Part shown: positions 1-64,000 of the stretch, one piece after another | Layout: each line of letters begins with the position of its first letter | How positions within the stretch are numbered: position 1 is the stretch's first letter | DNA from: Frigidibacter mobilis | Lineage (GTDB): Bacteria > Pseudomonadota > Alphaproteobacteria > Rhodobacterales > Rhodobacteraceae | Assembly: GCF_001620265.1 (NCBI RefSeq) | Contig: NZ_CP012661.1 | Location: 4,353,001-4,417,000 of the forward strand | Length of the DNA: 64,000 nucleotides | Reading direction: 5' to 3' | Position numbers and translations under genes: made by a program | The notes under the pieces: generated by a model | Told to the model about the DNA's origin: nothing | Seen by the model: only the letters and a program-made list of their open reading frames with translations | The model's database searches: none

Positions 1-961
1 AAGCCTTTGTTGCGACCATACATCCGGGTCACCGCCTCACGGGTGGTGCTGCCGACGGCGGCAGAAACCTCTTTTACCGTCCGCTGGTCCCGCGGGGTGA
101 TGTAGAGCTTGAGCCCTGCCCCGTTCTCGAGACTTTCGCGGCCTTCGGGCCCGTAGATCCTGTCGAGTGAAGCCAGCGACTGCGCAATCATCGCGACGCG
201 GCCGCCATAGCTTGCCAGCGAGTGGATCGCGCGCTCGAGATAGGGCATCGCCCCCATCTGCTGGAATTCGTCGATCATCATCATGACCGGCCAGGGTTCA
301 TCCGGGCCAGGCTCATTCAGTCGGATCGAGGCGATGAGATCGGCGAACATCAAGCGCAAGAGCGGCGCCAGAGTGGCGATGTGATCCTCGGAGACGGCGA
401 TATAGAGCGACTGCGGGGACTTGCGGAAGGTCGAGAAATCAAAGTCGCTGTCTTGCGTGGCCGAGCGCACCGCCGGGTTGTCCCATTGCTTGAGACCGGC
501 GGTCATCAACGCTTGGATGTTCGAGGTCAGGAGCCGCGACGAGGCTGAGGCCGCGTTGGTCCAAAGCTCGCGCAGAATGTCTTCTTCGGCCTCGTCGGCA
601 TAGGTCTTGTATTGTGCGTTCTTGTACTCGCCCCGGCGACGATCTGGTTCACTGCGCCAAGGTTCGGCGTGCCGCGCTGGATCGCCAGCAGACAGGCCGC
701 AACAAAGATCGACTTGCCGGCCTCGGAGAATGTGTCGAGGGTCTTGTTGTCCTTGTCGAGGAAGAGGTCGGCCAGGATCGAGACCTCGGTGAATCGCTGT
801 GCGAAGCTCGGGGCCTTCGCGATCCGGGCGAGCGGGTTGTAACGATGCGTGGCATTGGCCCAGTCGAAGGGGCTGAAGCGATAGACCTCGTCGCCGTTCA
901 GCGCCCTGAGCCGGGCGGTCTTCTCGAAGTTCTCGCCTTTCACGTCGAGCACCACGTGGTC
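1..961 (-). pseudogene. virD4: VirD4/TraG-type conjugative coupling protein, internal fragment
   Basis: The minus strand encodes the ATPase core of a type IV coupling protein, the inner-membrane pump that feeds relaxase-DNA to a type IV secretion channel. Reading from 961 downward I see VVLDVKGENFEKTARL, then a frame break near 628 (one G apparently lost in GGGG), then a Walker B stretch MMMIDEFQQMG near 270 followed by SYGGRVAMIAQSLASLDRIYG. The Walker A half, which should lie just upstream of the DVKGE motif, is missing because an IS3 element starts at 962. The other end runs off the window. It is therefore a broken relic of a conjugation system, marking this DNA as plasmid- or ICE-derived. 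Family assignment is firm; gene name (virD4 versus traG) is not resolved. Confidence 0.85.
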
Positions 962-1020
962 TGCCCCCTGAAAAGTGGTCCTCGCTGAAGTAGGCTTTTG
1001 AGCCAGAGGAGGACGAAGGA

Positions 1021-1299
1021 ATGCCCCAGAAGAAGCACAAGCCGGAAGAGATTGTTTCGAAGCTCCGGCAGGTCGATGTGTTGGTATCGCAAGGCCGCTC
1101 GGTGGCGGAGGCGGTTCGCTCGATCGGCGTGACGCAGTTCACCTACTATCGGTGGCGGAAGGAGTTCGGCGGCCTGAAGACCGACCAGGTAAAACGCCTG
1201 AAGGAACTGGAGAAGGAGAACGAGCGGCTGCGGAAGGCCGTCTCCGATCTGACGCTCGAGAAGCTGATCCTTCGGGAGGCCGCCTCGGGAAACTTCTGA
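1021..1299 (+). CDS. IS3-family transposase OrfA
   Basis: A 92-residue protein with an N-terminal helix-turn-helix (KPEEIVSKLRQVDVLVSQGRS...YYRWRKEFGG) and a leucine-rich coiled coil (LKELEKENERLRKAVSDLTLEKLIL). This is the usual OrfA architecture of IS3 elements: sequence recognition of the IS ends plus dimerisation with OrfAB. It is complete, and the start ATG has the purine-rich GGAGGACGAAGGA just upstream. Confidence 0.9.
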   Translation: MPQKKHKPEEIVSKLRQVDVLVSQGRSVAEAVRSIGVTQFTYYRWRKEFGGLKTDQVKRLKELEKENERLRKAVSDLTLEKLILREAASGNF

Positions 1300-2186
1300 G
1301 CCCCGCCCGCCGCCGCGCTTGCATCGACCACGTCAGGCTGAAGCTCGGCGTGTCCGAGCGGTTCGCCTGCCGCGTGTTGGGGCAGCACCGCTCGACCCAG
1401 CGCAAGGTGCCGCGAGGCCGGGCCGATGAAGACGCACTGACCGCGGACATCATCGCGCTCGCTTCAGAGTACGGCCGCTACGGCTACCGGCGGATCACCG
1501 CCCTGCTGCGGGAGGCCGGATGGGCGGTGAACGTCAAACGGGTCGAGCGGATTTGGCGGCGGGAGGGCTGAAAGTCCCGCAGAAACAGCCGAAGAGGGAC
1601 GGCAATGGTTGAACGACGGGTCTTGCATCCGCCTGCGGCCTGAGCGTCCAAACCACGTCTGGTCCTACGACTTCGTCGAAAGCCGGACCATGATGGGAGA
1701 AAGTTCCGCATGCTTAACCTGATTGACGAGTTCACTCGGGAGTGCCTGGCGATCCGCATCGATCGCAGATTGCGGTCAACGGATGTCATCGACGTCCTGT
1801 CCGACCTGTTCATCCTGCGCGGCGTGCCTGACCATGTGAGGTCTGACAACGGTCCCGAGTTCGTGGCGAAGGCGGTCCGGGAGTGGATCGCCGCTGTCGG
1901 CGCCAGGACCGCCTTCATTGAACCGGGCAGCCCGTGGGAGAACGGCTATTGCGAGAGCTTCAACGCCAAACTCCGTGACGAGCTTTTGAACGGCGAAATC
2001 TTCTACAGCCTCGCCGAGGCGAAGATCGTCATCGAGAGCTGGCGACGGCACTACAACACCAGGCGCCCGCACTCATCACTGGGCTATCGACCCCCGGCGC
2101 CAGAGGCAGTGCAGTGGCCGGCTTCGCCACCCGGAACCGCTTCGCCGGCCACGCCCGTCGTAGCGCCAAGACCTATTATGCACTAA
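1296..2186 (+). pseudogene. IS3-family transposase OrfB (rve integrase), three frame breaks
   Basis: DDE integrase-core half of the IS3 transposase. It follows OrfA in another frame (LLSPARRRACIDHVRLKLGVSERFACRVL...). The frame is lost near 1568, near 1597 and near 1695; each is explained by one missing G or C. After the last break it continues as MLNLIDEFTRECLAIRIDRRLRSTDVIDVL...DNGPEFVAKAVREWI...ENGYCESFNAKLRDELL. The visible D and E motifs are those of the rve core. As given it cannot make active transposase. Confidence 0.85.
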
Positions 2187-2217
2187 GGTTGAGACCGGAC
2201 CACCCAATCGGGGCAGG

Positions 2218-2805
2218 CCAATCGTTGCAAAGGGGCGCGCCAAGTTGGCCCGGGAGCTCAGTGATGTCCTATCAAACCCTGCTCCAGAACTGAGCTCTCG
2301 CATCCTTCTCCTGATTGAAGACATTGTCGACGACTGGAACCGCCTCGACGCGCGCATCGCGGCTTTTGACAAGGAAATCGTTGCGGTTGCCCGTGCCGAC
2401 GAAGCGATGCGCCGCCTTACCTCGATCCCGGGCATCGGACCGATCAACGCGACAGCGCTGGTCGCCGCGATCGGTGATGCCAGTGCCTTCACCAAGGGGC
2501 GAGACTTGTCTGCCTGGCTTGGCCTGGTTCCGAAACAAGCAACAACCGGTGGCAAGCCGCGGTTACTTGGCATCACCAAGCGTGGGAACCGCTACCTGCG
2601 AAAGAACCTCGTCCACGGCGCGAGGGCAGTCCTGCCCAGGCTCGCCGCACAGGATACACGCATCGGGGACTGGTTGCGCGGGATGCTGGCCCGAAACCAC
2701 AAGAACGTTGTCGTGGTGGCGCTGGCGAACAAACTCGCCCGTATCTGTTGGGCGGTACTGACTGGACAGCAGGCTTTTAAGCACGAGGCCAAGCCTGCAC
2801 ACTGA
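2218..2805 (+). pseudogene. IS110-family transposase, C-terminal fragment
   Basis: About 190 residues, open from the IS3 boundary, matching the Tnp_20 domain of IS110 transposases: RLTSIPGIGPINATALVAAIGDASAF, then GLVPKQATTGGKPRLLGITKRGNRYLRKNLVHGARA. The N-terminal DEDD catalytic half is absent, so this is a truncated relic. Its 3' flank (2806-3065) is the likely IS110 right end. Confidence 0.85.
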
Positions 2806-3065
2806 GATGAGGCCGTCGTCCTCAGAGTATTGAAGGCGACTGCCCACGATGTCTGCGAAGAGTAGGACAGAGGGCAAAACAGTCGAACGGCGGTGTGGAA
2901 ACCTGAGCGTTGTCAACGGCCAACATGGCCGAGCCGATTACGAGGACCACATCGCGCGTATCTCCATCTTGGCAGGGAGTTCACTCCGAGGCCAGATACG
3001 TTGACGCAGACTGTGAAACCTGAATGTCAAACCACTTGCAGACAGGGTGGGCCATACGTTGACAT
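2806..3065. other. Non-coding remnant between IS110 and IS256 fragments
   Basis: About 260 bases without a credible gene. It probably contains the right end of the truncated IS110 element and a short piece of another IS ending near 3065, where the older IS256 fragment starts. The 75-codon open frame here has no recognisable domain. Confidence 0.5.
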
Positions 3066-3192
3066 AATGCCTTGGCGCATGCTCCGACGAAACAGCGCAC
3101 GGCGGTGGCAGCGATGCTGAAGACGATCTTCGCCCAGGAGAGCAAGACCGACGCAGAGGCGCAGTGGGCCATCGTGGCGGATGCGCTTCGTG

Positions 3193-4521
3193 GAGAGTGT
3201 CAGATCTTCTGTGTATGAGTGATCCGGTCCATGCTTCTTCGAAAGGAAGCATGCATGACGATCTCCAAGGAACTGCTGGACGAACTGCTGAAGGGCGTGG
3301 AGCGTCCTGAGGACCTGCTCGGCGAGGCCGGGCTGATGAAAGAGCTGAAGATCAAGCTCATGGAGCGTATGCTGGGCGCCGAGCTGACCGCGCATCTGGG
3401 CTATGAAGAGGGCAAGGAGGTTCCACCGGGCCAGGGCAACCGCCGGAACGGCACCTCGACCAAGGTGCTGAAGGGGCAGGACGGAGAGATGCCGGTGGCG
3501 GTGCCCCGCGACCGCGACAGCAGCTTCGAGCCCGAACTGGTGAAGAAGGGCCAGACCCGGATCGACGGGATGGATGACAAGATCATCGGGCTCTATGCCG
3601 CCGGGCTGACGGTGCGGGATATCCAAGCTCATCTGCTCGATCTCTACGGCCTGAAGGTCTCGCCCGACCTGATCAGCCGCGTGACCGACGCCGTTCTGGA
3701 CGAGGTCCGGGAATGGCAGAGCCGGGCGCTGGAACGGATGTATCCGATCGTGATCTTCGACGCGCTACGGGTGAAGATCCGCGATGCCGACAGCCGGACG
3801 GTGAAGAACAAGGCCGTGTATGTCGCCTTGGGCGTTACCCGCGATGGCCAGCGCGAGGTTCTTGGCCTCTGGATCGCCGAAAATGAAGGCGCCAAATTCT
3901 GGCTGTCGGTGATGAACGAGCTGAAGAACCGCGGCATCCAGGACATCCTGATCGCGGTCGTGGACGGTCTGAAGGGCTTCCCCGAGGCCATCACCGCCGC
4001 CTTCCCGGAGGCCATGGTCCAGACCTGCATCGTGCATCTGGTGCGCCACAGCCTGAACTTCTGTTCCTGGAAGGACCGGAAGGTGGTGGCTGCCGACCTG
4101 CGCCGGGTTTACAGCGCCCCGACCGCCGATGTGGCCGAGGCCGAGCTCGATGCCTTCGAAGAGAAATGGGCCGGGAAATACGCCTCCATCGCCCCGGCCT
4201 GGCGCCGGGCATGGCAGGAGGTGATCCCGTTCTTTGGTTTCGATCCTGCGATCCGCAAGATCATCTATACCACGAATGCCATAGAAAGTCTGAACCGCGT
4301 CATCCGGAAATCCATCAAGACACGGGGCTCATTCCCGACCGACGAGGCCGCGACCAAGCTGATCTACCTCGCAATCCGCAAGTTCGAAAAGGATGGCAGA
4401 AATGTTCGGGAATGGTTTGCAGCCCGCAACCAGTTCGCCATAATGTTCGGCGAGCGCTTCGACGCTTGAGTATCCCAAACCGCATGGGCCGGCCCGGATA
4501 CACAAAGTTCAGGACACTCCC
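3193..4521 (+). mobile_element. Intact IS256-family insertion sequence
   Basis: A 1329-bp element with imperfect inverted ends (GAGAGTGTC...TGTGTAT at the left, complement of GGGAGTGTC...TGTGTAT at the right), flanked by the 8-bp direct repeat GCTTCGTG at 3185-3192 and 4522-4529. Eight-base duplications are normal for IS256. One full-length transposase gene sits inside. Confidence 0.9.
3255..4469 (+). CDS. IS256-family (Mutator-type) transposase, full length
   Basis: A 404-residue transposase of normal family length. I chose ATG 3255 because GAAAGGAAGC lies just upstream; an in-frame start at 3219 would overlap the terminal repeat. Recognisable stretches: DKIIGLYAAGLTVRDIQAHL, then FDALRVKIRDADSRTVKNKAVYVALGV with the first catalytic Asp, AVVDGLKGFPEAI with the second, and the C-terminal IYTTNAIESLNRVIRKSIKTRGSFP with the catalytic Glu. 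No lesions, so it may be active. Confidence 0.93.
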   Translation: MTISKELLDELLKGVERPEDLLGEAGLMKELKIKLMERMLGAELTAHLGYEEGKEVPPGQGNRRNGTSTKVLKGQDGEMPVAVPRDRDSSFEPELVKKGQTRIDGMDDKIIGLYAAGLTVRDIQAHLLDLYGLKVSPDLISRVTDAVLDEVREWQSRALERMYPIVIFDALRVKIRDADSRTVKNKAVYVALGVTRDGQREVLGLWIAENEGAKFWLSVMNELKNRGIQDILIAVVDGLKGFPEAITAAFPEAMVQTCIVHLVRHSLNFCSWKDRKVVAADLRRVYSAPTADVAEAELDAFEEKWAGKYASIAPAWRRAWQEVIPFFGFDPAIRKIIYTTNAIESLNRVIRKSIKTRGSFPTDEAATKLIYLAIRKFEKDGRNVREWFAARNQFAIMFGERFDA

Positions 4522-4893
4522 GCTTCGTGAGAAACAACCCAAGCTCGGCGCGCTGCTGGATGCCTCACGCGACGATGTCCTCGCATACATGTCGTTCCCC
4601 CGCGAACACTGGACCCAGATCGCATCCACGAACCCGCTGGAACGGGTGAACCGCGAGGTGAAACGGCGCGCCGATGTCATCGGGATCTTCCCTAACGACG
4701 CCGCGATCGTGCGCCTCGTCGGCGCACTGATGCTGGAAACCAACGATGAATGGGCCGTGGCGCGGCGATACATGTCGCTTGAAACCTTGGCTCGTGTTAC
4801 CGACAATCCCAACGTCAGGTTGCCCGCCGTGGCATCCTGATCAGACCCAGACCTCTCCGAAGGTCGGCGATCCTACACCACGCTTTCGGACAC

Positions 4894-5159
4894 TATCCGA
4901 CAACACCCCGAGCGCGTCACGCGCCTGATCAGCATCGGGCGAAAGAACTGGCTTTTCGCACGCTCCGACAGCGGTGGCGAAACGCTGTCCCGGGCGATGT
5001 CCCTTGTCGAGACAGCCAAGATGAACGGCCTCTATCCGCAAGCCTGGCTGGCCGAAATCCTCGACCGCATCCACAATCACATGACCAACCCGCTCAACGA
5101 ACCGCTTCCATGGAACTGGACGCCAATGAACTGATCCATGGTAACAACCGGGCGGTTAC
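4894..5159 (+). pseudogene. IS66-family TnpC, C-terminal relic
   Basis: Open from about 4903: QHPERVTRLISIGRKNWLFARSDSGGETLSRAMSLVETAKMNGLYPQAWLAEILDRI...PWNWTPMN with the stop at 5131-5133. This is the characteristic IS66 transposase tail (GRKNWLFAGSDxGG and a DELLPWN-like end). The element end (...GGCGGTTAC) falls near 5159. Everything upstream is lost. Confidence 0.8.
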
Positions 5160-5216
5160 GTTTTCGGGAGGTGATTACCTTTGAATCTTGAGGTCCGACT
5201 TCGCCTTTGCTAGGAA

Positions 5217-5232
5217 TCGAACAACCATTAGA
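5217..5232. promoter_or_regulatory. Predicted TetR operator, site 1
   Basis: TCGAACAACCATTAGA agrees with the regulon consensus TCTAACAATTGTTAGA at 12 of 16 positions and lies 25 bp upstream of the CoA-transferase start. A TTTGCT-17-TAGAAA promoter-like pair overlaps it. It is one of the weaker sites. Confidence 0.6.
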
Positions 5233-5256
5233 AAATTAGCAAAGTCGAAAGTGCAG

Positions 5257-6467
5257 ATGTCTGGACCCTTGATCAACTGAAGATTATAGAACTTGGTCAC
5301 GTAATTGCCGGACCACTTGCGGCAGCTTTACTCTCGGATTTTGGTGCAGATGTCATCAAGATCGAAGCCCCCAACCGGACGGATATGATGCGCGACCTTG
5401 GACCCAAGGCAGAGGATGGGGTGGGCGTCTGGTGGAAGACTTTGGGCCGCAACAAGAAAACACTAGGCCTGGACTGGAAGTCCGACGAGGGCCGGGACAT
5501 CCTGCGCAGGTTGGTTGAAGATGCCGACGTGCTGATCGAAAATTTCCGTCCGGGTGTGCTAGAACGTGCTGGTGTTGGGCCAGACGTCCTGCACGATTGG
5601 AACCCGGACTTGGTTGTCTTGCGGGTTTCAGGTTACGGACAGGACGGTCCGATGCGCGACGTGCCAGCGTTTGGACGTGCTGCGGAGGCCATGAGTGGTT
5701 TAGCACATCTGACCGGTTTTCCTGACGGGCCGCCGATGCACCCCGGGTTTCCGGCGGCTGACAGCACGACAGGGCTGATGGGCGCTTTGGGAGTCATGAT
5801 CGCGCTATTTGCTCGCGAAAAGGGCATTGCACGCGGTCAGGTCGTCGATCTTGCGGTGTTCGAGGCGTTGCTTCGGTTGATGGACTATCCTGTTCCCGCA
5901 TTGACGGGCGCGAACCTCTCGCCGCGGCGCAATGGGCTGCGCCAGCCGATGGACTTTGCTCCGGGGGGGATGTTCCGAACGTCCGATGGGGTGTGGCTGA
6001 CCGTTTCCGCAGGAAGCGCGGAAACCGCGCAACGACTGTTGCGGGCAGTCGGCGGGGACGCCCTTGCCGATGATCCGCGGTTTGCAACACTCGTCGAGAT
6101 GTCGCAGCACATGGCGGTGGTCTTTGACGCGATCAATGATTTTGTCACGCAGCGCACGGCTAAGGAAGTGGAGGCGGTATTCGCCCGCCATGATGCCGTC
6201 GCCTCGCGTGTGTTGAGTGTCGAGGAAATCACGACGAACGAGCAGATACGCCATCGCGGGGATATCGTGTCGGTCGCTGGCGAACAGACCCAGGTCATTG
6301 GTCCGGTCCCTCATCTCAGCGCGACGCCCGGTCAGCTTCGTTGGCTGGGACGACCGCCTGGCGCAGACAGTCAGAGCATTCTGCGTGATCTTGGTTTTAA
6401 CGATGAGCGGATCACTGCCCTGTGTGAGGCTGGGCTCGTAAGATTGGAAGGAGGGCGCGCGCTATGA
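5257..6467 (+). CDS. CaiB/BaiF family acyl-CoA transferase (one frame break near the start)
   Basis: Class III CoA-transferase, moving CoA between carboxylic acids through an aspartyl-CoA thioester. ATG 5257 (MSGP) fits the family N-terminus if one base is missing in the CCC run near 5266; the frame then reads LDQLKIIELGHVIAGPLAAALLSDFGADVIKIEAP. The corrected protein is about 403 aa. The family catalytic Asp lies in GFPAADSTTG at about residue 169, the position known for formyl-CoA transferase. The stop overlaps the next gene (ATGA), an acyl-CoA dehydrogenase, so the two are probably co-transcribed from the operator at 5217. Substrate unknown. Without the correction the first in-frame ATG is 5385, which would delete the conserved CoA-binding N-terminus. 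Confidence 0.85.
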
Positions 6468-7629
6468 CATTTCGATTGACCGCCGACCAACAAGAGATTC
6501 GCGACCAGATTCTGCGGATTTGTGCAAGGTTCGACGACGACTACTGGCTGGACCGGGATCGTAACGGTGGTTTTCCCCATGATCTGCACAGGGCAATGGC
6601 CGATGGCGGCTGGCTGGGTATCGCCATGCCAGAAGCTGTCGGCGGCGCGGGTCTGGGGATCACCGAAGCGACCATCATGATGCAGGCAATTGCCGAGTCG
6701 GGGGCCGGCGCAAGCGGCGCCTCGGCCATCCACATGAACATTTTCGGGCTCAACCCGGTGGTGAAGTTCGGGACCGATGAGCAGCGCGCGCGCATGCTTG
6801 GCCCGCTGATCGCGGGCGACGAAAAGGCCTGTTTCGCCGTGACCGAACCGACGACCGGGTTGGACACCACAAAGCTGAAGACCGTGGCGGTGCGGCGGGG
6901 GGACAGATATGTCGTGCACGGACAAAAAGTCTGGATTTCTACCGCGCAGGTGGCGGACAAGATGTTGCTTCTGGCCAGAACAACGCGGCTTGAGGATGTG
7001 AGCAGCCCGACCGAAGGGCTGAGCCTGTTCTATACAGATCTCGACCGAAATTTCGTTGACGTGCGAGAGATCGAAAAGATGGGTCGAAAGGCTGTCGATT
7101 CGAACGAAGTCTTCATCGATGGGTTGCCGATTCCGGCTGAGGACCTGATCGGGAGGAGGGCAAAGGCTTTAGACAAATTTTGCACGGGTTGAATCCCGAA
7201 CGCATCCTGGTGGCCGGTGAATGCATCGGTATTGCGCGCAACGCGCTGGCGCGCGCGGCACATTATGCAAACGAACGTGTGATTTTTGGCCGCCCGATCG
7301 GCCAAAATCAGGGTGTTCAGCATCCGCTCGCCAAAGCCTGGGCGCGGGTGGAATCTGCCAATCTCATGGTGATGCACGCTGCTGCCCTTTACGATGCGGG
7401 AGAGCCCTGCGGCGTCGAGGCGAACGCTGCCAAGCTTCTGGCTGCCGACGCCGCGGTCGAGGCGACCGAAGCCGCCCAGATCACATTTGGCGGATTCGGA
7501 TACGCCAAGGAATATCACGTGGAGCGCCTGGTACGGGAGGCTCTGCTGTTCCGGATCGTACCGGTGACACCGCAGATGCTTTTGTCATTCATAGCGGAGA
7601 AAGCCCTTGGGCTTCCAAAGTCTTACTGA
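6464..7629 (+). CDS. Acyl-CoA dehydrogenase (one frame break near 7157)
   Basis: FAD enzyme introducing an alpha,beta double bond in an acyl-CoA and passing electrons to ETF. The N-terminal part (MTFRLTADQQEIRDQIL...CFAVTEPTTGLDTTKL...GQKVWISTAQVADKMLLLAR) stays in frame to about 7157, where one G appears lost in the GGGAGGAGGG stretch. The C-terminal part resumes as LHGLNPERILVAGECIGIARNAL...ERVIFGRPIGQNQGVQHPLAKAWA...GGFGYAKEYHVERLVREA. Corrected length is 388 aa, normal for the family. GGFGYAKEYHVER carries the expected catalytic Glu. It overlaps the upstream CoA-transferase by 4 bp. Acyl specificity cannot be told from sequence. Confidence 0.87.
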
Positions 7630-7678
7630 TCGGAGATAACGGGCGCGGGCTACTGGGAAAAGTTGTCTTGACCATTTT

Positions 7679-7694
7679 TCTAACGAGCGTTAGA
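7679..7694. promoter_or_regulatory. Predicted TetR operator with overlapping promoter, site 2
   Basis: TCTAACGAGCGTTAGA is a palindrome with perfect six-base arms. It sits inside TTGACC-17 bp-TAGATT, a good sigma-70 promoter shape, so a bound repressor would cover the -10 box. It stands 40 bp upstream of the SDR and apparently heads the long transporter and ETF unit. Confidence 0.78.
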
Positions 7695-7734
7695 TTAATG
7701 TCAGCTACCCTAATGGGGAATGGGAGGAGGCGTC

Positions 7735-8588
7735 ATGAATAAGACGCAGTTCGGGTCTTCGAGGGAGGACCTGTCGAAACGTGCAACCGTTTACGCAAGC
7801 GGTTTATTCACAGGCAAAACCGTTGTCGTGACTGGTGCTGGAGGCGGATTGGGGCTGGCTATTGCGACCCTGTTCGCCAGGCTTGGGCCAATCTGGCGAT
7901 CAATGGACGTAACGAAGAGAAGCTGGCCTTGGCCAGGGAGTTCCTCGAGAGTTTCGGCGGCAGAGTTTTCGCTTTGCCCATGACCATCCGGGAACCTGAC
8001 CAGGTCGAGGATTTTGTCGCCAAGACGAACCAGGAATTCGGGGCAATTGACGTTTTGGTGAACAATGCTGGGGGTCAGTTTCCGCAAGCCGCGTTGGACT
8101 TCAGTCCAAAGGGCTGGAATGCGGTCATAGACACCAACCTCAACGGCACCTGGTGGATGATGCAATCCGCGGCGCGCCACTGGGTTGCCAACAAGCAATC
8201 GGGCTCCATCGTCAACATCGTGGCCGATATCTGGCGCGGCATGCCCGGCATCGCGCATACCTGTGCGGCCCGGGCAGGGGTAATTTACCTGTCCAAGTCG
8301 GTTGCGGTGGAGTGGGCCCCGCATGATATCCGAGTGAACTGCGTGGCGCCGGGTTGCTGCGAAAGCAACGGTTTCGGGAACTACCCTCCAGAGGGTTCTG
8401 CGACCTTTCAGGACTCCAACCCGATGCGGCATGCCGGGGACGAATGGGACGTCGCTGAAGGCGTTGTCTATATGGCGGCCAATTCAGGGAAATTCGTAAC
8501 CGGTGAAGTTCTGAACATCGACGGTGGGCAGCAATTGTGGGGGGATCCATGGCCAACGGGGCGACCGGATTACTTCCGGATTTCCTGA
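7735..8588 (+). CDS. SDR oxidoreductase, 2-enoyl/2,4-dienoyl-CoA reductase-like (one frame break)
   Basis: Short-chain dehydrogenase/reductase. The NAD(P) motif is KTVVVTGAGGGLGLAIA; then VLVNNAGGQFP, and GEVLNIDGGQQLW near the end. One G appears lost near 7888 (LGANLAINGRNEEKLALAREF when restored), giving 284 aa. The usual Tyr of the YxxxK motif is replaced: the segment reads HTCAARAGVIYLSKSVAVEWAPHDIRVNCVAPG. The same substitution occurs in peroxisomal trans-2-enoyl-CoA and 2,4-dienoyl-CoA reductases. I therefore favour an enoyl- or dienoyl-CoA reductase over a 3-hydroxyacyl-CoA dehydrogenase. ATG 7735 follows GGGAGGAGGC; an ATG at 7720 lies upstream of this ribosome site. Confidence 0.8.
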
Positions 8589-8625
8589 TGGTAGCCATGA
8601 ACGTCAGTGGGGGAAAAGTATTTAG

Positions 8626-9431
8626 ATGACAACGAAGCGTAAAACGGCCATGGGGACGATGGCCGGGCGATACTAGAGTGTAACGGGGTCGAACGACGGT
8701 TTGGCGGCATCGTCGCTGTCACCGGCGTGGATCTTGTCATTCGGCAAGGGGAAATCTTTGGGCTTGTCGGTCCGAATGGAAGCGGCAAGACAACACTAAC
8801 GAACGCAATTACCGGATTTTTCCCGCCAAACGAGGGCAAAGTCCGGCTGGCAGGAAAGGACATCACGGGCACGGCGCCTCACAAGGTTGCCAAGCTTGGG
8901 GTGGCCCGGACGTTCCAGAATCTTGCGCTGTTCAACGGGTTGAGCGTTCTGGACAACATCCTGCTCGGGCGGCACATCCACATGAGGCCAGGCGTTTTGC
9001 GCACGGCGCTTTATTGGTGGGCAGCACAGCGTGAAGAAATCGCGAACCGTAAAATCGTCGAGGAAGTGATCGAGTTTCTGCAGCTCGAAAGCATTAGACA
9101 TGAGTTGGTTGATGGTCTTCCGATCGGGTTAAAAAAGCGGGTCGAGCTGGCGCGGGCATTGGTTGCTGAGCCGCAGATGTTGATTCTCGATGAGCCGATG
9201 GCAGGCATGAATCAGGAAGAAAAGGGATACATGTCCCGCTTCATTCTGGATGCCCGGGCCGAACGTGGCGTGACCGTTCTACTCATCGAGCACCATATGG
9301 ATGTCATCACCGGCATTTGCGATCGGATGCTGGCCCTGAATTATGGTGAAATGATCGCCAGCGGCATCCCCAAGGAGGTTGTGAAGGACCCCCGGGTCAT
9401 CGAGGCATATATCGGAGGGTCGCATGACTGA
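8626..9431 (+). CDS. livG: Branched-chain-type ABC transporter ATP-binding protein LivG (frame break near start)
   Basis: One of two ATPases of a LivFGHMK-type importer. Walker A is GLVGPNGSGKTTL, the LivG-typical GVARTFQNLALF follows, the signature region reads LPIGLKKRVELARAL, Walker B is MLILDEPMAGMN, and the H-loop is LLIEHHMDVI. The N-terminus ILECNGVERRFGGIVAVTGVDLVI lies in frame only if one G is restored in CCGGGCG near 8667, which links it to ATG 8626 (268 aa). Signature LSGG is replaced by LPIG, as is common in LivG. It overlaps the downstream ligase gene by 8 bp. Confidence 0.87.
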
Positions 9432-11342
9432 TTTTACGAAGAACCGGTCTTCGGGCGGCGAAACGATTGGTGCACTTCTGGCGAAGAACGCGTCACTCCA
9501 CGGAAACGATATCGCCCTTCGCGAAAAAGAGCGCGGGATATGGAAAGAAACCACCTGGGCGGAATACGCCGATGAGGTGCTGGCCTGCGCGGCCGGACTT
9601 GAAAAAATCGGCGTGAAGCCGGGTAAAGCCGTGCTTATTCTGGGCGATAACCGTGCGCGGCTGTATGGTGGCATACTGGCTGTTTCGTTGCTGGGTGCCT
9701 ATGCAATGCCCGCTTATCCAGGCGCGACGCTTGAGGAACTCAGGCACTTTCTTGGCGAAGTCGAAATCGTCGCGGCGATCGCCGAGGATCAGGAACAGGT
9801 TGACAAGATCCTGGAACTGAAGGCCGCGGGCGCCGAGGGGATCGACCACATCATTTATGACGAAGCGCGGGGCCTTGGTTTCTATGAGGTCGAAGGGCTG
9901 ATGTCCTGGGATCACCTGATCGAAGTCGGTCAGCACGATCTGAATGAAGCCCCCGGCCTGCGCGAAGAACTCTATGGTCGGGCAACGCCCGCGATCCGGC
10001 CATTTTCATGCATTCGTCAGGGACAACGGGCAAGCCGAAAGGGATCGTTCTGAGTCAGAAGAACGTTCTTGCTGCGGCCAGGAACGGGCATGCAGCGGGC
10101 GCATTCGACGAAAACGAGGAGATCCTTGCGTACTTGCCGATGGCCTGGGTGGGAGACTACGCCATAACCGTTGCGGCGGCGCTGCTTTGGCGGTTCACCG
10201 TGAACGTGCCGGAGCGCCAGGAAACAGTCGTGCGCGACATGCGCGAGATCGCTCCGACCTTCTATCTGGCGGCGCCGAGAAGCTGGGACCAGATGCTGAC
10301 GACAATCCAGGTGGGTATCGAGAATTCGACCCCTTTCAAGAAATGGCTATACCATTTCTTCATGGATCGGGCCATCGCAGCTGAGACACGCAAGCTGAAC
10401 GGAAAAAGCGGTGGTATATTGGAGCCTTTGGGCAGGCTTTTGGGTGAGGTAATCGTTTTCGGTCCGATCAAGGACCAGTTCGGAATGAGCCGCCTCAAGA
10501 ACGCGTTCACCGGCGGCGAAGCGATCGGCGAAGACACCTTTGTTTTCTACCGAGCTCTTGGAATCAAGTTGCGCCAACTCTACGGCCAAACCGAAAACAG
10601 CGCGATCAATGCGATTCAGGCTCCGGGTGAAGTGCGCCTTCATACCGTTGGCAAACCCGCGCCGGGCGTCGAGGTGAAAATCGCCGAGGACGGGGAGATC
10701 CTGGTGCGCTCGGACAGCGTGTTTGAAGGGTACTTCAACAAACCCGAAGCGACCGCCGAAGCCCTTGAGGGCGGGTGGCTGCATACAGGTGATGCCGGGT
10801 ATCTGGAGGAAGATGGAAATCTGGTCGTTCTGGGGCGCGTCTCCGAGGTCATGCACACGGCCGGAGGCGAGCGTTATGTGCCAAACTACATCGAGAACCG
10901 GTTGAAATTCAGCCCTTACATTAAGGATGCGGCCGTAATAGGCGCCGGCCTTGACGAATTGACGGCCATGGTCTGCGTGGATTTCGAAGCGGTGGGCCAC
11001 TGGGCAGAGGTGAACGGCGTACCTTATGTGTCTTATGCCGATCTTTCTCAGCGTGAAGAGGTCGCGACGTTGCTTCGCGAGGCTTTCCAGCGGGTCAACA
11101 AGGTCGTCACAGAACCGTTGCGCCTGCAACGCTTTGTCAGTCTGCCGAAAGAATTCGACGCGGACGATGGTGAGATCACGCGAACCCGAAAACTGCGGCG
11201 GAAGGTCGTTCAGGAACGCTATGCCGACGTGATCGCAGCGCTCTACGACGGTTCAAAAGAGGTCCATGTCAGCGCGCAGGTGATTTACGAGACCGGGGAA
11301 GTGGGGAAGGTCGAAAGAATCCTTCCCATCAGGGAGGTATAA
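9424..11342 (+). CDS. Long-chain/branched acyl-CoA ligase, AMP-binding (one frame break near 9994)
   Basis: Activates a free carboxylic acid with ATP and CoA. The N-terminal half (IALREKERGIWKETTWAEYADEVL...GAYAMPAYPGATLEEL) is joined to the second half by restoring one G near 9994 (RATPADPAIFMHSSGTTGKPKG). The corrected protein is 639 aa. The P-loop HSSGTTGKPKG, the FTGGEAIGEDTF segment, LYGQTENS, and GWLHTGDAGYLEEDGNLVVLGR are the adenylate-forming family motifs in the right order. It is embedded between livG and livH, so the imported acid is probably thioesterified at once. Length and the TGDAGYLEEDG motif favour a long-chain-type ligase; chain length is inference. Confidence 0.9.
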
Positions 11343-12230
11343 ATGAACTGGGTTTTTCTAACAGAGCTTGCGGTCAACGGGGCGTTGACGGGTCTGCTAT
11401 ATTCGCTATTCGCCATCGGCCTTGTGCTGATCTACAAGGCATCCTCGGTTCCCAATCTGGCGCAAGGCGGACTGACAATGGCCGGGGCCTATGTGGTCCT
11501 CGCGTTGGCGCGCGACGTGGGCATGCCGCTTTGGGCCGCCATTCCGCTCGCCGCAGTCATCATGTTCGGCCTTGGGTTTGGTATTGAGCGTGTCGCTCTG
11601 CGCCGTCTCGCAGGTCGGCCGGTCGTCATGATCCTGATGCTGACACTTGGTCTCGACATTTTCCTGCGGGGTACGACGCTTGCGATCTGGGGCGGGACGT
11701 CGCGATCGATGGAGCTGGGCGTCAGCTATGATCCGCTGTTCCTGGGCGACATCTTCATCAGCCGCATCCATCTGGTTGGTGCCGGTGTTGCGCTCGGTCT
11801 GTTTGTCGCCTTCATGCTGTTTTTCCGAACCCGGACCGGGATCAAGTTGCGGGCGATCGCGGATGATTACATGGCTTCATGGTCGGTCGGTATCTCGGTT
11901 GAGCGCGGCGTTGGGTTGTCCTGGGCATTGGCATCTGTCGTTGCCGTCGCCGCTGGCGTCATCTGGGGTGAGATTCAGGGTGTCGATCAGGCGCTGTCGC
12001 TGTTGCTTCTCAAGGGTCTGACGGTTGCCGTTCTCGGTGGTCTCGACAGCATCCTGGGCGCGGTGATCGCGGGCATCATCCTGGGCGTCGTCGAAAACGT
12101 TGGCGCTGATTTCCTCGATCCGCTTGTCGGAGGCGGAAGCCGTGAGCTTATCGTCGCTGCCGTGCTCATTCTTACGGTCATGATCCGTCCGCACGGGCTG
12201 TTCGGTCGTCACGACATCGAAAGGGTGTAA
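11343..12230 (+). CDS. livH: Branched-chain-type ABC transporter permease LivH
   Basis: A 295-residue inner-membrane protein with about eight hydrophobic helices: GLLYSLFAIGLVLIYKASSVPNLAQGG, the LivH signature, then the conserved loop RTRTGIKLRAIADD and a final SRELIVAAVLILTVMIRPHGLFGR. It begins directly after the ligase stop with AGGGAGGT as ribosome site. Intact. Confidence 0.93.
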   Translation: MNWVFLTELAVNGALTGLLYSLFAIGLVLIYKASSVPNLAQGGLTMAGAYVVLALARDVGMPLWAAIPLAAVIMFGLGFGIERVALRRLAGRPVVMILMLTLGLDIFLRGTTLAIWGGTSRSMELGVSYDPLFLGDIFISRIHLVGAGVALGLFVAFMLFFRTRTGIKLRAIADDYMASWSVGISVERGVGLSWALASVVAVAAGVIWGEIQGVDQALSLLLLKGLTVAVLGGLDSILGAVIAGIILGVVENVGADFLDPLVGGGSRELIVAAVLILTVMIRPHGLFGRHDIERV

Positions 12231-12233
12231 GGC

Positions 12234-13307
12234 ATGTTTTATAGACTCTCCGGTGTACATCACGCCGACTATGTTTCGGACAGCCGTATCTTCAAGGTGC
12301 CTGCTGACAGGAATCTGACAGCATTCATCTTCTTGATTGGTCTTGCCGCGCCATTCATCATCCCGTCGCTTTATCTGAACAGCTACATGCTTCCGTGGCT
12401 GATCTGGACGGCCGCCGCGCTTGGACTGAACCTGGTGACAGGGTGGGCCGGCCAATTGCACTTGGGATATGCTGCGGTCATGGCCGTCGGAGCATATTCG
12501 GCGATCCATGCCGCGCGTTTCGGGGTGCCATGGGAATTCGCCCTGATCATTGGCGGGTTGACGTCATCTGTGATTGGCAGCCTGTTCGCTTTTGCCGCCT
12601 TGCGTGTCAAAGGGCTCTATCTCGCCCTTACGACTCTCGCTATGCAGTTCGTGATGGACTGGGTTCTGACCCACTCTCCGGCAATCTCGGGGGGCTCGCA
12701 CGCATCGCTCCAGTCACCGACATTGGCGCTGCTTGGACAAAAGATTACGTCTGACACTGGCTTTTACTATGTCGCCTTTGCTTGGTGCGTGTTGGTGACG
12801 ATGTTCATGCTCAACCTCAAGCGCACTGGGCTTGGCCGTGCCTTGGTCGCAGTGAGAGAAAAAGACTTTGCCGCCGCGATCTTGGGTGTGAACAGCTTCT
12901 ACTACAAGATTCTGGCCTTCGCGACTTCTTCTTTCATCGCGGGTGTCAGTGGTGCGTTGCTGGTCGCGACGTTCTTCTTTCTTGCTGCTCCCGAACAGTT
13001 CTCGGTTGCGGTTTCGATCCAGGTTCTTGCAATGGTGATCGTTGGCGGTCTTGGCAGTATCATCGGATCCTATTTCGGTGTTGCCCTGATCCTTCTTGTT
13101 CCCGGTCTGGTGAATGGTCTCGTCGTCGCGCTGAGCCAATGGCTTGGCGTGCAGATCGATGTTGAAACACTCGCTCACATCCCGAACGCAGTCTATGGCG
13201 CGCTCATCGTGATTATCCTTCTGATCGAACCACTCGGTTTGGGAAAGCTCTACGGCAACATCAGAGACTATCTGATGGTCTGGCCCTTCGATCAATTCAA
13301 GAAATAA
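12234..13307 (+). CDS. livM: Branched-chain-type ABC transporter permease LivM
   Basis: A 357-residue permease, partner of LivH. It has LNLVTGWAGQLHLGYAAVMAVGAY near residue 65, RVKGLYLALTTLAMQFV, the cytoplasmic RTGLGRALVAVREKDFAAAILGVN loop that contacts the ATPases, and AMVIVGGLGSIIGSYFG. It starts 3 bp after livH. Intact, with no frame problems. Confidence 0.93.
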   Translation: MFYRLSGVHHADYVSDSRIFKVPADRNLTAFIFLIGLAAPFIIPSLYLNSYMLPWLIWTAAALGLNLVTGWAGQLHLGYAAVMAVGAYSAIHAARFGVPWEFALIIGGLTSSVIGSLFAFAALRVKGLYLALTTLAMQFVMDWVLTHSPAISGGSHASLQSPTLALLGQKITSDTGFYYVAFAWCVLVTMFMLNLKRTGLGRALVAVREKDFAAAILGVNSFYYKILAFATSSFIAGVSGALLVATFFFLAAPEQFSVAVSIQVLAMVIVGGLGSIIGSYFGVALILLVPGLVNGLVVALSQWLGVQIDVETLAHIPNAVYGALIVIILLIEPLGLGKLYGNIRDYLMVWPFDQFKK

Positions 13308-13312
13308 GGGAA

Positions 13313-14127
13313 ATGCCGATGCAAGAACAAGTTGTAACCCAGAACATCTTGTCCATGAACAGCGTCGAAGTGCTGTACGACAATGTGATGCTGGCGATCA
13401 AAGGTGTTTCGGTCCAAGTCCCAAAGGGCGAGATGATCGCACTCTTGGATCGAACGGAGCGGGAAAAAGCACCACGTTGAAAGCGATCAGCGGTCTTTTG
13501 AAGGCTGAGCGCGGACGCATCAGCCGAGGTGAGATAACATTCCAGGGAACGGACATTACCGAAGCGCTCGCGCAAAAACGCGTCGAGATGGGCATCTGTC
13601 ATGTCATCGAAGGGCGACGGGTCTTCTAACACCTGACCCCCGACGAGAACCTGACCGCCGCCGCGCCGCGCGGAATGTCCCGATCAGCGCTGAATGCAGA
13701 AAAAGAAAAGATCTACGTCTATTTTCCGCGGCTTGCCGAACGCCGAAATTCGCAAGCAGGCTATTTGTCGGGTGGTGAGCAACAGATGCTTGCCATTGGG
13801 CGGGCCCTCGTGACCCAGCCGAAGTTGCTGATGCTCGATGAACCAAGTCTCGGGCTTGCTCCGTTCCTGGTCGAGGAAATCTTCGGGATCCTGCAAAAGA
13901 TCAACCGGGAAGAGGGCCTGTCCGTCCTGCTGGTGGAACAGAACGCACTGGCGGCTCTGGAAATCGTTTCGCAAGGGTACCTTATCGAGAACGGCCGCGT
14001 TGTCATGCACGGCACGGCCGAGGTGCTCAAATCCAACTCCGACATTCAGGAGTTCTATCTGGGCGGCGGAGAGACCGATTTTCACAACGTCAAGCACTAC
14101 AGCCGACGCAAACGTTGGCTGAGCTAA
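13313..14127 (+). pseudogene. livF: LivF-type ATPase with a frame break and a nonsense codon
   Basis: Second ATPase of the importer. From ATG 13313 it reads MQEQVVTQNILSMNSVEVLYDNVMLAIKGVSVQVPKGEMIALL, then needs one base restored near 13447 to give GSNGAGKSTTLKAI (Walker A). At 13629 the expected GAA (GRRVFEHLTPDENL) is TAA, a substitution rather than an indel. After it come YLSGGEQQMLAIGRAL, LLMLDEPSLGLAP and VLLVEQNALAALEI in frame. A nonsense change plus a frame break make this the most convincing true pseudogene of the operon, unless both are consensus errors. Loss of LivF would probably cripple the transporter. Confidence 0.82.
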
Positions 14128-14160
14128 CGTACTATTCGGAAACTGTTCAGGGAGGAACAA

Positions 14161-15398
14161 ATGAAGAAACTTACCAAAGCGTTGGCCGTATTATCAATGT
14201 TCGGCGGAGCAATGTTCGGCACCCAGACGCTGGCCGAGCCATTCAAGATCGGCATCTGCTACGATCTCAGCAAGGCCTATACCTTTGCCACGCCGCAGGT
14301 TGCCCAAGCGGCACAGGATCTCGCCAAACTGGTCAACATGAAGGGCGGCATCGGAGGAGAGCCGGTCGAGGTTATCGTGCGCGATCATGGGAACGAACCG
14401 CAGCGCGGGATCGAGTGCTACTCCAAGCTCAGCCGCGAGGGTGTATTCGTCTTCGATACCCTGTCCACTCCGGTCTCTCTGGCTATCCTGCCGCGGGCCA
14501 TGGAAGACGGGCGTATCCTGATGCAGTCACTTGTCGGCCGCGGCGATGCCGTTGACGGCACCGTTTTCGAATGGGTCTATCCGGTCGGACCGACCTATTG
14601 GGACAGGCGGCCAATGATGTTGCCTACATAAAGCAATTGCATGACGGCGACTTGTCGGACGTGAAGGTGGGGTTTGTGTATTTCGATTATCCTTTCGGAC
14701 AGGAGCCGATCGAGATTCTCAAAACCTTGTCCGAAAAAGAGGGTTTCAAGCTTGAGCTTTACCCTGTGCCACTGCCTGGCAGTGACCAGGCCGGTGTGTG
14801 GTCCAAGGTGCGCCGGGACAACCCGGATCATGTGATTGTCTGGATGCTGGGCGGTGCGCATGTGGTTGCGTCGAAGGAAATGCAGCGCAATCGCATCCCG
14901 ATGGACAAATACATTTCCGTCAACTGGCTGAACGAAGTCGATATCGCCAATATTGGCAACGAGGCCGCCAAGGGTATCAAGCGCGGTACCAATGTTGTGG
15001 GCGGTCAGAATGTCGCCCTGTATAAAGAGATCATGACCGAACTCTACGACAAGGGCGAGGGTTCCGGCCCGATTGAGAAGACCCAGGACGTTTTCTACAA
15101 CACTGGTCTGGCCATGTATTCAATCATGTTCGAAGCCGCGCGCAAGGCGGCAGAACTCGAAGGCCTTCCGATTACCGCAAAGTCCTACAAAGCGGGACTG
15201 GAGTCGCTTGAGGGATACGACGCGAACGGGCTGATGGCACCCATTACGGTGACGGCAGAAGATCATGGCGGCGGTGGCAAGACTCGGATCGAGATGTGGG
15301 ACGGGGCGGCTTGGGTGCCACAAACCGACTGGATCTCTGAATACACCGACGTCGTGTGGGACGTGGTTAAGGACAGTTCCTCAAAATACGAGCAGTGA
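14161..15398 (+). CDS. Periplasmic substrate-binding protein of the ABC importer, copy 1 (one frame break)
   Basis: LivK-like type I periplasmic binding protein with an N-terminal signal peptide (MKKLTKALAVLSMFGGAMFG, cleavage after TLA). It continues EPFKIGICYDLSKAYTFATPQVAQAAQDLAKLVNMKGGIGGEPVEVIVRDHGNEPQRGIECY. Near 14600 one G appears missing in TGGGGACAG; the frame resumes GQAANDVAYIKQLHDGDLSDVKVGFVYFDYPFGQEPIEIL. Corrected length 412 aa. It closely resembles the next gene along its whole length, so the pair arose by duplication. The ligand is not an ordinary amino acid by context and is presumably the acid activated by the neighbouring ligase. Confidence 0.87.
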
Positions 15399-15494
15399 AA
15401 GACTGGTAGCAGGAAGGGTGACGCTACGCGGGCGGCAGCGGCGCTTACGAAACGGTATCATCGCCCTAAACCCAAGCAATGGGAGAGAGAAAAC

Positions 15495-16744
15495 ATGAAA
15501 GTCAAACAGCACATCAAGACAGTGGCCCTTGCTACTGCGCTGGCAGCAAGCGCGACTGTGGCCGCAGCGCAGGACAAGGAGCCGATCCGCTTCGGACTCT
15601 GCTTCGACCTCAGTAAATCGTACACGTTCATTTCGCCGCAGGTGGCCCAGGCCGCCCAGGACCTGACGATGTACACCAACGAAAATGGCGGTATCGAAGG
15701 TCATCCGGTTGAAGTCATCATTCGCGACCACGGCAACGAACCGCAGCGTGGCGTGGAATGCTACGAGCAGCTCAAGCGCGAAGGCGTTTTCCTTTTCAAT
15801 TTTCTGTCCACGCCTGTCACGAACGCGGTTCTGCCGCGTGCCATGAAGGACGGCAACGTACTGATGCAGTCTTTCGTTGGCCGCGGTGACGCGGTGGACG
15901 GCGAAGTGTTCGAATGGGTTTTCCCGGTCGGTCCGACGTACTGGCAGCAGGCGGCAAATGACGTTGCCTTCATCAAGGGCCAGATGGGCGGTGACTTGAG
16001 CAAGGCGAAGATCGGGTTCATCTATCTGGATTATCCCTTTGGCCAGGAACCGATCGAGATCCTGAAAACGCTTTCCGAAAAGGAAGGGTTCGAGTTGGAG
16101 CTGTATCCCGTACCGCTTCCCGGGTCGGATCAAGCCGGCGCATGGAGCAATATCCGCCGCGACAAGCCTGACTATGTGATCAGCTGGCTTCTGGCGGGTG
16201 GCCATGTGGTCGCCTCGAAAGAAATGCGTCGTAACCGTTTCCCGATCGACCGCTATCTTTCGGTGAACTGGCTGAACGAAGTCGATATCGCCAACATCGG
16301 CGCGGAAGAGGCGAAAGGCATCCTGCGCGGGACCAACGTGGCCGGTGGCCAGGAAGTTCCGATCGTAAAGACGATGCTGGACACCTACTATGCCAATGGC
16401 AAGGGCAGCGGACCCGAGAACCTGGTGCGAGACGTGTACTACAACACGGGCATGGCGATCTACTCGGCCGGTTTTGAAGCTGCGCGTATCGCGATTACCG
16501 AAAACGGTTGGCCGATCACACCGGAAAACATGAAGAATGCCTATGAATCGATCGAGAACTTCGATGGAAACGGCATCATGGCCCGGTTACAGTGACCGAC
16601 AAAGACCACGGTGGTGGCGGCAAGACCCGGGTCGAGCAGTGGAATGGCGAAACCTGGGTTCCGCTGACCGACTGGAGCGCCGACTATCTCGACGTTGTGT
16701 GGGATGTCATCAAGCACAGCTCCGCGACGTTCAAAGTCGAATAA
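15495..16744 (+). CDS. Periplasmic substrate-binding protein, copy 2 (frame break near the end)
   Basis: Paralogue of the preceding gene: signal peptide MKVKQHIKTVALATALAASATVAA, then a mature protein sharing long identical runs (DLSKSYTF.SPQVAQAAQDL, VIIRDHGNEPQRGVECY, LDYPFGQEPIEILKTLSEKEGF). One C is apparently lost near 16581 (NGIMAPVTVTDKDHGGGGKTRVEQW once restored), moving the stop to 16742-16744; corrected length 416 aa. A ribosome site GGGAGAGAG precedes ATG 15495. Two binding proteins for one permease pair suggests two related ligands or a recent duplication. Confidence 0.88.
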
Positions 16745-16823
16745 GACTGAGCTTCCCCGCGGCAACCATGTCGCGGGGAACCTTTCCGCAGTTGGATTGT
16801 CCCGAGAAAGCGAAGCAGGTATC

Positions 16824-17600
16824 ATGAACCCCATTGACGTGAAGATCGAAGACGGAATTGCGACCGTCTGTATCAACCGGCCCGAACGTAAAAACGCGCT
16901 TTCTGTGGCGGCTACGAACGGGCTGACCGACGCTTGGGAGAAGATCGAGGCGGACGACAGCGTTCGCGTGGCCATTCTGACTTCGGCCGATTGCGGCGTA
17001 TTCAGCGCCGGACTGGATCTGAAGGAAGCCACACAAATCGCACGCGACGAGGGTGTCGATATTCTGACCAAGATGCGCGACCCGTTTCACGAGACCATGC
17101 GCGCCTGCAAGAAACCGATCATCGCGGCGATGACCGGGTCTCTGATGGCGGGCGGAATGATGCTGACCTTGAATTGCGATCTACGGGTTGGTCTCAAGGG
17201 GACCAAGGTCGGTATCACCGAGGTAAAGATCGGTCGTGGATCGCCCTGGGCATCGCCGGCACTGTCCATGCTGCCGCAGCCCATCCTTATGGAAATCGTT
17301 CTGACCGGCGACTTGATGCCGATCGAGCGCCTGCACGAATACGGGTTCACCAACTATATCGAAGACACTCCCGATGCTGTCCGCGCACGGGCCTTCAACC
17401 TTGCCAAACGCATTGCCAGCGCGGCCCCGCTTTCGGTGATTGCGGCCAAAGGCGGCGTTCGCGCGACCATGGACCTGGGCTGTGCGGGTGGCCTGAAAGA
17501 GGGCAAGCGCCTGCACGAGGTGGTTTACGCCAGCAACGACGCGATTGAAGGCCCAAAGGCCTTTGCTGAAAAGCGAGCACCCGTCTGGACCGGGACCTGA
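16824..17600 (+). CDS. Enoyl-CoA hydratase/isomerase (crotonase) family protein
   Basis: A 258-residue crotonase-fold enzyme, normally adding water across, or shifting, an acyl-CoA double bond. The oxyanion-hole segments are FSAGLDLKEA and GSLMAGGMMLTLNCDLRV; a conserved Glu is in ITEVKIGRG. I place the start at ATG 16824; the open frame extends upstream but only across the end of the preceding binding-protein gene. Co-directional with the transporter genes and 11 bp from the next crotonase. Reaction (hydratase, isomerase or hydrolase) not resolved. Confidence 0.88.
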   Translation: MNPIDVKIEDGIATVCINRPERKNALSVAATNGLTDAWEKIEADDSVRVAILTSADCGVFSAGLDLKEATQIARDEGVDILTKMRDPFHETMRACKKPIIAAMTGSLMAGGMMLTLNCDLRVGLKGTKVGITEVKIGRGSPWASPALSMLPQPILMEIVLTGDLMPIERLHEYGFTNYIEDTPDAVRARAFNLAKRIASAAPLSVIAAKGGVRATMDLGCAGGLKEGKRLHEVVYASNDAIEGPKAFAEKRAPVWTGT

Positions 17601-17611
17601 TGGAGACTTGA

Positions 17612-18394
17612 ATGACTGAGCTTATTCGCCTGGACAGGGAAGGCCCTGTCGGAATCCTGCGTTTTCTTCAGCCGACAAAACGCAACCCTTACAGCATCGG
17701 GTTCGTCGAAGAACTGGTGGCGCTCCTGCGCGAAGCCGAACGGGACGCTACGATCCGTGCCGTTGTCATGACCGGCGGCGATCATTTCAGCAGCGGCGGC
17801 GATCTTGTCGGGTTTCAGTCCGAGATCGCCAAAGGCGCGCGGGCGACGTCGGAAATGGTGGACCTGGTTCACGATGGCGGACGCGCGGCCTATCTGTTTC
17901 GCAAACCTCTGATTTCCGCGGTATGCGGCGTGGCTTTTGGCGCGGGCCTCAGCCTGGCCTTGTCGGCGGACATTGTCGTTGCCGCCGAAGATGCCCGGCT
18001 GTGCGAAGTATTTGCACGCGTCGGCGGTTGTCCCGACACGGGATCAAGCTGGCTGCTTCAGCAGCGCGCCGGTGCGGGCGTGGCCCGGATGCTTGTGCTC
18101 ACGGGCCGTGAAATCGACGGGCGCGCCGCCAGAGACCTGCGCGTTGTCGAAGAATGCGTGCCGGCCAACCAGGTCGAGGGACGGGCGCTGGAAATTGCCC
18201 GCGAGATTGCAACGCATCCGGTGTTTGGCGTTCAGACCGCCAAGCGTGTGATGCGCGCCGCAGCCGAGTGCAGCTATCTCGAGGCGCTGGACATCGAGCG
18301 CGATGCCCAAAGTGTTTTGCTGTGCGCGCATGACTTTCCCGAGGCCATGAAAGCTTTCTCGGAAAAAAGAACTCCAGAATTCCAAGACCGTTAG
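17612..18394 (+). CDS. Enoyl-CoA hydratase/isomerase, PaaG-like
   Basis: A 260-residue crotonase-family protein. [10 protein letters not shown] and [44 protein letters not shown] match the PaaG/isomerase branch (cf. PDTGGSW in that group), followed by [10 protein letters not shown] at the C-terminus. It probably isomerises or hydrates an unsaturated acyl-CoA of this pathway. It sits between the first crotonase and etfBA in one apparent operon. Intact. Confidence 0.88.
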
Positions 18395-18434
18395 ATCGGT
18401 CGAAACCATATCGCAAAACTCAAGGAGACCGTGG

Positions 18435-19193
18435 ATGAAGGTGCTCGTACCTGTCAAGCGCGTGATCGACTACAACGTGAAGGTTCGTGTTAAAGCGGAC
18501 GGAAGCGGCGTCGATCTCGCCAACGTGAAGATGTCGATGAACCCCTTTGACGAAATCGCTGTCGAAGAAGCCATCCGCCTGAAGGAAGCCGGTAAGGCCG
18601 AGGAGGTCGTTGCGGTCTCGATCGGCGTGAAACAGGCCCAGGAAACCCTGCGCACCGCCCTGGCCATGGGTGCAGACCGCGCGATCCTGGTTGTCGCTGC
18701 CGATGACGTGCACACCGACATCGAACCCTTGGCCGTTGCCAAAATCCTCGCCAAGATCGTCGAGGAAGAGCGGCCCGGTCTGGTTCTGGCGGGCAAGCAG
18801 GCGATCGACAATGACATGAACGCCACCGGTCAGATGCTGTCGGCGCTGCTAGGCTGGTCCCAGGCGACCTTTGCCTCTGAACTGGAGATCGACGCCGACA
18901 CCGCTAGGGTCACCCGCGAAGTTGACGGCGGTCTGCAGACCATTTCCGTGAAGATGCCCGCCATCGTCACCGTGGACCTGCGCCTGAACGAGCCGCGCTA
19001 TGCCTCGTTGCCGAACATCATGAAGGCCAAGAAAAAGCCGCTGGACGAGAAAACCGCCGCCGATTACGGCGTCGATGTCTCTCCGCGCCTTGAAGTGGTC
19101 TCCACCAAGGAGCCCGAAGCGCGCTCGGCCGGTATCATCGTGGGTTCGGTCGACGAGCTGGTTGCGAAACTCAAAGAAGCGGGGGCTGTGTAA
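18435..19193 (+). CDS. etfB: Electron transfer flavoprotein beta subunit
   Basis: A 252-residue ETF-beta, the AMP-binding half of the heterodimer that takes electrons from acyl-CoA dehydrogenases to ETF:ubiquinone oxidoreductase. Starts [20 protein letters not shown]; the signature [18 protein letters not shown] is near residue 190. An AAGGAGACCG ribosome site precedes the ATG. It overlaps etfA at GTGTAATG. A dedicated ETF in the cluster fits its many acyl-CoA dehydrogenases. Confidence 0.96.
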
Positions 19194-20119
19194 TGGCTGT
19201 ACTTCTCCTTGCCGAAGTGACCAATGGCGAATTGGCGATGGACGCCACCGCCAAGGCCGTGACCGCCGCCAGGGTGATCGGCGATGTGACCGTTCTGTGC
19301 GCGGGCGCTTCCGCCGCGGCGGCCGGTGACGCCGCCGCCACAATTGACGGTGTGGCCAAGGTGCTGGTCGCCGAAGATGCCAGCCTCGGCCATCGGCTGG
19401 CGGAGCCGACCGCGGCTCTGATCGTCAGCTTGGCAGACGGGTTTGAACATATCGTTGCGCCCGCCACCACCGACGCCAAGAATGTCATGCCGCGTGTTGC
19501 CGCGCTGCTGGACGTGATGGTCTTGTCGGATGTCTCTGGAGTTGTGGACGGGTCGACCTTTGAACGCCCGATCTATGCCGGCAACGCCGTGCAGACGGTC
19601 AAGTCCAAAGATGCCAAGAAGGTGATCACCTTCCGGACTTCGACCTTTGGCGCGGCCGGAACGGGCGGTTCCGCCCCGGTCGAAACCGTGGGCGCGGTGG
19701 ACAATCCGGGCCTGTCCGAATGGCTCGAAGACAAGGTCGCCGCAAGCGACCGCCCCGAGCTGACCTCGGCCGGCATCGTGGTGTCGGGCGGCCGTGGCGT
19801 TGGTTCCGAGAAAGACTTCAAGATCATCGAAGCGCTGGCCGACAAGCTGGGCGCGGCGGTCGGCGCCTCCCGCGCTGCGGTCGATTCGGGCTATGCGCCG
19901 AACGACTGGCAGGTGGGTCAGACCGGCAAGGTCGTGGCACCGGATCTGTACATCGCCGCCGGCATATCGGGCGCGATCCAGCACTTGGCCGGGATGAAGG
20001 ACAGCAAGATCATCGTCGCGATCAACAAGGACGAAGAAGCCCCGATCTTCCAGGTCGCCGACTTCGGACTGGTCGCCGACCTGTTCCAGGCCGTCCCCGA
20101 ACTGACCGAGAAGCTGTAA
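19193..20119 (+). CDS. etfA: Electron transfer flavoprotein alpha subunit
   Basis: A 308-residue ETF-alpha, the FAD-binding half. The C-terminal FAD domain is clear: [102 protein letters not shown]. Intact, and followed 30 bp later by a strong intrinsic terminator that closes the transporter-ETF unit. Confidence 0.96.
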
Positions 20120-20149
20120 GGGCCACGGCCCAACCTGCCAAAACGCATC

Positions 20150-20181
20150 AAAGGCCCGCCGAGCCCCCGGCGGGCCTTTTT
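20150..20181 (+). terminator. Rho-independent terminator after etfA
   Basis: A perfect 12-bp stem (AAAGGCCCGCCG / CGGCGGGCCTTT) with a 6-base loop and a T run. It ends the operon that appears to start at the operator near 7679. Confidence 0.92.
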
Positions 20182-20285
20182 GGTACGAGCCGAATGGGCG
20201 GCGAGCGGATCGGACGGACCAGGATGCGTGCGGTCCTAAGCCTTGTGACGCCTCGTCAGAACGGCTCCGGTTCATTGTCAAGAAG

Positions 20286-20301
20286 CAAAACACTTGTTAG
20301 A
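20286..20301. promoter_or_regulatory. Predicted TetR operator with overlapping promoter, site 3
   Basis: CAAAACACTTGTTAGA keeps the right half of the consensus perfectly (12 of 16 overall). It overlaps TTGTCA-17 bp-TAGATT, the same geometry as site 2, 40 bp upstream of the acyl-CoA dehydrogenase gene. Confidence 0.65.
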
Positions 20302-20340
20302 TTTTGGCTCAACACAAGCTTGAATCGATAGGAATAATTC

Positions 20341-21498
20341 ATGTCTCTGATCAAGAACTCCCCTAGCTGGGCAGTGGATGAACACAAGATGTTCGCCGAT
20401 AGTACACGCAGGCTTTTCGATGCAGAGATGGCTCCGAACATTGAAAAATGGGCAGAGCAGGGCATTGTTGACCGCGACTTCTGGAAAACAGTCGGTCAGC
20501 AGGGTGTCATGGGCGGCTCGATTGCCGAAGAATATGGCGGATTCGGTGGCGGCATCGGGTTCGACGCGATTACCGTTTACGAGCAGGGGCGCACCGGTGA
20601 TACGGGTTGGGGCTATGGCATCCAGTCCATCGTAATCCATTACCTCAACGCATATGGCAGCGAAGAACAGAAGAAAAAGTGGTTGCCCAAATTGGTCAGC
20701 GGTGACCATGTCGCGGCCATCGCGATGACCGAGCCGGGAACGGGTTCTGACCTCCAGAACGTCCAGACCTATGCGGAAAAGGATGGCAACCACTACAAGA
20801 TCAACGGATCGAAGATCTTCATCACCAACGGGCATACGGCGGATCTGGTTGTGATCGTGGCAAAGACCGACCGAAACGCCGGCGCCAGGGGCATTTCGTT
20901 GATCGTTCTGGAAACCGAGGGCGCCGAGGGCTTTCGCCGGGGACGGAACCTGAAGAAACTGGGCATGAAAGGTTCGGATACGGCTGAGCTGTTCTTCGAG
21001 GATGTGCGCGTACCTACGGCGAACCTGCTTGGTCCAGAAGAGGGACAGGGGTTCTACCAGCTGATGAAGCAGCTGCCTTGGGAGCGGCTGATGATCGGCA
21101 TTACCGCTCTTGGTTTTATTGACTTTGCGATCGCTGAGACTGTGAAATATGTTCAGGATCGCAAGGCATTTGGAAGCCGGATCATGGACTTCCAGAATAC
21201 ACGCTTCAAACTGGCGGAATGCAAAACCAAGGCCGAATTGCTGCGTTCCTTCGTCAATGACGGGCTCGCGCGTCTTGAAGCGGGCGAACTTGATGCGGCC
21301 ACGGCTTCGATGGCGAAATGGTGGGGCAGCCAGACGCAGAACGAGGTCATGCATGAATGCCTGCAACTGCACGGCGGTTATGGTTTCATGATGGAATACC
21401 CCATCGCGCGTCTTTATGCCGACAGCCGGGTCCAGATGATCTATGGCGGCACCAACGAGATCATGAAGGAACTGATCGCGCGTTCGCTGGATGTTTGA
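20341..21498 (+). CDS. Acyl-CoA dehydrogenase
   Basis: A 385-residue, complete acyl-CoA dehydrogenase. Visible motifs: AIAMTEPGTGSDLQNVQT (FAD/substrate loop), GSKIFITNGHTADLVVIVAKT, LGMKGSDTAELFFEDVRVP, the catalytic-Glu region LHGGYGFMMEYPIARLYADSRV and the C-terminal FAD motif YGGTNEIMKELIAR. It stands alone as a transcription unit with its own operator and converges on the CoA-transferase gene at 21520. Substrate chain type is not predictable. Confidence 0.93.
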   Translation: MSLIKNSPSWAVDEHKMFADSTRRLFDAEMAPNIEKWAEQGIVDRDFWKTVGQQGVMGGSIAEEYGGFGGGIGFDAITVYEQGRTGDTGWGYGIQSIVIHYLNAYGSEEQKKKWLPKLVSGDHVAAIAMTEPGTGSDLQNVQTYAEKDGNHYKINGSKIFITNGHTADLVVIVAKTDRNAGARGISLIVLETEGAEGFRRGRNLKKLGMKGSDTAELFFEDVRVPTANLLGPEEGQGFYQLMKQLPWERLMIGITALGFIDFAIAETVKYVQDRKAFGSRIMDFQNTRFKLAECKTKAELLRSFVNDGLARLEAGELDAATASMAKWWGSQTQNEVMHECLQLHGGYGFMMEYPIARLYADSRVQMIYGGTNEIMKELIARSLDV

Positions 21499-21508
21499 TC
21501 CGTCCGGT

Positions 21509-21535
21509 GCCGGGTGGGGCTATTCCCTACCCGGC
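21509..21535. terminator. Hairpin between convergent genes, possible bidirectional terminator
   Basis: GCCGGGTGGGG pairs with CCCTACCCGGC around a 5-base loop (one G-T pair). It lies between the dehydrogenase stop and the end of the minus-strand CoA-transferase. No long T run, so function is a guess. Confidence 0.5.
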
Positions 21536-22686
21536 CCCAGAATCTCGTCGCTGTGTTCCCCAAGTCGCGGGGCCGGGCGATGATCATGCCGCGCCGGTGT
21601 TGCCGAGAATCGTATCGGCGGGCGTGTCGTCCAGATCGGTCCTTCGGATGGGTGATCAATCCGTTGGAAGAAGCCGGTCGCGGCAAGATGGGGATCGTTC
21701 GGCAAATCTGACAGGTTGCGCACCGGCATGGCGGGTATGTCTGCCTGCTCCATCAGGGCAAGCCAGTCATCCGTGGTCCGGGTCAGCGCAATCTGCGCCA
21801 CCATATCGTATACCGCGCCGATGTTGCGGCTTCGGGCATCCATGTCAGTGACCCAGACATGGTCGATCATGTCGTCGCGCCCGACCGCCTGAAAGAACCG
21901 CGCCCATTGCACGTTGGTGTAGGGCAAAATGGTGATATAGCCATCTGCCGTCTGAACCGGACGCCTGTGCGGAACCAGCATGCGGGCATAGCCGAAATCA
22001 TGCGGAGTCTCCTCGAAGGTGGCGCCATCCATGTGTTCGGCTAGCAGGAAGGCGGCCAGCGTCTCAAACATCGGAACTTCGACATGCTGGGCCTGTCCCG
22101 TACGCTCGCGGTGGAGCAGGGCGCCCATCACGGCATAGGCGGCGGTCACGCCGCCAAGCTTGTCGGCCAGAATTGTCGGGGCATAAGCGGGCGGTGCCTC
22201 GGGGTCGCGCAAGGTTGCCAGGCTGGCCAATCCCGACACCGACTGGACGGAATCGTCGAATGCTGGCTTGGCGGCATAGGGCCCGTCCTGTCCGAAACCG
22301 GTGGCGGATACCGTGATCAGGTTCGGGTTTTCCTGGCGCAGGGTTTCGGGATCCAAAGACAATCTGGCAAGCGCCGCAGGCCGGATGCTCGAAATCATCA
22401 CATCGGCATCGATGAGCAACTTGCGCAACTGATCGCGACCGGTTTGCGTTTTGAGGTCGAGTACGACACTGCGCTTGTTACGGTTGGCACCCAGAAAAGC
22501 GGCACCCATCAGCTTGTTGCGCGATGGCTGGACCTGGCGAAGAAGATCGCCCTCGGGGCCTTCGACCTTGATCACATCGGCCCCCAGATCGCCCAGCATC
22601 TGCGTCGCCAAAGGTCCGAAAACCACAGAAGTCAGATCGACGATCTTCACGCCTTGAAGGATCGCCGGTTTGTTCTCAGCGGTCAT
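21520..22686 (-). CDS. CaiB/BaiF family acyl-CoA transferase
   Basis: A 388-residue class III CoA-transferase: VKIVDLTSVVFGPLATQMLGDLGADVIKVEGPEGD, SATGFGQDGPYAAKPAFDDSVQSVSGLA, and the catalytic Asp in APTILADKLGGVTAAYAVMGALLHRE. I chose ATG 22686 because AAAAGGGTGG lies about 10 bp upstream; a GTG at 22698 is also in frame. It lies 33 bp downstream of a second CoA-transferase gene on the same strand, probably as a two-gene operon from the operator at 23902. Confidence 0.9.
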   Translation of the reverse strand: MTAENKPAILQGVKIVDLTSVVFGPLATQMLGDLGADVIKVEGPEGDLLRQVQPSRNKLMGAAFLGANRNKRSVVLDLKTQTGRDQLRKLLIDADVMISSIRPAALARLSLDPETLRQENPNLITVSATGFGQDGPYAAKPAFDDSVQSVSGLASLATLRDPEAPPAYAPTILADKLGGVTAAYAVMGALLHRERTGQAQHVEVPMFETLAAFLLAEHMDGATFEETPHDFGYARMLVPHRRPVQTADGYITILPYTNVQWARFFQAVGRDDMIDHVWVTDMDARSRNIGAVYDMVAQIALTRTTDDWLALMEQADIPAMPVRNLSDLPNDPHLAATGFFQRIDHPSEGPIWTTRPPIRFSATPARHDHRPAPRLGEHSDEILGPGRE

Positions 22687-22719
22687 TTGGTTGTCCACCC
22701 TTTTAGTTGCCCACCGTTT

Positions 22720-23865
22720 TTATGAACGGCGGCCGAACTCGGCGCGAAGGGCTTTGCCTTGCGCATCGAAGGCCGGGCAGGGGCCCAGTGCCGTTTCGCC
22801 GAGGCTGCGCCGGATCGGGGGGGTCGGGACGTTGATTTCACCGGAAGGCGTGCTAATTACGGACCGGTCAAGCTGGGGGTGACCGGACAGGGTCGCCACG
22901 TCGTTCACCGCGCCCGAGGCAATGCCCGCAGCGTCAAGCCGCTTCAGCATCTCGGCGCGGTCATGCGAGGCGAACACGGCCTTGATGAGAACTTCGAGCG
23001 CGGGTTTGTTTTCAATTCGCGACGTGTTGTCATGGAACCGGGGGTCGGTTGCCAAAGCCGCATCGCCCAGTATGTGTTCACAGAACCGTTGCCATTCGCC
23101 GCTGTGCTGAACGGTAATGACGACAAGCTGACCGTCCTTGCATTCATAGGCCCCGTACGGGCAGATGACCGTGTGGTTCAGCCCGACACGGGGTGTCGGC
23201 TTGCCAAGGTAATCGTGATACAGCAGCGGAACCGACATCCAGTCGGCCATCACATCGAACATTGCCACGGAAACGCCGCTGCCCTTGCCGGTGCGATCAC
23301 GCCCGACCAGCGCTTCGCAGATTCCGGCATGGGCTGTCATACCGGTGGCGATATCGCAGACCGACACGCCCACCCGTCCCGGTCCGTCGGGTGTACCGGT
23401 CACTGACGCCAGACCGCTCTCGCATTGCACCAGAAGGTCATAGGCCTTGGCGTTGCGCATCGGGCCGTCTTCGCCATATCCGGTGATGTCGCAGGTCACT
23501 AGACGCGGGAATCTCTCTCGCAGACTCGCGGAATCGAGCCCCAGCTTGGCCAGCGCGCCCGGCAGCAGATTTTGAATGAACACATCCGCGTTTTCCAGCA
23601 TCCTGAGCAGGATTTCACGGTCTTCGTCGGCCTTAATGTCCAAGGCGACCGATTCTTTGCCTCGGTTCAGCCATGTGAAATAGGCGCTTTCACCGTTGGC
23701 GGCGGTATCGTAGGCGCGGGCGAAATCGCCTGCGCCCTTGCGTTCGATCTTGATCACGCGCGCGCCGGCGTCGGCCAGCCGCGAGGAGCAAAAAGGCGCG
23801 GCGACTGCCTGTTCCAGCGCAACGACGAGTTTGCCGGAAAGGGGGGCTAAGTCTGAACCTGACAT
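22720..23865 (-). CDS. CaiB/BaiF family acyl-CoA transferase
   Basis: A 381-residue class III CoA-transferase: LVVALEQAVAAPFCSSRLADAGARVIKIERKGAGDFAR, TGYGEDGPMRNAKAYDLLVQCESGLASVTG, catalytic Asp in GVSVCDIATGMTAHAGICEAL. The QAVAAPFCSSRLADAGA start resembles the mesaconyl/succinyl-CoA-type branch, so a dicarboxylyl donor is possible, though this is inference. It is divergent from the DUF35-aldolase operon, and one perfect operator palindrome lies between the two. Confidence 0.9.
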   Translation of the reverse strand: MSGSDLAPLSGKLVVALEQAVAAPFCSSRLADAGARVIKIERKGAGDFARAYDTAANGESAYFTWLNRGKESVALDIKADEDREILLRMLENADVFIQNLLPGALAKLGLDSASLRERFPRLVTCDITGYGEDGPMRNAKAYDLLVQCESGLASVTGTPDGPGRVGVSVCDIATGMTAHAGICEALVGRDRTGKGSGVSVAMFDVMADWMSVPLLYHDYLGKPTPRVGLNHTVICPYGAYECKDGQLVVITVQHSGEWQRFCEHILGDAALATDPRFHDNTSRIENKPALEVLIKAVFASHDRAEMLKRLDAAGIASGAVNDVATLSGHPQLDRSVISTPSGEINVPTPPIRRSLGETALGPCPAFDAQGKALRAEFGRRS

Positions 23866-23901
23866 GAGTTTCTCTCAATTGATCCTGAAAGGTTGACTAA
23901 A

Positions 23902-23917
23902 TCTAACAATTGTTAGA
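23902..23917. promoter_or_regulatory. Perfect TetR operator palindrome in a divergent promoter, site 4
   Basis: TCTAACAATTGTTAGA, a perfect 16-bp palindrome, between two divergent operons. On the minus strand it overlaps TTGATA-17 bp-TAGATT, a promoter for the CoA-transferase pair. This is the best copy and defines the consensus together with site 5. Confidence 0.82.
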
Positions 23918-23969
23918 AAGATTATCAATACGCTTAAACAAAGACTGGATCGCTTGAAGGAGAACGCCT

Positions 23970-24347
23970 ATGCAGGATGCCAAAGGACCAGACCAGCTTT
24001 TCCAACGCGCGCTGGCAGAGGGAGAGATCCTGCTGCCCAAGTGCGACGACTGCGGGGCCTATCACTTTTTCCCGCGAGTCCTGTGTCCACATTGTCATGG
24101 CGCCGCGATTTCGTGGAAGCAGGCCACCGGCAAGGGACGGGTCTACACCACAACCGTCGTGCGCCGCAGCCAAAACCGCGGCGGCGACTACAACGTGTGC
24201 ATGGTCGAGCTTCAAGAGGGCGTTCGAATGATGAGCCGGGTCGAAGGCATTGCACCGGGTGAGGTCGCCATCGACATGGCTGTAACCGCTTTCGTGGGCG
24301 AGGCCGAGAACGCTCCTGCCGTGCTCTTCAAGCCGTCGGAGGTATAA
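23970..24347 (+). CDS. DUF35 OB-fold zinc-ribbon protein (aldolase/thiolase partner)
   Basis: A 125-residue protein with an N-terminal rubredoxin-like zinc ribbon (LPKCDDCGAYHFFPRVLCPHCHG; four Cys in two CxxC pairs) and a C-terminal OB fold (GKGRVYTTTVVRR...VCMVELQEGVRMMSRVEG). DUF35 proteins bind acyl-CoA and form complexes with thiolase-like proteins; with Ltp2 they form the steroid side-chain aldolase of actinobacteria. Here the thiolase-like gene follows after 3 bp and a MaoC hydratase comes next, matching that architecture. Ribosome site AAGGAGAA precedes the ATG. Confidence 0.9.
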   Translation: MQDAKGPDQLFQRALAEGEILLPKCDDCGAYHFFPRVLCPHCHGAAISWKQATGKGRVYTTTVVRRSQNRGGDYNVCMVELQEGVRMMSRVEGIAPGEVAIDMAVTAFVGEAENAPAVLFKPSEV

Positions 24348-24350
24348 GTC

Positions 24351-25502
24351 ATGACCACAGAACTTCGGGGGAAATCCGCCATCGTGGGAACCGGTCATGC
24401 CGGTTTCGGAGAAGCCCATGGCCTGACGGCCTATGATGTCATGGCGCAATCTGCGCTTGCGGCGCTTGGCGATGCCGGGCTGAAACTGTCCGACGTCGAC
24501 GGGCTGTTTTGCACCATGATGGAAGACAGCATGCCGGCGCTTATGGCGGCGGAGTATCTGGGCATCCAGCCCCGCTTCATTGATGGCACGATGTCGGGCG
24601 GTTCGTCCTTCGTAAACTACCTGACGTCCGCGACCACGGCGCTGGACGCCGGTCTGTGTGATGTCGCGCTGATTGTTTATGGCTCCAACCAGCGCACCGC
24701 GTCGGGCAGACTGGTGACCGCTTCACGTCCGCCGGCCTACGAGGCGCCGTATAATCCGCGCTATCCGATCTCGGCCTATGCGATGGCGGCGGCGCGGCAC
24801 ATGCATGAATATGGCACCACCCGCGAACAGCTGGCCGACGTGGCCGTTGCCGCGCGGGCCTGGGCGCAGCGCAACCCCGAAGCGTTCGAGCGCGGCCCGC
24901 TTACCCGCGAGGACGTGTTGGGTGCGCGCATGGTGGGCGATCCATTGACCGTGCGCGACTGTTGTCTTGTCACCGACGGTGGCGGCGCGATCGTAATGGT
25001 CCGCGCGAACCGCGCCCGGGATTTCCCGAAGGCGCCTGTCTATGTGCTGGGCAGTGCGGCGGCAAGCTCGCACCGGCAGATTTCCCAGATGAAGGATTTC
25101 ACCGTGACCGCGGCCCGCGACTCGGGCGCGCGCGCCTTTGCGGCGGCCGGAGTGACCCCTGCGGATATCCAGGCGGTCGAGCTCTATGATGCCTTCACCA
25201 TCAACACGATTTTGTTTCTCGAAGATCTTGGGTTCTGCGCGAAGGGCGAGGGAGGGGCCTTTGTCGAGGGCGGACGCATCGCGCCTGGCGGCGTCTTGCC
25301 GGTGAACACGAATGGCGGCGGCCTGTCCTGTGTGCACCCCGGGATGTACGGCATCTTCACAGTGATCGAGGCTGCCCGTCAGATCCGTGGCGACGCGCCG
25401 GGCATTCAGTTGAAGGATATTGATCTGGCGCTGGCGCATGGCAACGGCGGTGTGCTGTCCAGTCAGGTCACGGCCATACTTGGATCGCAAAACACGCTCT
25501 GA
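24351..25502 (+). CDS. Thiolase-fold lipid-transfer protein without nucleophilic Cys (Ltp2-like aldolase)
   Basis: A 383-residue thiolase-superfamily protein of the SCP-x/Ltp branch. Where true thiolases have NNNCSTGSS, this reads GTMSGGSS (Met81 in place of the catalytic Cys). The normal GHPLGATG histidine motif is replaced by GGGLSCVHPGMYG. Two tyrosines, in VELYDAFT (about 279) and HPGMYG (about 333), sit where the catalytic tyrosines of Ltp2 aldolase would be expected by spacing. I infer a retro-aldolase working with the DUF35 protein, releasing a short acyl-CoA (propionyl-CoA in the known case) from a beta-hydroxy, alpha-branched acyl-CoA. Compare the genuine thiolase at 54812-55996. Confidence 0.85.
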   Translation: MTTELRGKSAIVGTGHAGFGEAHGLTAYDVMAQSALAALGDAGLKLSDVDGLFCTMMEDSMPALMAAEYLGIQPRFIDGTMSGGSSFVNYLTSATTALDAGLCDVALIVYGSNQRTASGRLVTASRPPAYEAPYNPRYPISAYAMAAARHMHEYGTTREQLADVAVAARAWAQRNPEAFERGPLTREDVLGARMVGDPLTVRDCCLVTDGGGAIVMVRANRARDFPKAPVYVLGSAAASSHRQISQMKDFTVTAARDSGARAFAAAGVTPADIQAVELYDAFTINTILFLEDLGFCAKGEGGAFVEGGRIAPGGVLPVNTNGGGLSCVHPGMYGIFTVIEAARQIRGDAPGIQLKDIDLALAHGNGGVLSSQVTAILGSQNTL

Positions 25503-25525
25503 CGGCAACTAAGGGAGGAAAGTAA

Positions 25526-26383
25526 ATGCCATTGGATTTCGATGCACTGTTGAACTGGGACTTTGAGGAAATCGAACAGACGCTGACCGAGCGGGATACC
25601 ATCCTATATGCACTCGGCCTTGGGTTCGGCGAGGATCCGACCGACAAAAAGGAGCTGGCCTATGTATATGAGGACGGGCTCAAGGCAGTTCCCTCGATGG
25701 CGGTCATTTTGGGGTATCCTGGCTTCTGGCTGCGCGATCCCAAGACCGGCGTAAACTGGCAGAAAGTGCTGCACGGAGAACAGTGGCTCGACATCTACAA
25801 GCCGCTGCCGACACATGGCCGGATTGTCGGCCGCAGCAAGATCGACTTCATCGCCGACAAGGGCGAGGGCAAGGGAGCCGTCATTTACCAAAGCCGCGAT
25901 ATTATCGACGCGGACAGCGGTGAAAAACTGGCGCGCGTGGCGATGTCGGCTTTCTGTCGCGGCGATGGGGGTTTTGGCGGTGAAAACCAGGCGGGCCCGG
26001 CACCCGCAGTGCTGCCTGATCGGGCGCCTGATCATGTATGTGATATCGATACCCTGCCGCGCCAAGCCCTTATTTATCGTCTCAGCGGTGATTTCAATCC
26101 GCTTCATGCTGACCCGGATGTCGCCCGTTCTGTCGGGTTTGACCGCCCGATCCTGCATGGTCTGGCGACCTATGGGCTGGCGGCCCGGGCGATTCTCAAG
26201 ACGTTGCTGGACTATGATTCTGCCCGGCTTGTCGGTCTGGATGTTCGGTTCTCGGCGCCGGTCTATCCCGGCGAAACCGTGCGGTTCGAAATTTGGGAAG
26301 AGGACGGCAAGGCTCGGTTTCGAGCGTCTATTCCGGCACGCGACGTGGTTGTTCTGAACAACGGCGCGGCGCGCTTTGCCTGA
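25526..26383 (+). CDS. MaoC-like double-hotdog enoyl-CoA hydratase 2
   Basis: A 285-residue protein of peroxisomal MFE-2 hydratase type: an N-terminal hotdog (AYVYEDGLKAVPSMAVILGYPGFWL, then QWLDIYKPLPTHGRIVGRSKI) and a C-terminal hotdog carrying the hydratase-2 motif YRLSGDFNPLHADPDVARSVGF with the catalytic Asp and His. It makes (R)-3-hydroxyacyl-CoA. Its position directly after the DUF35/Ltp2-like pair suggests it supplies their substrate. Ribosome site GGGAGGAAAG. Intact. Confidence 0.92.
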   Translation: MPLDFDALLNWDFEEIEQTLTERDTILYALGLGFGEDPTDKKELAYVYEDGLKAVPSMAVILGYPGFWLRDPKTGVNWQKVLHGEQWLDIYKPLPTHGRIVGRSKIDFIADKGEGKGAVIYQSRDIIDADSGEKLARVAMSAFCRGDGGFGGENQAGPAPAVLPDRAPDHVCDIDTLPRQALIYRLSGDFNPLHADPDVARSVGFDRPILHGLATYGLAARAILKTLLDYDSARLVGLDVRFSAPVYPGETVRFEIWEEDGKARFRASIPARDVVVLNNGAARFA

Positions 26384-26393
26384 GGCAGTGAAG

Positions 26394-27530
26394 ATGGCTC
26401 AACCGCTCAAGGATATCCTGGTGCTGGATTTCAGCACACTTCTTCCCGGTCCGATGGCGACGCTCATGCTGTCCGAGGCCGGCGCCGAAGTGATCAAGTT
26501 CGAGCGTCCCGGAGTCGGCGAGGACGCGCGCCAAACCGAGCCCAAGATCGACGGAGAGAGCATCGGATTTGCCGTGTTGAACCACAGCAAGCGATCGGTG
26601 GCCATCGACCTCAAGTCAAGGGGCGCAGTGGAACGTCTGCGCCCCTTGATCGAGAGGGCCGATGTCCTGGTAGAGCAGTTCCGTCCCGGCGTGATGGACC
26701 GGCTGGGGCTTGGTTATGAAGCGGTGCGAAAGATCAATCCCGGTCTCATCTATTGTTCGATCACCGGCTATGGCCAGACCGGACCAAAGGCCAGCGCCGC
26801 CGGCCACGATCTCAACTACGTCGGTGATGCGGGTATCCTGTCGCTCAGTCGCGGACCGGATGACCAGCCAACTGCCCCGTTCGGGCTGGTCGCCGATATC
26901 GGAGGCGGAACCTATCCTGCGGTGATGAATATCCTGCTGGCCCTGATTGCGCGGCAGGCAAGCGGGCAGGGGACGCATCTGGATATCGCAATGGCCGAGG
27001 GGGCGTTCGCCTTTGCCTATTGGGCGCATGCCGAAGGTGTGATCGCCGGGCAGAAAATCGAAAGCGGCGGCAGCCGCCTGACGGGTGGCCTGGCCCGGTA
27101 TCGGCTTTATACGGCTGCGGACGGGCGTCAGATCGCCGTCGGCGCGCTGGAAGAAAAGTTCTGGCAGTCGTTCTGCGATGTCATTGGTTTGCCGGTGGCG
27201 CTTCGCGATGACTGGTCCGATCCGAATGCCTGTGCCGCGGAGGTTGCGCGTCTGCTGCGAGAGCAGCCCTCGACTCATTGGGAGCCTTTGCTGGCTGCGG
27301 CCGATTGCTGCTGTTCGGTCGTGAAAACGCCCGCCGAGGCGGCGCGTGACCCGCATTTCAAAGCGCGTGACGTGTTCGGGCGGACCGTAAAAATCTCCGG
27401 CCGGGACGCGCCCGCCTTGCCGCTGCCAATTGCGCCGGAGTTCCGTTCTTCGGGAAGTTCGGTCGGAGTTGCAGCCACTTTGGGCGAAGACAATGCTCGT
27501 TATGGCGTGGACGTGCCGAAGACAGAGTAA
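26394..27530 (+). CDS. Alpha-methylacyl-CoA racemase-like CaiB/BaiF protein
   Basis: A 378-residue member of the class III transferase superfamily with the racemase signatures: GHDLNYVGDAG (His about 138) and GLVADIGGGTYPAVMNILLAL (Asp about 168), the pair that epimerises C2 of 2-methylacyl-CoA in known racemases. That activity is required when a methyl-branched chain is degraded by stereospecific dehydrogenases. ATG 26394 was chosen, 10 bp after the MaoC stop; a TTG at 26376 would overlap it. Last gene of the operon from site 4. Confidence 0.87.
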   Translation: MAQPLKDILVLDFSTLLPGPMATLMLSEAGAEVIKFERPGVGEDARQTEPKIDGESIGFAVLNHSKRSVAIDLKSRGAVERLRPLIERADVLVEQFRPGVMDRLGLGYEAVRKINPGLIYCSITGYGQTGPKASAAGHDLNYVGDAGILSLSRGPDDQPTAPFGLVADIGGGTYPAVMNILLALIARQASGQGTHLDIAMAEGAFAFAYWAHAEGVIAGQKIESGGSRLTGGLARYRLYTAADGRQIAVGALEEKFWQSFCDVIGLPVALRDDWSDPNACAAEVARLLREQPSTHWEPLLAAADCCCSVVKTPAEAARDPHFKARDVFGRTVKISGRDAPALPLPIAPEFRSSGSSVGVAATLGEDNARYGVDVPKTE

Positions 27531-27562
27531 ATCTCGTTGACGGGTAGGTTGGGAATCGGTAA

Positions 27563-27578
27563 TCTAACAATTGTTAGA
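27563..27578. promoter_or_regulatory. Perfect TetR operator palindrome, site 5
   Basis: A second exact copy of TCTAACAATTGTTAGA, only 13 bp upstream of ATG 27592 and immediately before the AAGGAGGGCC ribosome site. It is too close to the gene for a promoter downstream of it, so binding would overlap the promoter or early transcript. Confidence 0.82.
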
Positions 27579-27591
27579 AAAAGGAGGGCCA

Positions 27592-28310
27592 ATGGACAAG
27601 TCCGACCATGACCTGCCGGCTGAAGCCGAGCGTTATGTCATGCCAGCGCGCTTTGTGGAAAGTGATAGCCTGGAAGTGCAGGGTTTCGTGAGATCGGCTT
27701 TGCGTGATCTTCCTGTGGGCGCAACCAATCGAGACAAGGCGATCCGCCTGTTCGAAGCGGTGCGCGACGATATCCGCTATGATCCTTATTGTTTCGCGCT
27801 GGATGAGGACTCTTACCGTGCCAGTCGTATCGCTGGGGCGGAAGCCGCGTTTTGCGTTCCCAAGGCAATTCTGCTGGCGGCTTGTCTGCGTGCTGTGGGT
27901 ATCCCCGCCGCTCTGGGGTTCGCTGATGTGCGCAACCACCTGAATACACCCAAGTTGCAGGAGTTGATGGGGACCGATCTCTTTATCTACCACGGCTATG
28001 TTCAACTGTGGTTGGGGAATGAGGCCTACAAGGTGACACCTGCATTCAACATGGAACTGTGTGAAAGATTCGGAGTCAAACCCTTGGTCTTCGACGGCTA
28101 TCACGACGCGCTCTTTCACGAGTTCGACGAACAGAATCACCGGCACATGGAATATGTGAACGACCGTGGGCTCTATTTCGACGCGCCGATGGGGAATTCC
28201 TGATAGCGTTCAAGGAAACCTATCCGAAGCTGGAAGAATTCAACCGCGTCCGGATTTCCAGGGATGCGAGCGGGTACGATGCCGGTTTCGCAAAGGAGGG
28301 TGCCTCTTGA
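27592..28310 (+). CDS. Transglutaminase-like cysteine-protein in acyl-CoA operon (frame break near 28190)
   Basis: Transglutaminase-core family protein. The putative Cys is in AEAAFCVPKAILLAACLRAVGIPAALGFADV and the His in IYHGYVQLWLGNEAYKVTPAFN. The C-terminus continues in a second frame (DGEFLIAFKETYPKLEEFNRVRISRDASGYDAGF) if one base is restored near 28190; corrected length about 239 aa, and the stop then overlaps the TTG start of the next gene. Its role is unknown: the fold serves peptide or amide hydrolysis elsewhere, but here it heads a beta-oxidation operon. Confidence 0.78.
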
Positions 28311-28756
28311 GGTATCTGGACGACTTCTCGCCGGGCCAAGTCTATCGTTTTCGCAGCGCCCCGATGAGCGCGGATTCGATAAAGGCGTTTGCCGAGGAAT
28401 GGGATCCGCAGCGGCTGCACACCGACGAAGACTATGCAACCACCATTCATGGTAGCCTGATCGCCTCGGGCTTTCAGACGTTGCTGGAGGTGTTCAAACC
28501 CGTCATGACCGAAATGATGGTCGATGTCGCAAATATCGGCGGCATGGGCTTTGACAATTTGCGCTGGCTGCGGCCTGTGCGCCCCGACGAACCCCTTGAT
28601 GTCGAACTGACGGTCAACGCGGTCACGCCGTCAAAAAGCAAGCCCGACAGAGGTGTTTTGCACTATACGCTTAGCGCCAAAAACCCCGAGGGCGAGGTCG
28701 TTTTCTCGACCGACAGCCCCGTGATGATCCAGCGAAAACAAAATGACACAGACTGA
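28307..28756 (+). CDS. MaoC-like hydratase/dehydratase
   Basis: A 149-residue single-hotdog protein: RYLDDFSPGQVYRFRSAPMSADSIKAFAEEWDPQRLHTDEDYA, with the Asp-x4-His catalytic pattern of MaoC enzymes, then GSLIASGFQTLLEV and NLRWLRPVRPDEPL. TTG 28307 is the best start: the reading frame matches the family N-terminus, AAAGGAGGG precedes it, and it overlaps the upstream stop. It probably hydrates the enoyl-CoA from the dehydrogenase pair that follows. Confidence 0.85.
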   Translation: MRYLDDFSPGQVYRFRSAPMSADSIKAFAEEWDPQRLHTDEDYATTIHGSLIASGFQTLLEVFKPVMTEMMVDVANIGGMGFDNLRWLRPVRPDEPLDVELTVNAVTPSKSKPDRGVLHYTLSAKNPEGEVVFSTDSPVMIQRKQNDTD

Positions 28757-29867
28757 TATCCCTTCCAGCGAACAAGAAGACCTTCGCCTGTTGCGCGAGA
28801 GCGCGCGCACGTTGTTTGAACGGGCGGGCGGAAGTGACAGAGCCCGAAAACTCCGTGATGCCGGGGGCGGTTTCGATCCGGAGATGGTCCGGGAACTGGC
28901 CGAGGCCGGTGTTTTCGGCGTGGCGGTGCCCGAAGGACAGGGGGGGCTTGGCATGGGCCTGGCCGCTGCCGGCGTCATCGCCGAAGAGGTCGGCCGCGTG
29001 ATTGCACCGGAACCGGTCGTTTTGACGATCGGTCTAAGCCTCGGTCTTCTGCGCCGCCTTTGTCCGGATCATCCGAAGATGGCGCAACTTATCGGCGGCG
29101 AAATTTTACTGGCGGTTGCCTGGCAGGAACGCGGCCTGGGCGGGGCGCCTGCCGATGCGGCCTGCCGATACACGGACGGGCGGCTGACCGGAAGCAAGGC
29201 TTGGGTCGTCGGTGCGACCGGATCGCAAGGGTTCCTTGTCGTGACCGAACAAGATGATGGACCGGTTCTCGTCTTGGCGGAGGCAGGCGCGGACGGCCTT
29301 GTTATCGACAAGCGGGCGCAGGCCGACGGCAGCTCCCTGGGCGAGCTTTCTTTTTCGGGAACGCCGGCCGTGGAACTGGCCCGCGGCGATGCGGTTCAGG
29401 CCGCGCTTGCCGAGGCTGTCGCCGATACAACCGCGCTTGCCGCGGCCGAACTTGTCGGCCTGAGCGAACGCGCCTTCGAGATCACGCTCGATTACATCAA
29501 GACGCGGGAACAGTTCGACAAGCCGATCGGGTCTTTTCAGGTCATCCAGCACCGTGCCGTGGACCTCAACGTGATGTGCGAGGTGGCGCAAGCCGGAGTG
29601 CGCGAGGCGCTCGCGCAGATGGACAGCGAAACCGAACCGAAGGTTCGGGCCCCGATTGCCAGCCGCGCCAAGGCGCGCGCAGTCACGGCCGCCAAGAAAA
29701 TCACCCGCGATGCGATCCAGTTGCACGGGGCCGTCGGTTACACGGATGAGTTCGATATCGGACTCTACCTGAACCGGGCGCTGGTGCTGTCGGCCTGGTT
29801 GGGCGACGAGGCCTATCACAGGCGGATTTGGTTCGAGGCGCGCGAAGCAGAGGGGGCAGCACAATGA
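28743..29867 (+). CDS. Acyl-CoA dehydrogenase subunit (catalytic-Glu type of a heteromeric pair)
   Basis: A 374-residue acyl-CoA dehydrogenase with a weak FAD loop and a C-terminal IQLHGAVGYTDEFDIGLYLNRALVLSAW that keeps the catalytic-Glu region, but with no GGTxEIxxxxI motif at the C-terminus. This is the pattern of one half of alpha2beta2 dehydrogenases known from steroid side-chain degradation, in which the two subunits share the active sites. The next gene, overlapping by 4 bp, has the complementary motifs. Fully open. Confidence 0.87.
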   Translation: MTQTDIPSSEQEDLRLLRESARTLFERAGGSDRARKLRDAGGGFDPEMVRELAEAGVFGVAVPEGQGGLGMGLAAAGVIAEEVGRVIAPEPVVLTIGLSLGLLRRLCPDHPKMAQLIGGEILLAVAWQERGLGGAPADAACRYTDGRLTGSKAWVVGATGSQGFLVVTEQDDGPVLVLAEAGADGLVIDKRAQADGSSLGELSFSGTPAVELARGDAVQAALAEAVADTTALAAAELVGLSERAFEITLDYIKTREQFDKPIGSFQVIQHRAVDLNVMCEVAQAGVREALAQMDSETEPKVRAPIASRAKARAVTAAKKITRDAIQLHGAVGYTDEFDIGLYLNRALVLSAWLGDEAYHRRIWFEAREAEGAAQ

Positions 29868-30072
29868 CCGACTGGAATGCAATTAGCGATGCGGAATTCC
29901 GCAAAGAAGTGCGCCAGTTCTTCGAAGCGGAATATCCCGAGGAGCTGCGTCATCTGCCGCACCGCCCGAAGTTCGCCGAGATCGAACATTGGCACCGCAA
30001 GCTTCACGCCAAGGGCTGGGTTGCGCCAGCTTGGCCCGCTGAATTCGGCGGTATGGGCCTAAACGCTGCTAA

Positions 30073-31744
30073 CCGACATTCCCCAAGTGGCCTGCCGCTT
30101 GACTTCAAGATCGCCTGATTTTGCTCGCTGGGCAAGCGTTTTTCGCCCCGAGCGGTGTCTGTCGTCGCGCAAACGGCCGAAGTCGGGTGGATCAAGCCTC
30201 GAACCCGCAGCATTCTGGCCCGGCAGAGCCGCTTTTCCGCGCGGCAGACGGACCTGTCCTGCCGCTTTCGTTCAGCTTGGGCATGGATCGTGGTCATGCG
30301 CATGACGGAGGCGTTCGAAGACGGCGGATGGCGGCAAGGACGGCCCGCACCATCGGGCCGGTGACGGCGACCTCGGCCAACTGGAAGGTAATGGCGCGGG
30401 CGTGGCGGACGACGCGGGCGCCGATCTTGATCAGCTTGAGTTGCAGGCTGGTCAACGACCAGTCCGCCATGGCCTCGGGCAGTTCGATGCAGCGCAGGAA
30501 GGTTGCCAGGTTGTAGGCCAGCGCGTGCAGTTGCAGCCGCACCTCGTTGTGCCGGAACTTCCGGCATGACAGCCGCGTCCAGCGAAAGGCATATTTGCCT
30601 TCCTTGATGTGCTGCTCTGCGGTGCCGCGCTGGTTGTAGAACCTCACCACCCAGTCTGGCTCCATCGGCAGGTTGGTGACGATGAAGCCGACTTTGGGGA
30701 ACAGCTCGCCCGGATGCCATTCGATCTTGGCGATGACGCGGCGCGGCTTGTCCCAGGACGCCGCCTGATACTCGAAGTCCTCGAAGAACCGTTTGACCTT
30801 GGTCAGCGAAGGCCGTCCCACGGGCCGTGTCAGCCGATGCGCGATCTTCTCGCGCAAGACGGCGTTGGCGGGCAGACGGATGGCGTAGAAGAACCTGGCT
30901 TCTTCCAGCCGCATATAGATCGCGGGGATCGCGTAGGCAGCGTCGGCCCGGAAGAAGCGTCCACCAAGGTCGCGGCCAGCATATCGGGCAATGACGGGAT
31001 CAAGGACATCCCGCCAGCCATCGGCGCTGTGGACATTGCCGTTACGCAGGGCGCAGCGCTCCAGCATGCCAAACTGGTTGAACAAGAAGATGGGGTGATA
31101 GCAGGTGCAGTCGAAATGCCCGTTCCAGGCAGCACCTTCCTGATCGCCGTGGGTGGGGCTGACCGAGCTGTCCATGTCCAGCACGATGTATTTCAACCCG
31201 TTGCGGTCATGAAACCGGTCGATCCATTGGCCGTTCAGATCGGCCAGCGCCGCCCGGTTCGCGGCCAGAGCCAGCGTCTCGGTCTCGAACCGTCCCATCT
31301 GCGATGCCGAAGCAGCTTGCGCCTCGACGGCCCTGCCGCCAACGACCTGACGCATCACGGGATCGAGGGCCAAGCGGTCGGCATCGTTCACATCCTCGTA
31401 TCCGGCCAGTCGTCCGAACACCGATTGCCGGAACAATCCGTCAAGCCGATGGAGCGTGTTCTTCCCGGTGCGGCTGTCTCGCAGCGCCTCCGACGCCAGA
31501 TTGGACAGGCCGAGCACGTCATCAAGCTCGCGCATCACCAGCAGGCCACCGTCTGAACTGATCTGCGCACCACGGAACTCCAGACGCACACGGCGGTCGA
31601 AATCAACCCGATCTCCCCGCGCCAAGCCCGCACCCTCCAGGTGATCCATGAAACGCGCCCCTCGCAGCCGTCAACGCCATGATTTATATGCGAAATATCA
31701 CGATTACGACAGCGAAATCAGCGACTTACTTGGAGAATGTGGGG
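30073..31744 (-). mobile_element. IS1380-family element inserted in an acyl-CoA dehydrogenase gene
   Basis: A 1672-bp element with inverted ends CCGACATTCCCCAAGT and the complement of CCCCACATTCTCCAAGT, flanked by the 4-bp duplication CTAA (30069-30072 and 31745-31748). Four-base duplications and this length are normal for IS1380. The clean duplication and undamaged host frame point to a recent event. Confidence 0.93.
30294..31649 (-). CDS. IS1380-family transposase
   Basis: A 451-residue transposase of normal family length. Visible: QISSDGGLLVMRELDDVLGL, then KYIVLDMDSSVSPTHGDQEGAAWNGHF (first catalytic Asp region), FRADAAYAIPAIYMRLEE (second), and YNQRGTAEQHIKEGKYAFRWTRLSCRKF (catalytic Glu region), then LQLHALAYNLATFLR. 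Oriented against the host gene. No lesions. Confidence 0.93.
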   Translation of the reverse strand: MDHLEGAGLARGDRVDFDRRVRLEFRGAQISSDGGLLVMRELDDVLGLSNLASEALRDSRTGKNTLHRLDGLFRQSVFGRLAGYEDVNDADRLALDPVMRQVVGGRAVEAQAASASQMGRFETETLALAANRAALADLNGQWIDRFHDRNGLKYIVLDMDSSVSPTHGDQEGAAWNGHFDCTCYHPIFLFNQFGMLERCALRNGNVHSADGWRDVLDPVIARYAGRDLGGRFFRADAAYAIPAIYMRLEEARFFYAIRLPANAVLREKIAHRLTRPVGRPSLTKVKRFFEDFEYQAASWDKPRRVIAKIEWHPGELFPKVGFIVTNLPMEPDWVVRFYNQRGTAEQHIKEGKYAFRWTRLSCRKFRHNEVRLQLHALAYNLATFLRCIELPEAMADWSLTSLQLKLIKIGARVVRHARAITFQLAEVAVTGPMVRAVLAAIRRLRTPPSCA

Positions 31745-32718
31745 CTAAGCTTCTGATCTTTTATGAAGAGCAGCAGCGCTGGGGCGTCAATCGCGGTCGC
31801 GACATGGGCGTGCAGATGGTCGGTCCCCTGATCATCAAATTCGGCACCCAGGAACAAAAAGACTACTGGCTGCCGCGTATCCTGAGTTGCGAAGACATCT
31901 GGTGCCAGGGATACTCGGAACCCGGCGCCGGGTCTGATCTGGCGAACCTGCGCACACGCGCAGAGATTGACGGGGGCGACTTTGTCATCAACGGACAGAA
32001 GATCTGGACCACGATGGCGCATGACGCTACGCACATTTTCATGCTGGTGCGCACCGATCCGGATGCGCCCAAGAAACAACAAGGCATCAGTTTCCTGCTC
32101 GCTCCGATGGATCAGCCCGGAGTCGATGTGCGCACCATCACGACCCTGTCGGGCGAGACCGAGTTTTGCGAGGTCTTCTTTGACAATGCACGGACGTCCC
32201 GCGAGAACCTCGTGGGCGAGCTGAACAAGGGTTGGACGATGGCCAAGGCGCTCTTGAGCTTCGAACGCATTTTCATCGGTTCGCCAAGTCTGGCCCAGAA
32301 CGCTCTGGGACAGCTTGAAAGCTTTGCCCGTAGCCGTGGCGTGTTTGACGATCCGGTGTTCCGTGACCGCTTCGCCCAGGCGGCACTGGATGTGGAAGAT
32401 CATGCCGCGCTTTATGCCCGTTTTGCAGATCAGCTCAAACGTGGCGAGACGCTGGGTGCGGATGTGTCCATGCTGAAGATCTGGGTGACTGAGTGCTTCC
32501 AGCGCATCACCGAGCTGATGATCGAAGCAGCCGGTCCCGATGGCGGCTCCATCGGGCCGCTTCAGGTTGGCAATGTTAGCGTCGACGTTTTGTCGAGCTT
32601 CTACAAGGCCAGACCTACCACGATCTACGGTGGATCGAACGAAATCCAAAGAAACATCCTGTCCAAGGCCGTCCTGGGACTGCCTGGCTGAACCCATACC
32701 GTGAGGAGGAAAAGACCT

Positions 32719-33528
32719 ATGTCGGAGCGTTACGCAAAGTACGACAAACTGAAATTTGACTACCCGGCGGATCGCGTCCTGCGCATCACGTTCGACCGGC
32801 CCGAGACATTCAACTCGGTCGATGCCGAAACCCACACCCAGATGACGGACATGTGGATCGACATCGACCGCGACCCCGACATCAACGCGGTCATCGTGAC
32901 CGGTGCGGGCAAGGCGTTTTCCGCCGGTGGTGATTTTAGCCTGATCGAAAACATGATTGGCAATTCGCACGAGATCATGAAGACGTGGAAAGAAGCCAAG
33001 GATCTCGTCTATAACATCATCAACTGCAACAAGCCGATCATTTCCGCGATCAATGGCCCTGCGGCCGGCGCGGGCCTTGTGGTTGCCATTCTGGCCGATA
33101 TCTCGATAGCCGGAAAACGGGCCAAGATCGTTGATGGTCACCCGCGTCTGGGTGTTGCCGCCGGTGACGTCGCGGCGATCATCTGGCCGCTGCTGACCTC
33201 GATGGCCAAGGCGAAATACTATCTGATGACCTGCAAGCCCGTATCGGGCGAAGAGGCCGAGCGTATCGGTCTGGTATCAATGTGCGTCGAGGATGATGAG
33301 CTGCAGCAGATCGCGCTGGATACAGCCGTCGAACTGGCCAACGGCTCGCAAAGCGCGATCCGCTGGACCAAGTATTCGCTGAACAACTGGCTGCGCCAGG
33401 CCGGGCCGATCTTTGATGCGTCGACCGCGCTGGAGATGCTTGGCTTCATGAGCGAGGACGTCAAGGAAGGTGTGTTGTCGCACCGCGAGAAGCGCGCGCC
33501 GAACTTCCGTAAGGACTGCCCGCTTTAA
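32719..33528 (+). CDS. Enoyl-CoA hydratase/isomerase family protein
   Basis: A 269-residue crotonase: VIVTGAGKAFSAGGDFSLIENM and INGPAAGAGLVVAILADISIAGKRAKIVDGHPRLGVAAGDVAAIIWPLL form the oxyanion hole; the C-terminus ends HREKRAPNFRKDCPL. ATG 32719 has GTGAGGAGGAAAAG upstream. It follows the split dehydrogenase in the operon from site 5. Confidence 0.9.
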   Translation: MSERYAKYDKLKFDYPADRVLRITFDRPETFNSVDAETHTQMTDMWIDIDRDPDINAVIVTGAGKAFSAGGDFSLIENMIGNSHEIMKTWKEAKDLVYNIINCNKPIISAINGPAAGAGLVVAILADISIAGKRAKIVDGHPRLGVAAGDVAAIIWPLLTSMAKAKYYLMTCKPVSGEEAERIGLVSMCVEDDELQQIALDTAVELANGSQSAIRWTKYSLNNWLRQAGPIFDASTALEMLGFMSEDVKEGVLSHREKRAPNFRKDCPL

Positions 33529-33549
33529 CGCCCGATTGGACGAGGAGGC

Positions 33550-34752
33550 ATGGAAATGTCTGATGATATCTACCAAGATATAGCTCAAGCCTATGCCGCT
33601 GCGGCCAACAAGGCTCCTGGCCTGAAATCGCGATTTACGGCTGCCGGATTCGATCCGGCAACTGTCACATCGTTGGCGGACCTCTCGCGTCTTCCAGTGA
33701 TGAAAAAAGAAGAGCTTCTGAAGATCCAGCGCAAAAATCCGCCCTTTGGCGGGTTCCTGGCTTCGGATCTGAAGGATGTCGGGCGGATCTACGTGTCCCC
33801 CGGCCCGATTTTCGAACCGGCCCTTTCGGACGGTGGCGGCCACGGCCTTGACCTGCTGTTCAAGGCGGCAGGCGTGGGGCCGGGGGATATTATCCTGAAC
33901 ACATGGATGTATCATCTGGTGCCCGCGGGGCTTTTGTTCGACGAAGCGGCACAGGCCGCAGGCGCCACGGTTATCCCCGGCGGCGTCGGCAATACGGAGC
34001 TTCAGGCACAGATCATCGTCGAAACCGGCGTGACTTCGATCTGCGCTTCGACCGCGTTTTTCCTGACGCTGGCGGACAAGGTGGTCGAAACCTATGGCCG
34101 CGACGCCTGGAAGGTGAAGACAGCCTTCCTCGGCGGTGAGATGGGCGACTGGATGGCCAAGCGCCGCCGGATCGAGGCCGAATACGGCGTGTCCACCTGG
34201 GCCGCCTATGCCACCGCCGATCTGGGCCTTGTCGCCTATGAGGATGGCGGCGAAGGCTACCTGGTTCATCCCGACCGCGTGGTGCAGATCTGCGATCCGG
34301 TCAGCGGCGAACAGGTCGCTCACGGGGAACCGGGCGAGGTTGTTGTGACCGCGCGCGATGCCACTTGGCCGATGATCCGGTTCGGCACCGGCGACAGCGC
34401 CTTTGCCCTGGAAAGCAACGCGGATGGCACCGTCAGCCGGATTTCAGCATTGCAGGGCCGGGTCGGGGCAGCGGTCAAAGTGCGCGAGATTTTCGTTTAT
34501 CCGCGCGTGGTTGAGGAAGTTGTCATCGGCACGCCGGGCGCAAAGGCCGCGCAGGCCGTGGTAACGCGCGAGAACGATCGCGACATGATCCGCCTCTCGC
34601 TTGTGCTGGAAGACGGTGCCGACGCTTCTGCTGCGGAAGCAGCTGCCGCCGAAATCTTCAAACTGCATGCGCGAATTCGCGCCGACGAGGTGAGCATCGT
34701 TTCGGAACTACCCGAGAATGTAGAACTGATCGTCAACCAAAAAGACGTCTGA
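33550..34752 (+). CDS. Phenylacetate-CoA ligase-like AMP-binding protein
   Basis: A 400-residue adenylate-forming protein of the PaaK type: SRLPVMKKEELLKIQ at the N-terminus, SICASTAFFLTLADKV, then KTAFLGGEMGDWMAKRRRIEAEYGVSTWAAYATADLG, PGEVVVTARDATWPMIRFGTGD and an IFVYPRVVEEVV C-terminal lid. It lacks a glycine-rich P-loop of SSGTTGKP type; VSPGPIFEPAL stands in that area, as in shorter PaaK relatives. It presumably makes a CoA thioester of a cyclic or branched acid, or re-activates an intermediate. Last gene before the IS cluster. Confidence 0.83.
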   Translation: MEMSDDIYQDIAQAYAAAANKAPGLKSRFTAAGFDPATVTSLADLSRLPVMKKEELLKIQRKNPPFGGFLASDLKDVGRIYVSPGPIFEPALSDGGGHGLDLLFKAAGVGPGDIILNTWMYHLVPAGLLFDEAAQAAGATVIPGGVGNTELQAQIIVETGVTSICASTAFFLTLADKVVETYGRDAWKVKTAFLGGEMGDWMAKRRRIEAEYGVSTWAAYATADLGLVAYEDGGEGYLVHPDRVVQICDPVSGEQVAHGEPGEVVVTARDATWPMIRFGTGDSAFALESNADGTVSRISALQGRVGAAVKVREIFVYPRVVEEVVIGTPGAKAAQAVVTRENDRDMIRLSLVLEDGADASAAEAAAAEIFKLHARIRADEVSIVSELPENVELIVNQKDV

Positions 34753-34803
34753 GATCGCGTCGCGATCTTCGGCGACAACCGCAGAAACAGATGGGCGACC
34801 GGG

Positions 34804-35993
34804 TGGTAATCCCCCGATCTTAAGGGATGCGGAAGTAGAATTTTCTCGGCAGTATGAACGAGGAGATTCCGATGAAGAAGACATGTTTCACCGAAGCCCA
34901 GATCATGGGTGTGCAGCGGCAGATGGAGGGCGGCATACCTGCTACCGAGCTGTGCCGCGAACATGGCATGAGCAGCGCCGAGCTTTACAAGTGGCGGGCC
35001 AAGTATGGCGGGATGGACGCGAGCCTGATTTCCGAGATGAAGGCGATGGCTGAGGAGAACCGACGCCTGAAGCGCATGTATGCCGACGTCAGCATGCAGA
35101 ATGATCTCCTCAAGGAAGACTTGGGAAAAAATGATCCGGTCAACTCAACGCCGAGAGTTGGCCGTGAAAGCGGTGGCGTAAAAAGGCGTCAGCATCGCGC
35201 TGGCATGCCGGGCGTTCGATGTCAGCGAGACGTGCTATCGCTACAGCCCAAGCTGGACGATGAGAACGAGCAGATCGCCGACCTTCTGCTCGGACTGACG
35301 AAGGCGAAGAAGAGCTGGGGCTTCGGCCTATGCTTCCTGTACATGCGTAACGTCCAGGGCTACGGGTGGAACCACAAGCGCGTGTACCGGATCTACCGCG
35401 AATTGGAGCTGAACCTGCGGATCAAGCCACGCAAGCGGTTGAAGCGGGAGAAGCCTGACGCACTAGCGATTCCGGAGGCTGCGAACGAGGTCTGGTCAAT
35501 GGACTTCATGGCGGATCGCCTCGGGGACGGTCGACAGTTCCGGCTGCTGAACGTCCTGGACGATTTCAACCGTGAAGGGCTGGGCATCGAGATCGACTTC
35601 TCGCTGCCGCCGAGCGGGTCGTCCGGGCCCTGAACCAGATCATCGAATGGCGTGGCACACCGAAGACAATAAGGGTCGACAACGGTCCTGAGTACGTTAG
35701 TGGGGCGCTGATGGAATGGGCCGAACACAAGGGCATCGCCTTGACCCACATCCAGCCCGGGAAACCGCAGCAGAACGCTTACGTCGAGCGATACAACCGG
35801 ACGGTCCGGCACGAATGGCTGGACCTCCATATCTTCGAGAGCATTGACGAGGTGCAGCAGATTGCCACCGAGTGGCTCTGGTCCTACAACAACGAGCGCC
35901 CGAACATGGGCATCGGCGGATGACGCCCGCCCAGAAACTGAGAATGGTCGCGTAAATTCTACGACCAAGCCCCGTAAAAACGGGGGATTACCA
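34804..35993 (+). mobile_element. IS3-family element, degenerate
   Basis: A 1190-bp element bounded by inverted repeats beginning TGGTAATCCCCCG at both ends. No clear 3-bp duplication (left flank GGG, right flank GGA). Its transposase is broken at several points. Confidence 0.85.
34854..35956 (+). pseudogene. IS3-family OrfA/OrfB, multiple lesions
   Basis: OrfA begins at 34872 with [47 protein letters not shown]. OrfB should begin near 35131 as [16 protein letters not shown] but meets TAA, then reads [23 protein letters not shown] in that frame; it shifts near 35248 to [16 protein letters not shown]...[31 protein letters not shown]. It shifts again near 35612, recovering at VDNGPEYVSGALMEWAEHKGIALTHIQPGKPQQNAYVERYNRT, and once more at 35922. 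One nonsense codon and three apparent base losses make it inactive. Confidence 0.85.
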
Positions 35994-36134
35994 GGACGAT
36001 CAGAAATTCCTTGCAAACGGAGGGCATACACAAAAGAAGTTGGAGTTCAGCGGAGTTCCGTGTTGCTTGGGCGGCTTGCGTTCCGTAAAGTATTCTCTGC
36101 TTATTCTGGTAGTCCAATTTGAGCGACGAGAGGC
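35994..36134. other. Short intergenic stretch without a gene
   Basis: About 140 bases between the IS3 end and the 3' end of the WYL regulator. I see no gene, repeat or terminator that I can support here. Confidence 0.5.
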
Positions 36135-36845
36135 TCATCGGCCGGGCGCCCTAGGTGCAAGCTTTTCGCGTTCGAGGTCAACCGCATCCCGGAAACGCTT
36201 GCCACGTTCCGTCCGGAAACGCCTCCCGCTATTGGATAGAGACCTGATCCGATCCAGGCGCAGGTGCCGAAAGCCCTGCGCTGTCTCGCACCAGATCGTT
36301 AGCAGCCACGCGTTTTCGAACAGGGTCAGCCCCAGAGGCCACGCGTTTCTGGTCGACTGACGGCCTTCAGCATTCTGATAACCGATTGTCAGAACTTCTT
36401 TGGCAGAAATCGAGGCACGCAAAGTGGAAAAAGCCGCCGGTATCCCATCGCTCATAACTGTCCGCGCAGGACCGGCGTCCAGCACCGGATCAATCAGGCT
36501 CTCCTTTTGTGTCTCACCAACAGCGAAGCATAGTTTGGCAGCCGCGCGTTCTGCCGCGCCATCCAGGACATTTGTAGCCCGCTCGACGACGAGCCTCAAT
36601 CCCAAGGCGATCGCGTCCAGTTCATCGCCTTCGAACCGGAGAGAAGGCAAGAAATAGCCCCGCTCCATGACATAGCCAATCCCACCCTCCCCACGGATCG
36701 GGGCGCCCATCGCCTGCAAGTCACCAATGTCCCGGTAGATGGACCGCACCGAGACACCCAATTCGGCGGCCAGCAACGCCGCCGTCACCGGCGTGGCGCG
36801 CAGGCGCATGATATCGAGCAGTCGGAATAGGCGAAACAGTCTCAT
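36135..36845 (-). CDS. YafY-like HTH-WYL transcriptional regulator
   Basis: A 236-residue DeoR/YafY-type regulator. The N-terminal helix-turn-helix is RLRATPVTAALLAAELGVSVRSIYRDIGDLQAMGAPI and the C-terminal WYL-type ligand domain is LTIGYQNAEGRQSTRNAWPLGLTLFENAWLLTIWCETAQGFRHLRLDRIRSL. ATG 36845 is favoured because AGGGG lies about 9 bp upstream; an upstream in-frame start at 36872 would sit in the divergent promoter region. Divergent from the SnoaL-like gene, which it may control. Confidence 0.88.
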   Translation of the reverse strand: MRLFRLFRLLDIMRLRATPVTAALLAAELGVSVRSIYRDIGDLQAMGAPIRGEGGIGYVMERGYFLPSLRFEGDELDAIALGLRLVVERATNVLDGAAERAAAKLCFAVGETQKESLIDPVLDAGPARTVMSDGIPAAFSTLRASISAKEVLTIGYQNAEGRQSTRNAWPLGLTLFENAWLLTIWCETAQGFRHLRLDRIRSLSNSGRRFRTERGKRFRDAVDLEREKLAPRAPGR

Positions 36846-36918
36846 CGGAAGACCCCTGACGGTAACTGTCACAGCTTAGCAGCATAGTCCGCTCACTGAA
36901 ACCGATAGGGAGAACCTA

Positions 36919-37368
36919 ATGAAACTTCGGATCGTGGGAACGGCAGCCATGCTTGCCGCAACGCTCGTTACAGAAACGAATGCAGAGAACACAATGGACC
37001 AGACAAGAATCCTTGAGACCATCTCGGCGATGACCACGGCTTTTGCCGCAGGGGATATCGACGGGGTAATGTCAACCTATCAGCCCACGGCAGTCGTGGT
37101 GGCTGAACCTGGAGCACCTGTCGCCGGGGAAGCGGACCTGCGCGCCATGTTCGCCGAGTTCATCGCAAGTGGCGTGAGCTTTACCTACGGTGCGCATGAG
37201 GTCGTGGTCGCGGGAGATACCGGCTTGCACCTCATGTCCTGGACTGCGCCAGGGCCTGACGGACCGATGACCGCGCTATCAGTTGCGGTGCTGCACCGCC
37301 AACGGGATGGAAGCTGGAAGATGGTCATCGACCACCCGTTTGGCGACGGCGTTATGCATCGTAAATGA
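36919..37368 (+). CDS. SnoaL-like/DUF4440 protein with signal peptide
   Basis: A 149-residue protein with a likely signal peptide (MKLRIVGTAAMLAATLVTETNAE) and a SnoaL/DUF4440 cone-shaped fold: ILETISAMTTAFAAGDIDGVMSTYQPTAVVVAEPGAPVAGEADLRAMFAEFI, ending with DGSWKMVIDHPFGDGV. Such proteins are ketosteroid-isomerase-like ligand binders with diverse roles. The pair with the WYL regulator is a self-contained unit unrelated to the acyl-CoA regulon by its promoter. Confidence 0.85.
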   Translation: MKLRIVGTAAMLAATLVTETNAENTMDQTRILETISAMTTAFAAGDIDGVMSTYQPTAVVVAEPGAPVAGEADLRAMFAEFIASGVSFTYGAHEVVVAGDTGLHLMSWTAPGPDGPMTALSVAVLHRQRDGSWKMVIDHPFGDGVMHRK

Positions 37369-37483
37369 TGAGCCGCAGCATCTAACAACTCCGACATTGC
37401 GGACCCTTGTGTACGCGCTGCTGTGACCCCGACATTCATCCATCTGATGCCGGAGTCCGGGGTTGGATTGAAGCGATACGAGA

Positions 37484-37669
37484 ATGACGAAACGCCGGAA
37501 GTTTACGGACCAGTTCAAGGCGAAGGTGGCGCTGGAAGCGCTTCGTGGCGACAAGACGACCCAGGAGATCGCTGCGAAGCACCAAGTGCATCCGAACCAG
37601 GTCAGCGCATGGAAACGCCAAGCGGTCGACGCATATTGGTCCGACTCGCAAGAGCAAAGAGCAGCGTGA
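37484..37669 (+). pseudogene. IS3-family OrfA fragment
   Basis: MTKRRKFTDQFKAKVALEALRGDKTTQEIAAKHQVHPNQVSAWKRQAVDAYWSDSQEQRAA: the helix-turn-helix part of a different IS3 OrfA, cut off before the coiled coil. A terminal-repeat-like sequence follows at about 37705-37730. It is a deletion relic. Confidence 0.8.
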
Positions 37670-37731
37670 AACCTAAAACCGATACACCTTAGAAACGCTG
37701 CAAAACTGTCCGAAAAGGTGGGCCACTTCAC

Positions 37732-37775
37732 CCGTTACCGAAGTCCTGAGCCTAGGCTCAGGACTTCGGTAACGG
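37732..37775. repeat. Perfect 44-bp palindrome made of two IS5 ends around CTAG
   Basis: Both arms (20 bp) are exactly complementary around a central CTAG at 37752-37755. The 13-base CTAGGCTCAGGAC of the right arm recurs, inverted, at the far end of the IS5 element (40039-40052). The right arm is therefore the low end of that IS5, and the left arm is the matching end of another IS5 copy meeting it tail to tail. Confidence 0.75.
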
Positions 37776-38083
37776 GGCGTCCCAGTCAAGCGGTTTTGCA
37801 CATGCGACTTGGGCCGCCGAACCGCGGTCTTGTTCTTTGAACGATTGATCTGCTTCCCCATTCTGCAGCCTTCGCTTGAGATCACCCCGGGTGCATGCTT
37901 CGGTCCGTGGTCGGCGCGATGGCCACCAACATGATGCTGGTTCAATGCAATTCCGATGTGCCCATCTCATTGGCGTGCTCGACATGGTCGTCATCAGTCC
38001 TGAGCACGGCATCACCGGAACCGCGTCCCGTAGGGACCTCGAAGGCCCGCGATTAGGCGGGCAGCAGTCTGGAACCTGTGTCG
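37776..38083 (-). other. Non-coding right end of the IS110/IS1111 element, candidate bridge RNA region
   Basis: About 308 bases between the transposase stop and the element end with no credible gene. IS110-family elements encode a structured bridge RNA in a non-coding end; in the IS1111 subgroup it is downstream of the transposase. I cannot fold it here, so this is position-based only. Confidence 0.4.
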
Positions 38084-39115
38084 TCAACCGGCATAAAGCA
38101 CCGGCGTATCGAAGCGGAAGTCGGTGTCATCCTTCCACATCCGGAGCAGGATCACGGCGATACGTCGGGCCAGCGCAACCATTGCGCGCTTGGCGCCCCG
38201 GCGGCGCGCGAGTTTCGCCGCCCAGGTTCGCAGCCACGTTGCCCGCCCGCGATGCATCATGACGGTGGCAGCCTGGCACAGGGCACGACGCAGGTTGACG
38301 TCGCCCGCCTTGGTGATCCCGCCCGAGATGTCGCGCTCGCCAGACTGGTTGCGAGACGGTGTCAGACCGACCCAAGGCCCGACCTTCTTTGAGGAGGTGA
38401 ATCGGGCGGGGTCATCTACCGCGGATCGGTAGGTTAGCGCCACGACCGCACCGATCCCGGGCATCGTCATCAGACGCTGACAGACCGGATCCTCTTGCGC
38501 GAGATGGCGAACACGGCGCTCAAGGCCCGCCAGTTCCAGCCGAAGTGCGGCCCGCGCGCGTAGCATGGGCTCGGTTGCCGTTTCCAGCATCGGGTTGCCC
38601 GCCGCCAGCTCGCGGATACGGCGCTCGAACTGACCGCGAGATATCGCGCCAACCTTGAGGCCGAAGTTCCGCAATAGCCCGCGCAGGGACATTTCCAACG
38701 TGAGGAAGCCCTGTTGCACGGCCTTACGGGCGCCGAGCACGGCTCGGACTTCTTGTGCAGACACCGATTTGCAATGAACAGACCTGAACCAGCCCAAGTG
38801 TAGCAGCCGCGCGATGCCTTCAGCATCCCGACGATCCGTCTTGATCGGCATTGCCTTCAGCGCACCTTTCACCTGCCGGGTTTCCATCAGAACGACAGGC
38901 TGTCCAGCCCCGGCCAGCCCGCGATGCAACCACTGCGACAACGGCCCAGCCTCGAGCCCGACGGCAGCAATCGTGCCGTCCTGACCGCCAAGCCAGCGCA
39001 ACAGCGCCTCGGGCTCGCTGGCCACCTGCGCCTCCTTCAATATCCTCCCATGCTCGCTGATCATGCAGATCGCGGTCTTCTCCAGCGACACATCCAGCCC
39101 GACAAAAACCTTCAT
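38084..39115 (-). CDS. IS110-family transposase (DEDD + Tnp_20), full length
   Basis: A 343-residue transposase. N-terminal RuvC-like DEDD domain: MKVFVGLDVSLEKTAICMIS, LRWLGGQDGTIAAVGLEAGPLSQWL, and MPIKTDRRDAEGIARLL with the paired Asp residues. C-terminal Tnp_20: MTMPGIGAVVALTYRSAVDDPARF, GLTPSRNQSGERDISGGITKAGDVNLRRALCQAA with the conserved Ser. Ribosome site GAAGGAGGGC. No lesion; probably functional. Confidence 0.93.
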   Translation of the reverse strand: MKVFVGLDVSLEKTAICMISEHGRILKEAQVASEPEALLRWLGGQDGTIAAVGLEAGPLSQWLHRGLAGAGQPVVLMETRQVKGALKAMPIKTDRRDAEGIARLLHLGWFRSVHCKSVSAQEVRAVLGARKAVQQGFLTLEMSLRGLLRNFGLKVGAISRGQFERRIRELAAGNPMLETATEPMLRARAALRLELAGLERRVRHLAQEDPVCQRLMTMPGIGAVVALTYRSAVDDPARFTSSKKVGPWVGLTPSRNQSGERDISGGITKAGDVNLRRALCQAATVMMHRGRATWLRTWAAKLARRRGAKRAMVALARRIAVILLRMWKDDTDFRFDTPVLYAG

Positions 39116-39221
39116 CCCGCAGCCCTCCTTCAGGATCCGATACGGGAATGGCGCCAGCTTGCCCTCGATCTTGCAACGATAACGGCCGGGTCGCGACGCA
39201 GGCCCCGTTACGGCATCTCAT

Positions 39222-39991
39222 AACCAAAACATAACTGTTGCGGCGAGAGCGATGGCTGAAAGGAAGACTTCGGGGCAGCGGTCATATCGGGTGGCGACCC
39301 GCCGCCAATCTTTCAATCATCCGAACATGATCTCGATTCGATTGCGGCGCTTGTAGCGGCATTTGTCGTATCTGATGGGCTTCTTTCGTACTTTTCGACC
39401 CGGGATGCAGGGCCGGATCCCCATATCTTGCAGGGCTTCGCGGAACCAGTCGGCGTCATAGCCGCGATCCGCAAGAAGCCACTGGGCTTTCGGTATGTTG
39501 CCCAGGAGCGCCGCCGTCCCTGTGTAGTCGCTGGTTTGGCCAGCCGACATGAAGAACCTGATTGGCCGTCCGTTGGTGTCGGTGATAGCGTGCAACTTGG
39601 TGTTCATGCCACCCTTGGTCTGGCCAATCAGGCGCCCGCGCCCCCCTTTTTACTCCGCAAGCTTGATGCCGTGCGATGGGCTTTGAGATAGGTCGCGTCG
39701 ATCATTATTGTCGTCGGGTCCGCCGCCTCCGCTGCCAACCCTTCAAATATCCTGGCAAAAACACCCATCTCACTCCAGCGCTTCCAGCGATTGTAAAGCG
39801 TCTTTGGCTGGCCGTATTCCTTTGGTGCATCGCGCCACCGTAAACCATTGCGATTGATGAATATTATCCCACTCAATACCCGCCGATCATCCACCCTCGG
39901 CTTACCATGGCTCCTAGGGAAGAACGGCCGCAGCCGCGCCATCTGTTCGTCGGTCAGCCAAAATAGATTGCTCATGATACCCCCTGAAAGC
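39222..39991 (-). pseudogene. IS5-family transposase in two frames with an early stop
   Basis: First frame: MSNLFWLTDEQMARLRPFFPRSHGKPRVDDRRVLSGIIFINRNGLRWRDAPKEYGQPKTLYNRWKRWSEMGVF...MIDATYLKAHRTASSLRSKKGGAGA (39628-39972). Second: MNTKLHAITDTNGRPIRFFMSAGQTSDYTG...LLADRGYDADWFREAL...KCRYKRRNRIEIMFG. The two-frame layout is normal for this group (programmed frameshift near the A/G run at 39640-39660). However, TGA follows IMFG near 39317, where family members continue RLKDWRRVATRYDRC; that tail is still readable to 39222. The nonsense codon may inactivate it. Confidence 0.8.
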
Positions 39992-40048
39992 TTGGGGATT
40001 TGAATCATGCGACCAATGCGATCTCAAGACGATTAATGGGTCCTGAGC

Positions 40049-41023
40049 CTAGTTGTTCAGTCCCGGCATCTGGTGGATCGGGTCGAGGATGAATCGATCT
40101 GGCTCTGATGTCCAGATTTTGCAGATGTATTCGTAGGGCGTGAGGCCGCCGAGGGTCTTGAGCCTGCGGGCGAAGTTGTAGGCTGCCATGAAGTCGGCGA
40201 GGTGCGTTCGCAGCTGGTCGTGGTTCTCGTAGTGGAAACGCTTGACCGTCGCGTCCTTGATCGTCCGGTTCATGCGCTCGACCTGACCGTTCGTCCACGG
40301 ATGGTTGGGCTTGGTCAGGCGATGCTCGATCCCGTTGGCCTCGCAGATCATGTCGAAGCGCATTGGCCGAGAGTAGATGGTGTTCCGGTTCCGGGGCTGC
40401 TCAGTGAACTGGATGCCATTATCGGTAAGAACCGTGTGGACCTGGTAGGGCACGGCTTCGAGCATGTGCTGCAGGAACTCCCAGGCCGTCTTTCTGTCAG
40501 CAGTTGCAACGAGTTGAGCGACAGCGAACTTGGATGTTCGGTCGATACCGACGAACAGGTAGAGCTTTCCCTCGGCGGTCTGAACTTCAGCAATGTCGAT
40601 GTGGAAGAAGCCGATGGGATACCGCTTGAACTTCTGGCGCTTGGGCTTGTCGCCTTCGACATCAGGCAGGCGCGAGATGCCATGGCGCTGCAGGCACCGG
40701 TGCAGCGCTGAGCGTGTCAGGTGCGGGACCGTCGGCTGCAGGGCATAGAGGCAATCGTCCAGCGGCAGGAGTGTGTGCCGGCGGAATGCCACGATCATCG
40801 CCTCCTCGGTCTCGGACAGCACGGTGGACCGCGGTTCCGTCGGTCCGGTCTTCATATCCTCGACCGTCGTGCGCTTGCGCCACTTCGCGACGGTCTTGGG
40901 ATTGATGCCCAGCTCCCGGCTCAACTGCGCGAGCGAAGCTTGCGATCGCTGTATTGCTGCTCTGACGGCGTGCGTGGTCGTGGCGCTGCCATGACGAACT
41001 TGTCCCAAAGTGCTTCCTTCCAT
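40049..41023 (-). CDS. IS481-family transposase
   Basis: Integrase-like transposase of about 324 aa: LGQVRHGSATTTHAVRAAIQRSQASLAQLSRELGINPKTVAKWRKR (N-terminal HTH), IGFFHIDIAEVQTAEGKLYLFVGIDRTSKFAVAQL (first Asp), HTVLTDNGIQFTEQ (second Asp) and GIEHRLTKPNHPWTNGQVERMNRTIKDATVKRF (Glu). The start is uncertain: upstream M codons at 41023 and 41065 exist, and a TTG a few codons further in has a better ribosome site. Its TAG stop is contributed by the CTAG target site. Confidence 0.9.
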   Translation of the reverse strand: MEGSTLGQVRHGSATTTHAVRAAIQRSQASLAQLSRELGINPKTVAKWRKRTTVEDMKTGPTEPRSTVLSETEEAMIVAFRRHTLLPLDDCLYALQPTVPHLTRSALHRCLQRHGISRLPDVEGDKPKRQKFKRYPIGFFHIDIAEVQTAEGKLYLFVGIDRTSKFAVAQLVATADRKTAWEFLQHMLEAVPYQVHTVLTDNGIQFTEQPRNRNTIYSRPMRFDMICEANGIEHRLTKPNHPWTNGQVERMNRTIKDATVKRFHYENHDQLRTHLADFMAAYNFARRLKTLGGLTPYEYICKIWTSEPDRFILDPIHQMPGLNN

Positions 41024-41065
41024 TCCCAAGAAAGGATCGCACCATGAAACCGTGGGATCAAACAC
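40053..41065 (-). mobile_element. IS481-family element
   Basis: About 1013 bp with short inverted ends (TTGTTCAGTCCC and complement of GTGTTTGATCCC), flanked on both sides by CTAG (40049-40052 and 41066-41069). The left CTAG is also the IS5 target, so the IS481 probably inserted next to or at the IS5 duplication. Confidence 0.75.
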
Positions 41066-41217
41066 CTAGTTGCCAAGCCTCTCTGCGCAGCCTATCGGAT
41101 GTTAGAAAAATTGATCAACAACTGAATCCGCTACGGCAGAAAACTGATCAGATGATGATGTCCCAGCTGATGGTGTAGCTGGCGCCGCGCCTCGCGCTCT
41201 GATACGGGCCGAGTTGG
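41066..41217. other. Short ancestral segment trapped between IS elements
   Basis: Between IS481 and the IS256 end. It contains CCTATCGGATGTTAGA at 41091-41106 followed by AAAAATTGATCAA, which resembles the operator region of the hydratase operon at 63.27 kb (ATGTTAGAAAATAGATCAA on the minus strand). It may be a relic of a regulated promoter. No gene. Confidence 0.4.
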
Positions 41218-41679
41218 TCAGTCACGCTGCGCAGCAGGCAGGCTGACCATGACATCATCGCAGACCGGCGCGAGCGTTTCCAGTGTCAGATAGCGGCCTC
41301 GCTGGACCGTCCATTCCTCGGTCTGCTCCATCAGGATCGCGCCGACCAATCTCCGGATCGAGGCCTCGTTGGGAAAGATCCCGACGACGTCCGTGCGTCG
41401 CTTGATCTCGCCGTTCAGGCGTTCGATTGGATTCGTTGAATGCAACTTCGCGCGGTGTTGGGCGGGGAAGGTCATGTAGGCCAGCACGTCCTCTTCCGCC
41501 GTGTCCATGAGCGTGGCCAGCTTCGGCAGCTTGCGACGCATCTGGTCCGCAACCAGCCGCCACTGGGTTTTGACCGTGGCGTGGTCGGGCTGGGCAAAGG
41601 CCGTGGCGATAAAGGCCGAGACCACCCTGCGGCTGCTCTTGCCGGCATGGGCCAGGGCATTGCGCTGGAAATGCACCCG

Positions 41680-43218
41680 GGGGCTGTTGAAAAAGGCGCG
41701 ATTTGCTGATTCCATTGGGATGTCGACATCGTGTGGAGGGTGGCGTGATCGGCAGTCGGACCCGGGATCAGTTGGAGTTCTTTGTCTGCGGATCGCTGCG
41801 TGAACTCGTTCCGGATGATCACATCCTGGCACGGGTCGATCCTGTGCTTGATCTGGGATGGCTCCGCGCTGAGGTCGCAGATTTGTATGCGCCTGGCGTC
41901 GGCAGGCCGGGCATTGACCCCGAAGCGGCCGTGCGTCTCATGCTGGCCGGGTTCCTCTTGGGGGTCGTCCACGACCGACGATTGATGCGCGAGGCGCAGG
42001 TGAACCTTGCGATCCGCTGGTTCGCCGGGTTTGGCCTGAACGAGAGACTGCCGGACCATTCGTCGTTGACGCGCATCCGCCAACGCTGGGGCGCCGAGCG
42101 GTTCCGCCGCATCTTCGAGCGCACTGTGCAGGATTGCGTGACCGCCGGGATCGCCAAGGGCGAGATCGTGCATGTGGATGCCTCGCTGATCCGAGCGGAC
42201 GTCTCGTGGGACAGCCTGGTCGTTCGCCATGTCGAAGCGGTCAGGTCCGCGAACGACGATGCCAAATTGGAGGCGGAAGCGATCCGGCACACCCGCAATT
42301 CGAAGAAGACCGGCAAGTTCAAGAAGGTCTGCCCGACCGATCTGGACGCGAGGATGGCGACCAATGGCCGGAACCGCCGTCTGGAGCCGAGCTACAAGCA
42401 GCACGGCGTCGTCGATGACGTGTTCGGCGTGGTGCTCGAGGTCGAAGTGACAACCGGCGAAACCAACGAGGGCGAGGAACTCCTAGCCCGCCTCGACGCG
42501 GCCGAGAAGACCACAGGGGTCAAGATCGAGACGGTGACGGCGGATGCTGGTTACGCTTATGCGAAGATCTATGGCGGCCTTGAGCGCCGGGAGATCGCTG
42601 CCATCATACCTGCCAAGACCGAACCGATCCGAAGTCCGGTTCCGATGCGGCGGTTCCGTTACGACGCGAAGCATGACGTCCTGAAATGCCCACGCGGCAA
42701 GAAGCTCAAGGCCGGGAGGGCCGTCAAGCATGGGCGTTTCTTCACCTCGCGCGCCCGGGACTGCCGCCGGTGCGACCTTGCCCATCTTTGCCTGTCAAAA
42801 GGCCGGGTGAACAAGGCGGTGGTGCTCGGAGACGACTATCCCGCTCTGCTCCGCGCGCGAAGGCGGCGCGAGAAGTGGTCTGACGAAGATCGGGACCTCT
42901 ACCAGCGCCATCGCTGGCGATCCGAAGGCTACCACGGTGAAGCGAAGACCTGGCATGGTCTCGCCCGGGCGGTTCGGCGCGGCCTACAGAACATGCGCAT
43001 CCAGGCGTTTCTGACGGCCGCGGCAGTCAACCTCAAGCGGTTGGCGGCTGCGCTCAATGCCGGTCTTGCCGCCGTTCTGGCTGTTGCAGGAAAGTTCTGC
43101 GCCATTCTGGTGCAGCTGCAACCCGAGATCGGACGTGTCCGCACCCAAGCGTGATCCGGCCAAGTCAGACGACGAAACGCGCTGACACCAGCTTCCGAGC
43201 GTGTTCTTCAACAGCCCC
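41680..43218 (+). mobile_element. IS1182-family element
   Basis: A 1539-bp element with inverted ends GGGGCTGTTGAAAAAGGC and the complement of GGGGCTGTTGAAGAACACGC, flanked by the 5-bp duplication ACCCG (41675-41679 and 43219-43223). It sits inside an IS256 transposase gene. Confidence 0.87.
41703..43154 (+). CDS. IS1182-family transposase
   Basis: A DDE transposase. The conserved part starts around 41745 (VIGSRTRDQLEFFVCGSLRELVPDDHILARVDPVLDLGWLRAEVADLY), so the real start may be later than 41703. Then EIVHVDASLIRADVSWDSL, ETVTADAGYAYAKIYGGLERREI, a Cys-rich segment ARDCRRCDLAHLC and HRWRSEGYHGEAKTWHGLARAVRRGLQNMRIQAFLTAAAVNLKRLA. Complete and apparently intact. Confidence 0.92.
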   Translation: MLIPLGCRHRVEGGVIGSRTRDQLEFFVCGSLRELVPDDHILARVDPVLDLGWLRAEVADLYAPGVGRPGIDPEAAVRLMLAGFLLGVVHDRRLMREAQVNLAIRWFAGFGLNERLPDHSSLTRIRQRWGAERFRRIFERTVQDCVTAGIAKGEIVHVDASLIRADVSWDSLVVRHVEAVRSANDDAKLEAEAIRHTRNSKKTGKFKKVCPTDLDARMATNGRNRRLEPSYKQHGVVDDVFGVVLEVEVTTGETNEGEELLARLDAAEKTTGVKIETVTADAGYAYAKIYGGLERREIAAIIPAKTEPIRSPVPMRRFRYDAKHDVLKCPRGKKLKAGRAVKHGRFFTSRARDCRRCDLAHLCLSKGRVNKAVVLGDDYPALLRARRRREKWSDEDRDLYQRHRWRSEGYHGEAKTWHGLARAVRRGLQNMRIQAFLTAAAVNLKRLAAALNAGLAAVLAVAGKFCAILVQLQPEIGRVRTQA

Positions 43219-43700
43219 ACCCGGCAGCGCTGCCAGGTGGTCGACAGCACCCGCGCCGTGGCCGCCTTGATGCCCTCGTGCGCATCGCTCACCAGCTTCA
43301 CACCCGAGAAGCCGCGGCGCACAAGATCGCGCAGAAACTCGGTCCAGAACGGCTCGGCCTCGGAAGCCCCGATCGCCATGCCCAGCACTTCGCGGCGGCC
43401 ATCGGTGTTCACGCCCACCGCGATCGTCACGGCGACGGAGACGATCCGTCCCCCCTGACGCACCTTGAGATAGGTCGCGTCGATCCAGAGATAGGGCCAT
43501 TCGCCCTCGATCGGACGGGTGAGGAAGGCATCGACCCGCTCGTCGATTTCCTCGCAGAGCCGGCTGACCTGGCTCTTGGAGATGCCGGTGCCGCCCAAAG
43601 CCTGCACGAGGTCATCCATCGACCGTGTCGACACGCCATGGACATAGGCTTCTTGGATGACAGCCGTCAGCGCCTTCTCCGTAAGCGCTTTGCTGTGGCC

Positions 43701-45320
43701 CTACGCGGCCAGGCTTGACGCGGGCGCGAAGTTCCAGGGCATGAGTTCGTCGATGCGGCTCTTTGGGTGCCCGTCGAGCAAGGCGCGCAGGGTCTCTGCG
43801 AGGTAGCGGACCGGATCGACGTCGCTCATCTTGCAGTTGGCGATGAGGCTGGCGAGCATGGCCCAGTTTTCCGTCCCGACCTCGTGCCCGGCAAAGAGAG
43901 CGTTCTTCCGCGTCAGCGCGATCTTCCTGATCTGGTTTTCGACAGGATTGGTGTCCAGCTCGAGGCGTCCATCCTCGAGGAACCGGGTGAGGCCCGGCCA
44001 TCGCGCGAGGGTATAGCGGATGTCTTCGGCGAGCTTCGAAGATTTGGGGATGCGAGAGAGCTGCGCCTCGAGCCAGGGCCGGAAGGCGGCCACGATGGGC
44101 GCCGAGAGCTGGCGCCTGATCGCGAGACGGACGTCGGGAGCCGCGCCGCGCACTGTCTTTTCTATGGCATAGAGTTCGGCGATCTGGCGCAGGGCTTCTT
44201 CGGCGATCGGCGAGCCGTCCTTTTCGAGCCGCTTCACGAACCGCCGGCGCGCATGGGTCCAGCAATGGACAAGTGTCCACGGCCCTTCGGTCCGGTCGAC
44301 CTTGGTCAACTTGTCATAGGCCTCGTAGCCATCGCATTGGACGAACTGGCCCCGATAGCCGTCAAGGAAGCGGAGCGCATGCACGGCACCTCGCCCCGGC
44401 GCGTAGTGGAACATCACGACGGGCGGGCTGGTGCCCCCATGCCCACGGTCGTCGGAGACGATTGCCCAGAAGTAACCGGTCTTCGTCTTCCGTCGCCCGG
44501 GATCGAGAACCGGGGCCCTCGTCTCGTCCATGAAGACCCGATCCGCGCCCTTCAGGCTTTCCCGCAGGTGATCGACGATGGGGCGCAGGTGGAAGCAGGC
44601 GCGGCCGACCCAGTTTCCCAAGGTGGCGCGGTCGAGCGTGATCCCCTGTCGGGTGTAGATCTCGGCCTGCCGGTAAAACGGCAGATGGTCGCCGAACTTC
44701 GCCACCATGACCTGGGCGATCAGTGCCTCGGTGGGCAGTCCACCGGGAACGACGTGCTCCGGCGCATGGGCCTGAGCTACCGCGGCGGAGCAGCGTCGGC
44801 AAGCATATTTGGGGCGCCGCGTGACCAGCACGCGCAGTTGTGCGGGCACGGCATCGAGGCGCTCTGAGACGTCTTCGCCGATCCGGGCCATCACGCCGCA
44901 ACCACAGGGACACAGCGTGCTTTCGGGCTCGATGACCCGCTCGATCCGGGCAGATGCTTCGGAAGATGGCCACGGTTACGATTTCTCGGGCTGCGTTCGG
45001 CAGGGCTGTTGCCCTTCAGCGCGCGCCGTGCCTCTCCTGAGCCGCCTCGAGGATGCCCTGCGCAACCTCGACATCTTCGAGCGGCAGGTTGAACTGCTCG
45101 GGGTCGAGCTTTTCCGACCGGGGCCGAACTTCTCGCGACGCAATTCGCCGACAATACTTTCCAACCGCCGCTGCGCCTCGACCGCATCTTCCAGCGCAGC
45201 CTCGGTTTCCGCGAGGCGCGCCTTCAGGCGGGCGTTTTCTTCGGCCAAGGCGATGTCGGTCATGGCCAAGATCATGCACATGGCCTCCGGTGGCACCATC
45301 GCCAAAGCGTCGCCGAGTCA
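43701..45320 (-). pseudogene. tnpC: IS66 transposase TnpC with frame breaks
   Basis: The main DDE transposase. Open from 44894 to 43701: FGDHLPFYRQAEIYTRQGITLDRATLGNWVGRACFHL, VFMDETRAPVLDPGRRKTKTGYFWAIVSDDR, QCDGYEAYDKL, HARRRFVKRLEKDGSPIAEEAL, LDTNPVENQIRKIALTRKNALFAGHEVGTENWAML. The N-terminal part (MTDIALAEENARLKARLAETEAALEDA...VGELRREKFG) from about 45264 is separated by frame losses near 45125, 45020 and 44955, each explained by one missing base. The tail SRIDELMPWNF is the family end. Confidence 0.87.
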
Positions 45321-45334
45321 TTCTGCCGCAGCTT

Positions 45335-45685
45335 ATCCCGCCAGCTGCGGTCGCCGAACGCGCTCGGGGCGGACCAGGCGCCAGTCGAGCCCTTCGAACA
45401 GGGCGGCAAACTGGGCAGGCGACATCTTCATCACGCCGTCCTGCACCCGGGCCAGACGAACTTTGCCGCCTCGAGACGCTTGTGAACCAGGACGATGCCG
45501 GTCTGATCCCAGATCAGCACCTTGATCCGGTCCGCGCGTTTGGATCGGAACACGAAGGCCGCGCCACTGAACGGGTCCAAGCCGAGTGTCTCCTGAACAG
45601 CCAGCGCCAGCCCGTCTATGCCCTTGCGGAAGTCGACAGGACGCGTGGCCACATAGACGCGCAGGTCACCGCTCGGCGAGATCAT
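45335..45685 (-). pseudogene. tnpB: IS66 accessory protein TnpB (frame break)
   Basis: MISPSGDLRVYVATRPVDFRKGIDGLALAVQETLGLDPFSGAAFVFRSKRADRIKVLIWDQTGIVLVHKRLEAAKFVWP is the IS66 Orf2 core. Near 45445 one base appears lost; the other frame continues VQDGVMKMSPAQFAALFEGLDWRLVRPERVRRPQLAG to a stop at 45335. It overlaps tnpA by the usual 4 bp. Confidence 0.87.
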
Positions 45686-46134
45686 TGCGAGGCCGATCGG
45701 ATCGCCCGGATCGTACGGGACAGCTGCAGCTCATCAATGTCGGATCGCACCCGCAAGATGACCCCATCCACCTCCAGCTCAATCCGGCAGGGTCTGATCT
45801 CGCTTCGCGCCGGACGGCTGCGACGGGGCGGTGCGGGCGGTGCCTCCGGCTCGACCAAAAGCGCCGCGAACATCGGCTCCTCCGCCGTCTCGGCCGCCAG
45901 CGCCAGTTGCCCGGCCCGAAGCTTGTTGCGCCAGTCGTAAACCTGCCAACGCGTCACACCATGCCGCCTGGCGATATCCGCAACCTTCGCTCCCGGCACC
46001 AGGCTCTCCGCGCCCATCCGTGCCCGTTCCGCCTCGCTCCGAAGCCGGCGGCCGGACCGCCCCTCCAAAACCTCGATGGTACCCGCGTAGCCGTCCGTCG
46101 AGCCGTCCAAATAGCCGCCCATTTTGCCGTCCAA
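45682..46134 (-). CDS. tnpA: IS66 accessory protein TnpA (HTH)
   Basis: A protein of up to 150 aa with a helix-turn-helix: VPGAKVADIARRHGVTRWQVYDWRNKLRAGQ, then a variable linker and CRIELEVDGVILRVRSDIDELQLSRTIRAIRSA, the Orf1 pattern of IS66. The start may be internal (MGAESLVPG); the N-terminal 40 residues look non-conserved. Confidence 0.82.
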   Translation of the reverse strand: MDGKMGGYLDGSTDGYAGTIEVLEGRSGRRLRSEAERARMGAESLVPGAKVADIARRHGVTRWQVYDWRNKLRAGQLALAAETAEEPMFAALLVEPEAPPAPPRRSRPARSEIRPCRIELEVDGVILRVRSDIDELQLSRTIRAIRSASQ

Positions 46135-46208
46135 TCCTGCCTCTTCACAGAAGAAGGACTCTCACAGTCAAACTCAGCATGGCAGGAGGGGAACGGCGTG
46201 GCGCTTAC

Positions 46209-46770
46209 GAAAGTAGGTCCTATCGTCGCGCTCAATCAGCCGCTGTAGCTGCGCGCAGTAGTCGTACATGTTTCCGTCAGGGGGGGCTGACGATCGAACT
46301 GTTCCAACTCATAACGTGGTCGCCCGTGAAGAGCACTCCGTCAGGTCTCGCGAAACAAAGGTGATCGCTCGCGTGACCGGGTGTATGCAGGACGGTAAGA
46401 CCGGCGATGACCTGTCCGTCCTCCAGATACCGGTCAGGTCGAAATGCATCGTCAGGGAACGCCCGCGAGACATAAACAGGCGCCTCTGTCCTTTCGCGGA
46501 GGGATGGGGCGGCTCCGAAATGATCAGAATGGTGGTGTGTGAGCAAAATCCCGGGTGGTTTGGCCCCCAAACTTTCGACGACTGCCTCGAAATGTGCACT
46601 GTCTTCTGCTGGGACGGGTCGATTATGAACCGACCATCAGTCGTATCAATGATGTAGCTATTTGTTCCATGATAGGTCATCTTTCCGGGATTGTTCGCAG
46701 CGATCCTCAGAATTCAATGGGCAACCTCGACTCCCGGCGCGCGGCAAGGCTCCGGCTCTGAAAAACATGC
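46209..46770 (-). pseudogene. Metallo-beta-lactamase-fold hydrolase, truncated by IS66 and frame-broken
   Basis: The minus strand reads MFFRAGALPRAG near 46770, then ILRIAANNPGKMTYHGTNSYIIDTTDGRFIIDPSQ, and after another break ESLGAKPPGILLTHHHSDHFGAAPSLRERTEAPVYVSRAF. The HHHSDH zinc motif, VLHTPGHASDHLCF and LFTGDHVMSWNSSIVSPP are those of the glyoxalase-II-like family. A seven-C run near 46290 carries one extra base; beyond it DGNMYDYCAQLQRLIERDDRTYF runs into the IS66 end. At least three frame breaks plus the truncation make it a dead gene. Confidence 0.82.
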
Positions 46771-46965
46771 TGCTTCTTTTCATTGTGTACGACCAGGTCC
46801 AGGTATTGATTGCGAACAATCCTGTTCGTACAGTTTTGCGCATTGCTCTTGCATGGATCCGGAAACCTCAGGCTGGCGTCCGGTGCCTGTCAAATCCGGC
46901 ATCGGACCATTTCAACGTATACTGGTCCAAGACTGTATCAGACTGAAACAGTCTTGGTCTGGCAG
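46771..46965. other. Intergenic region with a 10-bp inverted repeat
   Basis: No gene. CCAAGACTGT at 46927-46936 and ACAGTCTTGG at 46948-46957 form a hairpin just downstream of bioY. It lacks a T run, so terminator function is doubtful. Confidence 0.45.
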
Positions 46966-47530
46966 TCACACAGCGCGGCGATTGTGGTAAGCTGTATACA
47001 GAACTACAGCAATTGTCGCCTTCGTCAAATCCCGATCAGGAACGGGTAAAGCCCGGCGTTCAGCAATTTCTCGCCATAACCGACAAAGCCACCCAACCAG
47101 AACAGCCCTGCGCAATACATGAGTATCGAGCCCAAAAAGACCGCGACAGATGCTCTGAATGAAGGCCGAAGTCCTTCCAGTGCTTGAACAACCCAACCGG
47201 CAGCGGCCGCTGCAAGTGCGAAGCCTACCAGGTATCCGCCTGTGGGACCCGCAATATACGTCAGTCCGGCCGGCGCCGGAGGTGTGCCTGCGAACACCGG
47301 CAGGCCAAGCAGACCTTCGAAAAGGTATGCCACGACAACAAGACTACTGCGCACCGGCCCAGGAAAAGGCCCAGACCCAAGACAACCAGGGTTTGTGTAG
47401 ACATGGGAACAGGGTAGAACGGCACCACGATTTTGGCGGATAGTGCCAGAAGAATTGTGCCGACGAGTATTATCGAGATCTCTCGGGTCAGTCTTGCGAC
47501 TGATTGGCTTTGAGTGGTTTCCAGATTCAT
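46966..47530 (-). CDS. bioY: BioY biotin transporter S-component (two frame breaks)
   Basis: Membrane biotin-binding importer. Reading from ATG 47530: LTREISIILVGTILLALSAKIVVPFYPVPMSTQTLVVLGLGLFLG, then after one restored G near 47355 PVRSSLVVVAYLFEGLLGLPVFAGTPPAPAGLTYIAGPTGGYLVGFALAAAAAGWVV...YGEKLLNAGLYPFLIG, and after a second near 47035 DLTKATIAVVLYTAYHNRRAV. Corrected length 188 aa, six hydrophobic helices, family-typical PVPMSTQT and GPTGGYL motifs. It is last in the TetR-led operon, whose carboxylase needs biotin. No ATPase or EcfT genes follow, so it would act alone or with core-genome partners. Confidence 0.88.
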
Positions 47531-47578
47531 CTTTTTCGTCCTTGTTTCTGTAGATTGTTGATTTTTTGGATAGTAAGC

Positions 47579-48745
47579 TCACATGCGCTTGGCGACTTCT
47601 TCCAACATGACTTCGCTCGCCCCGCCGCCGATGGCCTGCACACGGGCATCGCGTGACATGCGTTCCACCGGTGTTTCGCGCATATAACCCATGCCGCCGT
47701 GAAACTGGACGCAGTCATAAAGCACGCTGTTCACCAGTTCGCCGCAATAGGCTTTGACCATCGAGACCTCTTTCACGCAGTCACCGCCCGCGGCATCCAG
47801 ACCGGCGGCGTGATAGACCAGCTGACGTCCTGCAGCGATCCGCGTCTGACAGTCGGCCAGCCGTTGGCGCACGGCCTGCTTGTCCCACAGAACGCCGCCA
47901 AAGGCCCTGCGCTGCTTGACATAATCCACGGTCATGTCCAGCGCGGTTTGCGCTTCGGCACAGGCCATCGCACCCAGCACAATGCGTTCGTTCTGGAAGT
48001 TCTTCATTACCGAATAGAAACCGCGGTTGACCTCGCCCAAGACGTTTTCGGCCGGGATGCGGACATCTTCGAAGATCAGTTCGGCAGTGTCCGAGCACAG
48101 CCAGCCGGTCTTGTTCAACGCCCGTCCGACCGAAAAGCCCGGCGTGCCTTTTTCGACCGCAAACATGGTGATCCCGCGCGAGCCCTTGGCATCGGGATCG
48201 GTCTTGGCACCGACAAAGTAGAGATCGCCATGCACGCCGTTGGTGATGAACATCTTGGTGCCGTTCAGCACCCAATCCGACCCGTCCCGCACCGCGCGGG
48301 AGCGCATGCCCGCCACGTCCGAGCCCGCGCCCGGTTCGGTCACAGCAACGGCGGTGATCATTTCGCCCGAGGTGATCGACGGCATCCAGCGCGCCTTCTG
48401 TTCGGGCGTGCCGGCGTTTTCCAGATGCGGCGACGCCATGTCGGTGTGGACCAGAACCGTGGCCGAGAATCCGCCGAAGGTGGATCGCCCGACCTCTTCG
48501 GCCAGAACCACGCTGGACATCACGTCCAGCCCCGCGCCGCCATACTGTTCGTCATAGCGCATCCCCAGAACGCCGAGATCACCCATCCGGCGCAGCACGT
48601 CGCGGGGCACCATGCCCTCCTCTTCCCAGGGCTCGGCCTTGGCGGTCACCTCGGTTTCGATGAACCGGCGCAGCTGGTTGCGGATCATCTCGAGGTCTTC
48701 GTTGAACAGGCCGGAGGCCGCGGTGATGTTGTCTTGTCTGGTCAT
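47579..48745 (-). CDS. Acyl-CoA dehydrogenase
   Basis: A 388-residue acyl-CoA dehydrogenase. AVAVTEPGAGSDVAGMRSRAV, GTKMFITNGVHGDLYFVGAKT, VEKGTPGFSVGRALNKTGWLCSDTAELIFEDVRIP, QFHGGMGYMRETPVERMSRDARVQAIGGGASEVMLEEV with the catalytic-Glu region. Context with a carboxylase and hydratase recalls leucine/isovalerate (Liu) and citronellyl-CoA (Atu) operons, so a branched substrate is likely. ATG 48745 overlaps the upstream carboxylase stop. Intact. Confidence 0.92.
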   Translation of the reverse strand: MTRQDNITAASGLFNEDLEMIRNQLRRFIETEVTAKAEPWEEEGMVPRDVLRRMGDLGVLGMRYDEQYGGAGLDVMSSVVLAEEVGRSTFGGFSATVLVHTDMASPHLENAGTPEQKARWMPSITSGEMITAVAVTEPGAGSDVAGMRSRAVRDGSDWVLNGTKMFITNGVHGDLYFVGAKTDPDAKGSRGITMFAVEKGTPGFSVGRALNKTGWLCSDTAELIFEDVRIPAENVLGEVNRGFYSVMKNFQNERIVLGAMACAEAQTALDMTVDYVKQRRAFGGVLWDKQAVRQRLADCQTRIAAGRQLVYHAAGLDAAGGDCVKEVSMVKAYCGELVNSVLYDCVQFHGGMGYMRETPVERMSRDARVQAIGGGASEVMLEEVAKRM

Positions 48746-50745
48746 GTGTTTTCCTCTGGATCGAGTTTGATAAGTGGGGCGTGCCCGGCAACCGTGTCGC
48801 CCGGTGCACAATAGATTTCCGTCACCACGCCCGCGACCGGCGCGGGCAGGCTTTGCAACAGCTTCATGGCCTCAAGCACCACCAGCGTGTCACCGGCTTT
48901 GACGCGGTCGCCGAGTGCGACGCGCACCTCGGCCACGGCGCCGGGCATGGGTGCGGACAACAGGTCAGCGACGCCAGACCCGCTGGTGGCACGTTGCAGA
49001 TGCTGGTCTTCCAGCGTACGCAGGTCTGTCGCGGTCATTCCAGCAGGGGTTTGCAGGTGCACTCGCCAGTGACTCGGCGCGCGCACGACGTAAGCGATGC
49101 GCGAAAACGGAACCCCGTCGATGCGTCCGCTCAGGCGTCCCCCGGTCAGAACGGCACTCTCGACCGTGATGGTCTGGCCGTCCGGCTGTATGGCAGTCAA
49201 CACCGGCCCGGAGCCGCTCACGCGGATCGGGTCGTCTTTGGTTGTGTCCCAATAGAAGGCCGCGCCGGGCTGTCCCGCAGGGGCTGTGAGTCGCCAGGAC
49301 CCCAGGCTTTCCCAGGGCGACGCGCCCGCCGGGACGAGGCGCAGATGCAGCGCCATCGCGGCAAGGGCCATGTCCCGGGAATCAGCGGACGGTTCAGTCC
49401 AGCCGCCTGGGAACATCTCGGGCAGGCCCGAGGTATGGTGCCGGAACGCCTGAAAATCCGGGTGTGCCAGTAACGCGCGCTGATAGGCCAGGTTCAGGCC
49501 GACGCCGCCGACGGCAAAAGCATCGATCGCGGTGATCGCCCGGCGGATCGCCCCGGCCCGATCCGGCGCGTGGACGATCAGCTTGGCAATCATCGAATCG
49601 TAATGGTGGCTGACGACCGAGCCTGCCTCGACCCCGGTATCGAGCCGCACGCCGGCGGGCGGAGCCCAAAGGGTGATCTCGCCCGTTTCGGGGCGGAAAT
49701 TCTCGGCCGGTTTTTCGGCGGCGACGCGGATTTCGATGGCGTGCCCGTCAAACTGCACATCGCCTTGCGTCAGCGCCAGCCGCTCGCCCCGCGCGATGCG
49801 CAACTGCCATTCGACCAGATCGATGCCGGTGATCGCCTCGGTCACGGGGTGTTCCACCTGCAACCGGGTATTCATTTCCAGAAAGTAGTATTCACCTCGC
49901 CCGGGGTCATAGAGGTATTCCACCGTCCCGGCGGAGCGATAGCCGATCGCCTGCGCCAACCGCACCGCTGCCGCACGCATGCGGTCGCGCACAGCCTCGG
50001 GAAGATCGGCGGCGGGGGCTTCTTCGATCAGCTTTTGGTGGTTGCGTTGCAGCGAACAATCGCGGTCGCCCAGATGCAGCACGGTGCCGTGAGTGTCGCC
50101 CAGAACCTGAATTTCGACGTGGCGGGCACGGGGCGCATAGCGTTCGAGGAACACCGCCGGATCGCCGAAGGCGCTCTGCGCTTCGGCCCGGGCAGATGCA
50201 ATCGCTTCGGGTGCGTCGCCCAGATCGGAGACAAGCCGCATCCCGCGTCCGCCGCCGCCGGCGCTGGCCTTGACCAGAAAGGGGGTGCCAAGCGCCTTGG
50301 CCTCTTGCAGCAGGCGCGCGTCGGACTGATCCTCGCCGCGATAGCCGGGCAGGACGGGCACGCCTGCGGCTTCGGCGGCAGCCTTGGCCTCGATCTTGGA
50401 GCCCATCCGCGCGATAGCGTCGGGTTCCGGCCCGATGAACACAAGGCCCGCCGCCTCGACCGCCGCCGCGAAACCGGCATTCTCAGACAGAAAACCATAG
50501 CCCGGGTGCACCGCACCCGCGCCCGTCGCCCGCGCGGCCTCAAGGATGGCCTCGACGCTCAAATAGCTGTCCGACGGGGCGGCCCCGCCGATGCAGACGG
50601 CATGATCGGCCTCGGCCACGAAGGGCGCGTCGCGGTCCGCGTCCGAAAACACCGCTACGCTTTCCAGCCCCAGTTTGCGGCACCCGCGCTGGATGCGCCG
50701 GGCAATCTCGCCCCGGTTGGCGATCAGAACGCGGGTGAAGCTCAT
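48742..50745 (-). CDS. Acyl-CoA carboxylase alpha subunit (biotin carboxylase-BCCP)
   Basis: A 667-residue protein with biotin carboxylase N domain (FTRVLIANRGEIARRIQRGCRKLGLESVAVFSDAD), ATP-grasp (FLVKASAGGGGRGMRLV, RHVEIQVLGDTHGTVLHLGDRDCSLQRNHQKLIEEAP, EYYFLEMNTRLQVEHPVTEAITGIDLVEWQ), carboxylase C domain and a C-terminal biotinyl domain with VVLEAMKLLQS (Lys about 628; the common next residue M is L here). It resembles methylcrotonyl-/geranyl-CoA carboxylase alpha subunits. ATG 50745 overlaps the hydratase stop at ATGA; a GTG/ATG further upstream is less likely. Confidence 0.93.
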   Translation of the reverse strand: MSFTRVLIANRGEIARRIQRGCRKLGLESVAVFSDADRDAPFVAEADHAVCIGGAAPSDSYLSVEAILEAARATGAGAVHPGYGFLSENAGFAAAVEAAGLVFIGPEPDAIARMGSKIEAKAAAEAAGVPVLPGYRGEDQSDARLLQEAKALGTPFLVKASAGGGGRGMRLVSDLGDAPEAIASARAEAQSAFGDPAVFLERYAPRARHVEIQVLGDTHGTVLHLGDRDCSLQRNHQKLIEEAPAADLPEAVRDRMRAAAVRLAQAIGYRSAGTVEYLYDPGRGEYYFLEMNTRLQVEHPVTEAITGIDLVEWQLRIARGERLALTQGDVQFDGHAIEIRVAAEKPAENFRPETGEITLWAPPAGVRLDTGVEAGSVVSHHYDSMIAKLIVHAPDRAGAIRRAITAIDAFAVGGVGLNLAYQRALLAHPDFQAFRHHTSGLPEMFPGGWTEPSADSRDMALAAMALHLRLVPAGASPWESLGSWRLTAPAGQPGAAFYWDTTKDDPIRVSGSGPVLTAIQPDGQTITVESAVLTGGRLSGRIDGVPFSRIAYVVRAPSHWRVHLQTPAGMTATDLRTLEDQHLQRATSGSGVADLLSAPMPGAVAEVRVALGDRVKAGDTLVVLEAMKLLQSLPAPVAGVVTEIYCAPGDTVAGHAPLIKLDPEENT

Positions 50746-51536
50746 TTCACCCGCCATGACGGAACGCCCTTGTTGATGAAGCTGTTGATGCCTTCGATAC
50801 CTTCCTCCGTCTCCCACGCATCGGCCAGCCGGTCGGCGGTGTAGATCATGTTGGTCTCCAGATCGTGGGACGCGACATAGGCGATCAGCGCCTTGGTATC
50901 GGCCACGGCACCCGGCGCGGCCTGAAGGTGATCATGCACCACCCGGTTCACCGTGGCGTCCAGGTCGCCCGGCGCGACAACTTCGGTCAACAGACCGATC
51001 CGCTCGGCGCGGGCCGTGTCGAACAACGCCCCCGACAGCATGGTTTCACGCGAATGCACCTTGCCGATGCGGGCCACCACATAAGGCGATATATTCGCGG
51101 GCAGAAGGCCCAGCTTGACCTCGGTCAGACCGAAGCGCGCGCCTTCGGCGCCGATGGTGTAGTCGCAGACGGAGATCATGCCGACACCGCCACCGTAGGC
51201 CGGGCCGTTGATCCGCCCGATCAAGGGCTTGGGCAGCGTGTCAAGACGGCGCAACAGCCGCGCCAGCGTGGCGCTTTGTGCGACCCTTTCACTACGGGTT
51301 TTCTCGACATTAGAGGCGAACCAGTTGAAATCGCCGCCCGCGCAGAAGCTCTTGCCCGCGCCGGTCAGGACCACAATACGCACATCGTTATCTGCAGCCA
51401 GCTTTTCGGCGGCATCGTATAGCTCTGCGATCAATTCGCCATTCAGCGCATTGTGTTTGTCGGGGCGGTTGAGCGTCAGCGTGGCGACGCCGCGCGCATC
51501 GGTTTCGACAAGGATCGTGTTGTAGGTATTGGTCAA
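50742..51536 (-). CDS. Enoyl-CoA hydratase, methylglutaconyl-type
   Basis: A 264-residue crotonase: VATLTLNRPDKHNALNGELIAELYDAA, VVLTGAGKSFCAGGDFNWFASNVEKT, INGPAYGGGVGMISVCDYTIGAEGARFGLTEVKLGLLPANISPYVVARIG. The FGLTEVKLGLLPANISPYV stretch is characteristic of methylglutaconyl-CoA and isohexenylglutaconyl-CoA hydratases, which act on the product of the neighbouring carboxylase. It lies between the two carboxylase subunit genes, as in liu/atu-type operons. Confidence 0.9.
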   Translation of the reverse strand: MTNTYNTILVETDARGVATLTLNRPDKHNALNGELIAELYDAAEKLAADNDVRIVVLTGAGKSFCAGGDFNWFASNVEKTRSERVAQSATLARLLRRLDTLPKPLIGRINGPAYGGGVGMISVCDYTIGAEGARFGLTEVKLGLLPANISPYVVARIGKVHSRETMLSGALFDTARAERIGLLTEVVAPGDLDATVNRVVHDHLQAAPGAVADTKALIAYVASHDLETNMIYTADRLADAWETEEGIEGINSFINKGVPSWRVK

Positions 51537-51545
51537 CTTGAAGCC

Positions 51546-53142
51546 TCACATTCTGAATACAGGCGTATGGCGACCGGCTTCGGGCACCGATGTCACGATG
51601 GCCAGGCACAGGCCAAGGATATCGCGGGTTTGCGCGGGTTCGATCAGCCCGTCATCCCAAAGCCGCGAGGTGGCATAATAGGGATCGGACTGTTCACCGT
51701 ACTGGGCCCGAACCTGCTCCTCGATCAGCTTCATGTCGGCCTCCATCTTGCCCGGGTCGCCGCCTTTCTGGCGGCGCAGTTCCAGCATCACATTTGTGGC
51801 GATGTCGGCAGACATGGTGGCCAGTTCCGCCGTGGGCCAGGCAAAGAGAAAATTCGGGCGAAACCACGTCCGCACATGCCGTAGTTGCCCGCCCCGTATG
51901 AGCCGCCCAAGAGGACCGACAGGCGCGGCACCTTGGCAACCGACATGGCATAGACCAGCTTGGCACTGTCTTTGGCAATGCCGCCGCGCTCGGCTTCGGT
52001 GCCGACCATGAAGCCCGAGATGTTGTGCAGGAACAAAAGCGGGATGTTACGCTGATCGCACATCGAAACGAATTGCGCACCCTTGAGCGAACTGTCGGAC
52101 ACAAGCGCCCCATTATTTGCGAGAATGCCCACTCGATAGCCGTGAATCCGCGCGGTGCCGCAGACCAGCGTCTCACCCCATCCGGGCTTGAATTCGCGGA
52201 ATTCCCCGGCGTCGATCATGCGCAGCAGAACCTCGCGCATGTCATAGGGCTGTTTGCGATCGGCGCTGATGACGCCAAGCAGTTCCTCTGGGTTGCGCGC
52301 CGGCGGAGCGCAGGTTGCATCGGGACCCATCGGCGCGACAGGCCCAGTTCGGATACGATGTCGCGCATCAGAGCAAGCGCATGATACTCGTCCTCGGCCA
52401 GATGGTCAGACACACCGGAGACGCGCGAATGCATCTCGGCCCCCCCCAATGTTTCTCCATCAACCTCTTCGTTGATCGCCACCTTGACGATCGAGGGGCC
52501 GCCCAGATGGATGCGTGCGTTGCCGCGTACCATGATGACTTCGTCCGACAGGGCCGGGATATAGGCCCCACCGGCCGTGCAGCCTCCAAAGACCGCCGAA
52601 ATCTGCGGCAGGCCGCTCGCGGACATGTTGGTTTGACGATAAAAGGAATTGCCGAAATGGCGGGCATCGGGGAAAACCCGGTCCTGCTCTGGCAGATAGG
52701 CACCGCCGCAATCCACCAGATAGAGGCAGGGCAGCCGGTTCTCGGCTGCGATTTCCTGGGCGCGGATGTGTTTCTGCACGGTTTCGTGATAGAAGGAACC
52801 CCCCTTCACTGTCGCATCGTTGGCGATCACAACGCAGGGCAGCCCGTGGACGATCCCGATACCGGTCACGATCCCCGCACCGGGAACCTCGCCCCCATAT
52901 TGACCGTAGGCGGCAAGCGACGACAGCTCAAGAAACGCAGTGCCCGGATCCACCAGCAGGTCGATCCGTTCGCGGACCAGCAGCTTGCTGCGCTTGCGAT
53001 GCCGCGCGACCATGTCGGGGCGGCCGCCAGCCGTTGCTTCGGCGATCCGCGCACGCAGCGTTTCGACGCGCTCGCTTTGTGCGGCGTGGTTGCGGGTGTA
53101 GGTCTCTGATGCGGCCAGCACCGCTGTTTCAAGACGTGCCAT
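51546..53142 (-). CDS. Acyl-CoA carboxylase beta subunit, carboxyltransferase (two frame breaks)
   Basis: Carboxyltransferase partner of the alpha subunit. From ATG 53142: MARLETAVLAASETYTRNHAAQ...RERIDLLVDPGTAFLELSSLAAYGQYGGEVPGAGIVTGIGIVHGLPCVVIANDATVKGGSFYHETVQKHIRAQEIA...FGGCTAGGAYIPALSDEVIMV. One base is missing near 52322 (LSRPMGPDATCAPPARNPEELLGVISAD) and another near 51868 (GNYGMCGR...WFRPNFLFAWPTAELATMSADIA), after which it runs to VFRM. Corrected length 532 aa, normal for methylcrotonyl-type beta subunits. The usual SVMGG segment is replaced by ATMSADIATNV, so the acyl substrate may differ from methylcrotonyl-CoA. It starts just 5 bp past the TetR stop. Confidence 0.87.
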
Positions 53143-53146
53143 GTAG

Positions 53147-53776
53147 TCAGGTATCCTGTCTTTGGAGTATCCCGTTGAGGAACACATCGGCATAGGTGCG
53201 TGACAACGCGTCGGCGCTACCGCGGTCCGGGTCGAACCAATCGAGCGTGGCGTTCAGTGCACCGATCAGCATCAGGCGCAGGCGGCGGATATCGACGTCT
53301 TGCTTCAGCGCGCCGTCTTCCTGAAGCCGGGACAGAAGACTGTCCCACTCTGCCTCATAGGCCCGTCGCGTGGGCAAGTTGGCATCCCGCACGGATTGCG
53401 GCACCTGCCCGAAAATACGCACATTCGCCGAGGTATAATCGCTCACATCAAGAAGCGCGCGCAAATGCGCCCGGATCGCGGCGCGCAGTACCGTTTCGCC
53501 GTCGGCATCCGCCGGCAGGGCGGTGACGGCGTCTCTCATGCTCTCGTGAACGACTTGAATCCCTGCATCAAGAACGGCCGCGACGATCTCGTCCTTGGAA
53601 CCGAAATGATAGTATATGCTACCCGCCTTGATCCCGGCGGCCTCGGCAATTTTTCGGAGCGAAACGGACCCGTAGCCTTGTTCGCGGAAAAGCCGCGCGG
53701 CAATGTCCAGCACCCCGTCCCGTCCGACCGCGCTACGCGATGTCTCGTTGACTTTGCTTGCCGTGTTTTGTGCCAT
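53147..53776 (-). CDS. TetR-family repressor of the acyl-CoA regulon (predicted)
   Basis: A 209-residue TetR regulator. The N-terminal helix-turn-helix is GVLDIAARLFREQGYGSVSLRKIAEAAGIKAGSIYYHFGSKDEIVAAVLDAG (residues about 20-70), followed by an all-alpha ligand domain. It is first in the operon carrying carboxyltransferase, hydratase, biotin carboxylase, dehydrogenase and bioY. Its own start lies 27 bp from a palindrome, ACTAACGACCGTTAGA, of the same type found before the other catabolic units, so I infer autoregulation and control of the whole region, relieved by an acyl-CoA intermediate. The binding assignment is inference; the family is certain. Confidence 0.93.
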   Translation of the reverse strand: MAQNTASKVNETSRSAVGRDGVLDIAARLFREQGYGSVSLRKIAEAAGIKAGSIYYHFGSKDEIVAAVLDAGIQVVHESMRDAVTALPADADGETVLRAAIRAHLRALLDVSDYTSANVRIFGQVPQSVRDANLPTRRAYEAEWDSLLSRLQEDGALKQDVDIRRLRLMLIGALNATLDWFDPDRGSADALSRTYADVFLNGILQRQDT

Positions 53777-53802
53777 AGACCTTCGTTTCGCCTCAACGCC
53801 TA

Positions 53803-53818
53803 ACTAACGACCGTTAGA
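53803..53818. promoter_or_regulatory. Predicted TetR operator before the tetR operon, site 6
   Basis: ACTAACGACCGTTAGA, matching the consensus in both core half-sites. It is in the 5' region of the minus-strand tetR gene, which links the palindrome to this regulator. On the minus strand TTGACT lies upstream near 53858. Confidence 0.78.
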
Positions 53819-53923
53819 TTAATAGCGCAAGTGAGTCAATCGTCGTGATCGTGCCAGACTAGAGTTTGCGGAAAATTCCGCATGGGCGACCGCCAAGAGG
53901 CCGCCCAGACAATAATGTGCTTG

Positions 53924-53948
53924 CCCGGACCCCGTCGTCGGGTCCGGG
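53924..53948. terminator. Hairpin downstream of the SDR gene
   Basis: CCCGGACCC pairs with GGGTCCGGG around a 7-base loop, just past the stop of the minus-strand SDR. No T run follows, so it is a weak or factor-dependent terminator at best. Confidence 0.5.
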
Positions 53949-53956
53949 TAAATGCC

Positions 53957-54787
53957 TTAGATCACGAAACCGCCGCCGCAGATGATGTGCTGGCCCGAGA
54001 TGAAGTTCGATTCGGGCGAGCAGAACAGATAGACAGCACCGGCAGCCTCTTCCGGAGTGCCGACCCGGCCCAGCGGGATCATGCGCTCCATCTGGGACAA
54101 AAGATCGGGATTCACGCCGACCTTGATCTCTTTTTCCTCGACCTTGATCGTGCTGTCGCCGTCCGCGCTGCCTTCGGTGAGGCGCGTGCGGATCGGGCCG
54201 AAGGCGACGGCGTTGACGTTGACCTTGTAGCGGCCCCATTCCTTGGCCATCGTCCGGGTGACCCCGAGGATACCGGCCTTGGCGGCGGAATAGTTGATCT
54301 GGCCGGCATTGCCGCCGGTCCCCGCGATGGACGAGATATTTACCACCTTGCGGAACACCTCCTGTCCGGCGGCGGCCTCTTCCTTGGCCTTGGCGCTGAT
54401 TATCGGCTGGGCAGCGCGCAGGATCCTGAAGGGTGCCGTCAGGTGGACGTCGATGATCGCCTGCCACTGTTCGTCGGACATCTTCTGAACGACGCTATCC
54501 CAAGTGTAGCCTGCGTTGTTCACGATGATGTCCAGCCCGCCAAAGCTGTCCACGCCGGTCTTGATGAACCGCTCGGCGAATCCGTCCGCGGTCACGCTGC
54601 CGGCACACACCACTGCCTCGGCTCCCATTGCGCGTACCGCCTCGGCGGTTTCATTGGCCGGACCGGCGTCCAGATCGTTGACCACAACCCGTGCCCCTTC
54701 CGAGGCCAGTTTGAGTGCGATTTCGCGGCCAATGCCACGGCCCGAGCCCGAGACCAAGGCAACGCGCCCGTCGAGTTTTCCAGTCAT
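53957..54787 (-). CDS. SDR dehydrogenase, 3-hydroxyacyl-CoA/FabG-like
   Basis: A 276-residue short-chain dehydrogenase with complete active-site residues: GRVALVSGSGRGIGREIALKLA (NAD(P) motif), NNAGYTWDS, KVVNISSIAGTGGNAGQINYSAAKAGILGVTRTMAKEWG (Ser, Tyr166, Lys170), then SGQHIICGGGFVI. It probably oxidises a 3-hydroxyacyl-CoA before thiolysis: the preceding gene on the same strand is a thiolase, 24 bp away, in the operon from site 7. Unlike the SDR at 7735, it has the catalytic Tyr. Confidence 0.9.
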   Translation of the reverse strand: MTGKLDGRVALVSGSGRGIGREIALKLASEGARVVVNDLDAGPANETAEAVRAMGAEAVVCAGSVTADGFAERFIKTGVDSFGGLDIIVNNAGYTWDSVVQKMSDEQWQAIIDVHLTAPFRILRAAQPIISAKAKEEAAAGQEVFRKVVNISSIAGTGGNAGQINYSAAKAGILGVTRTMAKEWGRYKVNVNAVAFGPIRTRLTEGSADGDSTIKVEEKEIKVGVNPDLLSQMERMIPLGRVGTPEEAAGAVYLFCSPESNFISGQHIICGGGFVI

Positions 54788-54811
54788 GTTGATTCCTCCC
54801 GAAAGGCGCTG

Positions 54812-55996
54812 TCAGGCTTTTTCATAAAGCGTGGTGACGCAGGCCCCGCCGAGGCCCAGATTGTGCTGAAGCGCCAGTCGCGCGCCATCGACCTGGCGCG
54901 CATCTGCCTGACCGCGAAGCTGCTGAACGAGCTCGGTACATTGCGCTAGGCCGGTCGCCCCAAGCGGATGGCCTTTGGACAAAAGACCGCCCGACGGGTT
55001 GGTCACGTATTTTCCGCCGTAGGTATTGTCGCCATCATCAACGAATTTCGCCGCTTCGCCGCGACCGCAAAGGCCAAGCGCCTCATAGGTGATCAGCTCG
55101 TTGTGGGCGAAACAGTCGTGCAGTTCGACCACATCCACGTCTTCGGGTCCGATGCCCGCCGCCTCGTAGACCTGATCGGCGGCGCGCTTGGCCATCGAAA
55201 AGCCGACCACTTCGCGCATGTCATGGGCTTCGAAAGTTTCCGGGCCGTCTGTTGTCATTGCCTGCGCCGCGATCCGAACGGAACTGTCCAGTCCGTGCTT
55301 GTCGGCGAATTCCTTGGAACAGATGATCGCCGCCGCCGCGCCACAGGTTGGCGGACAGGCCATGAGCTTGGTCATCACGCCCGGCCACACGACCTGGGCC
55401 GCCATGACGTCTTCAGCCGTCACCTCCTGCCGGAACAGGGCCACCGGATTCTTGGCCGCATGGCGGCTGGCCTTGGCGCGGATCTTGGCGAAGGTCTCAA
55501 GAGGCGTGCCGAACTCGTCCATGTGCGCCTTGCCCGCACCGCCGAAGTACCGCAGCGCCAGCGGAATCTCGGCGCTGCCAACCAGATCGTCGGTTTCTGC
55601 ATCGAAAGCCGCAAACGGGCTGACCCGATCATGGAACATCGCACCGATTGCGCCGGGCTGCATCTGTTCGAACCCAAGTGCCAGAGCACATTCAACCGCG
55701 CCGCTTTCAACTGCCTGCCGGGCTAGGAACAGGGCAGACGAACCGGTCGAGCAGTTGTTATTCACATTCAAAATCGGGATGCCGGTCATTCCAACATGGT
55801 ACAAGGCGCGCTGACCGCAGGTGCTGTCGCCATAGACATAGCCCACATAGGCCTGTTGGATTTTTCTATAATCCAATCCCGCGTCCGCCAGAGCGGACCG
55901 GGTCGCAGCGGTCGCCATCACATCGTAGCTTTCGGATTTTCCCGGCTTCTGGAACGGGACCATCCCGACGCCGGCGACATAGGCTTTGTCTGTCAT
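54812..55996 (-). CDS. SCP-x/lipid-transfer-type thiolase (acetyl-CoA acyltransferase)
   Basis: A 394-residue thiolase with the nucleophile intact: NVNNNCSTGSSALFLARQAVESG (Cys82) and the C-terminal NPSGGLLSKGHPLGATGLAQCTEL, plus GLGGACVTTLYEKA. The SCP2-thiolase branch handles branched 3-oxoacyl-CoAs, releasing acetyl- or propionyl-CoA. Start ATG 55996 has GGGAGAGAG upstream. First gene of a two-gene operon with the SDR. Confidence 0.93.
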   Translation of the reverse strand: MTDKAYVAGVGMVPFQKPGKSESYDVMATAATRSALADAGLDYRKIQQAYVGYVYGDSTCGQRALYHVGMTGIPILNVNNNCSTGSSALFLARQAVESGAVECALALGFEQMQPGAIGAMFHDRVSPFAAFDAETDDLVGSAEIPLALRYFGGAGKAHMDEFGTPLETFAKIRAKASRHAAKNPVALFRQEVTAEDVMAAQVVWPGVMTKLMACPPTCGAAAAIICSKEFADKHGLDSSVRIAAQAMTTDGPETFEAHDMREVVGFSMAKRAADQVYEAAGIGPEDVDVVELHDCFAHNELITYEALGLCGRGEAAKFVDDGDNTYGGKYVTNPSGGLLSKGHPLGATGLAQCTELVQQLRGQADARQVDGARLALQHNLGLGGACVTTLYEKA

Positions 55997-56047
55997 CTCT
56001 CTCTCCCAATTTTGGTGCGGCTATTCCAATGTTACGCCATACCATTT

Positions 56048-56063
56048 TCTACCACTTGTTAGA
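56048..56063. promoter_or_regulatory. Predicted TetR operator upstream of the thiolase operon, site 7
   Basis: TCTACCACTTGTTAGA, 14 of 16 matches to the consensus, 51 bp upstream of the thiolase start on the minus strand. Confidence 0.75.
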
Positions 56064-56270
56064 ATTAAGCTCCTGCCCCGCCAACTGTCAACACTGTTAC
56101 GCCATGACGTAGGGTGCTTGCCCATTTTCCTGACTTATGTTTGCTTTGCTTGACTGTGGGTATTGGAAGGCAGCACATTTCGGGCCTTCGGCTGCCAGCA
56201 TGACTGCCCATGAACGTTTGGTGTCGGTTTTCCGAAACTAGCGGCACGCAGACTGCGAAAGGAAGAGAGA

Positions 56271-56880
56271 ATGGCGTATTGTTATGAATTCAGGGGTTTA
56301 TACCCGTTGTGCCGAGGATACTTATGTCCACCCTCGGGCCGTTCTGATCGGGAATGTCATCCTGGGTCATGGGTGCTACATCGGCCCCGGGGCAAGCCTG
56401 CGAGGCGATTTCGGCAGGATCGTGATCGGTGATGGCGCCAATGTTCAGGACAATTGCATCGTCCATTCCTTTCCCGGCCGCGATGCCGTGGTGGAAACCG
56501 ACGGCCACATCGGCCATGGCGCGATCCTGCACGGTTGCACAGTTGGCCGGAACGCTCTGGTCGGGATGAATGCCGTCATCATGGATGGCGTAGAGCTTGG
56601 GGCGGAATCGATTGTCGGCGCGCAGGCGTTTCTGCGTGGCGAAACCGTGATTCCGCCGCGTTCGATGGTGGTGGGATCGCCGGCAAAGGTGATCCGCGAG
56701 GTCAGCGAGAAAGAAATCGCGTGGAAAACGCGCGGCACCGCGGAATACCAGCAACTTGCGCGCGACTGTCTGGCCGGATTGACGCCGGTCGAGCCGCTGA
56801 AGGCGGTCGAGGCAGACCGGCCAGGGATGGCGGCCTCTGACGTCGTCTCCATTCAGGAGGCGCGGCGGACATCGTCCTGA
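56271..56880 (+). CDS. paaY: PaaY-like hexapeptide-repeat protein (gamma-carbonic-anhydrase fold, probable thioesterase)
   Basis: Left-handed beta-helix protein: [90 protein letters not shown], with the three metal-binding His regions, and [30 protein letters not shown], the PaaY/CaiE tail. PaaY is a thioesterase that removes dead-end acyl-CoAs in phenylacetate catabolism; here it may do the same. ATG 56271 follows AAAGGAAGAGAG and gives the family N-terminus ([12 protein letters not shown]), which rejoins the main frame only if two bases are missing near 56303 and 56311. Otherwise the start is 56284. Confidence 0.83.
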
Positions 56881-56991
56881 CCTGTCCGGGCACCGGGCCG
56901 GTCAGGACTACTTCAGATTCCGAAAGCGCCAGATGGAAGCGCCTTGACGCGTAACGGCACTCCCCGACCCGGTGTGCCGTCCCTCAAGCCT

Positions 56992-58599
56992 TTACAGACG
57001 GAAGATCCCGTAGTGCGGATCGTCGATCGGTGCATTGAGCGAGGCAGAAATCGACATGCCAAGCGCGTTGCGTGTGTCCGCCGGGTCGAGGATGCCGTCG
57101 TCCCACAATTCCGAGGTCGAGGTATAAGCCTCGACATCGCGCTTGTATTTTTCCAGCACCGGTTCGCGGATCGCGGCGATTTCTTCTTCGGTCAGCTCTT
57201 TGCCTTCGCGCTGAAGCTGCCGGATCTTGACGTCCGCCATGGTATTGGCGGCCTGATCCGCCCCCATCACGCCGATCTCGGCCTGGGGCCACATGAAGAG
57301 CGTGCGCGCGTCCCAGGCCCGTCCGCACATCCCGTAGTTGCCGGCCCCGTAAGACGCATTGGCGATCACTGTGAACTTCGGCACGACCGAGCCGCCCTGC
57401 GCCATCAGCATCTTGGCGCCGTCCTTGGCGATACCGCGTTCTTCGTATTCGCGGCCGACCATGTAGCCGGTGATGTTCTGGAAGAAGACCAGAGGCGTAC
57501 GGTTCTGATTGCAAAGCTGCATGAAATGCGCCGCCTTGAGCGAACTGTCGTTGAACAGCACCCCGTTGTTGGCAAGGATGCCGACCTTGTAACCCCAGAT
57601 ATGGGCAAAGCCGCACACCATCGTGGTGCCATAGTCCGGCTGGTATTCGTGAAAGCGTGAGCCGTCCACGATCCGGGCCAGAACCTCGCGCATGTCGAAC
57701 TGGGTTTTCCGGTCCTTTGGAATGATCCCGTAGAGTTCTTTGGGGTCATAGTAAGGCTCTTCATAGGCCGCGGTTTCGATGATCGTTTTCGGCGTGCGCT
57801 TCCACTGGCCGACAATCTCGCGGGCCAGTGAAAAGGCGTGTTGTTCGGTCGCGGCGCGATAGTCGCCGGTGCCCGAAACCGAGGTGTGCATGACCGCCCC
57901 GCCCAGTTCCTGAACGCCGACCTCCTCGCCGGTGGCCGCCTTGACCAGCGGCGGACCGCCAAGGAAAATCGCCCCCGTGCCTTCGATGATGATGTTGTAG
58001 TCGCTCAGCGTCGGCACATAGGCGCCGCCAGCCGTGCAGTGTCCGCCGACCACAGCAATCTGCGGGATATTGGCCTGGCTCAGCTTGACCTGGTTGCGGA
58101 ACACCCGCCCGCCCAGATACCGGTCGGGAAACACCCCGTGCTGCAGCGGCAGGAAACCGCCCGCGCTGTCGCAGATATGAATGACCGGCAGTCGGTTTTC
58201 CAAGGCGACGTCCAGAAGACGCACGATCTTTTTCACGGTATGCGGATACCAGGCACCGCCCTTTACGCTGGCGTCATTGGCATGAATGGCGACCTCGCGG
58301 CCCTGCACGATGCCGATTCCAGTTACCACGGCGGCGCCGGGCACCGCCCCGTCATATTCACGACAGGCCGCGAGGGTCGAAAACTCCAGGAACGGCGTGC
58401 CGGGGTCCAGCAACAGTTTTAGCCGTTCGCGCACGCCCAGTTTGTTCTGCCGCTCAAGGCGGTCGAAGTCGCGTTGCGGGCGTTCGAAGCGCGCCGCGTA
58501 CTGGCGGGCGTGAAATTCCTTCAGCCGTTCGGACATGGCAGCATAGTTTGCCTTGTAGTCGGCGGCATTGGTGTCGATCAGACTTTCGATCCTGCGCAT
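56992..58599 (-). CDS. Acyl-CoA carboxylase beta subunit (carboxyltransferase), second system
   Basis: A 535-residue, intact carboxyltransferase: RERLKLLLDPGTPFLEFSTLAACREYDGAVPGAAVVTGIGIVQGREVAIHANDASVKGGAWYPHTVKKIVRLLDVALENRLPVIHICDSAGGFLPLQ, GGHCTAGGAYVPTLSDYNIIIEGTGAIFLGGPPLVKAATGEEV, GNYGMCGRAWDARTLFMWPQAEIGVMGADQAANTM, ending LWDDGILDPADTRNALGMSIS. It resembles geranyl-/methylcrotonyl-type beta subunits. It ends the operon hydratase - AtuA - biotin carboxylase - BCCP - carboxyltransferase on the minus strand. Confidence 0.93.
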   Translation of the reverse strand: MRRIESLIDTNAADYKANYAAMSERLKEFHARQYAARFERPQRDFDRLERQNKLGVRERLKLLLDPGTPFLEFSTLAACREYDGAVPGAAVVTGIGIVQGREVAIHANDASVKGGAWYPHTVKKIVRLLDVALENRLPVIHICDSAGGFLPLQHGVFPDRYLGGRVFRNQVKLSQANIPQIAVVGGHCTAGGAYVPTLSDYNIIIEGTGAIFLGGPPLVKAATGEEVGVQELGGAVMHTSVSGTGDYRAATEQHAFSLAREIVGQWKRTPKTIIETAAYEEPYYDPKELYGIIPKDRKTQFDMREVLARIVDGSRFHEYQPDYGTTMVCGFAHIWGYKVGILANNGVLFNDSSLKAAHFMQLCNQNRTPLVFFQNITGYMVGREYEERGIAKDGAKMLMAQGGSVVPKFTVIANASYGAGNYGMCGRAWDARTLFMWPQAEIGVMGADQAANTMADVKIRQLQREGKELTEEEIAAIREPVLEKYKRDVEAYTSTSELWDDGILDPADTRNALGMSISASLNAPIDDPHYGIFRL

Positions 58600-58601
58600 G
58601 G

Positions 58602-59105
58602 TTACTCCTCTTCCGGGGCCAGCTGGGCGAGAACGGCCTTCAGCCCGAAACTGTCGCCTGTGGCAAATGGCATTTCGGCGACCACCCCGTCGCGCGGCGC
58701 GGTCAGGCTGGTCTCCAGCTTCATGCTTTCGATGACAAGAAGCGTCTGTCCTTCCCTGACCGCATCGCCCGGCTTCACCGCGATCAAGACCACAACCCCC
58801 GGCATCGGCGCGAGGATGCGGTCGTCGGCGGCACCGCCGTCGCTGGATGCCAAACGCTGGGCCGGATCGATCCGCCCGATCTCATGGGGCCGGCCATTCA
58901 GATGCACGAAGGTCGTATCCGGTCCGGCAGCAAGCCGGAGCCCGCGCACCGCGTCCCCTGCCCGAAGGACGTAGCCCCCCGGCACACCCGTCGGCTCCAG
59001 ACTGCAGGGAAGCGCGCCCTCGGGTGTGTGCAGCACGAACCGGCTGCCATCGTGGCCCAACCAGCATTCGATCTCAGCGCCGTCGATCTGAAAAATCCGT
59101 TGCAT
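58602..59105 (-). CDS. Free-standing biotin carboxyl carrier protein of the second acyl-CoA carboxylase
   Basis: A 167-residue protein with an N-terminal linker/BT-like part (QRIFQIDGAEIECWLGHDGSRFVLHTPEGALP) and a C-terminal biotinyl domain APMPGVVVLIAVKPGDAVREGQTLLVIESMKLETSLTAPRDGVVAEM; biotin Lys about 129. It is encoded separately from the biotin carboxylase, whereas most acyl-CoA carboxylases of this family fuse them (as the 48742-50745 gene does). ATG 59105 overlaps the biotin carboxylase stop (TGATG), with GGAGA upstream, so a simple gene split is likely. Confidence 0.9.
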   Translation of the reverse strand: MQRIFQIDGAEIECWLGHDGSRFVLHTPEGALPCSLEPTGVPGGYVLRAGDAVRGLRLAAGPDTTFVHLNGRPHEIGRIDPAQRLASSDGGAADDRILAPMPGVVVLIAVKPGDAVREGQTLLVIESMKLETSLTAPRDGVVAEMPFATGDSFGLKAVLAQLAPEEE

Positions 59106-60574
59106 CAGTTTCTCCACCCACCCATCTTGCGGTACATTTCCGGTATCTGCATTACATCACTCACCAGGCGCTCGTCCGATAGGGCCGCCGCCGCAATCAA
59201 CAGGTGGGACACATCCTCGCCCGGCGCGGTCAGCGTCTGGGCCTGCTCGCCCAAGAAGCTGGTCGAAAAGTTGCCTGCGGCAAAGTCAGGATGGGCAAGG
59301 ATCGCATCCAGGTAACCAGTGTTCGTCGTCACCCCGAGGATGACGTAGTTCCTCACGGCCTGTCGCGCGCGTGCGATGGCCTCGGGACGGTCGGCCCCAT
59401 GTACGATCAGCTTGGACAGCATCGGGTCGAAACCGGTCGTCACCTTGCCGCCGCTCAGAATGCCGCTGTCCACGCGCACGCCGGGGCCAGAGGGTTCGTC
59501 CAGCAGCAGGATATCCCCGATCGCGGGGCGAAAATCGGCCGTCGCGTCCTCGGCACAGATGCGCAGTTCGATAGAGTGTCCGTTCTGTGGAATATCCGCC
59601 TGCGCGGTGCTCAGCCCCTCGCCCGCCGCGATACGCAGCTGTTCGGCGACCAGATCGAAGCCGGTCACCAGTTCGGTCACCGGATGTTCGACCTGAAGGC
59701 GGGTGTTCATCTCCAGGAAATAAAAGGCCCCGTCCTGTGCATAGATGAATTCGACGGTCCCCGCCCCGCGGTATTTGACGGCACGGGCAATTCCGGCAGC
59801 GGTCTCGCAGATCTCATCCCGTTGCTCGGGGGTCAGCGCCGGTGACGGCGTTTCCTCGATGATCTTCTGGAACCGGCGTTGGATCGAACATTCACGTTCC
59901 CAGAAATGGACCACGTTGCCCTGTCCGTCGCCCATCACCTGCACCTCGATATGGCGCGGGCGTTCGATATAGCGTTCGACGAAAAGCCGCCCGTCGCCGA
60001 AATATCGTTCGCCTTCGCGTCGCGCGGTTTCGATTTCGGTCTCCAATGCGCTGTCCTCGCGCACGACGCGCATGCCCTTGCCACCACCGCCGGCCGACGG
60101 TTTGATCAGCAGCGGATAGCCCACGGCGCGGGCGCGTTCGACAAAGCTCGCCGGATCGTCATCCTCGATCGCCGAGGGTGCGACGGGAAATCCGCGTTCC
60201 TCGACAAAGGCGCGCGCTCGGACCTTGTCGCCCATCAGGTCGATAACCTCGGACGTCGGGCCGACAAAGGTCACTCCGGCTTTTTCCAGCGCCGCGACAA
60301 AACCGGCATTCTCTGACAGAAAGCCATAGCCGGGATGCACCGCGTCCGCGCCGATCCTTTCGGCGGCTTCGACAATCTGAGGAATATCCAGATAGGCGGC
60401 CACGGGCGTCGGGCCATCGATGGTCACGATCTCGTCGGCAATCAGGTGGGCGGGCCCCTTCTGCTCCGAGGTATGGCGCAGCACAGCCGTCGCAAGGCCT
60501 CGGGCCTTGGCGGTGCGCAACACGCGCGCCGCGATCTCACCCCGATTGGCGACCAGGAGTTTCGAAATGGTCAT
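59105..60574 (-). CDS. Biotin carboxylase subunit, second acyl-CoA carboxylase
   Basis: A 489-residue biotin carboxylase without a biotinyl domain: KLLVANRGEIAARVLRTAKARGLATAVLRHTSEQ, FVGPTSEVIDLMGDKVRARAFVEERGFPVAPS, LLIKPSAGGGGKGMRVVRED, RHIEVQVMGDGQGNVVHFWERECSIQRRFQKIIEETPSP, AFYFLEMNTRLQVEHPVTELVTGFDLVAEQLRIAAGEGL, then the C domain (SIELRICAEDATADFRPAIG). ATP-dependent carboxylation of the partner BCCP. Intact. Starts 12 bp after the AtuA-family stop. Confidence 0.94.
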   Translation of the reverse strand: MTISKLLVANRGEIAARVLRTAKARGLATAVLRHTSEQKGPAHLIADEIVTIDGPTPVAAYLDIPQIVEAAERIGADAVHPGYGFLSENAGFVAALEKAGVTFVGPTSEVIDLMGDKVRARAFVEERGFPVAPSAIEDDDPASFVERARAVGYPLLIKPSAGGGGKGMRVVREDSALETEIETARREGERYFGDGRLFVERYIERPRHIEVQVMGDGQGNVVHFWERECSIQRRFQKIIEETPSPALTPEQRDEICETAAGIARAVKYRGAGTVEFIYAQDGAFYFLEMNTRLQVEHPVTELVTGFDLVAEQLRIAAGEGLSTAQADIPQNGHSIELRICAEDATADFRPAIGDILLLDEPSGPGVRVDSGILSGGKVTTGFDPMLSKLIVHGADRPEAIARARQAVRNYVILGVTTNTGYLDAILAHPDFAAGNFSTSFLGEQAQTLTAPGEDVSHLLIAAAALSDERLVSDVMQIPEMYRKMGGWRN

Positions 60575-60586
60575 GGTGTCGTCCTC

Positions 60587-62385
60587 TTAGTTCGGGTTCG
60601 CGGCGTTCAGCCCGTCACGCGCGGCCAGGTCGGCCGGCACGGGAATTTCGATATCAAGCAGCATCTGCGCGAACCCTTTGCCTTGCGGATCGATGCGGAC
60701 CGAAGCGATGCCCCCCCCGCCCAGCGATTCATGCAGCAGGAAATTCAGCGAATGGCTTCCGGGCAGGTCGAACCGTTCGACCTTGCCTTCGCAGACATGG
60801 GCGAAATAGTCTTTCACCACCTCTTCGCTGAGAGCCGAGCGGATATATGGCAGGTAGTCCGGCTTGCGCGCGAGGATGCCGATATTGGCGATGTCCCCCT
60901 TGTCGCCCGAGCGGCCCCAGGCCAGATCGACGAGGCGGACCTTGACAGCGTCCGGACCGGGCTCGCGGCTATCTGCGGGCGGTGCGGTAGGCGGATCAAG
61001 GTGGACTGGCGTGGTGGCCACGCTCACGGCCACATCCTTGCCGTCGACCTCGACCGCGACGGGGGTCTCGGCCTTGCTCTGAAGGAAGGAGAACAGACGG
61101 ACCACCGGCTGCACCTTGGGCCGTCCGGCGAAGAACCCGGTCAGACCCTGCGCGGTCGAAATCGCCATCGGTGCGATTTCGCCGGCAAAGATGTTCAGCG
61201 CGGCGCGATCGTCATGGACCGCGCCGATCTTGAGCACCACCTCGCGGGTCCGGGCGCGCGCATTTGCCCCATAGGCCGCCTCGGCCCCCAGCACCTCGAC
61301 GCTGACCTGCCGGAAATCGCCCATGTTGCGGTCGCGGAAAATCCGGCGACAGCGGGTCAGGATCGCCTCGGCCACACGTTCGGCCTTGGCGGGTGCGTCA
61401 ATCGCGGCCAGTGTCAGGGTAGAGACCGCGCGCCAGCCATCGGCATGGGTCGCCGACACCTTGTAGCTGTCGGTGCGCCCAAGCCCCCTGCCGCCCTTGA
61501 CCAGCACCCGGTCGGGTCCAACCTGTTCCAGGGTGACCCCGGACCAGTCGCAGATCACGTCGGGCAACAGGTAGGCGCGCGGGTCCCCGATTTCATAGAG
61601 CATCTGCTCTCCGACTGACCCGGGCACGACCAGCCCGCCGGTGTCAGGCGTCTTGGTCATGATGAAACTGCCGTCTTCGGACACCTCGACGATGGGCATG
61701 CCCATATTGTCCCAACCCGGCACGTCCTGCCAGTCGGTGAAGTTGCCGCCGGTTCCCTGGGGGCCGCATTCGATCAGGTGGCCGGCCAGCGATCCCTGGC
61801 TGAGCTTGTCCCAGTCATTGTCGCCCCAGCCGTATTCATGCATCAGGGGACCAAGCGCGACCGCGCTGTCGGCGCAGCGTCCGGTGATCACGATGTCGGC
61901 CCCGGCATCCAGCGCGGCAGCGATGGGGCGGGCACCCAGATAGGCATTCATGCTCCAGATATCATCTGGAAATGCGACACCCGAGAACATTTCCGTCTGA
62001 CCGCTTTTGCGAATTTCATCGGCCCTAGGCAACAGGTCATCGCCCAGCACGACTCCGATGGACAGATCGACCCCGGCCTCGGCGGCGGCTTTGGCAAGCG
62101 CATCGCTGCAACCACGCGGGTTCACGCCCCCGGCATTGGCAACGACCTTGATCCCTTTTGCCTTGATATCCGGTAACCAGGGTGCCAGCGCCTTGACGAA
62201 ATCCGGCGCATAGCCCGACTCGGGCGCTTTGGCGCGGGCCCGCGCCATCAGCGACATTGTCACCTCTGCCAGATAGTCAAACACCAGATAGTCGATCTCG
62301 CCCTTTGAGACCAGTTGACCGATCGCTTCCGGCGTATCGCCCAGAAGCCCGATGCACATCCGATGCGCAGTTTTCGTTCCGACAT
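60587..62385 (-). CDS. AtuA-family (DUF1446) protein (one frame break near the start)
   Basis: A member of the acyclic terpene utilisation AtuA family; biochemical activity unknown in general, required for citronellol/geraniol growth in pseudomonads. True start ATG 62385: MSERKLRIGCASGFW, then one G restored near 62343 leads to GDTPEAIGQLVSKGEIDYLVFDYLAEVTMSLMARARAK. Corrected length 599 aa, as in the family. Further family stretches: VANAGGVNPRGCSDALAKAA, DIVITGRCADSAVALGPLMHEYGWGDNDWDKLSQGSLAGHLIECGPQGTGGNFTDW, and the C-terminal DLAWGRSGDKGDIANIGILARKP. Its presence beside a biotin-dependent carboxylase and a hydratase is the main argument for an isoprenoid-type substrate. Confidence 0.9.
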
Positions 62386-62407
62386 ATGCCTCTCCCTCCC
62401 CGCTTGA

Positions 62408-63193
62408 TCAGCGGCCCGTCCATTCAGGTTTGCGCTTCGCAATGAAGGCATCGAAGCCTTCGCGCGCGTCTTCGGTCTGCGCTACTCGCGGTAACAGTGT
62501 TTCTGCAAACCGCATCTGCTGCGGATAGGTCATGTCCTCCATCGCGTGACAAGCGTATTTTCCCAGCCGGATCGCGCTCGGCGACTGCGCAGCAATCTGG
62601 GCAACCAGTTCTGCAACCTTGTCGTCCAACCCCGCGGCATCTGTCACATAGTTGACCAGATTGAACTGCAGGGCCTCCTCGGCCGTCAGAGGAACGCCGG
62701 TGATGAACATCTCCATCAGCCTCCGCCGGGGCAGCACGCGCATCATGGGTGGCACGATCGTCATGGGAAACAGACCCACCTTCACTTCCGGCGTTCCGAT
62801 GCGGGCATGATCCGCCATCACAGCCAGATCGCAGGCACAGATGATGCCCGCCCCCGCCCCCATCGCGACGCCATTGATGCGCGCGATCGTTGGCTTTCGG
62901 CACGCCTGTATCGTCTCGAACAACCTTCCGGCAAAATGATCCGGGTCCGCCGGATCCTGAACAAACGGGCCGCCATCCGCCCCCGCCTTGATGTCGCCCC
63001 CGGCACAGAAGGCGCGCTCGCCCTCGCCGGTCAGAACGATCACGCGGCAATCGCTGTCCCTCTCGGCGGCATATATGGCGGCCATGATCCCGTCCGCGAC
63101 CTCACGGTTGAGGGCATTTCGATTATCAGGACGTCGAATCGTGATACGCACTTCTTTGCCGAGCGCCTGCGATTGAACAACGCTCTCAGTCAT
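62408..63193 (-). CDS. Enoyl-CoA hydratase (AtuE-like by context)
   Basis: A 261-residue crotonase: VRITIRRPDNRNALNREVADGIMAAI, VIVLTGEGERAFCAGGDIKAGADGG, INGVAMGAGAGIICACDLAVMADHARIGTPEVKVGLFPMTIVPPMMRVLPRRRLMEMFITG, ending FIAKRKPEWTGR. ATG 63193 is preferred over 63214 because GGGGGAGC lies about 8 bp upstream. It is first in the five-gene carboxylase operon and probably hydrates the carboxylated enoyl-CoA; exact substrate is inferred from neighbours only. Confidence 0.9.
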   Translation of the reverse strand: MTESVVQSQALGKEVRITIRRPDNRNALNREVADGIMAAIYAAERDSDCRVIVLTGEGERAFCAGGDIKAGADGGPFVQDPADPDHFAGRLFETIQACRKPTIARINGVAMGAGAGIICACDLAVMADHARIGTPEVKVGLFPMTIVPPMMRVLPRRRLMEMFITGVPLTAEEALQFNLVNYVTDAAGLDDKVAELVAQIAAQSPSAIRLGKYACHAMEDMTYPQQMRFAETLLPRVAQTEDAREGFDAFIAKRKPEWTGR

Positions 63194-63269
63194 TTCCGAA
63201 GCTCCCCCCTGCATTCAGGACACCGCGCTTTCTTACGTCAGGTCGTCAAAAGCTTGGCTTGATCTATTT

Positions 63270-63285
63270 TCTAACATGTGTTTGA
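63270..63285. promoter_or_regulatory. Predicted TetR operator in a divergent promoter, site 8
   Basis: TCTAACATGTGTTTGA, 13 of 16 matches, between the minus-strand carboxylase operon and the plus-strand acyl-CoA dehydrogenase. On the minus strand TTGACC-16 bp-TAGAAA overlaps it. Confidence 0.72.
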
Positions 63286-63326
63286 TTTTGGTCAACACTG
63301 CGGACGACATTTTTCGGGAGGATGAT

Positions 63327-64000
63327 ATGACCACTCAAAGTGAGGCCATCTCGGCTGATCTGGAAGCCATCAGGGCGAACTATTCTTTGACCGATGAGCA
63401 ACGTCAGATTGTCGATCACGTGGATCGGGTAGCGCGCGAGGTCCTGCACCCGCTGCAGGCGCGCATGGATGACGAGGAATGGTGGCCCGATGATCTGTTC
63501 AAGCAGATGGGCGAGCTGGGCCTGCTGGGGATTACCGCGCCCGAAGAGCTTGGCGGATCGGGGCAGAACGAATTCACCCAGGCGCTGGTATCCGAGGTTA
63601 TCTCGAAATGGAATCCGGCTGTGGGCCTCTCGCACGGGGCGCATGACAACCTGTGCCTGAACAACCTGCTGCGCAATGGATCCGAAGAGCAGGTAAGGAA
63701 ATATGTGCCGGGTCTTTGCTCGGGCGACCTGGTTGGCGCTCTGGGCCTGACCGAACCGGGCGCGGGGTCCGATGCGCTTGGGTCCATGGCAACCACCGCC
63801 CGCCGCGACGGCGATGACTACGTCATCAACGGCTCGAAGATCTACATCACCAACGGGCCGATTGCCGATGTGATCCTGCTTTATGCCAAAACCGACAAGT
63901 CGAAGGGCGCCAAGGGCATTTCCGCTTTCATCATCGAGACGGACAATCCCGGTTTCAAGGTGGCGCAAAAGCTTGACAAGATGGGATTCCGCGGCTCGCC
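63327..64000 (+). CDS. Acyl-CoA dehydrogenase, N-terminal part (runs off the window)
   Basis: Open from ATG 63327 to the window end, 224 codons visible: MTTQSEAISADLEAIRANYSLTDEQRQIVDHVDRVAREVLHPLQARMDDEEWWPDDLFKQMGELGLLGITAPEELGGSGQNEF, then LGLTEPGAGSDALGSMATTARRDGDDYVINGSKIYITNGPIADVILLYAKTDKSKGAKGISAFIIETDNPGFKVAQKLDKMGFRGS. Ribosome site CGGGAGGATG. The N-terminal extension and HDNLCLNNLLRNGSEEQ recall isovaleryl-CoA dehydrogenases, fitting a branched substrate. Divergent from the carboxylase operon across site 8. Confidence 0.92.
   Translation, partial: MTTQSEAISADLEAIRANYSLTDEQRQIVDHVDRVAREVLHPLQARMDDEEWWPDDLFKQMGELGLLGITAPEELGGSGQNEFTQALVSEVISKWNPAVGLSHGAHDNLCLNNLLRNGSEEQVRKYVPGLCSGDLVGALGLTEPGAGSDALGSMATTARRDGDDYVINGSKIYITNGPIADVILLYAKTDKSKGAKGISAFIIETDNPGFKVAQKLDKMGFRGS

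Follow-up and report, generated by a model that had tools for sequence, protein, structure and literature searches.

The window analysed here, a stretch of 64,000 nucleotides of Frigidibacter mobilis DNA, carries a series of acyl-CoA catabolism units, nearly all of them accompanied by or close to a short palindrome (Table 1). The pathway comprises about 55 genes (adjacent genes counted in the mapped units, with predicted operon membership) and includes three methylcrotonyl-type carboxylases and AtuA. Its carboxyltransferases score higher against methylcrotonyl-CoA carboxylase than against geranyl-CoA carboxylase, and the CaiB pair, the OB protein and the thiolase are reminiscent of benzylsuccinate enzymes.

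Table 1. Gene units and candidate operators (O1 to O8) of the window, in order of position
Feature	Position	Strand	Remarks
O1	5217..5232		weak, 12/16; before CaiB-type CoA-transferase and acyl-CoA dehydrogenase unit; orthologous position exact in genome G207
CaiB-type CoA transferase, acyl-CoA dehydrogenase	5257..7629	+	Pfam; both frame-broken; ATG at 5257
O2	7679..7694		exact half-sites; before SDR/ABC importer/FadD/ECH/ETF unit
SDR, branched-chain-type ABC importer, FadD, two binding proteins, two ECH, etfBA	7714..20119	+	SDR, FadD, one ATPase and one binding protein broken
O3	20286..20301		one half-site degenerate; precedes acyl-CoA dehydrogenase
Acyl-CoA dehydrogenase	20341..21498	+	
Two CaiB-type CoA transferases	21520..23865	-	
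O4	23902..23917		exact; between divergent units
OB-fold protein, SCP2-type thiolase, MaoC hydratase, CaiB	23970..27530	+	
O5	27563..27578		exact
Transglutaminase-like (truncated), MaoC-like, two acyl-CoA dehydrogenases, ECH, PaaK-like ligase	27592..34752	+	
Transposase (DDE_Tnp_1_4)	30294..31649	-	splits second acyl-CoA dehydrogenase of the 27592..34752 unit
Acyl-CoA dehydrogenase, biotin carboxylase/BCCP, ECH, carboxyltransferase (methylcrotonyl-CoA-carboxylase type)	47579..53193	-	carboxyltransferase in three pieces; paralogue on contig C4 full-length
TetR repressor (TetR_N + TetR_C_24)	53147..53776	-	first gene of the carboxylase operon
O6	53803..53818		tetR's own; core CTAACGGTCGTTAG exact on minus strand; extended GTTAGTTAGG
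Thiolase-like protein, SDR	53957..55996	-	
O7	56048..56063		one half-site change
Hexapeptide-repeat protein	56284..56880	+	divergent from O7
ECH, AtuA, biotin carboxylase, BCCP, carboxyltransferase unit	56992..63214	-	
O8	63270..63285		between divergent units; off-consensus GTTTGA kept in 10/10 copies
Acyl-CoA dehydrogenase	63327..64000	+	first gene of a unit extending beyond the window

Eight palindromic sites in the window

A preliminary description of this DNA had reported eight palindromic 16-mers, and all eight are present in the window sequence at the positions it gave. Compared with TCTAACAATTGTTAGA, the sites at 23902 and 27563 have no mismatches, the one at 56048 has two, those at 7679 and 63270 have three, and those at 5217, 20286 and 53803 have four. 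Five sites thus fall within three mismatches against 0.02 expected in the window, a number reached in none of 100 dinucleotide shuffles. When the window was scanned with a held-out weight matrix, trained only on 35 sites from four related genomes, the same eight sites ranked as the top eight, scoring between 13.3 and 30.5 bits. The next-ranked site, at 41091 inside the IS cluster, scored 10.8 bits and was rejected as noise (the best of 20 shuffles reached 12.3). The weakest of the eight is the site at 5217, which taken alone is barely above noise by the matrix. The start-codon distances first given as 13 to 51 bp hold at the lower end, and the upper end extends to 55 bp when measured to the nearest fitting ATG.

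Judged from its sequence properties, the palindrome TCTAAC-N4-GTTAGA, with the core CTAAC-N4-GTTAG, is very probably the operator of a small TetR repressor family. Consensus matches, each the best of an uncontrolled scan, would place it in the spacer between the -35 and -10 elements, clearly so at 7679 (where TTGACC-17-TAGATT surrounds O2), at 20286 and on the minus side of 23902, and less clearly elsewhere. Against this reading, a promoter scan of 53600-64000 gave four promoter-like sites with 2.3 expected.

Distribution of the probable operator in the genome and its relatives

Throughout the 4.99-Mb genome, the core occurs nine times, six times on contig C1 and three times on contig C4, which is probably a plasmid, and all nine occurrences precede units of the acyl-CoA pathway. 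Random scatter over the genome had been named beforehand as a result that could overturn the proposal, and the core does not show it. The exact sites outside the window lie at C1:4296619, C1:4422700, C4:49577 and C4:53235, with a further core site at C4:19382. Because further operators lie 56 kb left and 6 kb right of the window, and others on C4, the idea that the regulon is self-contained did not survive; much of the chromosomal copy is, moreover, broken. Allowing two mismatches gave 21 sites, of which 12 are at regulon positions, but the backward-read control gave 158, so this count is uninformative and was set aside.

The broken chromosomal genes number about nine besides that of a tandem TetR described below, and the breaks are concentrated at 5-16 kb, 27-32 kb and 51-53 kb and within the tandem gene. 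Sequencing error, judged from the assembled sequence, is an unlikely source, since the breaks cluster in certain stretches while those pathway genes that were inspected on C4 and in L026 are full length compared with their relatives.

Five of the operators are available in 7-11 copies each from related genomes, and their half-site columns are invariant throughout (60/60, with sites located by the motif itself) compared with 123/300 of the flanking columns. Within the compared stretches, operators precede the same orthologous units in nine genomes (G203, G207, G249, G269 and G003, and also G184, G258, G274 and G318), and the position orthologous to 5217 holds an exact site in G207. Of 171 tetR homologues found, the best 80 (97 to 55% identical) were compared: 77 have the exact core near tetR, and three have it with one change.

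The palindromes might instead have arisen by chance or serve another purpose, as attenuator stems, mobile-element ends or sites of an unrelated regulator. Such an origin would fit the low scores at 5217 and 20286, and in some relatives the palindrome, as TCTAACATATGTTAGA, adjoins an unrelated TetR (TetR_C_33) together with an HlyD-type gene, so the motif alone cannot name its regulator. Chance, however, is ruled out by the dinucleotide shuffles, the held-out matrix and the genome count, and the shuffles together with the genome-wide confinement of the core, its positional conservation and its co-occurrence with particular regulators make this whole class of explanations very improbable.

Two related putative repressors and the genomes that carry them

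The TetR of the window matches PF00440 (5e-18) and PF17932 (3e-16) and thus belongs to the TetR family. It is the only TetR gene within the window, as first described, but not in the genome, where a second copy on C4 is 86% identical to it. In addition, a tandem TetR, consisting of two TetR units fused in one chain, is encoded 4-6 kb outside the window behind an exact operator. Both the tandem gene and the C4 copy lie beyond the stretch on which the preliminary description was based. The putative recognition helix reads KAGSIYYHF in the stand-alone TetR and EAGSIYYHF and KAGSVYYHF in the two tandem units. A structural model of the tandem protein (four sequences, pLDDT 73) matches Mce3R nearly end to end, Mce3R being its best fold match. 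In 11 of 12 loci (12 of 20 matches, the twelfth locus being cut by a contig end), the tandem gene is preceded at 43-45 bp by an operator carrying no more than one change.

Among 292 genomes of the order, at least three exact sites occur in 10 of 13 genomes with the TetR and in one of 279 without it (Fisher p 3e-15, for genomes that are not independent). The tandem TetR is present in 10 of the 292, exactly those that combine the TetR with at least three sites. In the remaining three of the 13, the homologue is 50-56% identical and heads a carboxylase operon; these genomes have no exact site genome-wide and no tandem TetR. A second sample comprised 22 further TetR-bearing genomes, one of which is common to both samples (G035 = G356): 17 carry the tandem, with exact sites ranging from 1 (in two genomes) to 6, and the five without it have 0-1. 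One genome, G310, runs counter to this pattern: neither the TetR nor the tandem TetR was found there, although it holds four exact sites and several of the units; only the best 10 candidates for the TetR and the best 5 for the tandem were scored per genome, so regulators may have been missed.

These distributions bear on which repressor uses the dispersed sites. The stand-alone TetR could bind all ten promoters alone, with the tandem controlling other targets or only sensing a second ligand. Three loci (L106-L108), whose homologues are 55-58% identical and in whose genomes no tandem was found, have an exact consensus site before tetR, which indicates that this TetR family can use the consensus; in F. 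mobilis the tandem is broken and two stand-alone TetRs have open frames. We nevertheless consider this reading quite unlikely, as in the genomes tested a TetR without a tandem never went with several exact sites (0-1 in 3/3 of the order sample and 5/5 of the second), and the site at tetR itself is of the extended form in 71 of the 80 homologues, while the site at the tandem gene is exact in 10 of 11 genomes compared and in 6 of the 12 loci mentioned above.

Conversely, the dispersed sites could belong to the tandem TetR, leaving the stand-alone protein to regulate only its own carboxylase operon via CCTAAC-N4-GTTAGTTAGG. The perfect match between the tandem and the genomes with several sites (10/10), its distribution in the second sample and the mostly different flanks of the TetR's own site all agree with such a division. 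Against it, the putative recognition helices are nearly identical and five core bases per half-site are common to both kinds of site, which makes exclusive binding improbable, and the tandem is broken here, yet the sites are intact, those on C4 included. On balance this division of targets is unlikely. Of the original proposal that one TetR serves about ten units, a TetR-type operator regulon is thus borne out by the confinement, positional conservation and regulator co-occurrence of the sites, and a sole regulator has become harder to maintain, the genomes of the order sample with both the TetR and at least three sites all having the tandem as well.

Known regulators and a proposed mechanism

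According to PMC1995591, the mycobacterial KstR regulon of cholesterol catabolism is similar in that a single autoregulated TetR acts through one short palindrome, whose AAC/GTT half-sites in part overlap the -10 region, at numerous scattered promoters of a pathway for lipid breakdown. The KstR operator, TnnAACnnGTTnnA, has a 2-bp spacer as opposed to 4 bp in the present sites and was rejected as a match. KstR also belongs to another TetR subfamily (its NCBIfam model gives 23.2 bits with the window TetR, against a cut-off of 280), and the locus described here differs in having a tandem paralogue and in lacking steroid-ring genes among its annotated genes, as judged from annotation only. Mce3R of Mycobacterium tuberculosis (PDB 9b7y), the best PDB sequence match of the stand-alone TetR, shares with the tandem protein two TetR units per chain and a lipid-pathway regulon. 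According to PMC11667970, it binds asymmetric, non-palindromic 25-bp sites, which do not fit the palindromes found here, so the tandem TetR need not bind the palindrome; the palindrome before the tandem gene in nearly all loci nonetheless points away from an asymmetric operator of the Mce3R type. Unlike Mce3R, the tandem is accompanied by a stand-alone paralogue in every genome of the order sample that has it.

BkaR (Rv2506) of mycobacteria, as described in PMC3920632, is likewise an autoregulated TetR repressor, controlling an operon for carboxylase, acyl-CoA dehydrogenase and hydratase, but its regulon is essentially that operon plus one further gene, and its motif, GTTA(N)T(N4)A(N)TAAC, has everted half-sites and was discarded. 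PsrA, LiuQ and FadP, regulators of fatty-acid or branched-chain amino-acid pathways, provide TetR control of acyl-CoA breakdown with multi-operon regulons; within the genomes covered by PMC5343134, LiuQ and FadP are unique to beta-proteobacteria and LiuR is of the MerR type, whereas the window's regulator is of the TetR type. The Vibrio PsrA model of NCBIfam gives 53.1 bits against a cut-off of 300, and the family-model matches of the window TetR include no AtuR model. The open-licence literature results listed contain no description of the operator, of AtuA pathways in this group or of tandem TetRs in Proteobacteria. AibR and Bacillus subtilis FadR, TetR regulators of acyl-CoA pathways with a similar fold, were solved with isovaleryl-CoA and stearoyl-CoA, respectively (PDB titles); by analogy, acyl-CoAs are the likely kind of ligand here.

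Taken together, the sequence comparisons make it probable that TCTAAC-N4-GTTAGA and a small TetR family control one regulon for acyl-CoA catabolism, comprising about ten units, with two paralogous repressors sharing the operator, an arrangement that would let the pathway as a whole be induced at once. The stand-alone TetR would bind it as a homodimer, and an intact tandem TetR would bind the same operator as an intramolecular pseudo-dimer in the arrangement of Mce3R. Bound between or over the -35 and -10 elements, the repressors would block RNA polymerase until released by an acyl-CoA intermediate. The stand-alone TetR may originally have acted locally, on its own carboxylase operon, and the regulon may have grown along with the duplicated and fused paralogue. 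With its tandem gene frame-broken, F. mobilis would be left with two stand-alone TetRs, on C1 and C4, in charge. We see the arguments as evenly balanced for a more specific version, in which the palindrome at some ten promoters is contested or held in common by both repressors, so that the pathway would be expressed only once a ligand occupies each of the two kinds of pocket, and in which duplication and fusion of the repressor, with spread of its operator, turned local autorepression into control of the whole pathway.

The analysis provides a candidate operator, a candidate regulator pair and a target list for the pathway, and as the operator marks its units, it delimits the pathway and may help to find its substrate. 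If the operator is common to both repressors, the genomes form a natural series, from the TetR alone through the TetR with the tandem to a broken tandem, which would suit asking how a local repressor comes to head a regulon and what a tandem TetR contributes. The regulators and the operator recur in Rhodobacterales, in some other Alphaproteobacteria and in one Marinobacter.

Operator copies in the window and the genome

All eight 16-mers of the preliminary description, the candidate operators O1 to O8, are present in the window (5217, 7679, 20286, 23902, 27563, 53803, 56048 and 63270). Five copies with at most three mismatches occur there, against 0.02 from shuffles. In a weight matrix trained on 35 sites from four related genomes (G203, G207, G249 and G269; no site of this genome was used), the eight are the best sites of the window, scoring 30.5 down to 13.3 bits; the ninth-best match, within the IS cluster, reaches 10.8 bits. 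Because these scores bottom out at 13.3 bits, against 12.3 bits for the best of 20 shuffled windows, site 5217 alone is marginal. Ten other loci of this genome were scanned with the same matrix, five of them fetched as two-mismatch matches, and the highest score was 12.9 bits, for the two-mismatch match at C1:3133265 (L015).

The window corresponds to C1:4353001-4417000 of a four-contig genome (4,987,611 bases). Across that genome the operator TCTAAC-N4-GTTAGA occurs seven times and its core, CTAAC-N4-GTTAG, nine times; the window's base composition predicts about 2.4 cores, and a backward-read control contains two. The motif is not scattered over the genome: all nine cores precede units of this pathway (see table). 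Two outlying C1 cores thus mark two more units beyond the window, and the regulon is not "self-contained" as proposed: it takes in these units and others on contig C4.

Core sites, single-site loci and broken genes
Feature	Location	Content
Core site	C1:4296620	Unit at C1:4296619: 2,4-dienoyl-CoA reductase-like gene, divergent from dehydrogenase / hydratase / ligase / carboxylase / HMGL-like genes
Core sites	C1:4360680, 4376903, 4380564, 4406804	
Core site	C1:4422701	Unit at C1:4422700: tandem TetR gene, divergent from SDR / acyl-CoA synthetase / NmrA-like genes
Core sites	C4:19383, 49578, 53236	
Single site TCTAACATATGTTAGA	L154, L155, L157, L158, L159	Between TetR_C_33 TetR and HlyD-type gene; ATAA in the middle in L159
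Broken genes	Window 5257-15398, 27571-32691, 51549-53142; L027 4292-5620	CaiB, ACAD, SDR, FadD, ATPase, binding protein, transglutaminase-like gene, IS-split ACAD, carboxyltransferase, tandem TetR

Conservation and proposed repression

Operators precede orthologous units in nine relatives (G203, G207, G249, G269 and, read as stretches, G003, G184, G258, G274 and G318), positions being compared for units within the fetched stretches. In G238 they are core-only or one change off, and several relatives differ from the operator at two positions in O1 and O3. For O4, O5, O8 and the further operators O9 and O10 (7 to 11 copies each), all 60 half-site columns are invariant, compared with 8 of 20 centre and 123 of 300 flanking columns (p = 8e-21, only a guide because the copies were located through the motif itself and the genomes are related). 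The off-consensus GTTTGA of O8 is kept in 10 of 10 copies. A weaker second copy lies about 80 bp from the O7 orthologue, toward the hexapeptide gene, in G203, G207, G249 and G258; nothing similar turned up in the window.

At 7679, at 20286 and for the minus side of 23902, a -35-like hexamer and a TAGATT hexamer lie 17 bp apart with the operator occupying the gap (scan without control), which places one half-site over part of the -10 region; bound repressor would shut out polymerase there. A general promoter scan of 53600-64000 gave four sites, one of which covers O8, where 2.3 were expected. The ligand is likely an acyl-CoA, as for AibR and FadR (PDB titles) and in keeping with the pathway content.

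Regulator and operator across the order

Among 292 genomes of the order (ten best candidates scored per genome), 13 contain a TetR homologue (E ≤1e-40) and 11 at least three exact sites. Such sites occur in 10 of the 13 genomes with TetR, versus 1 of 279 without. In this one (G310), several units carry exact operators, and neither TetR nor tandem TetR (two fused TetR units) was found among the best-scoring candidates, which may reflect a gap in the draft genome or a true loss. A further eleven genomes carry a single site each, none with a TetR homologue at E ≤1e-15. In five of the six examined, it lies between a TetR with a different C-terminal domain, TetR_C_33, and an HlyD-type membrane-fusion gene, and the same palindrome therefore also adjoins an unrelated TetR; in the sixth it is intragenic. 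Three exact sites and a tandem TetR also accompany an 83% identical TetR in the gammaproteobacterium Marinobacter aromaticivorans (L072), suggesting that the system has moved by horizontal transfer.

In G035, G125 and G230, TetR homologues 50-56% identical head a tetR-carboxyltransferase-hydratase-biotin carboxylase-dehydrogenase operon. The site preceding tetR has an exact core in G035 and is one change off in the others, and all three genomes lack exact 16-base sites genome-wide. The ancestral TetR would have been a local autorepressor, the operator spreading later along with the duplicated, fused paralogue. Among the best 80 of 171 homologues found, 77 have an exact core near tetR and 71 an extension of tetR's site to GTTAG[T/G]TA; 40 of these 71 loci carry a wider, overlapping second palindrome, CCTAAC-N8-GTTAGG (here window 53803-53825), which perhaps binds two dimers or discriminates between the two repressors.

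Pathway content and the two copies

Besides an ABC importer, ETF, AtuA and an HMGL-like protein, the units specify several CoA ligases and CoA transferases, acyl-CoA dehydrogenases, hydratases, thiolases and three methylcrotonyl-type carboxylases. The candidate substrate is a methyl-branched acid, perhaps a terpenoid one, which the pathway would break down. Two adjacent CaiB-type genes with an OB-fold protein and a thiolase (window 21520-25502) form a group similar to that of benzylsuccinate CoA-transferase and benzoylsuccinyl-CoA thiolase. At 56992-60574, a methylcrotonyl-type carboxylase with biotin carboxylase and BCCP as separate genes adjoins AtuA.

Compared with G203, 14 of 57 frames in the window and right flank are broken, some being antisense shadows; about ten are real genes, frame-broken or IS-split. 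The pathway may be incomplete in this strain because no second copy of the broken FadD was found in the genome (next best 45%).

Contig C4 (139,976 bases, by its size probably a plasmid) carries full-length paralogues of units O4, O5 and the tetR-carboxylase operon O6 (L028, L029), with the operator kept at each; its pathway genes examined are full length, unlike the broken C1 copy. The TetR described as the only one is so within the window, but C4 encodes a second, 86% identical. In a tree of 30 hand-chosen rows, the C1 TetR clusters with Labrenzia, Shimia, Heliomarina, Amylibacter and a Ruegeria strain (support 100/99), and the C4 TetR with Nioella and Paracoccus solventivorans (100/96). An SDR gene stump persists upstream of tetR on C4.
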